A DNA stretch of 41,275 nt from Muribaculaceae bacterium Zag1. Lineage in GTDB: Bacteria; Bacteroidota; Bacteroidia; Bacteroidales; Muribaculaceae. Positions 1 through 41,275 of the stretch are shown in pieces; the first letter of the stretch is position 1, and each line of letters opens with the position of its first letter. The position numbers and the translations under genes were made by a program. Below the pieces are notes generated by a model that was not told the origin of the DNA, searched no databases, and saw nothing but the letters and a program-made list of their open reading frames with translations. The DNA lies in assembly GCA_002633115.1 (NCBI GenBank), contig NWBJ01000083.1:1-41275 (forward strand), given 5' to 3'.

Positions 1-532
1 CACGGACTTTTGCGCATGAGCCGTATTTTGCGCTCAAATCCCAGTATTTGAGATATTGATTTTTATTGGCAGAGATTGAGGATTTTATGTAACCATCAGC
101 CCCACAGAGGTAGTCATCCCATCCTAATCCTTGATATACCCAGAGGCTTGAACCCTTCTGAGTACCTTCTGCATCGCCGTATGTATCTGATGTGGAATGG
201 CTGGTGGTAGCGGAACCATCAACACTACCATAGTGATAGCCACCAGTGTTTGCGTAACCTACCAAATAATTTTCCATGACGGTATTGTTATCTGTAGTAA
301 TGCTGCCATCAGAAGCAACGTTCTTGTATCCCCAGACACCGAAGTTCATGTTGACTTCCTGAAGAGCCTTATCTGCGCGGCTCTGGTTGCCAACTTTCAT
401 GGAGAAAGTCATGGAGGATTCCTCTTGGGAGGAGCCCTTAGCAGCAGAGGTGGGATCGACCACGCCTTGCTCGCTGCATGCGGCGAGGCCCAAGCAAAGG
501 CCAAATACCGCAATAAGTTTTTTAGCTTTCAT
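1..532 (-). CDS. fimbrillin-family lipoprotein, partial (C-terminus outside window)
   Basis: Reading the minus strand from the ATG at 532 gives about 177 codons with no stop before the window edge, so the gene is truncated at its 3' end. The N-terminus is a lipoprotein signal (MKAKKLIAVFGLCLGLAAC, lipobox LAAC with Cys19). A low-complexity linker follows, then a beta-rich segment with GVWGYKN and, near the edge, NQYLKYWDLSAKYG. This 'KYWD' phrase is typical of Bacteroidales fimbrillin-like proteins (Mfa/FimA type shaft or tip subunits). Such proteins are lipidated, exported to the surface, then trimmed and polymerised by donor-strand exchange. The upstream DUF5119 and DUF3575 genes on the same strand support a fimbrial locus. 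Whether it is a shaft or an accessory subunit cannot be decided from half a gene. Confidence 0.7.
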   Translation of the reverse strand, partial: MKAKKLIAVFGLCLGLAACSEQGVVDPTSAAKGSSQEESSMTFSMKVGNQSRADKALQEVNMNFGVWGYKNVASDGSITTDNNTVMENYLVGYANTGGYHYGSVDGSATTSHSTSDTYGDAEGTQKGSSLWVYQGLGWDDYLCGADGYIKSSISANKNQYLKYWDLSAKYGSCAKVR

Positions 533-570
533 GATTGTTGAAATTTGTGAATGATGTTGATTTTGAATTA

Positions 571-940
571 GTCCCCTGCCCCCATAGAGGGGGAAGCCCC
601 CAGCCTCATAGAGGGGGGAGCTGCTGAGTGGAGGATTGGGTGAATGGTTTTGTTTTGTTATAAGCCCCCCAGCCCCCTAAAGGGGGAGCGGCTGTGTGGG
701 GGATTGGGTGAATGGTTTTGTTTAGTTATAAGCCCCCAGCCCCCTAAAGGGGGAGTGGAGGATTGGGTGAATGGTTAGTTTTATTTGTTAATATTTATAT
801 GTTGGTTGTAATTGGGTGAATGGGAAGATATTACCATCGGCTGACTGGGCCCGCGGGGGCGCCTGGGCCCCCCACTGATGGGGCTCCCTCAGCAGGCGGT
901 AGCCTCCCCCCTTTAGGGGGTTAGGGGGCTGGGGGCTGCC
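571..940. repeat. non-coding gap with C-block palindromes and ATTGGGTGAATGG repeats
   Basis: The 409-bp gap between the DUF5119 and fimbrillin genes holds no credible gene. It contains copies of a palindromic unit with core CCCCCTAAAGGGGG: degenerate copies at about 574-621, good ones at about 664-689 and 731-754, and an opposite-orientation copy at about 911-938. Between them ATTGGGTGAATGG occurs four times (635, 703, 762, 811), at spacings of 68, 59 and 49 bp. The same C-block unit recurs at 2073, 2457 and 37437, so it is a dispersed family and not a local accident. Confidence 0.8.
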
Positions 941-941
941 T

Positions 942-2162
942 TTACATTCCAAACTCATATTGGATGGAATCTTGGGGGGCGACGTAGGGGTCGAAGCCGG
1001 AACCGGCGCCTGAGGAGGAGCTGGTGGGGCGCTTGAGGGTGTCCATGTCAATCTCGATGGTGATGATGCCGCCATGGGATTGGCGACGCACCTGGTCGGT
1101 GACATCGTAGGCATAGACCGAATCGGTCGAGTTGCTAAACGACAGGTCGAGATAGACATGATTTCTGAGGTCAGAACGGCTGCCGGCATACTGCGGATTG
1201 TCGCGGCTCTCGCTCCAGCACTCCATGTCACAGAGGCCAAAGGTGGTGAGCTTGCCGCCGAAGATGTCGGCATCGCGACCATCACGCGCCGTGAGCCCCT
1301 TTTTGAGGCGCATCGGATAGGCGACATGACCCGGTGTGTCGTGGGTATGGCCCGAATTGACCTTGACACCGGCCGACATATTACCCAGCACCGGATTGTC
1401 GGCGAGCGAGGTGATGCGGCCGTTGTTGTTGTACACCGCCACCTGCACTAAGTAGATATACACCAGCGGGTACATGTTGGCATAGATGTATTTGACCCAT
1501 GCCTGCAGTTCTTCGTCAAAATAGTCATAATCTTCAAAATTAGGTGAGATATAGAAGCCGTTAAGTTCGCCGGCATAGAATATTTCGGGATAGTTGTGAA
1601 TCGAACCGGCAACCGGCACGGCGTAGCCGAGGCGGCTCACCGTGGTGGTGGCATTGATGTCGTAGGGGTCGGCATCGTCGACCACCAGCACCTGGGTGCC
1701 ATCATCGCTGTCGATGTTGCTGTAGACCACCATATCGTGGTAGCCGATGCTGTACTGGCGGCGGAAGCGCGTAGAGTAGAGCGTGGTGCGCGACATCGAC
1801 TGGTAGCCGTCGGCATCGGGGTCGGTGCCAAGGTACATAAAGAATGCCTCATAGTTGGTGGGCTGGGGATAGGACAGGTCGCCGTAGGCGCTGATGTCGT
1901 CGGCGTCCCAGCCGTACCACCACTCGTTTTCCCAGTCTGGCTCGATGCCCCAGATGATCTCGATTTCGGTGATCACCTCGCCCAGCATCACCTGCCCATT
2001 TGTCAGTTCCGCCAGATGCAGCGGCGGCTCGATGCGACAGCCCACGAGCAAAAGCAAGAGACAAGCCCCCCAGCGACCAGCCCCCCAGCCCCCTAAAGGG
2101 GGAGCTGCCATGCGGGCGATCGCCTGGCGACAAGAGGATAATATGAGGCTAAAATCTTTCAA
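942..2162 (-). CDS. DUF5119 family lipoprotein, fimbrial accessory
   Basis: 406 codons from the first ATG. Residues 45-130 (PPLHLAELTNG, IEIIWGIEPDWENEWWYGWD) match the pattern of DUF5119 proteins, which lie next to fimbrillin genes in Bacteroidales. Their biochemical role is not established. A lipobox-like LLLLLVGC puts the lipidated Cys at residue 42 from the first ATG. A second ATG at 2111 would give a more normal 24-residue signal peptide, so the true start is uncertain. Oddly, about residues 19-34 (AAPPLGGWGAGRWGA) are encoded by a copy of the C-block palindrome found in non-coding gaps elsewhere in the window. The gene lies between the DUF3575 gene and the fimbrillin on the same strand, but the gaps are long (323 and 409 bp) and full of repeats. 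Confidence 0.7.
   Translation of the reverse strand: MKDFSLILSSCRQAIARMAAPPLGGWGAGRWGACLLLLLVGCRIEPPLHLAELTNGQVMLGEVITEIEIIWGIEPDWENEWWYGWDADDISAYGDLSYPQPTNYEAFFMYLGTDPDADGYQSMSRTTLYSTRFRRQYSIGYHDMVVYSNIDSDDGTQVLVVDDADPYDINATTTVSRLGYAVPVAGSIHNYPEIFYAGELNGFYISPNFEDYDYFDEELQAWVKYIYANMYPLVYIYLVQVAVYNNNGRITSLADNPVLGNMSAGVKVNSGHTHDTPGHVAYPMRLKKGLTARDGRDADIFGGKLTTFGLCDMECWSESRDNPQYAGSRSDLRNHVYLDLSFSNSTDSVYAYDVTDQVRRQSHGGIITIEIDMDTLKRPTSSSSGAGSGFDPYVAPQDSIQYEFGM
2073..2106. repeat. C-block palindromic repeat inside the DUF5119 signal-peptide region
   Basis: CAGCCCCCTAAAGGGGGAG plus an adjoining partial copy. It is the same unit as at 664, 731, 2457 and 37437, here read in frame as part of the lipoprotein signal sequence. 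Confidence 0.85.
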
Positions 2163-2199
2163 ATCAACACTAAACAGTTTTTAACCACGAAGGGCACGA

Positions 2200-2405
2200 T
2201 ACACAGATTACGCAGATGTCACACAGACCAATTTGATGATATTTGCTGGGATATAATTTCACAGAGGCGTAGATACGCCGACAGATTCCACAGATCGCCA
2301 TCCGGATGGAATCTGTGCCATCTGTCGGTGCAATGCACCTCTATGAAATTGTCTATAAGCAAATACGCTATGTTAGGTCTGTGTGACATCTGTGTAATCT
2401 GTGTA
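2200..2405. repeat. 206-bp nearly perfect long palindrome (CACAGATT phrase)
   Basis: Outer arms 2200-2229 and 2376-2405 are reverse complements over 30 bp with one mismatch. Inner segments pair too: ATTTGCT near 2241 with AGCAAAT near 2358, AATTTCACAGAGG near 2256 with CCTCTATGAAATT near 2338, and CCGACAGAT...CACAGAT near 2278 with its complement near 2327. The whole gap between the DUF3575 and DUF5119 genes can therefore fold into one long hairpin. I see no gene here. Confidence 0.85.
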
Positions 2406-2456
2406 TAAATTTTACCTATTAATTATTTAGACATTAATATTTTCCTCGCTCAGCAG

Positions 2457-2481
2457 CTCCCCCTTTAGGGGGCTGGGGGGC
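2457..2481. repeat. C-block palindromic repeat
   Basis: CTCCCCCTTTAGGGGGCTGG-type unit lying 5 bp beyond the stop codon of the DUF3575 gene. It belongs to the same family as the copies at 664, 731, 911, 2073 and 37437. Confidence 0.85.
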
Positions 2482-2485
2482 CGTG

Positions 2486-3958
2486 CTATTTTCTGCGATA
2501 ATAAAGCACATCAAATGTCAGGGTGATGCCGGCCTCGGTGGGGCCGACCCAGGTGAGCTTGTAGTTGCGCCGCTTGAAGTCCTCCTTGAGGCCATACCAG
2601 CGGTAGTAGTACAGGCCATCCTCCTCGCCCGTCAGGGGATTGAAGAATACATACGGGTCATAGCGAGTATGCCATACGCCTCCGGCGATGTGGAAGTCGA
2701 GGCGCCAGTTGCCCTTGCCGAGCGGCAGCTCGTAGCCGAGCTTGACGGCTCCGCCGATGCCCTCGCCCTTCCAGCCCTTGTATTTGTCAAAGCCGATGCC
2801 ATACTTGGTGGCATTGACGTAGGCGGCTGCATAGAGGCCAGTGTGCCACCAGCCGGGATTGAAATAGCGGCGCACCTCGAGGTGGTAGTCGCGTATCTGG
2901 AAGAATTTGCACTTGCTCCAGCGATGGTAGTACGGCCACATAAATGCGCCGCGCACGGTCCAGTTGCCATGCTTGGGATACCACTCCACGCCGACATTGA
3001 CCATCGGCGCCCAACCAAAGTTGGGCATATAAAATGCGTCGTACAGCAGGTTTGAGCTGACCGACAGCATGTGCTTCCGTGGTCGCGGCAGCATGGGCAG
3101 CACGGCCTCGGGAATCTGCTGGGTATAGTCGATGACCAGCTCTTCTGGCTCGGGGATGACGTTGTAGATGCTGGTGATGGGCACCTTGGGGTTGGTGCGC
3201 TTCATCAGCAGCACTATGCGTGCGGCGCGCAGCTCAGGGAAGATGTCGCGCAACAAGCGGCGCCATGTCGCGCCGCCATTGACCTTTTGCAATCGGCTCT
3301 TGATGGCGCCATCGTTGTCGTGGCCGCACTCGTCCATGATCTGGCGCAGCAGCTCGGTGTCGGGGTCATTGCGCTGCTCCATCATCCATAGCAAGCGGGG
3401 GTAATCCTCAGGCGTAGTGGTGGTTAGCCAGTCGACAAGGGCGACAGAGTCGCACTTGCTGGTGACAAAGTCGCGCAGCGCCTTGGCGCGGCCCACGGAG
3501 AGCCGCACATTGTTCCAGTACGGGCCCTCGGGCGAGGCTGCGCCTCGCAGCTCGATGCCCACCAGCGCCAATTGGTAGGCGTTGGCAAAGGGCAAGACCG
3601 ACTCGGTCAACTCCCTGACCCACGGGTCGTTGGTGTTGAGTTCGGTGCGGTTTACTATGAAGATGGTGCTACCGGCAATGCGGTTGAAGGTCGAATCGGG
3701 CAGCTTGTAGAGCTGCAGGTCCTCTACGTCGTCGACCAACCTGACATACATAGGCAGGGAATCGGTGAGGAGCCACTTGCGGCCCTCCGTTTCCGCTCCA
3801 GCCATGGGCAGCGCTACGCAGGCGCTCCACAGGAATATGATGACTAAAAGTATGTCGTGACGCAATGACGTAGTAGTAGTTTTTGTAGTTTTTAGTTCTT
3901 TCGATAGTTCGATTCTTTCTGGACAGTGTGGCAGGGAGAGATGAATGGGCCATGCCAA
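2486..3958 (-). CDS. DUF3575/OmpA-like outer-membrane protein of a fimbrial locus
   Basis: 490 codons. A hydrophobic signal-like segment lies at about residues 34-54 (ILLVIIFLWSACVALPMAGA) after an unusually long, Thr/Lys-rich leader. Residues about 115-160 resemble an OmpA C-terminal-like module (LVGIELRGAASPEGPYWNN, then a run ending in GRAKALRDFV). The C-terminal ~200 residues (ISVSSNLLYDAFYMPNFG-like onset, repeated aromatic beta strands, ending FDVLYYRRK) match DUF3575, an eight-stranded-barrel-like family often found first in Bacteroidales fimbrial operons. It probably anchors or assembles the pilus at the outer membrane; that role is inferred from context. The first ATG is used because no other Met precedes the signal-like segment. 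A consensus promoter lies about 40 bp upstream. Confidence 0.72.
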   Translation of the reverse strand: MAWPIHLSLPHCPERIELSKELKTTKTTTTSLRHDILLVIIFLWSACVALPMAGAETEGRKWLLTDSLPMYVRLVDDVEDLQLYKLPDSTFNRIAGSTIFIVNRTELNTNDPWVRELTESVLPFANAYQLALVGIELRGAASPEGPYWNNVRLSVGRAKALRDFVTSKCDSVALVDWLTTTTPEDYPRLLWMMEQRNDPDTELLRQIMDECGHDNDGAIKSRLQKVNGGATWRRLLRDIFPELRAARIVLLMKRTNPKVPITSIYNVIPEPEELVIDYTQQIPEAVLPMLPRPRKHMLSVSSNLLYDAFYMPNFGWAPMVNVGVEWYPKHGNWTVRGAFMWPYYHRWSKCKFFQIRDYHLEVRRYFNPGWWHTGLYAAAYVNATKYGIGFDKYKGWKGEGIGGAVKLGYELPLGKGNWRLDFHIAGGVWHTRYDPYVFFNPLTGEEDGLYYYRWYGLKEDFKRRNYKLTWVGPTEAGITLTFDVLYYRRK

Positions 3959-3999
3959 CGGTGCAAAATGATTAGAAATATCTTTTTTGTAAATCGATG

Positions 4000-4033
4000 C
4001 AAAGATACAACAATAATTCTAAACCCCGACAAA
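4000..4033 (-). promoter_or_regulatory. Bacteroidetes-type promoter for the fimbrial locus
   Basis: On the minus strand TTTG (4033-4030) is followed after 22 bp by TATCTTTG (4007-4000), matching the -33 TTTG / -7 TAnnTTTG pattern. Transcription would start near 3993, about 35 nt before the DUF3575 start. The rest of the 3959-4147 gap is AT-rich and shows nothing else. Confidence 0.55.
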
Positions 4034-4147
4034 AAAATTTCGTCTTTTTTTATCGACCGATAGATTTTTTAAGAATTGGTTGGTAATTTAAGTTAAAAAC
4101 GCCCCCCTGTCAGGCATGCAGGGTAGCGTAGTTGATGATGGTCGTGG

Positions 4148-5326
4148 TTATTGTGTCTTTAGCCAGGCGGCTATTGCAGACAGGACGGTGGGGGAGATGG
4201 TCTCGGTGATGTCGCGGTATTCGGTGGGCGAGCCAGTCTTGGCTGACTGGAATAGATGATTGAGACCAGGCAATGTCTGGATTACATCGCCCTTCTTTGT
4301 GGCCAGATAGGTATGCAGCGCCGAGATATTTGGCGCAGCCAAAACCTGCCTGTCAAGGGTGCCATACAGCGCCATCACTGGGCAGCGCACATTCATCAAA
4401 TCACCCATAGGGTTGTAATCCAGGAAATATTCCATCCACTTGCTCGATGCGCGAGCCTTAGCAAGGGCCTCATTGACTTGCGCATCGGTGATGTCGGGTT
4501 GCAAGTAGCGGTACTGCTCGGCGAGCACCTTGTCGCCCGAGATGGCTGTGCCAGCCAAAGCCACCACAAAATCGACCTGTTCAGGGTATCGCCCAGCCGC
4601 CATAAAGCCGATTGTGCCACCCTCGCTATGGCCAAGTATGCCATAGCGCTTGGCCACGCCTCGCTGGCGCAGCATCTTGACCGCCTCCATGGCATCGAGC
4701 ATATTGGTCTCGGTGGTGAGGTCGGCATTCAGGCCCTCGCTGCAACCGATGCCTCGGTCGTCATATCTAAATGTTGCAATGCCCTCGCGAGCCAGATAGT
4801 CAGCGATTACGGCAAATGGCTTATGCTGCAGCAACTCCTCATCGCGATTTTGCTGGCCGCTGCCCGTGACCATCACCGCCAATGTCTTTGGCGCACCACC
4901 CTGCGGCAATGTCAATGTGCCGCACAGGGTTGCCCCGTCATAGCCCACAAAAGTCACCTCCTCGGTAGTGTAGGGAAATGGCGGCTGGGGCGTCTGGGGG
5001 CGGTCAAGCTTTTGTTCGCCGCTGGTCAGGTTGAGAGGGAGCGTGGCAAATCCCTGCTTGAATTTGCCTCTCAGCTCGCCATCATGTATCGCGCCGCGAT
5101 AGGTGGCCATCAGAGCCGGAAAACCAATGCTGATGGAATCCTCCTTATTATAATACACCGAGCCTGGGATGCCGTAGGCACCCTGGTCGGGACTGTCCAT
5201 CTTGACCGAATCGGCGCTAAGATGTAGCACTATGGCCAGTTTCTGGCCATTTATATTTAAATCGCCTTGCCAGGCTCCAGTAACAATCGCAGCAGCAAGA
5301 ATCGCCTCTATCATATAGTTAGTCAA
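4148..5326 (-). CDS. alpha/beta hydrolase (serine esterase/acyl-hydrolase type)
   Basis: 392 codons. The nucleophile elbow GHSEGG places Ser234; Asp325 (YGTLDRQV) and His357 (GLNHLF) complete a clear triad. The segment MVTGSGQQNRDEE, about residue 150, is the oxyanion-side motif of the hydrolases often annotated as 'alpha/beta fold hydrolase' with a DUF3887- or ~110-residue beta-rich N-terminal domain. The N-terminal part (GAWQGDLNINGQKLAIVLHL) is that beta-rich domain. A short hydrophobic start (MIEAILAAAIVTGAW) could be a weak signal peptide. The start overlaps the 3' end of xth by 8 bp, so translation is probably coupled. The substrate is unknown; it is likely a small ester. Confidence 0.8.
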   Translation of the reverse strand: MTNYMIEAILAAAIVTGAWQGDLNINGQKLAIVLHLSADSVKMDSPDQGAYGIPGSVYYNKEDSISIGFPALMATYRGAIHDGELRGKFKQGFATLPLNLTSGEQKLDRPQTPQPPFPYTTEEVTFVGYDGATLCGTLTLPQGGAPKTLAVMVTGSGQQNRDEELLQHKPFAVIADYLAREGIATFRYDDRGIGCSEGLNADLTTETNMLDAMEAVKMLRQRGVAKRYGILGHSEGGTIGFMAAGRYPEQVDFVVALAGTAISGDKVLAEQYRYLQPDITDAQVNEALAKARASSKWMEYFLDYNPMGDLMNVRCPVMALYGTLDRQVLAAPNISALHTYLATKKGDVIQTLPGLNHLFQSAKTGSPTEYRDITETISPTVLSAIAAWLKTQ

Positions 5327-6071
5327 GGGTTATGCTTATCGGGCAGTGGTCGCTGCCCATGATTTTGGTGTAGATCTCGGCTGAGGTGAGGCGGGGCAGG
5401 AGGCGCTCGGAGATGAGGAAATAGTCGATGCGCCAGCCATCGTTGCGCTGACGCGAACGCATCTGGTAGCTCCACCAGGTGTAGACCTTTTCGGTATCGG
5501 GGTGCAGGGCACGATAGGTATCGACAAAACCGGCGCCGATCAGCTGCTCGAGCTTGGCGCGCTCGGGGTCGCTAAATCCGGTGGTGCCGCGATACAGCTC
5601 GGGGTGCTTGAGGTCGATATCATTGCGCGCCACATTGAAATCGCCGCAGATGACCAGCGGCTTAGACTTATCTAATTCTTGCAGATAAGCGCGGAAACGA
5701 TCCTCCCAGTCGCATCGAAAATCGATGCGCCGCAGCTCAGCCTGAGCATTAGGGGCATAGATATTGACCAGATAGAAATCCGGGTATTCGAGCGTCAGCG
5801 CTCTGCCCTCGCTATCGTGGTCGGCGCTGCCGATGCCCTGGCGCACGCTCAGCGGCTCGGTGCGGGCCAGGATGGCCACGCCCGAGTAGCCCTTCTTTTC
5901 GGCATAGTGCCAATACGAGTGGTAACCGAGCTCGTCGAGGTCGATCTGGCCCTCTTGCAGCTTGGTCTCTTGCACACAGAAAAAGTCGGCATCCATCTGC
6001 CGCACAATATCGTCAAAGCCCTTGGTACGGATTGCCCTGAGCCCATTCACATTCCAGGATACAAATTTCAT
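5319..6071 (-). CDS. xth: exodeoxyribonuclease III / AP endonuclease
   Basis: 250 codons, the normal family length, with all signature blocks of the EEP-fold Xth/ExoA family. Asn7 is in SWNVNG, Glu35 in VQETK, Asp144 and Asn146 in GDFNVARNDID, and Asp241/His242 in GSDHCPI. The DNA-binding aromatic block KVYTWWSYQMRSRQRNDGWR is also present. The enzyme cleaves abasic sites and removes 3' blocking groups and 3' nucleotides during base-excision repair in the cytoplasm. It is the first gene of a two-gene unit with the hydrolase. No good promoter is visible in the 112-bp tandem repeat array that precedes it. Confidence 0.95.
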   Translation of the reverse strand: MKFVSWNVNGLRAIRTKGFDDIVRQMDADFFCVQETKLQEGQIDLDELGYHSYWHYAEKKGYSGVAILARTEPLSVRQGIGSADHDSEGRALTLEYPDFYLVNIYAPNAQAELRRIDFRCDWEDRFRAYLQELDKSKPLVICGDFNVARNDIDLKHPELYRGTTGFSDPERAKLEQLIGAGFVDTYRALHPDTEKVYTWWSYQMRSRQRNDGWRIDYFLISERLLPRLTSAEIYTKIMGSDHCPISITLD

Positions 6072-6135
6072 GATACAGGTATTTTATCAAAAAACACCTG
6101 GGGTGTGGGTATGGTTTAATAACTGGCGCAAAGCG

Positions 6136-6501
6136 CCACGATTTAGCACCGCGCCTAAAGCGCGGCGAACCGTGGCGCCCTGCTCCTCGCCTATCACACC
6201 CAGCGAGCAGCTTATGCCCAGTCTGGTATCAGGCGAGTAGTGAGGCACCACGATTTAGCACCGCGCCTAAAGCGCGGCGAACCGTGGCGCCCTGCTCCTC
6301 GCCTACCACACCCAGCGAGCAGCTTATGCCCAGTCTGGTATCAAGCGAGTAGTGAGGCACCACGGTTTAGCACCGCGCCTAAAGCGCGGCGAACCGTGGC
6401 GCCCTGCTCCTCGCCTACCACACCCAGCGAGCAGCTTATGCCCAGTCTGGTATCAAGCGAGTAGTGAGGCACCACGGTTCGCCGCGCTTTAGGCGCGGTG
6501 C
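6136..6501. repeat. 112-bp tandem repeat, three units plus an inverted fourth core
   Basis: Units begin with CCACG at 6136, 6248, 6360 and 6472, an exact 112-bp period. The first three differ at only a few bases. Each carries a hairpin core, CCGCGCCTAAAGCGCGG, flanked by CCACG and CGTGG. In the fourth, partial unit the core is reversed: CCACGGTTCGCCGCGC is the complement of the earlier cores. The period is not a multiple of three and the reading frames through it shift between units, so I call it non-coding. It fills the gap between GH2 and xth. Confidence 0.9.
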
Positions 6502-6506
6502 GGGAG

Positions 6507-9011
6507 TTAGGGAGCCGCTGCGATAGCGGCGTAGGCGGCGGTTAGGCCGGGGGCCGTGGCGGTGACGGTGATGGGGCCGGGGGCGCCAGAGGATTGCACG
6601 ATCAGCATGGCTCGGCCATACATGGCGCGGCGCTGGTCGGCCTTGAATCGCTCAAGCGAGATGGGGCTGCCATTATCCACCCCGGCATTGAATCCGACTC
6701 CATTGACCGCAAAGGTAATCTGATCCTCAGCCCAGGGGCAGAGATTGCCATCGGCATCGACCACCTCGGCGGCGACATAGCTCAGGTCGCGGCCATCGGC
6801 CGTAATCTCATGCCTGTCCGGCGTGAGCCGTATGGCAGCCGGTGCTCCAGCCGTGTGGCGAGCATCGCGAGCCACCTCCTTGCCATCCTTGCGAGCAATG
6901 ACCTCGACAGTGCCAGGCTCGTAAGTCAGTCGCCACGAGGCGTGCAAGTCGTCGGTACCCAGCCGACGCACTCCCTGGGATTGCCCATTAAGATACAGCT
7001 CCACCTCATCGGCATTGTTGAAATAGCACCACATATCCACCTGCTGCCCCTCCTGCCAATTCCAATGCGGAAACAGGTGGCACACCTGCGCATCAGGGCG
7101 CCATTGGCTCTGGTACATATAATAACTATCCTTAGGGAATCCAGCCAGATCTACAATCCCGAAATAGCTGCTGCGCGCTGGCCAGCCGTAAGGCGTTGGC
7201 TCACCTATGTAGTCAAAGCCAGTCCAGACAAACTGCCCAGAGATGAAATCGTGGTCGCGCACCATGCGCATAGTGCCCTCGTGGGTGTTGCCCCAAGGCA
7301 CATGGCAATTGTCATAGCTCGAGCACGAAAATGTCGGGTCAAAGTAAGGAATATCCCAGCGGTCGGGAGCCAGCACCACGCTGTCAGATGGCATGCGATA
7401 ATACCCGCGTGTCTGCAGAGCCGACACGCTCTCGGTGATGATAAACGGCTTGCCGGGGAATTTCTGCGGCACCGACGGCATCCACTCGTCATGGTAATTA
7501 TACCCGATGATATCTAGAGCGCCTGATCTAAACAGGTGATTGCCTGGCTCTGGCTCATTGCAACCAGCGGTGATGGGCCGAGTAGGATCTAAGTCGCGCA
7601 CATGCTGCGCCAGCTTGCGGGTAAGCAGCGAGTTGACGCTGAGCTCCCCACCCTCGCTTGCCAGCATATCGGCCGAGTGGCCGAAATTGAGAATCAGATT
7701 TGCTTGCTCCAGGCTGAGCGTATCAGCATTGGCATCGCTCCACTGCTCCAGCACCTCGTTGCCTATGCTCCAGATGATGACCGAGGGGTGGTTGCGGTCG
7801 CGCAGTATCAGATCGCTCAGGTCGCGCTCGTGCCACTCGTCAAAATACCGGGCATAGTCGTTGGCGGTCTTGTTGCGGCGCCACATGTCAAATGTCTCGT
7901 CCATCACCAGAAATCCCATCTTGTCGCACAGGTCCAGCACCTCAGGGGCCGGAGGATTATGGGTGCAGCGGTAACCGTTGGCCCCCATCTCCTTGAGTAT
8001 CTCGAGCTGACGCTCGATGCCCCTCGTATTCACCACAGCGCCGAGGGCGCCCAGGTCATGGTGCATGCACACCCCATTGATTTTCATAGGCTTGCCATTG
8101 AGCGAGAAACCCTTGACGGGATCAAACTCGTAAAATCGCATGCCAGTGGTGACAGTATAGTGGTCAAGCTTTGCGCCAGTGGCGGCATCCTCGACAGTGG
8201 TATCCAAGGTATATAGATACGGGTCAGCTGGGCACCACAGATGCGGATTGGCAAGCGACAGTGTTGACACCACCTCGCTCCCCTGCCCTGCCACCGATGC
8301 CTGACAGGCATCAGCGGTAGCCACAGTATTGCCATCAGCATCGATGAGGGCCAGGCGCAATACGATATTGCGCTTGCCATCAGCCAGATTATCAACCGTG
8401 GTGACCACATTGATGACGGCATTGGCGGCATCAACATCGGTGCGCACACATTGCCCCCACAGGGGTATTTGCACATCTCCCAGTGTGCGCAGCCACACAT
8501 TGCGATAGATGCCGCAGCCGGAATACCAGCGCGAATTGGGCTGGTCAGAATTATCTACCTTGACAGCCACCACATTTGGCTCAGTGTAGCTGAGGTATGG
8601 GGTCAAGTCATAACTAAATGACGCATAGCCATAGGGGCGAGTGCCAAGCAGATGACCATTGATATATACCGACGCATTCATGTAAGCGCCGTCAAAGTCG
8701 ATGTAAGTGTGCTTGCCCTGAGCCGCAGCCGGCATCTCAAATGTCTTGCGATACCAGCCGATGCCGCCGGGCAGCGCCCCGCCGCCAGTGCCCGAGGGAT
8801 TGTCCTCAGAGAAGTCACCCTCGATGGCCCAGTCGTGAGGCAGTGAGAGGGCTCGCCAACCCGAATCGTCGTAGCTGGGCTGCGCAGCAGCCGGGTCATC
8901 GACCAGCGCAAAGCGCCAGTCGCGGGTAAACAGCACCGCTCGCGGGTCAGCGGCCATCCCGCTGATTTGCGCTATCACCACCGATAGCGCCAAAATTGCA
9001 AACCTAAACAT
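6507..9011 (-). CDS. GH2 family beta-galactosidase
   Basis: 834 codons with a signal peptide (MFRFAILALSVVIAQISGMA) and no lipobox, so probably periplasmic. The sugar-binding domain opens with LFTRDWRFAL and includes LPHDWAIEGDF, GGIGWYRKTF and NSRWYSGCGIYRNVW. An Ig-like domain follows, then the TIM barrel with acid/base Glu419 (IIWSIGNEV) and nucleophile Glu527 (IITESVSAL). The C-terminal region has the DUF4982/Big-like modules common in Bacteroidetes GH2 (DEVELYLNGQSQG). Beside the PA14-type GH31, its likely task is removing galactose from xyloglucan oligosaccharide side chains. Other GH2 activities (mannosidase, glucuronidase) are less likely but not excluded. It is co-transcribed with the GH31, 107 bp upstream. 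Confidence 0.88.
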   Translation of the reverse strand: MFRFAILALSVVIAQISGMAADPRAVLFTRDWRFALVDDPAAAQPSYDDSGWRALSLPHDWAIEGDFSEDNPSGTGGGALPGGIGWYRKTFEMPAAAQGKHTYIDFDGAYMNASVYINGHLLGTRPYGYASFSYDLTPYLSYTEPNVVAVKVDNSDQPNSRWYSGCGIYRNVWLRTLGDVQIPLWGQCVRTDVDAANAVINVVTTVDNLADGKRNIVLRLALIDADGNTVATADACQASVAGQGSEVVSTLSLANPHLWCPADPYLYTLDTTVEDAATGAKLDHYTVTTGMRFYEFDPVKGFSLNGKPMKINGVCMHHDLGALGAVVNTRGIERQLEILKEMGANGYRCTHNPPAPEVLDLCDKMGFLVMDETFDMWRRNKTANDYARYFDEWHERDLSDLILRDRNHPSVIIWSIGNEVLEQWSDANADTLSLEQANLILNFGHSADMLASEGGELSVNSLLTRKLAQHVRDLDPTRPITAGCNEPEPGNHLFRSGALDIIGYNYHDEWMPSVPQKFPGKPFIITESVSALQTRGYYRMPSDSVVLAPDRWDIPYFDPTFSCSSYDNCHVPWGNTHEGTMRMVRDHDFISGQFVWTGFDYIGEPTPYGWPARSSYFGIVDLAGFPKDSYYMYQSQWRPDAQVCHLFPHWNWQEGQQVDMWCYFNNADEVELYLNGQSQGVRRLGTDDLHASWRLTYEPGTVEVIARKDGKEVARDARHTAGAPAAIRLTPDRHEITADGRDLSYVAAEVVDADGNLCPWAEDQITFAVNGVGFNAGVDNGSPISLERFKADQRRAMYGRAMLIVQSSGAPGPITVTATAPGLTAAYAAIAAAP

Positions 9012-9033
9012 AACCTGTAATTTTCTCGATAAT

Positions 9034-9119
9034 ATCGATAGTATCGATATATCGATACTATCGATTTGGTCGAGAATCCTCGAGAATTTTCGATAACTCT
9101 CGAGAATTCTCGACCAAAT
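9034..9119. repeat. TCGA-phrase palindromes between GH31 and GH2
   Basis: A perfect 32-bp palindrome spans 9034-9065 (ATCGATAGTATCGATA and its complement). A second inverted repeat has arms 9064-9077 (ATTTGGTCGAGAAT) and 9106-9119. The right arm touches the GH31 stop codon. These would form consecutive hairpins in the GH31-GH2 transcript. Confidence 0.85.
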
Positions 9120-11995
9120 TACAACTTTATCTCTTGCTGATTGCCATCATAAGCCACCTCGATGCCCTTGGCTTTTTTGTTGTAAGCCACGGGGGTGTCG
9201 GGGCTGATCTTGACGATGTTGAATCGGCGATTCTGGAGCATGCCCGGGAATTCGCCATTGCGGTCGCCAATGGTCAGTGTCGATGAGGCATCGTCATAGC
9301 TGATGGGTATCTGGGCGTATTGGCCTTTTTCGTAATTATAGTTGGTATTCTCGTCCTCATAGAGGGTGAATTTGCCATTCTCGCCAGCGTAGACAAACAG
9401 GGTGATATCCTCAGCGGGCTTCTCGTCGCTCCACTGCATATCTGGGCCGACCGGCACGATCGAGCCTGAGCGCACAAACAGAGGTATCCTCTCATAAGGC
9501 GCTGCCACGGCGAGCTTCTCGCCACCCTCGCTCTGCTCCTTGCCGCTGTAGAAGTCATACCATTTCGAGCCCTCGGGGAAATACACCTCGCGCTCGCGAG
9601 CGCCATACTCATACACCGGAGCCACCAGGAATGCCGGACCAAACATATATTGGTCGCCCAGGTCGCGAGTGTTGAGGTCGGCGGTGAAATCCATCACCAT
9701 GGGTCGCATGATGGTATAGTCGTTAAAGTGGGTCATGCCAGCCATCGAGTAGAGATAGGGCATCAGGTCGTAGCGCAGCTTGGTATAATACACGATGCTC
9801 TGGTAGGCAGGGTGATTCTCGGGAGCCAGGTTGTAAACCTCGCGGTATGGCCATTGGCCATGAGCGCGGTACATAGGCGCAAATGCGCCGAATTGGAACC
9901 AGCGGCTGTTGAGCTCGCGCCATTCTTTCAGGTCGGCATTCTCGCGGCCAGTCTTTTGATATTCTTGTTCGCCAGCAACATAGCGATCCTCAACGCAGAA
10001 ACCGCCGATGTCCATGCTCCACCATGGAATACCCGATGAGGCGAAGTTGAGGCCGGCCGAGATTTGGGCCTTCATGTCCTCCCAGCGAGTGGCGATGTCG
10101 CCGCTCCAGGTGGCAGTGCTGTAGCGCTGCTGCCCAGCAAAGCCCGAGCGTGTAAGCAGGAACACGCGCTTGTCGGGGTCAACCGAGCGTTGGCCGTCGT
10201 AGATGGCCTCGGCATTCATCAGGCCGTAGGCGTTGAAATACTCAGCCGAGGGGCCGAGGGCAGTCGGGCCGCACAGGTCTTTTCGGTATTGCAGGTCGGT
10301 GCAGTCGCGGATATTGGGCTCAGAGGCATCCATCCACCAGGCATCCACGCCGAGGGGGTAGTAGCACTCATACATCTGGTTCCAGAACAGTTTGCGGGCA
10401 TCAGGATTGTAAGCGTCATAGAACGAGCCGAGATAACCCGGGCCCACCCAGTCGAGGATACTGTCCTTGATGGCTTGCTTGTACATCCAGCCATTCTCGT
10501 CAAATTGCTTGTAGTGGTCGGTCGAGGCATAGAATTTAGGCCAAACCGATACCATAAAGCGGCCGTGCATAGCGTGGATTGAGTCGATCATGCCCTTGGG
10601 GTCGGGAAAACGCGCCTCGTCAAACTTGTGGCTACCCCACGAATCCTCGCGCCAGTGCAGCCAGTCGAGCACGATATTGTCGATAGGAATCTGACGCTTG
10701 CGAAAACCAGCCAGGGCGCCGAGGATTTCGTCCTCGTTGTTGTATTTCTCGCGGCTCTGCCAGAAACCCATTACCCATTTGGGCATGATGGGGGCTTTGC
10801 CGGTGAGGGTGCGATAGCCCGAGATCACATCGTCCATATCTTGGCCGTAGACGAAATAATAATCCTCTTGGGGTTGCATTTCGCTCCACCAAGCGAGTTT
10901 TTCTTGCTCGGCATTGTCGACAGGCGCATAAGCGCGCAGACCGCAATAGGCTACGTAGCCATTGGGTTCCCACTCGATGCGGATAGGCACGCGCTTGCCC
11001 TTTTCGAGGTCGATGGTGAATTTGTAGCTGTTGGGATTCCAAGCGGTGCGCCAGCGCTCAGGCACCACCTCTTTGCCATCAATGTATATCTTTTGATAGC
11101 CGGAATAGTACTGGTTGAATCGGTAGGTGCCAGTGGCGAGTGGTTCGATTTCGCCCTCATACACGATGTGGCTGCCGTAGTAAGGGAAATCCTTGGGCAG
11201 GTTGATCACATGGGCGAGGTCGCCACGGGTCAGATGCTCAAAATAGATTGAATCTTCGCGCTGCACCAGCGGTGCTTTGCTCTTGTCAGCGGGGGTGTAG
11301 GTGCCGGTGAGGGCGCCTTCTTGTCCCTCTTTGTCATAGAGCTTGAATACCTGGCCGAGCTGCTTGTAGGCCTCGGGGTTGCCAAAGCGGCACAGCGAGT
11401 AGCTGTCCCACAGCACACCGTAGTTGTTGGTCGATACAACAAATGGCACCGACACCTTGGTGTTGTACTGGAATAGCTCTTCGTTTTTGCCCTTGTAGTT
11501 GAATTCATCGCTCTGGTGCTGACCCAGGCCGTAGAATCCCTCCTTGGGATCGAGCGAGGCCCACTTCTGGCCTACCGAGTAGGCATCGGTGCCCTCGACC
11601 GAGATGGGTTGGAACGAGCGGCTGCCCGGGTCCTCGGCCAGGATGAGGTTGCCCTGGGCATCATAGAATTGCACGTCGCCCGACTGTTTGTCGATGCGAG
11701 CCTCGATTTGCGAGGTGCTGACGATCACCTGGTTGTCGCGCTCGTTGACGTCAAATTCGGGGGTGGCTGCCTGCGGCACCACCACGAGCGACTGCTTGTC
11801 GGCAAATTGTTTGTCAGGTGTAGCGGACACGCGCATCAGCTTGTCGCCGAGCACTTGCACCCTCACCTTTCGAGCCTTGTCGGGAGAGGCTTGAGCCAAG
11901 TTGACCACCACGCCATCGGCGGTCTTCTCCACTTTGCTTGCGCAGCTGGCCAGCAGCAAGGCGCAAATAGCGAATGAGATTGGTTTAAGTTTCAT
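9119..11995 (-). CDS. GH31 alpha-xylosidase-type lipoprotein with PA14 insert
   Basis: I use the ATG at 11995 (958 codons) because it starts a clear lipoprotein signal, MKLKPISFAICALLLASC (Cys18); the upstream in-frame extension to 12121 would hide it. The N-terminal GH31 beta domain (FYGLGQHQSDEFNYKG) is followed by a PA14-like insert at about residues 245-357 (YYGSHIVYEGEIEPL, YSGYQKIYIDGKEV, ending LRAYAPV). The catalytic barrel follows, with nucleophile Asp556 (WWMDASEP) and acid/base Asp633 (TWSGDIATRW). A PA14 insert at this position is known from xyloglucan-active alpha-xylosidases (Cellvibrio Xyl31A, Bacteroides ovatus XyGUL GH31). It is expected to remove non-reducing-end xylose from imported oligosaccharides. 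Alpha-glucosidase activity is the main alternative. It is first in a unit with GH2. Confidence 0.88.
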   Translation of the reverse strand: MKLKPISFAICALLLASCASKVEKTADGVVVNLAQASPDKARKVRVQVLGDKLMRVSATPDKQFADKQSLVVVPQAATPEFDVNERDNQVIVSTSQIEARIDKQSGDVQFYDAQGNLILAEDPGSRSFQPISVEGTDAYSVGQKWASLDPKEGFYGLGQHQSDEFNYKGKNEELFQYNTKVSVPFVVSTNNYGVLWDSYSLCRFGNPEAYKQLGQVFKLYDKEGQEGALTGTYTPADKSKAPLVQREDSIYFEHLTRGDLAHVINLPKDFPYYGSHIVYEGEIEPLATGTYRFNQYYSGYQKIYIDGKEVVPERWRTAWNPNSYKFTIDLEKGKRVPIRIEWEPNGYVAYCGLRAYAPVDNAEQEKLAWWSEMQPQEDYYFVYGQDMDDVISGYRTLTGKAPIMPKWVMGFWQSREKYNNEDEILGALAGFRKRQIPIDNIVLDWLHWREDSWGSHKFDEARFPDPKGMIDSIHAMHGRFMVSVWPKFYASTDHYKQFDENGWMYKQAIKDSILDWVGPGYLGSFYDAYNPDARKLFWNQMYECYYPLGVDAWWMDASEPNIRDCTDLQYRKDLCGPTALGPSAEYFNAYGLMNAEAIYDGQRSVDPDKRVFLLTRSGFAGQQRYSTATWSGDIATRWEDMKAQISAGLNFASSGIPWWSMDIGGFCVEDRYVAGEQEYQKTGRENADLKEWRELNSRWFQFGAFAPMYRAHGQWPYREVYNLAPENHPAYQSIVYYTKLRYDLMPYLYSMAGMTHFNDYTIMRPMVMDFTADLNTRDLGDQYMFGPAFLVAPVYEYGAREREVYFPEGSKWYDFYSGKEQSEGGEKLAVAAPYERIPLFVRSGSIVPVGPDMQWSDEKPAEDITLFVYAGENGKFTLYEDENTNYNYEKGQYAQIPISYDDASSTLTIGDRNGEFPGMLQNRRFNIVKISPDTPVAYNKKAKGIEVAYDGNQQEIKL

Positions 11996-12033
11996 GGCTG
12001 AATGTATTGTGACATTTAGAATTTTCAACAATG

Positions 12034-12041
12034 CAAAATTA
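12034..12041 (-). promoter_or_regulatory. -7 box of the GH31-GH2 promoter
   Basis: On the minus strand TAATTTTG fits TAnnTTTG, but no TTTG sits at the usual -33 distance, as expected for an activator-dependent promoter. The 14 bp TAATTTTGCATTGT are identical to those at the susC promoter (17854-17867). Confidence 0.6.
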
Positions 12042-12090
12042 CAACATATTCTGCCAATCCCACCGACAATAATGTGATTAAAATAGAAAA

Positions 12091-12116
12091 AATGTATATC
12101 TATGGGCCAAAATGTT
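12091..12116 (-). promoter_or_regulatory. candidate HTCS operator upstream of GH31
   Basis: On the minus strand AACATTTTGGCCCATA followed by GATATACATT aligns with the segment at 17776-17802 upstream of susC. It sits 73 bp before the -7 box here and 76 bp there. CGGTGGG also occurs in both promoters (12065-12059 here). The link to the HTCS is inferred from the gene context. Confidence 0.5.
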
Positions 12117-12170
12117 ATCAAAAAGTGGCAAAAAACGTATCAGCGAGGGACAAAGCCCCTCTATAACCAT

Positions 12171-12224
12171 AAAACCACAAGGACATAAAGCCATAAATTT
12201 ATGGTTTTGTGCCATTGTGGCTTT
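12171..12224. repeat. imperfect palindrome (CCATAAA phrase)
   Basis: AAAACCACAAGGACATAAAG reads into CCATAAATTTATGG and then a near-complement ending in GTGGCTTT. Centred on AAATTT, it can form a hairpin in the GH31-HTCS divergent gap. Confidence 0.65.
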
Positions 12225-12235
12225 ATTGCACCCGG

Positions 12236-12302
12236 GGGCTCTGCCCCCGGTTCGTGTCCGTTATGGCGGCTACTGTGGCGCCCACTGTGTGGGCCGCGCC
12301 AT
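12236..12302 (+). repeat. REP element, copy 1
   Basis: Core CGGCTACTGTGG followed by a stem-loop CGCCCACTGTGTGGGCC, preceded by GTGTCCGTTATGG and a second hairpin with GGGGGCTCTGCCCCC. The copy at 16351 is its near-perfect reverse complement, so the two flank the HTCS gene in inverted orientation. Confidence 0.85.
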
Positions 12303-12320
12303 ATTCCCCCGCCAAAAAAA

Positions 12321-12352
12321 TTTGGATATGCCAGGGATTTGTCGTAAATTTG
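12321..12352 (+). promoter_or_regulatory. HTCS promoter
   Basis: TTTG at 12321-12324, 20 bp spacer, TAAATTTG at 12345-12352: a full match to the Bacteroidetes -33/-7 consensus. Transcription should begin about 22 nt before the HTCS start codon. Unlike the GH31 and susC promoters, it has a good -33 box, as expected for constitutive sensor expression. Confidence 0.75.
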
Positions 12353-12380
12353 TGGGCCAATCATTAAAAAATACCCTGCG

Positions 12381-15300
12381 ATGCGTAAATTTATCCTTTT
12401 TGCCCTATCCCTGATATTCATAGCTGTTGGCGCCGTCGAGCGCAAAGTGACAAAGCTGCCGCTCCCCAACGAGATTGTCACCAACAAGATCAATGCCATA
12501 CTGCGCACCACCGACGGTCTGATGTGGATCGGCACCGCCTCGGGCCTGAGCCGCTTTGACGGTTTTGGTTTCATCAACTACCAGGCCGTGCCCGGCGACA
12601 GCTCTACCCTGCAGTCAAATTACGTAGCCGCGCTCGCCGAGGACCCGCGCGGGCGCCTTTGGGTCAAGACAGATGTCGGTTTTAGCGTCTATGATTTCGC
12701 CTCCGAGCAGCTCAGCAACAATGCCGACGCGCTGCTCCGCGACATGGGCATCGATGGCCGCGTTGACCATATCATCGCCGACCCCGACCAAAACCTGTGG
12801 CTCTATGTCAGCGGCGGCGACAGCGCCCTGTATGTGCTGCGGCCCGATGATGATGAGGCCAAGAGGGTCGCCGAGGGCGATATTATGACCGAAGGGAATG
12901 TCTCGGGCCTGGCCGTTTGCGGCAAATATCTGGCTCTGGCCAACCGTATGGGGCGCCTTATACTCATCGACCGCCAGCGCGGCACCATCGCCGGAGTCAT
13001 CGATGACATCATGCCCGACATCGACCCCAGCAAAGAACCAGAAATCCAAATCTATGCCGACCGCGATGACCTGCTGTGGTTATGGACATCCCAAGACCTG
13101 TGGATTTACGACTTGCGCAACCGCAAGCTGGTTGACAGCCAAGAGGTGAAAAAACTCGCCAAAGGCATCATGCGCGTATTCCTGCAGGATGCCGATGGCA
13201 AGATGTGGATTGGACGCGACCACAAAGGATTGGTATTTCTTGAGAAAAACGCCTCGCGCGGGGCCATCACCAGCACCGACTGCTCGATGCCCGAACTCGA
13301 CAACCACACAGTGACCTGCCTCTACGAAGACCAAAACGGCACAGTATGGATTGGCACCTACAAACATGGCCTGTATTGCTACAGCCACGCTGCCAACAAA
13401 TTTGACCTTTCGCCCATGCCCGATGTCAATGTTATAGCCCCAGCCTCAGACACCGAGGCGTGGTTGGGCACCGATGGCGACGGCCTGTGGCTTTGGAACA
13501 GCGATACAAAGGCCCTGCGTCCCATCTCTGACCCCGCCGAGAGCAACGACTACAGCGCCATCACCGCACTGGCCCCCGATGGTCATGGCGGCGTATATGT
13601 TGGCACTTATGGCCGAGGCTTGAAGCATTACGCCAATGGACGATTCACAGGGGTCGATGCCGAGCATTTCGGCGATGCAAATATCTGGTCGATATTGCCT
13701 TATGCTGATGGCTCATTGTGGATTGGCACCCTCGGCCAGGGCCTGAAACGCTATGACCCCAAGAGCGGCAACACCCTGCTGTACACCGTTGCCCACTCTG
13801 GGCTGCCGAGCAATTTCATTGCCTCGCTCACCACTGACAAAGATGGCCGCATATATATGAGCACAGATAATGGCGTGGGCATACTCAACCCAACGACCGG
13901 GCGCGTGACCAATATCGATAGAGACCGACTATCAAGCCCTTACGTCAATCAGGTGCTATGCGACAGCCGTGGATACGTATGGGCGGCAACTCGCAACGGC
14001 CTAGACCTGTACCTGCCATCGGACGATTCGGTAAAGAATATCAATTTGTATCTGGCCTCGCCCCAACCCCATGTGCTCGGCCTGGCCGAGGACAAGGAGG
14101 GGCACATCTGGGTGTCGGTTGGCAGTCTGCTCTGCTGCCTCACTCCCATAGATGCTGAGAATCTGAATTATGGCATATACGTATTCAATAATTCTGATGG
14201 CTTGACCCTCAGCGATTTCAATCAGCGCTCGCTGGCCGTGCTGCCCAATGGGGTGCTGGCCGCTGGCGGCTTGTATGGCGTGTCGCATTGCCGTCCGTCG
14301 GAATTGGCTTTCAATACCGCCGCGCCGCATGTCAATTTCACCAATCTGTCGATCAATGGGCAGCGCGTTGCCCCGGGCGAGAAAGTCAACGGCCATGTGG
14401 CCATCGACAAGTCGATATTGCTCTCGCCCACGGTAAATCTCTATGACACAGATAATAATTTCACTGTCTATTTTGCATCCGACAATTATATAGTGCCAGA
14501 AAAGACACGATTTTACTATCAGCTATCAGGGTTTACTCCTGACTGGACGCCCTGCCCGGCTGGCAGCCACTATGTGACATTTGCAAATCTCGCCTCGGGC
14601 AAGTACAAACTGAGGGTCAAAGCCATCAATTCTGACGGCGTGGAGAGCGTGACGCCAGCCGAACTCGAAATCGTGGTGCATCCGCCTTTCTGGCTCTCTG
14701 TGTGGGCATATATATTATATGGTGTATTGCTGGGCACACTGCTGGCTGGCATATACATATATATAAGGCGCCGGGAGCAACAGCGATTCTTGGCCAAAAA
14801 GCAAGAAGAAGAGATTGAGAAGCAAGAACAGATCAATCAGATGAAGCTCCGCTTTTTCACCAACATAAGCCACGAGCTGCGTACACCGCTCACGCTGATC
14901 ATTTCGCCGCTTGAAAAGCTGATGAAGGAAATCCCTGACCCAGAGATACATAAAAAGCTTAGCGTCATGCACCGCAACTCTACCCAGCTGCTGTATCTGG
15001 TGAATCAGATACTTGATTTCCGCAAGAGCGAAATGTATGGCTTGCAGCTTGAGACTTCTATGGGCGATGTGGTGGCTTTTGCGGCAGCCGCGCTGCGCAA
15101 TTTCGAGCCTATGGCTGAGAGCCGTGGCATCGCCTTGTCGTTTGACACAAATGTCAAGGAGCTGAATATGCGATTTGACAAGGACAAACTGGGCAAAATC
15201 CTCACCAACCTGCTCTCTAACGCCATGAAATTTACCCCAAATGGCGGCAAGGTCAAGATGACGGTCAATGCCAACGGCGAGAGGGTAAGCATCAGCGTGG

Positions 15301-16346
15301 CTGACACGGGCATCGGCATCAGCGATGCCGACAAGCCGCACGTGTTTGAGCGTTTTTATCAGGCCGAGCGCAGCAATACTGGCTCGTATGCCGGCACGGG
15401 CATCGGCTTGAATATGGTGTGGGAATACGCCCGGTTGCATGGTGGCTCGGTGAGGGTCGAGGACAATCCCGAGGGTCAAGGTGCTGTGTTTGTGGTTGAT
15501 ATACCAATCCAGCAGGGAGCAGCTGAGCCGGCTGAGAATGCCGAGACATCAGAGAGCGCCGAGGGCACTCCCGCCACTGACCCAGCCGACAAGCGCCCAG
15601 TGGCACTGGTGGTAGATGACAACCCGGATATCGTGGACTTGCTGAGCGACAATCTCAAGGCTGATTTCCGCGTTGAGTCGGCCACCAACGGCAAGGAGGC
15701 CTGGATCAAAATCGTTGAGCAAAAGCCGGATATCATCATCTCGGATGTGATGATGCCTATCATGGACGGCATCGAGCTATGCCGCAAGGTCAAGAGCGAT
15801 GCCTCGACAGCCCAGATACCTATGATCCTGCTCACCGCCAAGCAGGATATGCAAGCGCGCATCGAGGGCCTGACCATCGGCGCCGATGACTATCTGACCA
15901 AGCCGTTTAATAATGAGGAGCTGTTGCTGCGCACCAAGCGCCTGGTGGCGCTGACACGAGGCGGAGCTCGCCGCCAGATACTCGACCCGCAGCCGTCAAA
16001 TATCAAGATTACGTCGCTTGATGAGAAATTGGTAGAAAAAGCTGTCAAATATGTCGAGGACAATATGGAGCGCAGCGAACTGTCGGTCGAAGAGCTGGCC
16101 CAGAATGTGGGCATGAGCCGCGTGCATCTATACAAAAAGCTGACGCAGATCACCGGCAAGACGCCGGTGGAATTTATACGCATCTTGCGCCTCAAGCGCG
16201 CCGCGCAGATGCTGCGCGAGTCGCAGCTCAATATCTCTGAGATTGCTTTTGCCACCGGCTTTGGCAGCCCCAAATATTTTTCTAAATATTTTAAGGAGGA
16301 ATTTGGGATATTGCCCAGCGCATACCAATCAACATACGGAAAATAA
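12381..16346 (+). CDS. hybrid two-component system regulator of the PUL (HTCS)
   Basis: 1321 codons with complete HTCS architecture. After a signal peptide, Reg_prop beta-propeller repeats run to about residue 640 (repeated MWIG, VWIGTYKHGLY, LWIGTLGQGLK). Then come a Y_Y_Y domain (about 690-765) and a transmembrane helix at about 770-797. The HisKA domain has phospho-acceptor His831 (NISHELRTPL), and the HATPase has NLLSNAMKF, DTGIGI and GTGIGLNMV. The receiver domain has phospho-acceptor Asp1122 (IIISDVMMPIMDG). An AraC-type DNA-binding domain forms the end (about 1215-1320; LSVEELAQNVGMSRVHLYKKL). The periplasmic sensor should bind an oligosaccharide from the PUL substrate and activate the GH31-GH2 and susC operons. 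It has its own consensus promoter and is flanked by inverted REP elements. Confidence 0.95.
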   Translation: MRKFILFALSLIFIAVGAVERKVTKLPLPNEIVTNKINAILRTTDGLMWIGTASGLSRFDGFGFINYQAVPGDSSTLQSNYVAALAEDPRGRLWVKTDVGFSVYDFASEQLSNNADALLRDMGIDGRVDHIIADPDQNLWLYVSGGDSALYVLRPDDDEAKRVAEGDIMTEGNVSGLAVCGKYLALANRMGRLILIDRQRGTIAGVIDDIMPDIDPSKEPEIQIYADRDDLLWLWTSQDLWIYDLRNRKLVDSQEVKKLAKGIMRVFLQDADGKMWIGRDHKGLVFLEKNASRGAITSTDCSMPELDNHTVTCLYEDQNGTVWIGTYKHGLYCYSHAANKFDLSPMPDVNVIAPASDTEAWLGTDGDGLWLWNSDTKALRPISDPAESNDYSAITALAPDGHGGVYVGTYGRGLKHYANGRFTGVDAEHFGDANIWSILPYADGSLWIGTLGQGLKRYDPKSGNTLLYTVAHSGLPSNFIASLTTDKDGRIYMSTDNGVGILNPTTGRVTNIDRDRLSSPYVNQVLCDSRGYVWAATRNGLDLYLPSDDSVKNINLYLASPQPHVLGLAEDKEGHIWVSVGSLLCCLTPIDAENLNYGIYVFNNSDGLTLSDFNQRSLAVLPNGVLAAGGLYGVSHCRPSELAFNTAAPHVNFTNLSINGQRVAPGEKVNGHVAIDKSILLSPTVNLYDTDNNFTVYFASDNYIVPEKTRFYYQLSGFTPDWTPCPAGSHYVTFANLASGKYKLRVKAINSDGVESVTPAELEIVVHPPFWLSVWAYILYGVLLGTLLAGIYIYIRRREQQRFLAKKQEEEIEKQEQINQMKLRFFTNISHELRTPLTLIISPLEKLMKEIPDPEIHKKLSVMHRNSTQLLYLVNQILDFRKSEMYGLQLETSMGDVVAFAAAALRNFEPMAESRGIALSFDTNVKELNMRFDKDKLGKILTNLLSNAMKFTPNGGKVKMTVNANGERVSISVADTGIGISDADKPHVFERFYQAERSNTGSYAGTGIGLNMVWEYARLHGGSVRVEDNPEGQGAVFVVDIPIQQGAAEPAENAETSESAEGTPATDPADKRPVALVVDDNPDIVDLLSDNLKADFRVESATNGKEAWIKIVEQKPDIIISDVMMPIMDGIELCRKVKSDASTAQIPMILLTAKQDMQARIEGLTIGADDYLTKPFNNEELLLRTKRLVALTRGGARRQILDPQPSNIKITSLDEKLVEKAVKYVEDNMERSELSVEELAQNVGMSRVHLYKKLTQITGKTPVEFIRILRLKRAAQMLRESQLNISEIAFATGFGSPKYFSKYFKEEFGILPSAYQSTYGK

Positions 16347-16350
16347 TCAC

Positions 16351-16405
16351 CGCGGCCCACACAGTGGGCGCCACAGTAGCAGCCATAACGGACACGAGCC
16401 GGGGC
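16351..16405 (-). repeat. REP element, copy 2
   Basis: CGGCCCACACAGTGGGCGCC then ACAGTAGC and CATAACGGACACG. It is the reverse complement of copy 1 (12236-12302) with only a few mismatches over about 60 bp, and it starts 5 bp after the HTCS stop codon. Confidence 0.85.
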
Positions 16406-16466
16406 CACAGCCCCCAACGATTGGCATGGCTCGGCATCTGATGCCGGGGGCACAGCCCCGGCTGGT

Positions 16467-16512
16467 GTCCGTCATGGCGGCTACTGTGGTGGGCCACTGG
16501 GTGGCCCACACC
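16467..16512 (+). repeat. REP element, copy 3
   Basis: GTGTCCGTCATGGCGGCTAC, then TGTGGTGGGCCACTGGGTGGCC. It forms an inverted pair with copy 2 around GC hairpins (GGGGCCACAGCCCC), a BIME-like arrangement at the 3' end of the RAYT gene. Confidence 0.85.
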
Positions 16513-16562
16513 CATATTATCACTGGGTGGCCCACACCCATATTATCACTGGGTGGCCCACA
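16495..16562. repeat. 26-bp tandem repeat, about 2.6 copies
   Basis: CACTGGGTGGCCCACACCCA plus TATTAT repeats at 16495, 16521 and 16547 with an exact 26-bp period. It duplicates half of the REP stem (GTGGCCCAC) and so looks like slippage growth from REP copy 3 toward the RAYT stop codon. Confidence 0.85.
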
Positions 16563-16565
16563 GGG

Positions 16566-17513
16566 CTACAGTATCGCCGGGTGGCCGGCGATGGCCTCAG
16601 CCAGGCGATTGAGATCCTGGCACTCGCGGCGTGTGATGGGCGGCTTGCCATATTGGTATGCCCATGGGCTGATGAGCAGCAGCTTGCCGGCTGCGCAGCA
16701 GTCAAAATCGCGCCCTGGCGGCTTCCAGAGCGGCGGGAAGCCGCAATCGCATAGCTCTATCACCGGGTATCCCTGGTCTTTGGCCCAATTGATCACCTGG
16801 CGCTCGCGCTTTGATATCGCGGCACTGACCAGTGTGCCGCCAGCCTCGCAATGCTGGCGCCAATAGGCAAATTTGCGCTCAAAATCAGGCTCCTTGTCGT
16901 GGCTGCGCACAATCACCGCCTCACGGTCAGGGATATTGAGCAAGAAATAATTGCCATATATCTCACAATTCTTGTCGGCTATCTGATAGCCGTATTTGGT
17001 GGTAAATAGCTCGGGATTTTGACGCTTTAGCGCCAAGCGGCGAGGATTGTCGGCAATATACACCTTCCAGGCATCAAATTGGCCCTCGCGATGGATCCAT
17101 TTGTCATTATACCCCTCCTCAAATATTCCGGGATGCTCGGCCAGGCCATTGAGCTCGCGATAGGCGCGGTTGCAACCAATCTTAAAGCCCCTGACAACCG
17201 AGCCCAGAGAATCTTTTTCATCAGCAAATGGGTATTTGATTTTTATGAGGATATGGATATGGTCGGGCATAATCACATAGCGGCACACCTCGACATTGGG
17301 ATAATAATAGGTGATGCGCAACAGCTCGGCGCGGCGGATTCTCTGCCCCAAGGGGCTGAGCTCGGTATATGGGATGGGACCCATTTTTAATCTGCCAAAA
17401 AGCGGCAGGCGGGGCTCGGTGACAATCGTGATGAGATATGAGCCGGGGCGCCGATAATCGTGGCAAAATGCCCGCTTATTCATATTTGGCTGCTGGGGTG
17501 GCTGTGATGGCAT
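16566..17513 (-). CDS. REP-associated tyrosine transposase (RAYT, Y1/HUH) with extra C-terminal domain
   Basis: 315 codons from the first ATG; the ATG at 17483 (MNKRAFCHDYRRPGSYLITI) is an equally good start. The N-terminal ~165 residues are a Y1 transposase domain: HUH motif His85-Ile-His87 in YVIMPDHIHILI, and candidate catalytic Tyr152 in WKVYIADNPRR. These single-copy IS200-related enzymes act on REP hairpins and are not flanked by their own transposon ends. Residues about 215-315 are an added domain (GGTLVSAAISKRERQVINWA, DFDCCAAGKLLLISPW) that reminds me of SMF/DprA-like Rossmann folds; that fold call is tentative. REP pairs lie on both sides (16351-16512 and 17607-17718), the expected RAYT setting. 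It splits the HTCS from susC. Confidence 0.85.
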   Translation of the reverse strand: MPSQPPQQPNMNKRAFCHDYRRPGSYLITIVTEPRLPLFGRLKMGPIPYTELSPLGQRIRRAELLRITYYYPNVEVCRYVIMPDHIHILIKIKYPFADEKDSLGSVVRGFKIGCNRAYRELNGLAEHPGIFEEGYNDKWIHREGQFDAWKVYIADNPRRLALKRQNPELFTTKYGYQIADKNCEIYGNYFLLNIPDREAVIVRSHDKEPDFERKFAYWRQHCEAGGTLVSAAISKRERQVINWAKDQGYPVIELCDCGFPPLWKPPGRDFDCCAAGKLLLISPWAYQYGKPPITRRECQDLNRLAEAIAGHPAIL

Positions 17514-17606
17514 AGGGATATGGCATTAGAGTGATTGATGCCACAAAGATAGGGATAATATTTGACACCCCCAATAATATCTGGCCATTTTTGAAAAAAT
17601 GGCATC

Positions 17607-17645
17607 ACGCCCACGCAGTGGGCGCCACAGTGGCCGCCATAACGG
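17607..17645 (-). repeat. REP element, copy 4
   Basis: GCCCACGCAGTGGGCGCC, ACAGTGGCCGCCATAACGG. It pairs in inverted orientation with copy 5 across the hairpin GGGGGCACAGCCCCC, giving a BIME-like unit upstream of the RAYT gene. Confidence 0.85.
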
Positions 17646-17676
17646 CAGGAGCCGGGGGCACAGCCCCCAGGTGGGG

Positions 17677-17718
17677 CCGTTATGGCGGCTACTGTGGTGG
17701 GCCACTGGGTGGCCCACA
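17677..17718 (+). repeat. REP element, copy 5
   Basis: CCGTTATGGCGGCTACTGTG, then GTGGGCCACTGGGTGGCCCA, almost identical to copy 3 on the other side of the RAYT. Confidence 0.85.
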
Positions 17719-17775
17719 TATAGGGCATGAGATGGGGATAAATGGGGGGTGTGCACAAAATGGGGGGTAAAAAGA

Positions 17776-17802
17776 AACATTTTGGGCATATCGAAATACA
17801 AT
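17776..17802 (+). promoter_or_regulatory. candidate HTCS operator upstream of susC
   Basis: AACATTTTGGGCATATCGAA followed by ATACAAT aligns with the minus-strand segment 12116-12091 upstream of GH31, at nearly the same distance from the -7 box (76 against 73 bp). CGGTGGG (17806-17812) is also shared. An HTCS target is the natural reading but is inferred. Confidence 0.5.
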
Positions 17803-17853
17803 AGGCGGTGGGTCTCCTATCTTTTAAAATACCCTATAAATCTAAATAAATCC

Positions 17854-17861
17854 TAATTTTG
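17854..17861 (+). promoter_or_regulatory. -7 box of the susC operon promoter
   Basis: TAATTTTG without a consensus -33 box. The following CATTGT matches the GH31 promoter base for base. Transcription would start near 17868, leaving a leader of about 187 nt before the susC ATG. I see no clear gene or riboswitch in that leader. Confidence 0.6.
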
Positions 17862-18054
17862 CATTGTCAATTTGGACTGGTCGAGAGCGGCCAGCGGGCC
17901 ATAAGGGCATAAAGCCACAATGGGCAGCCAGCAGGTGCCAGATTGATACAAGGGCTATAGGCCATGAAGAGCAGCGAGGGCGCTGAGGCGCCCGGGACCA
18001 CAATGGAAACAACGAAAACAAACAATTACATGTCAAACTAATCATTCATTATCC

Positions 18055-21000
18055 ATGGTACAAAACCTGAAAAACAGAAACCGCGCCACACTGTGGCTGC
18101 GCAGTGCCATGATGACATTGGCTCTGGCCCTGGGCATCGCAGCCCAGGCCGAGCCCATTGTTGTCACCGGTACTGTCACCGCCGCGGTTGATGACGAACC
18201 CCTAATCGGGGCCGCGGTGCAAGTCAAGGAAACCGGTGCCGGCGTCACCACCGACATCGACGGCAATTACCGCATCAGCGCCGAGATGGGCCAGACCCTG
18301 ACGGTTAGCTACGTAGGCTGCGTAAGCCAAGAAGCGAAAATCACCTCCGACCACATCGACTTCGTGCTCGAGGACAACGCCGCCAAGCTCGAAGAAGTAG
18401 TAGTAGTCGGCTATGGCGTGCAGAAAAAGAAACTCGTGACTGGCGCCACCGCCCAGATGAAAGGCGATGACATCAGCAAACTCAACACCACCAGCCCCCT
18501 CCAGGCCATGCAGGGCCAGATGCCGGGCGTACAGATCTCATCAACCTCGGGCCAACCGGGCGAGAGCATGAAGGTGACCATCCGCGGCCTTGGCACCGTG
18601 GGCAATTCGGGGCCTCTGTATCTGATCGACGGCGTGGGCGGTGACATCTCAACCCTCAACCCCGCCGACATCGAGAGCATCGACGTGCTCAAGGATGCCG
18701 CCTCGGCAGCCATCTACGGAGCCCAAGCCGCCAACGGCGTGGTGCTCATCACCACCAAGCAGGGCAAAGAAGGCAAAGCCAAGGTGACATTTGACGGTTA
18801 CTATGGCTGGCAGAGCGCTGCCCGCAAGACCAAGATGCTCAATGCCCAACAATACATGGCCATCATGGACGAGCAAGCCGTCAACGAGGGCAACGCCCCA
18901 TACGACTGGGCCAACATGACCAGCATCTACGATGCCAACGGCAACCTAATCGACACCGACTGGGTAAGCTCAATGTTTAACGACAACGCTCCGATGCAGA
19001 GCTACACCATCGGCGTAACCGGCGGTTCGGCCACCAGCACCTATTCTATATCACTCGGCTACCTGAGCCAAGAGGGCATCGTGGGGGGCAAGGGCCATAG
19101 CGATTACAGCCGCTACAACTTCCGCGTCAATAGCGACCACCAGCTCTGGAACAATCTGCTCACCGTGGGCGAGCAAGTAAGCTTTGTCTACACCAAAAAG
19201 CAAGGCGTAAGCGTGGGCAACCAATACAGCAACACCCTGCGCGGAGCCTTCACCACCTCGCCTATCGCTCCCATCTATGATGCCGACGGCAACTACAACG
19301 CTACCGACGACAGCGACTGGTACGCCTACGACGGCAACCCCTACGCATCGATGATGCTGTCAAGCAACAACCGCACCAACGCTGCCACATTCTCAGGCAA
19401 CGCCTACGCACAGCTCGAGCCCTTCAAGAATTTCAAGATCCGCACCGTGCTTGGCGTACTGTACCAGACCTCGGAATACCGTTCATACACCCCCATCTAC
19501 CACCTGTCGCCCTACAGCTATAGCGACCACACCTCGGCCTCGCAGAGCATGTGGCACGGCTTGGGCATCACCTGGACCAACACCGCCAGCTATGACTTTG
19601 AGCTCGGCGACCACGCATTCAACGTGCTGATCGGTATGGAGGCTTACCGCTACAAAGGCACCAGCCTGGCCGCATCTACCCGCGACCTGCGCGACGGCTT
19701 TGACACCTGGCAATACGCCTACATCAGCAACGGCACGGCCGCTACCACCACTGACGGCCTCTCGGCCAGCGGCGCTCCCGACGACGAAAGCCGCACCGTC
19801 TCCTACTTCGGCCGCTTGGGTTGGAACTGGAAAGAAAAATACATGATCAACTTTACGCTGCGCTCTGACGGTTCTTCGCGCTTTGCCAAGGGGCACCGCT
19901 TTGGCTACTTCCCATCAGTATCGGCTGGTTGGAATATCACCAACGAGGAATTTATGGAGAGCACCCGCTCATTCCTGAGTTACTTCAAGCTGCGCGCAAG
20001 CTGGGGCCGCGTAGGTAACCAGAATATCGACAACTACCAGTATCTGGCACCCATCACCACATCGGGCACTCACTATTTCTTTGGCGAATACATCGGCGCC
20101 GGCGGCACATACAATGACTTTGCCTCCATCCTCGCCAACAACTGGGGCGCATACCCAAGCCGTCTCGCCAACGAAGACGTAACCTGGGAGACCTCAGAAC
20201 AAACCAACATCGGTTTTGACGCTACCCTACTCCGCAGCCACCTCGGCGTCAACTTCGACTTCTATATCAAGAATACCAAGGACTGGCTGGTACAGGCTCC
20301 TATCCTCCAGACCACCGGTACCGGCGCTCCCTTCATCAACGGCGGCAACGTCAAGAATACCGGCGTTGAGCTCAACCTGACCTGGAACGACAACATCGGC
20401 CGCGACTTCAGCTACAGCCTCGGCGTAAACGGATCGTACAACCGCAACCGCGTGGGCGAAATCCCCACCGAAGACGGCATCATCCACGGCTCGACCAACC
20501 AGCTGTATGACAATACCCCTGAGTTCTACCGCGCCGAGAATGGCCACGCCATCGGTTATTTCTGGGGCTACAAGGTAGCTGGCGTGTTCCAGAGCGAACA
20601 AGACATCCAAGACTGGATTGCAGCCGGCAACGGCGTGTACCAGTCAAACCCGCAGCCCGGTGATGTGAAATTCTTCGACATCAACCATGACGGCGTGATT
20701 GACGAAAACGATAAGGTCGACCTTGGCAACGGCATGCCCAAATTCACCTTTGGCTTCAACGTCAACCTGTTCTACAAGGGCTTTGACCTGGGCGTGACCG
20801 CCACCGGAGCCGCTGGCTTCAAGATTGCACAGAGCTATCGCGGCCACAACAACCAGACCAACAATTACACCACAGCCATCCTCAACCGCTGGACTGGCGA
20901 GGGCACAAGCAATTTCTACCCCCGCGTGACTGAGAACAACTACAACTACGGCGACTTCTCAGACCTCTACCTGCAGGACGGCGACTATCTGCGCATCAGC

Positions 21001-21219
21001 AACATCACCCTCGGATACGACTTTGCCAAGCTGATCAAACAGAACTGGTGCTCACAGGCAAGAGTGTATGTGCAAGTGCAGAATGCATTCACCTTTACCA
21101 AATATGACGGCATGGATCCCGAAATCGGCTACGGTACCGACAGCTGGGTATCGGGCATCGACCTCGGCTACTATCCCCGCCCAAGGACATATCTGGTGGG
21201 AGTCAACTTAGCTTTTTAA
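18055..21219 (+). CDS. susC: SusC-family TonB-dependent outer-membrane transporter
   Basis: 1054 codons. Signal peptide to about residue 32 (MMTLALALGIAAQAEP). A carboxypeptidase-regulatory-like beta domain covers about 36-110 (VTGTVTAAVDDEPLIGAAVQ). Then comes the SusC junction LEEVVVVGYGVQKKK and a plug domain to about 235 (VTIRGLGTVGNSGPLYLIDG, IESIDVLKDAASAAIYG). A 22-stranded barrel ends in the family C-terminus (YYPRPRTYLVGVNLAF). It imports oligosaccharides through the outer membrane using TonB-ExbBD energy, with the SusD lipoprotein as lid. First gene of the plus-strand PUL operon; the susD start lies 133 bp downstream. Confidence 0.96.
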   Translation: MVQNLKNRNRATLWLRSAMMTLALALGIAAQAEPIVVTGTVTAAVDDEPLIGAAVQVKETGAGVTTDIDGNYRISAEMGQTLTVSYVGCVSQEAKITSDHIDFVLEDNAAKLEEVVVVGYGVQKKKLVTGATAQMKGDDISKLNTTSPLQAMQGQMPGVQISSTSGQPGESMKVTIRGLGTVGNSGPLYLIDGVGGDISTLNPADIESIDVLKDAASAAIYGAQAANGVVLITTKQGKEGKAKVTFDGYYGWQSAARKTKMLNAQQYMAIMDEQAVNEGNAPYDWANMTSIYDANGNLIDTDWVSSMFNDNAPMQSYTIGVTGGSATSTYSISLGYLSQEGIVGGKGHSDYSRYNFRVNSDHQLWNNLLTVGEQVSFVYTKKQGVSVGNQYSNTLRGAFTTSPIAPIYDADGNYNATDDSDWYAYDGNPYASMMLSSNNRTNAATFSGNAYAQLEPFKNFKIRTVLGVLYQTSEYRSYTPIYHLSPYSYSDHTSASQSMWHGLGITWTNTASYDFELGDHAFNVLIGMEAYRYKGTSLAASTRDLRDGFDTWQYAYISNGTAATTTDGLSASGAPDDESRTVSYFGRLGWNWKEKYMINFTLRSDGSSRFAKGHRFGYFPSVSAGWNITNEEFMESTRSFLSYFKLRASWGRVGNQNIDNYQYLAPITTSGTHYFFGEYIGAGGTYNDFASILANNWGAYPSRLANEDVTWETSEQTNIGFDATLLRSHLGVNFDFYIKNTKDWLVQAPILQTTGTGAPFINGGNVKNTGVELNLTWNDNIGRDFSYSLGVNGSYNRNRVGEIPTEDGIIHGSTNQLYDNTPEFYRAENGHAIGYFWGYKVAGVFQSEQDIQDWIAAGNGVYQSNPQPGDVKFFDINHDGVIDENDKVDLGNGMPKFTFGFNVNLFYKGFDLGVTATGAAGFKIAQSYRGHNNQTNNYTTAILNRWTGEGTSNFYPRVTENNYNYGDFSDLYLQDGDYLRISNITLGYDFAKLIKQNWCSQARVYVQVQNAFTFTKYDGMDPEIGYGTDSWVSGIDLGYYPRPRTYLVGVNLAF

Positions 21220-21221
21220 GC

Positions 21222-21340
21222 AATCGAGAATTCTCGACCCCGAGAAAGATTGACAAGAATCGACAGGAATCGACAATATCGACAGGAATCGATATAGTGG
21301 AGGAAATCGAGAAAATCGAAAGAATCGAAATTAATCGAAA
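21222..21340. repeat. TCGA-phrase repeats between susC and susD
   Basis: The gap is built from repeats of GACAGGAATCGACA-like and AAATCGA-like phrases and includes the palindrome TCGAGAATTCTCGA. It begins 3 bp after the susC stop codon. Confidence 0.75.
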
Positions 21341-21352
21341 ATTAAATCAGCA

Positions 21353-23008
21353 ATGAAAAAAACAATCATAATACTCGCCGCGGCTGGATTGGCTCTGAGC
21401 TCTTGCTCAGAGAGCTTCCTCGACGTCTCGTCGAAGACCGAATCCACCACCGGCAACTTTTACCAAACCGAGTCAGACGCCTATCGCGCCCTGCTCGGCT
21501 GCTACGACGGCTGGCGACAAGTATCGTCAAAGATGTGCGTAGGCTTCTACATCGCCTCCACAATCATGGGCGACGAATGCTACGCCGGCGTTGGCACTGG
21601 CGACGCCCGCAACTACCAGGCCATCGACCGCTTTGACATCAGCGAGGCTCCGAGCTACTCTGGCACCCTCTACGGCTCCAACGACGGTTCGAGCGACTGG
21701 GGCAACTACTACGCAGCCGTATACCGCTGCAACGAGCTCATCACCCACGACGAGCAAATCGCCTGGACCAGCGAGGCAACGCGCCAGCTCTACCTCGGCG
21801 AGGCTCGCGGCTTGCGCGCCCTCTGCTATTTCGACATGGTCAGACTGTGGGGGAATATCCCACTGTTCCTCGAGCCAGTCGACGAGAACCGTCCCCAAGC
21901 CGACCCCAGCGAGGTGTACGAGGCTATCTTTGACGACCTGAAATTCGCCATCGAGAATATCCCCGCCGACGCATACCCCAAATCGCAGGCATCGAGCAAC
22001 GACGGCCACGTGACAAAATTTGCCGCCGAGGCCATCCTCGCTCGCGCCTACCTATTCTATTCCGGCTACTACGGCCAAGAGCCCACCAACTGCACCAAGG
22101 CTGAGGCCCTCGCCGCTTGCGAAGACGTGATCGCCAACAGCGGTTGCGAGCTGGTTGAAGACTTCAAGACCCTGTGGGCCGCTGCATCGCTCGTGCCTAT
22201 CGAGGGCGAAAAGGGTTGGGACAGCTCAAGCACCTACGCTGGCGAGGCCAACTCAGAGGTAATCCTGCAGATGAAATTTACCGGCAGCCAGGACTACAAC
22301 GGCAACAACGATTCCAACCGCTGGCAGGTGATGATGGGCATCCGCAACATCAACTTCTCGCCCTACGGCAAGGGCTGGGGCGCTTGCACAGTGTGCCCGA
22401 CATTCCTTGAGAAATTCCAGAGCGGCGACAAGCGCCTTGAGGCATCGGTGATCGACCTCGAAGGCGAGGGAGTGACCAAGCTGGAGACCTTCCAAAACTC
22501 GCACTACAAAGACCAGCGCGAATACACCGGCTACACCGTCAAGAAATATTCGCCTCTGGCATTCTCCGACGGCACCAGCGCATCGCTGGCCGACGGCTCG
22601 GGCGACTTCCAAATCACCAACCCGCAAAACTGGGTGATCGTGCGTCTTGCCGACGTCTATCTGATGGCAGCCGAGCTGGGCTCGAGCCGCGCATCTGAAT
22701 ACCTCAACGCCGTGCACCACCGCGCCGGCCTGACCGACAACCTGGCAGTGACCAAAGAGAACATCATGAACGAGCGCGCACTCGAGCTCGCCTTCGAAGG
22801 CCACCGCTATTGGGACCTGCTGCGCCAGGGCATCGACGTGGCTGCTGAGACAATCGCCGCCTCATCGGGCATGACCTACAGCGGCGGTGCCGAAGACTAT
22901 GTGACCATCTCGGCCGACCGCATCCGCGCCACCAAGGGCCTGAGCCAAATCCCCGGCGGCCAGATCACCCTCTCAAATGGCACATTGGTACAAAATGCAG
23001 GATGGTAA
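21353..23008 (+). CDS. susD: SusD/RagB-family starch-binding-type outer-membrane lipoprotein
   Basis: 551 codons. Lipoprotein signal MKKTIIILAAAGLALSSC (Cys18). The N-terminal SusD-like block (ESFLDVSSKTES, YRALLGCYDGW) is followed by TPR-like helices (YLGEARGLRALCYFDMVRLWG). The C-terminal RagB/SusD region has the family hallmark NERALELAFEGHRYWDLLRQ. It forms the hinged lid on the SusC barrel and captures the PUL oligosaccharide at the cell surface. Pairing with the upstream susC is the normal arrangement. Confidence 0.96.
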   Translation: MKKTIIILAAAGLALSSCSESFLDVSSKTESTTGNFYQTESDAYRALLGCYDGWRQVSSKMCVGFYIASTIMGDECYAGVGTGDARNYQAIDRFDISEAPSYSGTLYGSNDGSSDWGNYYAAVYRCNELITHDEQIAWTSEATRQLYLGEARGLRALCYFDMVRLWGNIPLFLEPVDENRPQADPSEVYEAIFDDLKFAIENIPADAYPKSQASSNDGHVTKFAAEAILARAYLFYSGYYGQEPTNCTKAEALAACEDVIANSGCELVEDFKTLWAAASLVPIEGEKGWDSSSTYAGEANSEVILQMKFTGSQDYNGNNDSNRWQVMMGIRNINFSPYGKGWGACTVCPTFLEKFQSGDKRLEASVIDLEGEGVTKLETFQNSHYKDQREYTGYTVKKYSPLAFSDGTSASLADGSGDFQITNPQNWVIVRLADVYLMAAELGSSRASEYLNAVHHRAGLTDNLAVTKENIMNERALELAFEGHRYWDLLRQGIDVAAETIAASSGMTYSGGAEDYVTISADRIRATKGLSQIPGGQITLSNGTLVQNAGW

Positions 23009-23026
23009 GAAAATGAAAAATGGCGC

Positions 23027-23060
23027 ATCGAGAATTCTCGAAATTATCGACAATATCGAT
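23027..23060. repeat. short TCGA-phrase palindromes after susD
   Basis: ATCGAGAATTCTCGA followed by AATTATCGACAATATCGAT. It belongs to the same phrase family as the gaps at 9034, 21222 and 25024. Confidence 0.65.
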
Positions 23061-23076
23061 TAAATTTTAAGCTATC

Positions 23077-24984
23077 ATGAAAAAATATCTCTATATAATT
23101 CCGGCGCTGGCCGCGCTCGCCGCTTGCTCCCCTGCAGAGTATGACCTCGGGGCACAGGACGTACAGGTCGGCGACCTGGTGGAGGGAATAGCATTCAAGG
23201 TTGAGCCGGATGCTACTAATCCCAATATCATCCACCTCACCAGCCTCATGCCATCAAATTACTCAGTGGCTTGGGAGCACCCAATGGGCCGCAGCACCAG
23301 CTCAAGCTGCGACGTCAGCCTCCCCTTCTCGGGCGACTATGAAGTGACTTTCGGAGTTGACACCCGCGCTGGCTGGGTGTGGGGCGAGACCTACACCTTC
23401 ACCGTAGCTGAAAACGACTTCGGCATGCTCTCCGACGCTATCTGGACCAACCTGGCCGGCGGCGTCGATGAGAATGGCAACGGCAATCCCAAGACCTGGG
23501 TGCCTTTGGATAAGGCTTATGGAAGCTACCAAGGCTCCAGCCCCGTCGGCTATATGAATCCCGACGACATCATGAACGATGGCACCGGCATCACCGATAT
23601 CACCATCGGCAACTGGTCGATGAACTGGGATCCCGGTTTCCAGTCATGGCTTATTCCCGAGGATGACCCCTACATGGAATCATCGATGATCCTCAGCCTC
23701 GACGCCACCAAGGGTTGCGTGGTCGAGGTCAACAAAAACACCTCGAGCGGCATGACCTCAAAGACTGGCTCATTCGCCCTCAATGTGAGCGACACATCGC
23801 GCCCGACCATCACCTTTAATAATACTGACATGCTTTATGCCGCTTGGGGCGAAGGCGTATGCTCAAACTACAGCAAGGACATCAAGATCTTGACCTGCGA
23901 CGAATATGTGCTCCAACTCGCCACAATGCGTACCAACTCAGAGGGCTCATGGTGGATTGTCTGGAACTATGTATGGGAAGAGGTGAAGAACGGCAACGTC
24001 GTCATCCCGAGCGACGACCCAGAGCTCTTGCCTACCTATTCGCCTGAGCTCCCGAGCTATGACGACCTCGCTACCGAGCTGTTTACCATCTCGGGCGACG
24101 AAGCCACCTATGTAGCATCGCAGACCACCCTGCTCCTCGACGAAGAGAAACCTTACGACCTGATTTGGTGGAATCCCGCCACTGCCGCTTGGGAGTGGAT
24201 CGACGGTTACGGTTCAACTTGGGCACCAGAATACAGCGACGAGTATTTCTCGCTGACCCTGACCCAGGCTGGCAAGGCCGAACTCGAAACCGAGGCTGGC
24301 GGCTCAGTAAGCACCACATTTGAAATCGTGGGCAGCACCCTGGTATTTGCCGACGAGATCACCCTGCTCGAGGCTGGCAGCCACAAGGTGAGCGGCACAG
24401 AATTTGCCGTGATGAAGTGCAGCGCCGATGACAATGAGGTGGCGCTTGGCATCCCCGTTGAATACGACGCCGACGGCGTGGCCAACAAATACCTCTGCGC
24501 TCGCATGACCATCAAGCCCGTAGGCGGCTCGACCTCAGGCGCAACCGAACTCAAGGTTGACAACTCAAAGATCGCACCCTACGTTGAGGCCTCTAAGTAT
24601 TTCCGCTTTGAGTTCTACAACCCATGGGCTGGCAAGGACGATTCGGAATGGCTGGTGGATGTCACCAAACTGAAGTTGAAGAAGAATCAGACCCTGACCG
24701 TGAAATTCTCGGTAAGCGGCATCGACTGGACTGGCACCCCAATGGCTGCCCTCTGCTGCAACATGGACGATTTCAGCTGGGAGCCCACCTGCTTCACCAA
24801 CTTCCAGGGCGTGACATTCAACACCGCTGGCGAGAACACACTCTCGCTCACCAACAATACTGGGTCGACCTACACTTTCTACGGCAATGGCTGTCTGACA
24901 GTCTGCATCGAGCTTGACGGCTACGCTTCAAGCCTCGACATCGACAATGCTGTCGTCAACGTAACATCCCTCACAATAGAGTAA
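23077..24984 (+). CDS. SusE/F-position surface glycan-binding lipoprotein
   Basis: 635 codons. Lipoprotein signal MKKYLYIIPALAALAAC (Cys17). Residues about 30-110 look like a PKD/Ig-like domain (YSVAWEHPMGRSTSSSCDVS, GDYEVTFGVDTRAGW). Residues about 115-310 and 330-490 are two beta-rich, Trp-rich modules (NWSMNWDPGFQSW; SWWIVWNYVWEE; LIWWNPATAAWEWIDGYG). The last ~130 residues contain YFRFEFYNPWAGK, a motif seen again twice in the next gene. Its position directly after SusD and its lipidation point to a surface glycan-binding protein. No named family is certain, and no catalytic motif is visible. Exposed Trp residues would suit beta-glucan binding, which is inferred. Confidence 0.75.
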   Translation: MKKYLYIIPALAALAACSPAEYDLGAQDVQVGDLVEGIAFKVEPDATNPNIIHLTSLMPSNYSVAWEHPMGRSTSSSCDVSLPFSGDYEVTFGVDTRAGWVWGETYTFTVAENDFGMLSDAIWTNLAGGVDENGNGNPKTWVPLDKAYGSYQGSSPVGYMNPDDIMNDGTGITDITIGNWSMNWDPGFQSWLIPEDDPYMESSMILSLDATKGCVVEVNKNTSSGMTSKTGSFALNVSDTSRPTITFNNTDMLYAAWGEGVCSNYSKDIKILTCDEYVLQLATMRTNSEGSWWIVWNYVWEEVKNGNVVIPSDDPELLPTYSPELPSYDDLATELFTISGDEATYVASQTTLLLDEEKPYDLIWWNPATAAWEWIDGYGSTWAPEYSDEYFSLTLTQAGKAELETEAGGSVSTTFEIVGSTLVFADEITLLEAGSHKVSGTEFAVMKCSADDNEVALGIPVEYDADGVANKYLCARMTIKPVGGSTSGATELKVDNSKIAPYVEASKYFRFEFYNPWAGKDDSEWLVDVTKLKLKKNQTLTVKFSVSGIDWTGTPMAALCCNMDDFSWEPTCFTNFQGVTFNTAGENTLSLTNNTGSTYTFYGNGCLTVCIELDGYASSLDIDNAVVNVTSLTIE

Positions 24985-25023
24985 GCACCGCTTCCTATCC
25001 TCCCCTCCCCGCTATTCGACTCA

Positions 25024-25089
25024 TGTCGAAATTGTCGATTCCTGTCGAATCTTGTCGACAAGAATCGACAGGAATCGACAATTTCGACA
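25024..25089. repeat. 66-bp near-perfect palindrome (TCGACAGGAA phrase)
   Basis: GTCGAAATTGTCGATTCCTG runs through the centre CTTGTCGACAAG to its own complement ending CAATTTCGAC, with a single mismatched pair. Partial copies (GACAGGAATCG) continue to 25135. It begins about 40 bp after the preceding stop codon. Confidence 0.85.
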
Positions 25090-25201
25090 GGAATCGGATA
25101 TTCGACAGGAATCGACAAATTCGACAAGAATCGGATAGCGGGGAAAGCAAAGAGGCTATCTCTATAGATTTTCAATAAATCTCCTTTAAATCAGAATTCT
25201 G

Positions 25202-27769
25202 ATGAAAACAAAAAATATCCTATATCTGTCGATAGCGTTGGGGCTGAGCGTGGGATTCGTCGCTTGCGACGATGATGACGACTATACAGCCTACACCACC
25301 CCTATCCTCAACGAGAATTCGGTGGTGACCGGCAGCGCCGATGTCACCGCCACCACAGCCGAGCTCCACGCCACCGTGAGCGGCTTGAGCGGCATGGCCG
25401 ATGGCGCCTACAAAGTAGGCTTCAACTACGGCTACGAGAGCGCCTCGCTCACCAGCAGCGTATCGGGCACATACAGCGACGGTGCCATCAGCGCCGAACT
25501 CACCGGCCTGACCGAAAACACTGTGCTCTACTACCAAGCCTACGTGACCCTCGCAAGCAAGGTCACATACACCGGCGAGGTCAAGAGCCTCGTGACCACC
25601 GACTGCGTGGTAACCACCGCCGATGCTTCCTCAATTGACTTTGCCGCAGCAACAGTGGGCGGCTCGGCTGCCAATGCCACCACCGATGCCTCTTACGGTA
25701 TTGTAATCTCATCATCAAGTGACGAGGAGGCTGTGCGCGCTGGCCTGATCATGGCCGCTCCATCGCAGGCAGCATCTTTCAGCTTTGAATACGCTGGCTT
25801 GGCCCCTGCCACCACCTATTACTATGCCGCTTATGCCGACCTCGGCAGCGGCGTGGTATACGGCTCGGTGAAATCATTCACCACCGCAGCATATACCGTG
25901 GATCTGGAAAATGACCTGGTTGACCTGGGTCTGTCAGTCAGCTGGGCTCGCTACAATGTTGGCGCTCGCTCAGAGACAGAGCTTGGCGGTCTGTACGGCT
26001 TTGGCGATGTGGCTGGCGTGAGCAACTCGATCGACCCAACCGACTTCGCATCAGCCGATATCACCCTCTCCTCTCTCGACATGGCTACCGTCGCTTGGGG
26101 CGGTGTGCAACTGCCTACCGCAGCCGACTGGGAAGAACTCTTCAACCTCTGCTCCACCGAGTGGACCGAGCAAGACGGCGTGGCTGGTTACAAAGTGACT
26201 GGTCCTAACGGCAACTCGATCTTCCTGCCCGCAGCCGGCTCGCGCACCCTCAACGAGGTGAGCCAAAGCGGAGTGGCTGGCGTGTATGCTACCGGCTCGG
26301 TCAACTCAGGCAACAACCAATACTCAGTGGCTTATACTTTCAATAGCGGAAATGCAAGCCGCACATCAGTGCCAGTGTATGAGGCCCTGTCAGTGCGCCC
26401 CGTATCTACTGCCCGCAATGTGGTGTTCAATCCTGAATATCTCTACAAGACCTGGGGCATCGACTATAGCGATGGCGTAAGCTCGACATTTGCTGGCCCG
26501 GTATATTTCTACGGTACCGATGACAGCTGGCGCACCATCAGCAACAACGAGCCCGTGGTTGGCGACAGCTGGGCTTGGGAGGCTGACTACACCAACACTT
26601 GGGCATTTGGCAACTGCACGGGCGAAATGACATTCAGCGCCGATGGCACTGTCAGCGTCACCTACCCCGACGGCTCATCGCAGAGCGGCACATTCACCCT
26701 CAACCTCGATGAGAAGACCGTGACAGCAACTATCCCGCTGCTCACCCCTGACAACTTCCCCGACCAGTGCAGCAACCTGCAGAACGAGCTGCGCATCTTC
26801 TCGCTCACCGACGAGACCCTGCAGATTGGCTACTATCGCGACAGCGACCCGTGCCTGCTTAGCGTCAACTATATCCCCAACACCCAGAGCCGCAGCTACT
26901 CGGTGAGCCTGCTTTGCGTTGGCGCCGACTGGGGCGGAACATGTGGCGACGTGGTTGACTCGCTTAAGGGCTCTGACCTGTATGGCACTCATACATTCCA
27001 CTACGACGGCTCTTGCAACGGCGCAATGGTATTCACTCTCGACTTCGCTGGCCTGAATGCCGCATTCCCCGAGGCTGTGATTTACATCAAGGAGATCCGT
27101 TGCGACGGCCAGGCCATCGACTTCGACGGCGGCAAGCTATTCTATGGCGACATCGAGGACAATGGCAACTACCGCATCGAGTTCTTCAACATCTGGGGCA
27201 AAGGCTCAAATGACGGCATAGTCGAATCGCCCTTCAGCGACACCGTTGGCGACAGCGACCCGAACTTCAACTTCGCCGAATCGCTCGAAATGGACTATGT
27301 GGTGCTCAATCCCACCTACACTCCCTGCCTGATCACCATCAACCCGAGCTGGGGCGGACCGTGGGATTACAACCAGGGCGCAACCACTGGCCTGTGCGTG
27401 ACAGCTGACAACAAGCTCGGATTCACAAACCCGACCTTCGACATCACTTATGAGTCGACCGAGCATGCCGATGGCTCAATCATGACCTTTATCCAGACCG
27501 ACAATATCTGGGCCGACTTCCCCGGCGTGAAGGCGCAGCTCGACCATATCTACCTTGATGGCGTGGAGCTCGCCGGCTGGGATGCTGACAAGATCCTTAA
27601 CGTGACCGCCGATGGCGGAGGCGTGCACCACCGCCTTGAGCTCTGGAACATGTATGGCGAGACCTCCAGCAATGGCTGCGCCTTTGGCGAGCCCACTGAG
27701 GGTGTAATCTCTGAGCTTGGCTTCTCACAATCCATGCGCATAGTATTCACCTTTACCAGCCTATTCTAA
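25202..27769 (+). CDS. multidomain glycan-binding-type lipoprotein with FN3 and FISUMP-like domains
   Basis: 855 codons. Lipoprotein signal ending GFVAC (Cys22), followed by DDDDDY, a surface-export-type acidic signal. Residues about 36-120 and 124-228 are FN3-like (GLTENTVLYYQAYVTL; GLAPATTYYYAAYADLGSG). Residues about 236-400 are a FISUMP/DUF1566-like domain (VDLGLSVSWARYNVG, VQLPTAADWEELFNLC, SIFLPAAGSR, ALSVRPV). A beta-rich module follows (about 405-560; TNTWAFGNCTGEMTFSADGT). Two copies of a C-terminal module carry RIEFFNIWGKG (about residue 660) and RLELWNMYGE (about 820). Its position before the GH5 suggests a second surface glycan-binding protein. The FISUMP insert is unusual in that role. 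No catalytic motif is recognised. Confidence 0.72.
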   Translation: MKTKNILYLSIALGLSVGFVACDDDDDYTAYTTPILNENSVVTGSADVTATTAELHATVSGLSGMADGAYKVGFNYGYESASLTSSVSGTYSDGAISAELTGLTENTVLYYQAYVTLASKVTYTGEVKSLVTTDCVVTTADASSIDFAAATVGGSAANATTDASYGIVISSSSDEEAVRAGLIMAAPSQAASFSFEYAGLAPATTYYYAAYADLGSGVVYGSVKSFTTAAYTVDLENDLVDLGLSVSWARYNVGARSETELGGLYGFGDVAGVSNSIDPTDFASADITLSSLDMATVAWGGVQLPTAADWEELFNLCSTEWTEQDGVAGYKVTGPNGNSIFLPAAGSRTLNEVSQSGVAGVYATGSVNSGNNQYSVAYTFNSGNASRTSVPVYEALSVRPVSTARNVVFNPEYLYKTWGIDYSDGVSSTFAGPVYFYGTDDSWRTISNNEPVVGDSWAWEADYTNTWAFGNCTGEMTFSADGTVSVTYPDGSSQSGTFTLNLDEKTVTATIPLLTPDNFPDQCSNLQNELRIFSLTDETLQIGYYRDSDPCLLSVNYIPNTQSRSYSVSLLCVGADWGGTCGDVVDSLKGSDLYGTHTFHYDGSCNGAMVFTLDFAGLNAAFPEAVIYIKEIRCDGQAIDFDGGKLFYGDIEDNGNYRIEFFNIWGKGSNDGIVESPFSDTVGDSDPNFNFAESLEMDYVVLNPTYTPCLITINPSWGGPWDYNQGATTGLCVTADNKLGFTNPTFDITYESTEHADGSIMTFIQTDNIWADFPGVKAQLDHIYLDGVELAGWDADKILNVTADGGGVHHRLELWNMYGETSSNGCAFGEPTEGVISELGFSQSMRIVFTFTSLF

Positions 27770-27773
27770 AACA

Positions 27774-27924
27774 AAACGTAAGCACGTAAGCTTTACGTAA
27801 GCACAAAGTAGATGTAATCAAAAAAAATTATTGATTATCGTATAGTATGTAATTAACTGAATTTTAGAAATTTAATAATAATATACTCTAGGTGTGCTTA
27901 CGTAAAGCTTACGTGCTTACGTTT
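27774..27924. repeat. inverted-repeat element A (31-bp perfect arms)
   Basis: Arms 27774-27804 (AAACGTAAGCACGTAAGCTT...) and 27894-27924 are perfect reverse complements over 31 bp, enclosing an 89-bp AT-rich loop. It starts 5 bp after the stop of the preceding gene and ends 17 bp before the GH5 start. The arms match those of the element at 30645, but the loops differ. Confidence 0.92.
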
Positions 27925-27941
27925 AAATCCCAAAAACAGCT

Positions 27942-29675
27942 ATGAAATATCTCAATATACTTTTGATGTGGGCCTTTGTGGCTATGGGCCTCACCGCTTG
28001 CAGCGATGACGACATGTACGAGGCCCCCGGGCGCCCCATCGAATTCACCGTGGGCAGCACCGAGATGAGCTTTGTGCGCACCGGCGCCACTCGCTCGCTC
28101 TATGTCGAGGCTACCTCGACGCCCTCAGTATCCACTACCGACACCTGGATACACCTCACCACCCCCACCCTCAATGGCGAGAGCGACCGCATCTACGCCA
28201 TCTCGGTGACTGTTGACGAAAACAGCGGCTACAACGACCGTACTGGTTCGATCAGCGTAAGCCAAGGCTCAAACAACGCTACCGTCAAGGTGACCCAGAC
28301 CGCTGGCGAGGGCCTCATCATCGACATCACCTCAAAGAGCCTTGAGGCCGCTGGCGGCACATTCACCGTAAACGTGCAAGCCACTGCCGACTACACTGTG
28401 GAGATGCCATCGTGGATTACCCGCAGCGAGAGCCGCAGCCTCGACAGCTACACTGAGCAATTCACCGCTGCCTCCAACCGCAGTCTCGACCGCTCGGGCG
28501 AAATCGTATTCACCCTCTCGAGCGACAACACCATCACAGCCGTGATAGCCGTGGACCAGGCTGGCGTAGAGGCAACATCTGGCACCCTCGCCAAGGATGT
28601 GATCAAGCAAATCAATGCTGGCTGGAACCTGGGCAACACCCTCGAGGCTTGCAACAGCGCTGACCTGACCGGCAGCGAGACAATGTGGGGCAATCCTACT
28701 GTGTCACAAGCTTTTATCAATGCTGTCAAGGAGGCTGGATTCAATGCCATCCGCCTGCCGGCCGCTTGGCACTGCCACATGGCCGACATGAGTACCTACA
28801 CCATCGACCCGGCTTGGCTGGCTCGCGTGCAAGAAATCGTTGACTATTGCATCAACGCCGACATGATCGTGGTGCTCAACACCCACTGGGATGCCGGTTG
28901 GCTCGAACTCAACTGCACCTCGGCTCAGAAAGAAGAGGTAATCGCCGAAGAAAAAGCCATCTGGACACAGATCGCCAACCAGTTTATAGACTATGGCGAC
29001 AACCTGCTCTTCGCCGGCGCCAATGAGGTTCGCTCGCTGCGCAGCGGCTCAGAATGGTGGGGACAACCCAACGCTGACGAACAGGCAACCCTCGAAGAAT
29101 ACATGCAAGTATTTGTTGACGCAGTGCGCGCCACCGGCGGCAACAACCTGACCCGCAACCTGGTAGTGCAATGCTGGTGCTGCAACGGCTGGTACGGCCT
29201 CAATGGCTACAACATGCCCGAGGATGTCGAGGCCGGTCACCTGATTTTTGAGTATCATTTCTATGACCCGATGGCTATGACCCATGCCAGCGATGTGGCA
29301 AGCGCCACCACCACTTGGGGCTATCGCGCCGGTTACGTATCGGCCGACGATGGATACCAGGAGGACTTCATCGACGACTATTTCGCACGTTTCAAGAGCG
29401 AATTTGTCGATGCCGGATATCCCGTGATCATCGGCGAATACGGCACCAACTGCTGGAGCCTCGAGGATGAGACCATCATGGCATCGCAGGCCTACTACCT
29501 GGAATACATCAACAAGGTGGCCAAGAACAATGGCATCGCCACATTCTATTGGGACAATGCCACGGGCAATATCGGCAACTTCGGCCTCTTCTCGCGCGTC
29601 TCTAACAAGGTCAACAAGCAACACCTCGTCGACGGCATCATGCTCGGCGCCGCCGAGGGCACCTATCCCTATTAA
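27942..29675 (+). CDS. GH5 endo-beta-glucanase (probable xyloglucanase) with BACON domains, surface lipoprotein
   Basis: 577 codons. Lipoprotein signal MKYLNILLMWAFVAMGLTAC (Cys20) followed by SDDD, which fits surface export. Two BACON-like domains lie at about 28-120 and 122-205 (repeated VKVTQTAG and AVIAVDQAG ends). The GH5 barrel starts at INAGWNLGNTLEA, with ETMWGNP, NAIRLPAAWH and FEYHFYDPM. Acid/base Glu362 lies in FAGANEVRS and nucleophile Glu499 in VIIGEYG. The usual NEP is NEV here, which I believe occurs in some Bacteroidales GH5 clades. A BACON-GH5_4 endo-xyloglucanase is the keystone surface enzyme in the B. ovatus xyloglucan locus, and the GH31/GH2 neighbours agree. Mixed-linkage glucanase activity is the main alternative. 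Confidence 0.88.
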   Translation: MKYLNILLMWAFVAMGLTACSDDDMYEAPGRPIEFTVGSTEMSFVRTGATRSLYVEATSTPSVSTTDTWIHLTTPTLNGESDRIYAISVTVDENSGYNDRTGSISVSQGSNNATVKVTQTAGEGLIIDITSKSLEAAGGTFTVNVQATADYTVEMPSWITRSESRSLDSYTEQFTAASNRSLDRSGEIVFTLSSDNTITAVIAVDQAGVEATSGTLAKDVIKQINAGWNLGNTLEACNSADLTGSETMWGNPTVSQAFINAVKEAGFNAIRLPAAWHCHMADMSTYTIDPAWLARVQEIVDYCINADMIVVLNTHWDAGWLELNCTSAQKEEVIAEEKAIWTQIANQFIDYGDNLLFAGANEVRSLRSGSEWWGQPNADEQATLEEYMQVFVDAVRATGGNNLTRNLVVQCWCCNGWYGLNGYNMPEDVEAGHLIFEYHFYDPMAMTHASDVASATTTWGYRAGYVSADDGYQEDFIDDYFARFKSEFVDAGYPVIIGEYGTNCWSLEDETIMASQAYYLEYINKVAKNNGIATFYWDNATGNIGNFGLFSRVSNKVNKQHLVDGIMLGAAEGTYPY

Positions 29676-29698
29676 GAGACCATAAGGACATAGAGACC

Positions 29699-29744
29699 AT
29701 AAGGACACAAGAAACATAAGGACATAAGTTTCTTGTGTCCTTAT
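29699..29744 (+). terminator. hairpin after the PUL operon (ATAAGGACA phrase)
   Basis: A perfect 17-bp stem, ATAAGGACACAAGAAAC (29699-29715), pairs with 29728-29744 around a 12-nt loop, then TATTATTTATG. Further ATAAGGACAT phrases on both sides (29688-29795) add outer pairing, ending in TTTTTTATCC. It is a plausible terminator for the susC-GH5 operon. Confidence 0.55.
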
Positions 29745-29807
29745 TATTTATGTCCTTACGCCTCTTATGTCCTTACGGTCTTTTTTATCCTTATGGTCAA
29801 AAAATTA

Positions 29808-29839
29808 TTTGGTGGATTCAAAAAAAATTCGTACCTTTG
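29808..29839 (+). promoter_or_regulatory. rplU-rpmA promoter
   Basis: TTTG at 29808-29811, 20-bp spacer, TACCTTTG at 29832-29839: an exact match to the Bacteroidetes housekeeping consensus. The leader before rplU is about 90 nt. Confidence 0.8.
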
Positions 29840-29936
29840 TGGTCGATTTTCCGCAACGGGCTCAACTAAGCGCATCTGGGCCATCGCCCATCGAGGCCGC
29901 CCGCCGGGCTAACACATTTAAGTGCAACAATTTACA

Positions 29937-30254
29937 ATGTTCGTAATCGTAGAGATTAAGGGACAACAGTTCAAGGCCGAGAAGGACATGTATCTGTACG
30001 TCCAGCACATCGACGATGTAAAGGAAGGCGACAAGGTCGAATTTGACCGCGTATTGCTTGCCGACGTCGATGGCGAAGTGAAAGTTGGCGCTCCCCTCGT
30101 GGAAGGTGCCAAAGTAGTATGCGAGGTGGAACTCCCCCTCGTGAAAGGTGACAAAGTGATCGTCTTCAAAAAGAAGCGTCGCAAAGGCTATCGCCGCAAA
30201 AACGGCCATCGCCAACAGTTCACCAAGGTTGTGATCAAAGACATAGTAGCTTAA
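29937..30254 (+). CDS. rplU: 50S ribosomal protein bL21
   Basis: 105 codons from the ATG at 29937 ([20 protein letters not shown]), which matches the family start. A GTG 15 bp upstream is in frame but would add residues not found in the family. The C-terminal block [18 protein letters not shown] is the bL21 signature for 23S rRNA contact. Followed 20 bp later by rpmA, the universal bL21-bL27 pair. Confidence 0.97.
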
Positions 30255-30274
30255 CCCTTTAAAATCCGTAGACA

Positions 30275-30544
30275 ATGGCACATAAAAAAGGCGTTGGTAG
30301 CTCTAAGAACGGCCGCGAGTCAGAAAGCAAACGACTCGGCGTGAAAGTATTCGGTGGACAGTTTGCCCAAGCAGGCAACATCATCAAGCGTCAGCGTGGC
30401 ACCCAGCACCACCCCGGCAAGAATGTCGGCATGGGCAAGGACCACACCATCTACGCTCTCGTTGACGGCACAGTGGTATTTACCATTGGCAAGGAAGGCC
30501 GCAAATACATCAACATAGAGCCTATCGCACAACCAGAAGCATAA
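30275..30544 (+). CDS. rpmA: 50S ribosomal protein bL27
   Basis: 89 codons. It begins [20 protein letters not shown], the mature-type bL27 start whose N-terminal tail reaches the peptidyl transferase centre, without the cleavable extension known in Firmicutes. The block [20 protein letters not shown] is the family signature. Co-transcribed with rplU. Confidence 0.98.
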
Positions 30545-30586
30545 CATGTCATTGCTGGTCATTAAGACCGCAAGGACATAAAAAAC

Positions 30587-30620
30587 ATAAGGACATGAGG
30601 CAAGCGTTTCATGTCCTTAT
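30587..30620 (+). terminator. hairpin after rpmA
   Basis: ATAAGGACATGA (30587-30598) pairs with TCATGTCCTTAT (30609-30620), followed by TTATTAAA. It uses the same ATAAGGACAT phrase as the hairpin after the GH5 gene. A likely transcription end for rplU-rpmA, although the tail is not a strict T run. Confidence 0.55.
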
Positions 30621-30644
30621 TTATTAAACGTAAGCACGTTTATT

Positions 30645-30750
30645 AAACGTAAGCACGTAAGCTTAACGTAAGCACACTGATGGATATAATTTTTATCTGA
30701 TATAAAATTTACCTTAGGTGTGCTTACGTTAAGCTTACGTGCTTACGTTT
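30645..30750. repeat. inverted-repeat element B (33-bp perfect arms)
   Basis: Arms 30645-30677 and 30718-30750 are perfect 33-bp complements (AAACGTAAGCACGTAAGCTT...) around a 40-bp loop. A 19-bp partial duplication (TATTAAACGTAAGCACG) precedes the left arm. The right arm overlaps the last codons and stop of argH. The arms match element A at 27774. Confidence 0.92.
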
Positions 30751-32038
30751 TTATTGCGCTTTGTGCCAAATCCATTTTGGCGCGGATTTGCTCGGTGGCC
30801 AGATTGCCGATGCTGCCCAGATGGGTGTGATGCACCTCGCGAGTGGGCTTGTACTCTCCGCGCTGCACGGCCTCGCCCACCTGGCGATAGGCATCGCGGA
30901 AAGGCACTCCGCTAAGCACCAAGCGGTTGACATCCTCGACCGTAAACAGGTAGTCATAAATCTTGGCATCGAGGACATCCTGCTTGACCTGGATATGGCC
31001 CACGATGAATCGCATCATCTCCAGGCAGTCGAGAATCTGCTCGGTAGCCGGGAACATCACATCCTTGAGCAATTGCAAGTCGCGATTATACCCGAGTGGC
31101 AAGTTGGTGGTGAGCATCGACACCTCCATGGGCAGCGTCTGCAGCAGATTGCAGCGACCGCGCAAAATCTCAAACACGTCGGGATTTTTCTTATGCGGCA
31201 TGATCGACGAGCCAGTGGTAAACTCGTCGGGCAGGGTGATGAATCCGAAATTCTGGCACATCCACAGGCAGGCGTCCATGGCAAATTTCGACAGGGTCGA
31301 TGCCAAGCCGGCGATAGCGTAGGCGGCGCAGCGTTCGGTCTTGCCACGGCTCATCTGAGCCGCCACCACATTGTAGTTGAGGGTTGAGAAATGGAGCAGG
31401 TCGGTGGTCATCTGACGGTCGAGTGGAAAACTCGACCCGTAACCGGCGGCTGAACCCAGGGGATTCTGGTTAGCCACCTGATAGGCGGCAGCGAGCATGT
31501 GCATGTCATCGACCAGGGTCTCGGCATAAGCGCCAAACCACAAGCCAAAGCTCGACGGCATTGCCACCTGGGCGTGGGTGTAGCCAGGCATCAGCACATC
31601 TTTGTATCGCTCGCTCTGGGCTTGCAGCTCGTCAAACAGGGCGCGAGTGGCCTCGGCGATTTTGCTCAGCTCGTCACGGAAAAACAGCTTGATGTCAACC
31701 AGCACCTGGTCGTTGCGCGAGCGGCCAGAGTGTATCTTCTTGCCGATGGGGCCGAGCTGCTGGGTGAGCATAAACTCGACTTGCGAGTGCACATCCTCGA
31801 TGCCATCCTCGATTACAAAACGCCCATCATTGATATCGGCCAGGATGCTCTCCAAACCAGAGAGCAGCTGGGTCAGCTCGTCGGCGGTGAGCAGCCCGAT
31901 TGACTGCAGCATCTTGATATGCGCCATCGAGCCCTCAACATCATAGCGGGCGAGGCGCAGATCGAGCTCGCGGTCGCGGCCCACAGTGAAATCATCGATA
32001 CGCTGATTCTCGTCGTATCCTTTATCCCATAGCTTCAT
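30743..32038 (-). CDS. argH: argininosuccinate lyase
   Basis: 431 codons, slightly shorter than the usual ~460. Fumarase/aspartase superfamily signature GSSIMPHKKNPD places the catalytic loop Ser at about 277/278. SGRSRNDQV (about residues 104-112) and GYTHAQVAMPSSFG are the argininosuccinate-binding blocks. It splits argininosuccinate into arginine and fumarate, the last step of the pathway. Last gene of the arg operon. Its final codons and stop (IKT, then TAA) lie inside the right arm of inverted-repeat element B, so the C-terminus has been shaped by that repeat. Confidence 0.96.
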   Translation of the reverse strand: MKLWDKGYDENQRIDDFTVGRDRELDLRLARYDVEGSMAHIKMLQSIGLLTADELTQLLSGLESILADINDGRFVIEDGIEDVHSQVEFMLTQQLGPIGKKIHSGRSRNDQVLVDIKLFFRDELSKIAEATRALFDELQAQSERYKDVLMPGYTHAQVAMPSSFGLWFGAYAETLVDDMHMLAAAYQVANQNPLGSAAGYGSSFPLDRQMTTDLLHFSTLNYNVVAAQMSRGKTERCAAYAIAGLASTLSKFAMDACLWMCQNFGFITLPDEFTTGSSIMPHKKNPDVFEILRGRCNLLQTLPMEVSMLTTNLPLGYNRDLQLLKDVMFPATEQILDCLEMMRFIVGHIQVKQDVLDAKIYDYLFTVEDVNRLVLSGVPFRDAYRQVGEAVQRGEYKPTREVHHTHLGSIGNLATEQIRAKMDLAQSAIKT

Positions 32039-32088
32039 AATTAGTGAATAAGTAATAGTTAATAGTGAATAACGGAGCCCACAGAGGG

Positions 32089-32134
32089 CGTGTCTGGATA
32101 GCGGCTACTGTGGTGACCCACTCAGTGGGCCACA
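32089..32134 (+). repeat. REP element, copy 6
   Basis: CGTGTCTGGATAGCGGCTAC, TGTGGTGACCCACTCAGTGGG. It ends exactly at the stop codon of the M20 deacylase gene. The preceding 32040-32070 carries a simple GTGAATAAGTAATAG phrase repeat. Confidence 0.8.
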
Positions 32135-33178
32135 TCATTTGATGCCACGCAGCAGCGCGGCATAGCGGGGGATTGCGGCCTCAAATTCAGAGAGGAGCAC
32201 ATACTCGTCGGCCTGGTGGCTGCGGGCCGATTGGCCCGGGCCTATCTTTAGTGACGGAAATGGCATCAGAGCCATGTCGCTGGTGGTCGGCGAGATAAAT
32301 GTCGAGGCCCCGGTGGAGATAGCCGCCTGCACCAGCGGGTGATTGTGGCGGATTGCCGAGGCGCGGATGCGCGTGCTGCGCTCCTTGACATCTGACTCGA
32401 GAGCCGACTGGATCATAGAGACCACCTCCTCGTTGGTATACGCGTCGGTGGTGCGCACATCTACCACAAATTTGCACTCGGGTGGCACCACATTGTGCTG
32501 CCATCCCGCCTCGATCTGCGTCACAGTGATTTTTATCGGCCCCAGCAATGCCGAGCATAGCGGAAAATGAAAATTCTGCAGCCGCTCGATATCGCGCACA
32601 GCGCGATACAGGGCATTGTCGCCCTCGTTGCGGGCGGCATGGCCCTGTATGCCGTGGGCAACGCAGTCGAGCACCACCAGTCCGCGTTCGCCGATTGCGG
32701 CTTGCATGTCTGTTGGCTCGCCAACAATCGCCATGTCGATATCGATGCCCTGCTCCTTGATGTAGGGCAGAAAGGCGCGCATGCCATGCTCGCCCATCAC
32801 CTCCTCTTCGGCAGTGAGGGCCAAGAGCAGATTATAGCCGAGATCCTCGTGGCGCAATTGCTCAAAAGCGCCAAGCAGGGCGATCGCCGAGGCCCCGGCA
32901 TCGTTGCTGCCCAGACCGTAGAGACGGTCATCCTCGATATCAGCCGCATGGGGGTCGCGGGTATAGGCAGCCGAGGGTTTGACGGTATCGATATGGCTGT
33001 TGAGCAGCACCGTGGGGCGCCCGGGGAGCCACGCATCGCCGCGCACCCACAGATTGTTGTGGAGGCGCTGAGGCGCCATCCCCTGCCCGGCCATATAATC
33101 ATATAGCATATCGGCGCGAGCCGTCTCTTGGCGCGAGATGCCCGGTATCGATATCAATTTTTGCAATAGATGTATCAT
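32135..33178 (-). CDS. argE: M20 family deacylase of arginine synthesis (N-succinyl/acetyl-citrulline or -ornithine)
   Basis: 347 codons. M20 metallopeptidase fold with zinc ligands His62 and Asp64 (LLNSHIDTVKPS), bridging Asp93 (SNDAG), catalytic/metal Glu124-Glu125 (LTAEEEVMGEHG), Glu154 (VGEPTDM) and the C-terminal His in GPGQSARSHQADE. In Bacteroidales pathways using ArgF', carbamoylation precedes removal of the N-acyl group. The expected substrate is therefore N-succinylcitrulline (or acetylcitrulline), not acetylornithine. The argE symbol reflects position in the pathway; DapE-like succinyl-diaminopimelate activity is the alternative, and the arg operon setting argues against it. Confidence 0.85.
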   Translation of the reverse strand: MIHLLQKLISIPGISRQETARADMLYDYMAGQGMAPQRLHNNLWVRGDAWLPGRPTVLLNSHIDTVKPSAAYTRDPHAADIEDDRLYGLGSNDAGASAIALLGAFEQLRHEDLGYNLLLALTAEEEVMGEHGMRAFLPYIKEQGIDIDMAIVGEPTDMQAAIGERGLVVLDCVAHGIQGHAARNEGDNALYRAVRDIERLQNFHFPLCSALLGPIKITVTQIEAGWQHNVVPPECKFVVDVRTTDAYTNEEVVSMIQSALESDVKERSTRIRASAIRHNHPLVQAAISTGASTFISPTTSDMALMPFPSLKIGPGQSARSHQADEYVLLSEFEAAIPRYAALLRGIK

Positions 33179-33199
33179 ATCAATGTAGATTAGGGATCA

Positions 33200-33317
33200 G
33201 GCCACACAGTGGCCAGCACAGTAGTCGCTATCCAGACACAAGCCAGCTGACGCTGGCCATCAGTTATATGTAGCTGCGTGTCCGGATAGCGGCTACTGTG
33301 GCGGCCACACAGTGGCC
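33200..33317. repeat. REP inverted pair, copies 7 and 8
   Basis: Copy 7 (33200-33240, minus): GGCCACACAGTGGCC, ACAGTAGTCGCTATCCAG. Copy 8 (33277-33317, plus): GTCCGGATAGCGGCTACTGT, then CGGCCACACAGTGGCCG. Between them lies a hairpin of its own, GCCAGCTGACGCTGGC. Copy 8 ends 1 bp before the argB stop codon. It is a BIME-like pair matching those beside the RAYT. Confidence 0.85.
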
Positions 33318-33318
33318 G

Positions 33319-34065
33319 CTATCTATCCATTATCTTTGTGGCGCCGATGCTGACAGATTTGACGCCGGCTGAGATGGCTCGGAAAGCGTTGTCGAGCTTG
33401 GGGATCATGCCGCCCGATATGGTGCCATCAGCCTTGAGCTCGGTATAGAGGGCCGGGGTGATTTCCTTGATGAGCGAGGCCGGGTCGGCAATGTCGCGCA
33501 TTACCCCCAGCTGCTCAAAGCTATAGCACAGCGCGACATCGGTGAGCTGGGCCAGAGCTGTGGCAACAGACTGGGCCACGCTGTCGGCATTGGTGTTGAG
33601 CAATTGGCCATTGCCATCATGGGTGATGGCGCAAAGCACCGGCACAATCCCGGCATCGGTGAGATGCTTGAGCATTGGCGCATTCACACTGTCGATATCG
33701 CCCACAAAGCCGTAATCGATGGGCTCGGCTGGGCGCTTGTGAGCCTTGATGGCGTTGGCATCTGCGCCGCAGAGGCCAATGGCATTGCAGCCAAGCGCCT
33801 GCAATTGAGCCACAATCTGCTTGTTGGCCAAGCCGGCATATACCATAGTGGCAATATCGAGGGTAGCCGCATCGGTGACGCGCCGCCCCTCGATCATCTT
33901 GGTCTCGATGCCGAGCCGCTTGCTGAGCGCCGTGGCGGCGCGACCGCCGCCATGCACCAACACCTTGCGGCCCGGCCGGGAGGCGAAATCCTCCAAAAAG
34001 GCCCGGAGCGCCTCCGGGTCGTCAATCACAGCCCCACCAATTTTATAAACTGTAATATATTCCAT
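33319..34065 (-). CDS. argB: N-acetyl/succinylglutamate kinase
   Basis: 248 codons from the ATG at 34065 (MEYITVYKIGGAVID); the longer frame from 34140 runs through repeat DNA and is not family-like. Amino-acid kinase fold: KIGGAV phosphate loop, VHGGGRAATALSKRLGI substrate loop, GRRVTDAATLD, and nucleotide-site block SGGMIPKLDNAFRAI near the end. It phosphorylates the gamma-carboxylate of N-acylglutamate. The acyl group is probably succinyl in this pathway, given the ArgF' residue 90. Confidence 0.94.
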   Translation of the reverse strand: MEYITVYKIGGAVIDDPEALRAFLEDFASRPGRKVLVHGGGRAATALSKRLGIETKMIEGRRVTDAATLDIATMVYAGLANKQIVAQLQALGCNAIGLCGADANAIKAHKRPAEPIDYGFVGDIDSVNAPMLKHLTDAGIVPVLCAITHDGNGQLLNTNADSVAQSVATALAQLTDVALCYSFEQLGVMRDIADPASLIKEITPALYTELKADGTISGGMIPKLDNAFRAISAGVKSVSIGATKIMDR

Positions 34066-34082
34066 ACAATATTGAGTAAGTA

Positions 34083-34221
34083 AAAACCACAGATTTTCAC
34101 TGATTTCCACAGATTCCTTAGCGAGAAAATAAGATTTCATTAAACGTCAAGGCACTTGGCAGATTCTCACAGATTTTGATTTGGCAAGAATCTGTGGAAA
34201 TCTGTGGAAATCTGTGGTTTT
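34083..34221. repeat. long inverted repeat (CACAGATT phrase) between argF' and argB
   Basis: Left arm 34083-34116 (AAAACCACAGATTTTCACTG...) and right arm 34188-34221 (...GGAAATCTGTGGTTTT) are complementary over 34 bp with two mismatches. The right arm runs into the argF' stop codon. It has the same phrase as the 206-bp palindrome at 2200 but is not the same element. Confidence 0.85.
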
Positions 34222-35173
34222 AGTTCTCCAGCATTCGCTGGATCACCACTTGGGCTGAAATTTCGCGGTTGGCAGCCTCGGGGATTACCAGGCTGTTGGG
34301 CGACTCAATCACCTCGTCGGTGACGATGAGATTGCGGCGCACTGGCAGACAGTGCATGAAATATCCATTGTCGGTGAGAGCCATCTTGTCGGCGGTAATC
34401 ATCCAGTCCATGTCGCGCGACAGGATCTTGCCATAGTTGGGGTCGGAATAAGCGCTCCAGTTTTTGGCGTAGACAAAGTCGGCGCCATCGAGGGCCAGAT
34501 TCTGATCATGGGTAATCAGAGCGGCACCCTTTGTAAATTTCTCATCGAGTTCATATCCCTCGGGGTGAGCGATTACCAGGTCGACATCGGCCGCTCCCAT
34601 CCATTGGGCAAACGAGTTGGGCACAGCCTGAGGCAGAGCGCGGCAATGTGGAGCCCAGGTGAGCACCACCTTGGGACGCTCCTTGCGCTTGTATTCCTCG
34701 ATAGTGATCAGGTCGGCAAACGCCTGGAGTGGGTGCACGGTGGCCGACTCCATGCTGAATACCGGTTTGCCCGAGTATTCGATGAATTGGCGTATGATTT
34801 TCTCGCTGTAGTCGTCCTCTTTGTTTTCAAATTTGGCGAACGAGCGCACGCCAATCACATCGCAATAGCTGGCCATCACGGGGATAGCCTCGAGCAGATG
34901 CTCGGCTTTGTCGCCGTCCATGACCACGCCGCGCTCGGTCTCGAGATTCCAAGCGCCCTGCTTGACATCGAGCACAATGACATTCATGCCAAGATTCATA
35001 GCCGCCTTTTGTGTACTGAGGCGGGTGCGCAGACTGGAATTAAAGAAAATCATCAGCAAGGTCTTGTTCTTACCCAGCTGCTGGTTGGCAAAGCGGTCGC
35101 GCTTTACCTCTTGCGCCTCAGCCAATGCCACGCTAAGGTCGCCTATATCATCAACATTGAGAAATGATTTCAT
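34220..35173 (-). CDS. argF': N-succinylornithine carbamoyltransferase (ArgF')
   Basis: 317 codons, collinear with the Bacteroides fragilis enzyme (MKxF...DIGDL start, then LMIFFNSSLRTRLSTQKAA carbamoyl-phosphate site, MHCLPVRRN, VIPEAANREISAQVV). It transfers carbamoyl from carbamoyl phosphate to N-acylornithine. The specificity residue known from mutagenesis is Pro90 in the B. fragilis succinyl enzyme and Glu92 in the Xanthomonas acetyl enzyme. Here the aligned residue is Ala90 (MDGDKAEHLLEA). Ala at this site gave succinylornithine specificity in the published Xanthomonas mutants, so a succinyl substrate is expected. Its start overlaps the argD stop by 4 bp. Confidence 0.95.
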   Translation of the reverse strand: MKSFLNVDDIGDLSVALAEAQEVKRDRFANQQLGKNKTLLMIFFNSSLRTRLSTQKAAMNLGMNVIVLDVKQGAWNLETERGVVMDGDKAEHLLEAIPVMASYCDVIGVRSFAKFENKEDDYSEKIIRQFIEYSGKPVFSMESATVHPLQAFADLITIEEYKRKERPKVVLTWAPHCRALPQAVPNSFAQWMGAADVDLVIAHPEGYELDEKFTKGAALITHDQNLALDGADFVYAKNWSAYSDPNYGKILSRDMDWMITADKMALTDNGYFMHCLPVRRNLIVTDEVIESPNSLVIPEAANREISAQVVIQRMLEN

Positions 35174-36294
35174 GCATTTAATTGTTTTTTGATTTTTTCA
35201 ATAGCCAAATCGGCTTGAGATAGCGATAAGCTGAGGGCTGGCAAGAGGCGGATTGTGCCAGCGCCGGCGGCGCCGGTAAAGATGTGGTCGTCAAAGAGCA
35301 GGCGCTTTCTAATCTCGGGGGCGCCGTCGATGTCAAAGCCGATCATCAGACCTCGGCCGCGCACACCCTTGATGCCGGGGATTTGCTTGAGCTCAGCGAG
35401 CAGAAGCTCGCCTACGCGGGCGGCGTTTTCAATCAGATGCTCTTGCTCAATCACATCAAGCACAGCGATGGCGGCTGCGCAGGCAAGCTGCGAACCGCCA
35501 AAGGTGGTACCGAGCATGCCTTTTTTTGCCTGAAACTCAGGCGATATCAATACCGCCCCCATCGGAAAACCATTGGCAATACCCTTGGCGCAAGTGATAA
35601 GGTCGGGACGGATGCCCGACTGTTGATGGGCGAAAAATTGGCCCGAGCGGCCATATCCGCTCTGTATCTCATCGAGGATAAGCGACACGCCGTATTTGCT
35701 GGTGAGCGAACGCAACGCGCGCAGGAAATCATCACCTGGCTCGTGTATGCCGCTCACACCCTGGATGCCCTCGATGATGACAGCTGCCACATCGCCCTTG
35801 GCCAATTCTTGTTCAACCGCATCGATGTCGCCGAGCGGACAAAAAATGACATTGGGCGTAGCGTTAAACGGCGACTGTATCGCCGGATTGTCAGTGATGG
35901 CGACAGCGCCGGATGTGCGGCCATGAAAAGCCTTGGAAAAAGCCACTACGCGAGGCTTGCCAGTATGGAAAGAGGCCAGCTTGAGGGCATTTTCGTTGGC
36001 CTCGGCCCCCGAGTTGCAGAAAAAGGCGTGGTAATCCTCATATCCCGAGGCCGCGCCGATGCGCAGAGCCAGCTGGCGCTGCAGCGAGTTTTGCACCGAG
36101 TTGGAGTAAAAGCCGATGCGCGCAGCCTGGTCGGCAATAGCCTTTACGTAATGGGGATGGGCATGGCCTATTGAAATCACGGCATGGCCGCCATAGAGGT
36201 CGAGATACTCGGTGCCATCGGCATCATACACATAGTTGCCGGAGCCCCGCACCGGCTCGATATCATATAATGAGTAGACGTCAAAGAGATCCAT
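35170..36294 (-). CDS. argD: N-acylornithine aminotransferase
   Basis: 374 codons. Class-III PLP aminotransferase: FCNSGAEANENALKLA, ILDEIQSGYGRSG, and PLP lysine Lys237 in ITCAKGIANGFPMGA, followed by TTFGGSQLACAAA. It converts N-acylglutamate semialdehyde to N-acylornithine with glutamate as donor. Start and stop overlap argF' by 4 bp (coupled translation). It lies 180 bp downstream of argC across a gap holding a REP element. Confidence 0.94.
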   Translation of the reverse strand: MDLFDVYSLYDIEPVRGSGNYVYDADGTEYLDLYGGHAVISIGHAHPHYVKAIADQAARIGFYSNSVQNSLQRQLALRIGAASGYEDYHAFFCNSGAEANENALKLASFHTGKPRVVAFSKAFHGRTSGAVAITDNPAIQSPFNATPNVIFCPLGDIDAVEQELAKGDVAAVIIEGIQGVSGIHEPGDDFLRALRSLTSKYGVSLILDEIQSGYGRSGQFFAHQQSGIRPDLITCAKGIANGFPMGAVLISPEFQAKKGMLGTTFGGSQLACAAAIAVLDVIEQEHLIENAARVGELLLAELKQIPGIKGVRGRGLMIGFDIDGAPEIRKRLLFDDHIFTGAAGAGTIRLLPALSLSLSQADLAIEKIKKQLNA

Positions 36295-36346
36295 ATCTTA
36301 TTGAGTAATAAGTAATGAGTAATAAGTAAAGGCCAACCGGAGGCTC

Positions 36347-36385
36347 GGGCCACAAACTGGCCCGCACAGTAGCCGCATTCCAGCC
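36347..36385 (-). repeat. REP element, copy 9
   Basis: GGGCCACAAACTGGCCC, then GCACAGTAGCCGCATTCCAG, in the argC-argD gap. The gap (36295-36474) also holds a GTAATAAGTAATGAG simple phrase repeat at 36303-36328 and GC-rich GCGCGAGCGCG / GGCGCCTTATC phrases; no gene is seen there. Confidence 0.75.
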
Positions 36386-36474
36386 CCGCTCTGCCTATAA
36401 ATCTATTTATCTGCCGCGCGAGCGCGACCTTATCGCGTCATAGGCGCCTTATCTGCGCGCCAGCGCCTTATCAA

Positions 36475-37503
36475 CTAAAAGCCGCTGGCTTTTAGTCTCA
36501 GAGCCGTGTCCTCGGCGAGGCCGAGCATGAGATTCATGTTTTGGACGGCTTGGCCTGAGGCGCCTTTGAGCAGATTGTCGATAGCGCAGGTCACAAGCAG
36601 CAAGTCGCCATATTTCTCTACATTGAGCAGGGCCTTGTTGGTGTTGACGGCCTGTTTCATATCGACAGTCTTGTCGATGACGTGGGTAAAAGGCGCATCG
36701 CGGTAAAAATCCTCATACAGCTTCTTGGCCTCAAGCCCAGTGATGGGGGTGTTGATATATGCGGCAGCGTAAATGCCACGAGGGAAGTCGCCGCGCATGG
36801 GCAAGAAATTGAGGTTGCCGCGATAGCCGGGCTGCAGATGCTGCAGGGTGCGGTTGATTTCGGCCAGATGCTGATGCGTAAATGCCTTATAGACACTGAT
36901 ATTATTATCTCGCCATGAGAAATGAGTAGTGGCTGACGGCTTCACGCCGGCTCCAGTAGAGCCGGTGATTGCAGTTACATTGATGTCGGCATCAAGCACT
37001 CCGCCACTTGCCAATGGCAGCAAAGCCAACTGCAAAGCCGTGGCAAAGCATCCCGGATTGGCTACCAGTTGGGCACCAGCGATGCGGTCGCGATTTACCT
37101 CGGGGAGACCGTAGACATACCCATCGCTCTCGTCGCGATAGTCCTGAGCCAGGTCAATCACGCGCAGATGCTCGGGACGCTCATGCTCGGCCCAAAACTC
37201 GCGGCTTTTGCCGTGAGCCGAACATAGAAACAGCACATCGATGCCATCGAGGTCGACAGTGTCGGTAAAGCACAGGTCGGTGTCGCCCACCAGACCCGAG
37301 TGCACCTTTGCCACCGGCAGTCCGGCTTGGCTCTCGCTATGCGCCCAAGCCAACTCCACATTGGGGTGATTGACCAGCAGCCTCATCAGCTCGCCAGCCG
37401 TATAGCCAGCAGCCCCGATGATCCCTACTCTCCAGACTCCCCCTTTAGGGGGCTGGGGGGCTGCCTGAGGGGCTTTATCTTTCTTCATTTGGGTGGATTC
37501 CAT
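36475..37503 (-). CDS. argC: N-acyl-gamma-glutamyl-phosphate reductase
   Basis: 342 codons. Rossmann NADP-binding start RVGIIGAAGYTAGELMRLL, catalytic Cys152 in NPGCFATAL, and GSTGAGVKPSATTHFSWR. It reduces N-acylglutamyl phosphate to the semialdehyde. The first ATG lies inside argG (29-nt overlap); a second ATG at 37488 also overlaps. Residues about 13-23 (QAAPQPPKGGV) are encoded by the C-block palindrome at 37437-37462. The protein therefore carries a repeat-derived N-terminal extension ahead of a family that normally starts a few residues before the Rossmann strand. Confidence 0.95.
   Translation of the reverse strand: MESTQMKKDKAPQAAPQPPKGGVWRVGIIGAAGYTAGELMRLLVNHPNVELAWAHSESQAGLPVAKVHSGLVGDTDLCFTDTVDLDGIDVLFLCSAHGKSREFWAEHERPEHLRVIDLAQDYRDESDGYVYGLPEVNRDRIAGAQLVANPGCFATALQLALLPLASGGVLDADINVTAITGSTGAGVKPSATTHFSWRDNNISVYKAFTHQHLAEINRTLQHLQPGYRGNLNFLPMRGDFPRGIYAAAYINTPITGLEAKKLYEDFYRDAPFTHVIDKTVDMKQAVNTNKALLNVEKYGDLLLVTCAIDNLLKGASGQAVQNMNLMLGLAEDTALRLKASGF
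37437..37462. repeat. C-block palindromic repeat inside argC
   Basis: CTCCCCCTTTAGGGGGCTGG-type unit identical to the one at 2457, lying in frame in the 5' coding end of argC. Confidence 0.88.
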
Positions 37504-38671
37504 AATACACTCTCAATGGGGTTGACAAAACTTTGATGAATCCTTTGGCCTCTTCGGCTGTCCAGCCGTGTTGCATCTCGCCGTATTCGCCCAGCTTGGA
37601 TTTGAGCAGGTCGTTGGGACTGTCTACGCCTACGGTCTCAAATCCGTAGGGACGCAGCTTGAGGATGGCAGTGCCGCTGACATTGCGCTGCGATGACAGC
37701 ATCATAGCCTCCATGTCGGTCATCACCGGCTCAAGATACTGGCTCTCGTGCAGGAACATTCCGTACCAGTTGGCCACTTGGTCCTTCCAGTACTGCTGCC
37801 ACTTGCTCAGGGTATGCTTTTCGAGCAGACGGTGAGCCTCGATGATGAGCTTGGGAGCTGCGGCCTCAAAAGCTACGCGGCCCTTGATGCCGATGATGGT
37901 GTCGCCCACATTGCAGTCGCGGCCGATGGCGTAGGCGGCGCCAATCTCCTCGATTTTTTGGATGGCTTTGACCTTGTCGGTGAATTGCTCGCCATTGACG
38001 GCTACGATTTCGCCCTTGTCAAAGGTAATCTTAAGCTCTTCTTCACCATGCTTGGTGGCGTGCTTGAGGTATGCCTCTTCGGGCAGTCCCTTTGAGGGAT
38101 CAAGGATTTCGCCGCCGCAGATGCTGGTACCCCAGATGCCCACATTGTATGAGTATTTGAGCTTGGCGAAGTCGGCATGGAATCCGTGCTTGTTGAGGAA
38201 GTCAACCTCTTCCTGGCGCGACAGGGCCTTGTCGCGAGTGAGGGTAATGATCTCCACGCCGGGGGCCATCACCAGGAATGTCATATCAAAACGGATTTGG
38301 TCGTTGCCGGCGCCGGTTGAACCGTGAGCGATGGCATCGGCTCCAATCTCCTTGGCGTAGCGAGCAATAGCGATGGCTTGGAATATGCGCTCTGACGATA
38401 CCGAGATGGGATAGCAATTGTTGCGCATCACATTGCCGAAGATCATGTAGCGCAAGCTCTTCTCATAATATTCTTGGGTCACATCGAGGGTGACATAGCT
38501 CTTGGCGCCGAGCTTGTAGGCGTTTTCTTCGTTGCGGCGAAGCTGCTCGTCAGAGAAACCGCCGGTGTTGGCGCAGGCTGCGTGCACTTCGTATCCAAGC
38601 TCCTTGGCCAGATACATCACTGTGTAGGAGGTGTCAAGGCCTCCGCTAAATGCTACTACTACTTTTTTCAT
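37475..38671 (-). CDS. argG: argininosuccinate synthase
   Basis: 398 codons. N-type ATP pyrophosphatase loop AFSGGLDTS, then HGSTGAGNDQIRFD and IGRDCNVGDTIIGIKGR. It condenses citrulline and aspartate with ATP. Length and motifs are normal for the Bacteroidetes form. It is the second gene of the operon after the GNAT gene, with a 74-bp gap containing a small hairpin, and its 3' end overlaps argC. Confidence 0.97.
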   Translation of the reverse strand: MKKVVVAFSGGLDTSYTVMYLAKELGYEVHAACANTGGFSDEQLRRNEENAYKLGAKSYVTLDVTQEYYEKSLRYMIFGNVMRNNCYPISVSSERIFQAIAIARYAKEIGADAIAHGSTGAGNDQIRFDMTFLVMAPGVEIITLTRDKALSRQEEVDFLNKHGFHADFAKLKYSYNVGIWGTSICGGEILDPSKGLPEEAYLKHATKHGEEELKITFDKGEIVAVNGEQFTDKVKAIQKIEEIGAAYAIGRDCNVGDTIIGIKGRVAFEAAAPKLIIEAHRLLEKHTLSKWQQYWKDQVANWYGMFLHESQYLEPVMTDMEAMMLSSQRNVSGTAILKLRPYGFETVGVDSPNDLLKSKLGEYGEMQHGWTAEEAKGFIKVLSTPLRVYYGIHPNEER

Positions 38672-38708
38672 ACCTATTGGGGTTTAAATTATACTAATTT
38701 GGGGACCC

Positions 38709-38723
38709 CGAGCTGAAAGCTCG
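38709..38723. repeat. small hairpin between GNAT and argG
   Basis: CGAGCTGAAAGCTCG followed by TGGCAC. The same pattern (stem, TTTA-like loop, CGTGGCAC) is at 39757-39775 and, more loosely, in the 112-bp repeats at 6136. Confidence 0.6.
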
Positions 38724-38745
38724 TGGCACTCGACTGCCCTGGGGA

Positions 38746-39369
38746 TTAGGGACGAGTCTTGAGGAAGAGGTTTTTGAGGCGGCGCTTGAGGTTGATGAGG
38801 ACCGGGAAGAGGCGCGAACGGTTGGGGCGCGCCTCCTCAGGGTCATAGAGCATGCCGGTGCAGATGCAACGCACAGCGCCGTTGCGCTGCAGCACGTCAT
38901 AATTGACGCATCCCTCGCAGCCCTTCCAGAACTGCTCGTCCTTGGTGAGCTCAGAAAAAGTCACTGGCTTGTAGCCGAGGCGCGTGTTGAGCTTCATCAC
39001 CGGCAGCGAGGTGGTGATTGAGAAAATCTTGGCGTAGGGAAAACGCTCACGGGCCAGTTTGAACGTGCACTCCTTGATGCGGCCGGCCAGGCCCAAATGG
39101 CGATACTCAGGGTCGACGATGAGGCCCGAGGTGGCTACATAGTCGCCGTGGTCCCAACATTCGATGTAGCTGAAACCCACGAGCTTATCGCCATCCATGG
39201 CCACTACCGCCTTGCCCGAGGCTATCTTTTCGGCAATATACTCTGGGCTGCGGCGAGCAATACCAGCGCCTCGCTGCAGCGCCGATTCGTAAATCAACTG
39301 GCAAATACGTGGAGCGTGGGCCGCATGCTCTTTGGCGGCTCGCGTCACCTTGATCGAAGTTGACGACAT
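38746..39369 (-). CDS. GNAT acyltransferase, candidate N-acyl(succinyl)glutamate synthase of the arg operon
   Basis: 207 codons from the ATG at 39369 (MSSTSIKVTRAAKEHAAHAP); the longer frame from 39489 runs through repeat-like DNA. GNAT fold: VVAMDGDKLVGFSYIECW (strands 2-4), and acyl-CoA pyrophosphate loop in LIVDPEYRHLGLAGRIKE. A C-terminal tail has three Cys (WKGCEGCVNYDVL, RCIC). No argA or argJ is present in the operon, so as the first gene it is the best candidate for the first step, acylation of glutamate. The acyl donor is unproven; succinyl-CoA would match the ArgF' specificity. Confidence 0.72.
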   Translation of the reverse strand: MSSTSIKVTRAAKEHAAHAPRICQLIYESALQRGAGIARRSPEYIAEKIASGKAVVAMDGDKLVGFSYIECWDHGDYVATSGLIVDPEYRHLGLAGRIKECTFKLARERFPYAKIFSITTSLPVMKLNTRLGYKPVTFSELTKDEQFWKGCEGCVNYDVLQRNGAVRCICTGMLYDPEEARPNRSRLFPVLINLKRRLKNLFLKTRP

Positions 39370-39879
39370 GGCAAAGAAAAATGAAAGATGTAAAATGAAA
39401 AATGTAAAATAACAAACCAGACAGCCCTCGGGATTGAGAGAGCTTGGCCCGTCGCATCGGGCCTCATTGGGATATTCGCCTGAGCGCACAGAGCATCATC
39501 GTCGGACTTTCACAGTGCGGCGGAGATACGAATTGGTATCGACGATGCTTGTCATTGGGCGTATGTTATTATCTATTGAAAACCTTAATCTTAATTACAA
39601 CGCAAAATTACAGTTTTTTCTTGACATGACCAACAAAATAATGCAAAAAGGCTCGGTTTTGTAAAAATTTCACATCTTTCCCTCTTATTCACCTATCAAG
39701 GCTACCCCGTAGAGGTGGTTTCACATAGCATAGACATATTGCCTCCCTCCTACGACCCACGCGCTTAGAGCGTGGCACTTAAGAAAATGCCTAATTTTAA
39801 ATATGCAATTAGCTTTTTAGGAATTTAATTGTTTTATAAGTGTCAACTATTTATGAGGAATCTAAACACAGACACAAGA
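39370..39879. other. divergent intergenic region, no gene seen
   Basis: It separates the leftward arg operon from the rightward glycosyltransferase. It contains an AAATGAAAGATGTAAAATG simple phrase repeat (39379-39410), the arg leader hairpins, the promoter near 39603-39633 and the hairpin CCACGCGCTTAGAGCGTGG at 39757-39775. Short open frames here show no family features. Confidence 0.6.
39603..39633 (-). promoter_or_regulatory. putative arg operon promoter
   Basis: On the minus strand TTG (39633-39631), 20 bp spacer, TAATTTTG (39610-39603). It predicts a leader of about 230 nt before the GNAT start. The leader includes the stem GGCCCGTCGCATCGGGCC (about 39447-39464) and an AGCATCATCGTCG / CGACGATGCT pair (about 39491-39549). 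Confidence 0.45.
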
Positions 39880-41169
39880 ATGAAAAAAGTACTGTTTGAC
39901 GGCATCGCTTGCCAATACGAAACCAAGGACCAATTCCATGGCGGAGCAGAATACTCCAGAAACCTCTTGCGCGAGGCCTTGGACAAAGGCTACGTGTTCG
40001 ACATCGTGCTTTTCAACAACTATTATACCGATGACGAACTGTCCAAACTGCTCAAGAAGATGCCTCCGGAGCGCGTGCACAACGTCGACAACAAGGCGCA
40101 GCTATACAATCTGATCGACAGCGAGGGATTTGAACGATTCTTCTCGGTGCTCCCCTACCCCTATTACGACTACCCCTGCAAGGCGCAGCTGGTGGGCGTT
40201 ATCCACGGATTGCGCAAAGTTGAGCTCCCTTGGGATGAGAACGCTTGGCGCACCGAGCGTCGCCCTTGGGTCAGATTCGTGGGCAAACATTTTCCCAAAC
40301 ACATGGCTCGCAAGATACAGACGCAAAAGCTCAAGGAGTTTCAGCGGCTGATCAGTCTGCCCAATGTCAAACTGATCACTGTGTCAGACCACACCAAATA
40401 CGCTCTGCTCAACTACTTCCCGTCGCTCAAGCCACGCGACATCAGGGTGTACTATTCGCCATTCTCGGTCAACGGCCTAAAGCCCGCGCCGATGATCAGC
40501 GACTATTTCTTGATGCTCAATGCCAACCGATACGAGAAAAACATATATCGAGCCATTAAGACATTTGACCGCCTGTTCTCAGACGGACGCCTCAAGGGGC
40601 GCCGCGTGGTAGTCACTGGCTGCCAGCGCATCAACCTGCGCCGAGCCGTGAAGAACAAAGACCGCTTTATGTTTATGAACAATGTGCCAATCGAGGAGTT
40701 GCGCAAATACTACAGCGAGGCATTCTGCCTGGTGTATCCGTCGCTCAACGAGGGATTCGGCTATCCGCCCCTCAAGGCCATGGCTTGCGAGGTGCCGGTG
40801 ATCGCATCGACCGCCGCCAGCATCCCTGAGGTATGCGCATCGGCTGCCCTGTATTTCTCGCCTACCAATTCTGACGACCTGGCCAACCGCATACTGCAGA
40901 TTGACCTCAACGAGGACCTGCGCGCCCGCCTGGTGTATGAGGGCAAAAAGCGCCTCGACCAACTGCTCAAGCGCCAAGCCAAAGAGATCGACCAAGAGCT
41001 GCAATTCATCTTTGGCCCAGCCGATAATCCCGAGCCAGCCGATGAGCCATCAGAGACACCTGATGCCTCAGACCCCTCGACTGCCCCCGACAGCTCAAGC
41101 GCTCGGACTGACTCGACCGCCTCGACACCTCCCACTCAAGAGGCCTCGAAACCCAAGCACACAAAATAA
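39880..41169 (+). CDS. GT4-type glycosyltransferase with disordered C-terminal tail
   Basis: 429 codons from the ATG at 39880 (MKKVLFDGIACQYETKDQFH); ATGs at 39829 and 39853 are in frame upstream, but the fold begins at KKVLFDG. GT-B fold: an acceptor half with HGGAEYSRNLLREA and LVGVIHGLRKVELP, then the donor half with YFLMLNANRYEKN, VVVTGCQ and the GT4 nucleotide-sugar block YPSLNEGFGYPPLKAMACEV. The usual E-x7-E is E-x7-K here. The last ~50 residues are rich in Pro, Ser, Asp and Thr (PADNPEPADEPSETPDA) and probably unstructured. The role is likely cell-surface glycan or polysaccharide assembly; the sugar is unknown. The short region 41170-41275 holds only a weak AACGC/GCGTT hairpin. Confidence 0.85.
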   Translation: MKKVLFDGIACQYETKDQFHGGAEYSRNLLREALDKGYVFDIVLFNNYYTDDELSKLLKKMPPERVHNVDNKAQLYNLIDSEGFERFFSVLPYPYYDYPCKAQLVGVIHGLRKVELPWDENAWRTERRPWVRFVGKHFPKHMARKIQTQKLKEFQRLISLPNVKLITVSDHTKYALLNYFPSLKPRDIRVYYSPFSVNGLKPAPMISDYFLMLNANRYEKNIYRAIKTFDRLFSDGRLKGRRVVVTGCQRINLRRAVKNKDRFMFMNNVPIEELRKYYSEAFCLVYPSLNEGFGYPPLKAMACEVPVIASTAASIPEVCASAALYFSPTNSDDLANRILQIDLNEDLRARLVYEGKKRLDQLLKRQAKEIDQELQFIFGPADNPEPADEPSETPDASDPSTAPDSSSARTDSTASTPPTQEASKPKHTK

Positions 41170-41275
41170 TAATGCTTAAAACTTTTTTTGCTTTTACCAC
41201 CAATTTAGATAATAAAAACGCCATAATGAGCGTTAATCGATATGGTTGTCTTATTTATAGTAACACGCAATTAGT

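Follow-up and report, generated by a model that had tools for sequence, protein, structure and literature searches.

The question raised by this locus is whether a transposase-like gene and the short hairpin-bearing units around it form one system, in which the enzyme spread the units. The window, i.e., the whole stretch of DNA analysed, comprises positions 1 to 41,275 of the forward strand of contig NWBJ01000083.1 from Muribaculaceae bacterium Zag1 (GCA_002633115.1), and is contig 83 of the 137 that make up this 4.46 Mb genome (G000). The gene belongs to the RAYT family (REP-associated tyrosine transposases). In the region 12381-23008, its neighbours are a hybrid two-component regulator on one side and, on the other, a SusC/SusD pair with an ensuing family-5 glycoside hydrolase, which makes this a polysaccharide-utilisation-type locus. 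The window probably contains a REPtron from a RAYT lineage that appears to be undescribed, and in which a protein combining an HUH/Y1 domain with a DprA/ShosA-like one is accompanied by cognate REPs of a non-GTAG type. The identification of the gene as a RAYT and of the units as REPs is, in itself, well supported.

The unit is 43 nt long and consists, from 5' to 3', of an upstream part close to CCGGATGGCGG, the segment CTACTGTG, and a hairpin with a 9-bp stem and a 3-nt loop. Nine copies, which align in register, are present in the window (Table 1), at the places where a sequence-only reading of this DNA had put them. Searching for the core with at most one mismatch returned eight window matches, compared with a mean of 0.64 and a maximum of 3 in 100 dinucleotide shuffles; the ninth copy, 33195-33237 on the reverse strand, is further from the core and has a hairpin as in the other copies. 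Six of the nine units form three inverted pairs (16350/16468, 17604/17676, and 33195/33280), with the hairpins pointing outward in each, and two of these pairs flank the intact RAYT gene, one per side, as the same reading had described. For the unit at 33280, the DNA fold of minimum energy is another hairpin, of greater length. The DNA folds also show a small hairpin upstream (CCG/CGG), and since no compensatory change was seen in it by eye, it is not claimed as part of the unit. Other repeats are also found in the window: a separate intergenic family whose inverted arms, of the GTAAGCAC type, measure ~32 nt and are up to 100% complementary (27774-27924 and 30626-30750), intergenic direct and inverted repeats of the TCGACAGGAATCG type (21252-21356 and 25006-25144), ACCATAAGGACATAAG-type tandem and inverted repeats (29669-29784 and 30557-30599), and a AATCTGTGG-type inverted repeat with 34-nt arms that are 94% complementary (34083-34221).

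Table 1. Features of the RAYT gene and of the REP-like units, in window coordinates
Feature	Position	Strand	Remarks
REP-like unit 1	12257..12299	+	core/hairpin match and covariance model R1
REP-like unit 2	16350..16392	-	paired with unit 3, downstream of RAYT
REP-like unit 3	16468..16510	+	paired with unit 2; single-strand DNA fold z -3.54
Three 26-nt direct repeats	16495..16572	+	repeat unit 3 stem; third copy 73% identical
RAYT-family gene, 315 aa, Y1 HUH transposase and DprA-like domain	16566..17513	-	intact ORF
C-terminal DprA/ShosA-like Rossmann domain (predicted), residues 170-311	16581..17006	-
N-terminal HUH/Y1 domain, residues 9-160	17034..17489	-
Putative catalytic tyrosine, residue 152	17058..17060	-	invariant, 44/44
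HUH motif, residues 84-87	17253..17264	-	D84, H85, H87 nearly invariant in 44 sequences
REP-like unit 4	17604..17646	-	paired with unit 5, upstream of RAYT
REP-like unit 5	17676..17718	+	paired with unit 4
REP-like unit 6	32092..32134	+	single here; sister species has inverted pair at corresponding place
REP-like unit 7	33195..33237	-	paired with unit 8
REP-like unit 8	33280..33322	+	paired with unit 7
Unit-less place	35173..35209	.	sister species carries a unit at corresponding site
REP-like unit 9	36343..36385	-	core/hairpin match and covariance model R1

A covariance model built from the nine window units (R1) matched 44 places in the genome of origin with an E value of 8e-4 or lower, although, being trained on window units, it leans towards window-like matches. 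Nine of the matches lie in the window, compared with 0.4 expected if they were evenly spread (Poisson P(≥9) 7e-10). One further match, with an E value of 0.004, was kept for later steps, bringing the set to 45 units; the repeat is thus not confined to the window. The family stands out only once the hairpin is included in the search. Taken alone, the 9-mer GCTACTGTG shows no genome-wide enrichment (56 matches versus 52 for a reversed control), and a longer pattern with up to two mismatches was rejected, being rarer than its control (376 versus 473); such patterns are therefore no measure of the family. Across the units, conservation extends over a tag part of ~20 nt that precedes the hairpin.

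The stem, in contrast, varies while its pairing is kept. It usually has 9 bp closed by a 3-nt loop, at least seven pairs are formed in 36 of the 45 units by our own rule, and the 5' arm takes 34 different forms. In a MAFFT alignment of the 45 units, eight of the nine pairs change on both sides and 89.6% of cells are paired; cells changed on both sides number 65, versus 17.6 after shuffling (none of 500 shuffles as high) and at most 23 in slid controls. Variation is greatest at the base of the stem, where the outermost pair can be CG, GC, or UA, and least in the middle. The covariation that had been proposed from the window therefore holds genome-wide, while it is weak in the nine window copies alone, where one of six core pairs changes on both sides and the four cells involved were reached by 4 of 500 shuffles.

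Two existing profiles match the RAYT protein below their cut-offs. Its match to Pfam Y1_Tnp (E 9e-4, 19.8 bits) falls below the cut-off of 23, and its score of 38.5 bits against NCBIfam REP_Tyr_transpos misses the curated cut-off of 80; the latter profile is matched at E≤0.01 by 42 of 44 family members. The motifs are DHIH and YIADNP. In an AlphaFold2 model of all 315 residues (pLDDT 92.3), the N-terminal domain is predicted to adopt the IS608 fold, with an HUH motif and a single tyrosine in the Y1 arrangement, and residues 170-311 are predicted to form the Rossmann fold of DprA. The latter domain was absent from the sequence-only reading of the gene. Its fold is that of DprA and ShosA (PDB 4ljk, 3uqz, 3maj, and 8zva), here fused to an HUH transposase, while similarity at the sequence level is marginal: the best E value in a PDB sequence search was 0.0084, profile-profile comparison with Bacteroidales DprA gave a probability of 1-2%, and Bacteroidales DprA proteins were not outstanding in a local profile search. 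At another locus (L322:309-938, reverse strand), an ORF directly adjoining a RAYT matches the profile of the DprA-like tail with an E value of 0.0027, and is perhaps a fragment. Searches of mobile elements returned one partial relative on plasmids (29% identical over 47% of the protein), none in phages, and one partial relative among viral contigs matching two peptide patterns; PADLOC had no match for the protein.

The distribution of the family was followed in 49 genomes of the genus. At E≤0.001, R1 found 44 matches in the genome of origin and 59 in that of a sister species (G014), one weak match each in three genomes (G031, G041, and G042), and zero in the other 44. These two genomes measure 4.5 and 4.1 Mb, and the other 47 are listed at 1.8-2.9 Mb. 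Relatives of the window RAYT at E≤1e-10 occur in 20 of the 49 genomes, and a close orthologue (92% identical) only in the sister species, so that the close RAYT and the family in number coincide in the same 2 of 49 genomes, and the repeat is far commoner there than in relatives lacking this RAYT (at most one match). This co-occurrence counts as one phylogenetic event, because the two are sister species. Among 297 genomes of the bacterial family, a second model, R2, with 21 candidates per genome scored, gave at least 22 matches in each of the two genomes; in 48 others it matched weakly, once or twice, with scores not above 32.4 bits. At E≤1e-25, 109 of the 297 encode relatives of the protein, with up to seven per genome. 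The claim that this RAYT spread the family gains from the co-occurrence, from the flanking inverted pairs, and from the genome-wide extent and stem covariation of the family.

We next consider how recent the spread is, scoring a site as occupied when some unit lay within 60 bp of it. Both flanks could be placed in the G014 stretches for 36 of the 45 units of the window's genome, and 35 of these sites are occupied and one is empty; conversely, 44 of 59 G014 units had both flanks in the window's genome, with 41 sites occupied and three, at two loci and including an inverted pair, empty. Nine of the 45 and 15 of the 59 units had no testable counterpart. Empty sites are undercounted here, because stretches of G014 were included on the basis that they hold units, which leaves empties on other contigs invisible. 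At three loci, units are present in one species and absent from the other, and a fourth has a pair in one and a single copy in the other; none of them is a clean insertion, since the surrounding intergenic letters differ too. The high occupancy and the few differing loci imply that the family spread mostly before the species split, with slow turnover since, and the earlier description of the REPtron as active or recently active finds weak support in them. At one locus (L235 ~9530-9620 versus L203 ~8520-8620), the genes on both sides align between the sister species, but the intergenic DNA in between is different throughout, with a REP-like unit in one and CTCGAGAATT-type repeats in the other.

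The same data give weight to a different explanation, that the family is a relic of immobile units and the RAYT a domesticated host protein with another job, performed perhaps via its DprA-like domain. Besides the 35 of 36 shared sites, this agrees with the fact that the RAYT is a single syntenic gene under purifying selection (dN/dS of 0.18 between the window RAYT and its G014 orthologue), and that an HUH-less paralogue pair is also kept, with a dN/dS of 0.12. Against it, the HUH motif and tyrosine of the window RAYT are intact, some sites differ between the sister species, including the inverted pair found only in G014, and unit numbers around the RAYT differ between the two. We regard the relic explanation as a serious possibility, though not the one that we favour.

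The placement of the units, with ORFs called by a simple longest-ORF rule, bears on the alternative that they are intergenic hairpins kept by the host at the RNA level, as terminators or message-end structures, and stand beside the RAYT by chance. Such a role would suit their position: 38 of 45 lie outside called ORFs (one of these at a stretch edge) and seven overlap an ORF; codirectional genes flank 23, convergent genes 11, and divergent genes 3. The convergent share, 11 of 37 classed units, exceeds the 13% of random intergenic positions (P 0.006), and between one-way gene pairs, 18 of 23 units point with the genes (P 0.011). Against it stand the conserved upstream tag, the inverted pairs flanking the RAYT, the confinement of the family in number to 2 of 49 genus genomes, and the analogous units with other tags at other RAYTs, and we consider this explanation unlikely. 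Of the units, 11 of 45 in the window's genome and 24 of 58 in the sister species lie within 300 bp of another. Inverted pairs, a feature of REPINs or BIMEs, are among them: all inverted neighbours at this distance (5/5 and 9/9, some of them shared by descent) have their hairpins outward, and same-direction neighbours number one and six, respectively.

The genome of the window encodes four further relatives of the RAYT, which are 50, 50, 43, and 32% identical to it. Two of these paralogues, on contigs C66 and C50, have inverted flanking units of their own, with other stems, which are dispersed in the genome; with one pattern for each and the units beside the gene included, the C50 unit was found in 15 places versus 1 for the control, and the C66 unit in 10 versus 5, an excess of only twofold. 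The C7 paralogue, which lacks HUH, has no repeat within 500 bp of the gene by our own test; it (L145:2699-3751) and its G014 counterpart (L173:1384-2337) are possibly a domesticated form. The C38 paralogue, 50% identical to the window RAYT, is flanked by a unit whose upstream part is related and whose tag differs, and might itself have mobilised the window family. We find it quite improbable that this or another paralogue did so, since the units adjoining the window RAYT are the top-scoring family members by R1, the C38 unit is not among the R1 matches listed at E≤1, and the close orthologue in G014 stands among nine units within its own locus. That the units are the ends of an IS200/IS605-type insertion sequence moving whole is very unlikely despite the predicted IS608 fold of the N-terminal domain, as identity to the closest paralogue in the genome is only 50%, the gene is at the corresponding place in the sister species, and its near neighbours are the hybrid regulator and the SusC protein.

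Returning to the REPtron reading, we looked at the tag that such an enzyme would recognise. An exact CTACTGT is found in 38 of the 45 units, and CTAC[TC]GT is present in 43. GTAG, proposed earlier as the recognised tag, occurs in the units on the reverse strand only, 3' of the hairpin, and none of the 45 units has GT[AG]G at a distance of 0-2 nt on the 5' side of the 9-bp stem; it appears in 15 if positions up to 3 nt inside the stem are allowed. GTAG was therefore rejected as the tag, and other RAYTs of the family likewise carry other tags.

These tags were studied around 128 RAYT genes, 40 from earlier loci without near-copies or the HUH-less pair, and 88 new. Within 400 bp of the genes, 233 hairpins were found, in 92 loci, and three 5-mers were in clear excess 5' of them: GTATT (16 loci versus 2.5 expected from shuffles), CCGTG (14 versus 2.6), and CTGTG (15 versus 3.0). 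Also enriched were TATTG (17 versus 3.0) and CCCGT (13 versus 2.2), which overlap the former. The excess is clear in the 128-locus set only; in the earlier, weak test of 40 loci, CTGTG tied for top among 5-mers (5/40), and TGTG was observed 9 times versus 5.4 expected from shuffles, with other 4-mers ranked higher. Some single entries in the tag lists are probably chance hairpins. In a tree of 126 RAYT proteins, 40 of which have one of the three tags on hairpins flanking their gene and 86 none, the tag labels require 7 changes, versus 19.0 when shuffled (0/200 as low), a difference to which near-copies contribute; by our own test, a repeated tagged hairpin is present at 33 of the 126 loci. GT[AG]G stands next to some hairpin at 18 of 128 loci, and canonical-like tags thus exist in the lineage. 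Beside a RAYT gene from another genus (L271, 50% identical), the tag of the window units precedes a 9-bp stem of unrelated sequence, and at two further loci (L055 and L056) ACTGTG is followed by stems of 9 bp with loops of 3 nt. This suggests that the enzyme reads tag and shape rather than stem letters. Our reading of the data is that the RAYT-DprA lineage has its own non-GTAG REPs, whose tags follow the RAYT tree; with each RAYT lineage having its own tag and hairpin, enzyme and repeat would diversify together.

In the mechanism that we envisage, the HUH domain would bind the folded single strand by its tag and stem shape. It would then cut and rejoin the strand via Tyr152, by analogy with the rest of the family and with E. 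coli TnpA-REP, which does so with REP single strands in vitro (PMC8266576). The pairs, including the one present only in G014, suggest that what is copied or moved may be the outward-hairpin pair. The family would have spread mainly before the sister species separated, and would now turn over slowly. Proteins of the DprA superfamily bind single-stranded DNA and load RecA. The DprA-like domain could, speculatively, hold or hand on the single-stranded intermediate. More tentatively still, and with some doubt, the fusion may point to REP copying that is assisted by recombination rather than performed by a transposase alone, and the clade tags CTGTG, CCGTG, and GTATT to co-diversification across a family of gut Bacteroidales. 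With a DprA-like fold in the same polypeptide, a RAYT connects REP processing with a protein of the recombination type, and bears on how REPs spread and why their transposases persist as single genes. Work on specificity could also draw on matched enzyme-repeat sets, since a single bacterial family has many RAYT genes that differ in tag and hairpin.

We compared the system with those already known. In the open-access literature (print may differ), we found no paper linking RAYTs, REP-associated tyrosine transposases, or HUH transposases with DprA, and none since 2019 on REPINs and RAYTs in a Bacteroid context; neither "DprA" nor "Rossmann" occurs in the main text of PMC6006769. It is on this literature search and on the differences from the described subclasses that we regard the RAYT-DprA lineage as apparently new. 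According to PMC8266576, the E. coli REPtron has a GTAG tag and about six hundred REPs in strain K-12, whereas here the tag is CTAC[TC]GT, the units number 44-45, and the enzyme has an extra DprA-like domain. In the same source, GTAG is crucial in E. coli and its variation is tolerated in two other systems; a different tag alone therefore does not exclude a REP. TnpA-Y1 subclass 2.6, or RAYT group 5, as described in PMC6006769, is similar in its occurrence in Bacteroidetes, its atypical flanking structures without GT[AG]G, and copies of these elsewhere in the genome. Its NH[LIV]H and YIH[QN]NP motifs and median length of 179 aa, however, differ from the DHIH, YIADNP, and 315 aa of the window RAYT. 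Subclasses 2.1 and 2.3 share a long C-terminal extension after the HUH/Y1 core; as reported there, they lack REPs and the 2.1 tails are helix-turn-helix-like, whereas the window system has REPs and a tail with a predicted DprA fold. Finally, the GTAG and CGTC superfamilies of REPs, as described in PMC3733652, resemble the window family in having a hairpin, a tag at one end, and dimers; the tag is another one, and inverted neighbours of the window type, with the tags inside, correspond to their TT dimers.
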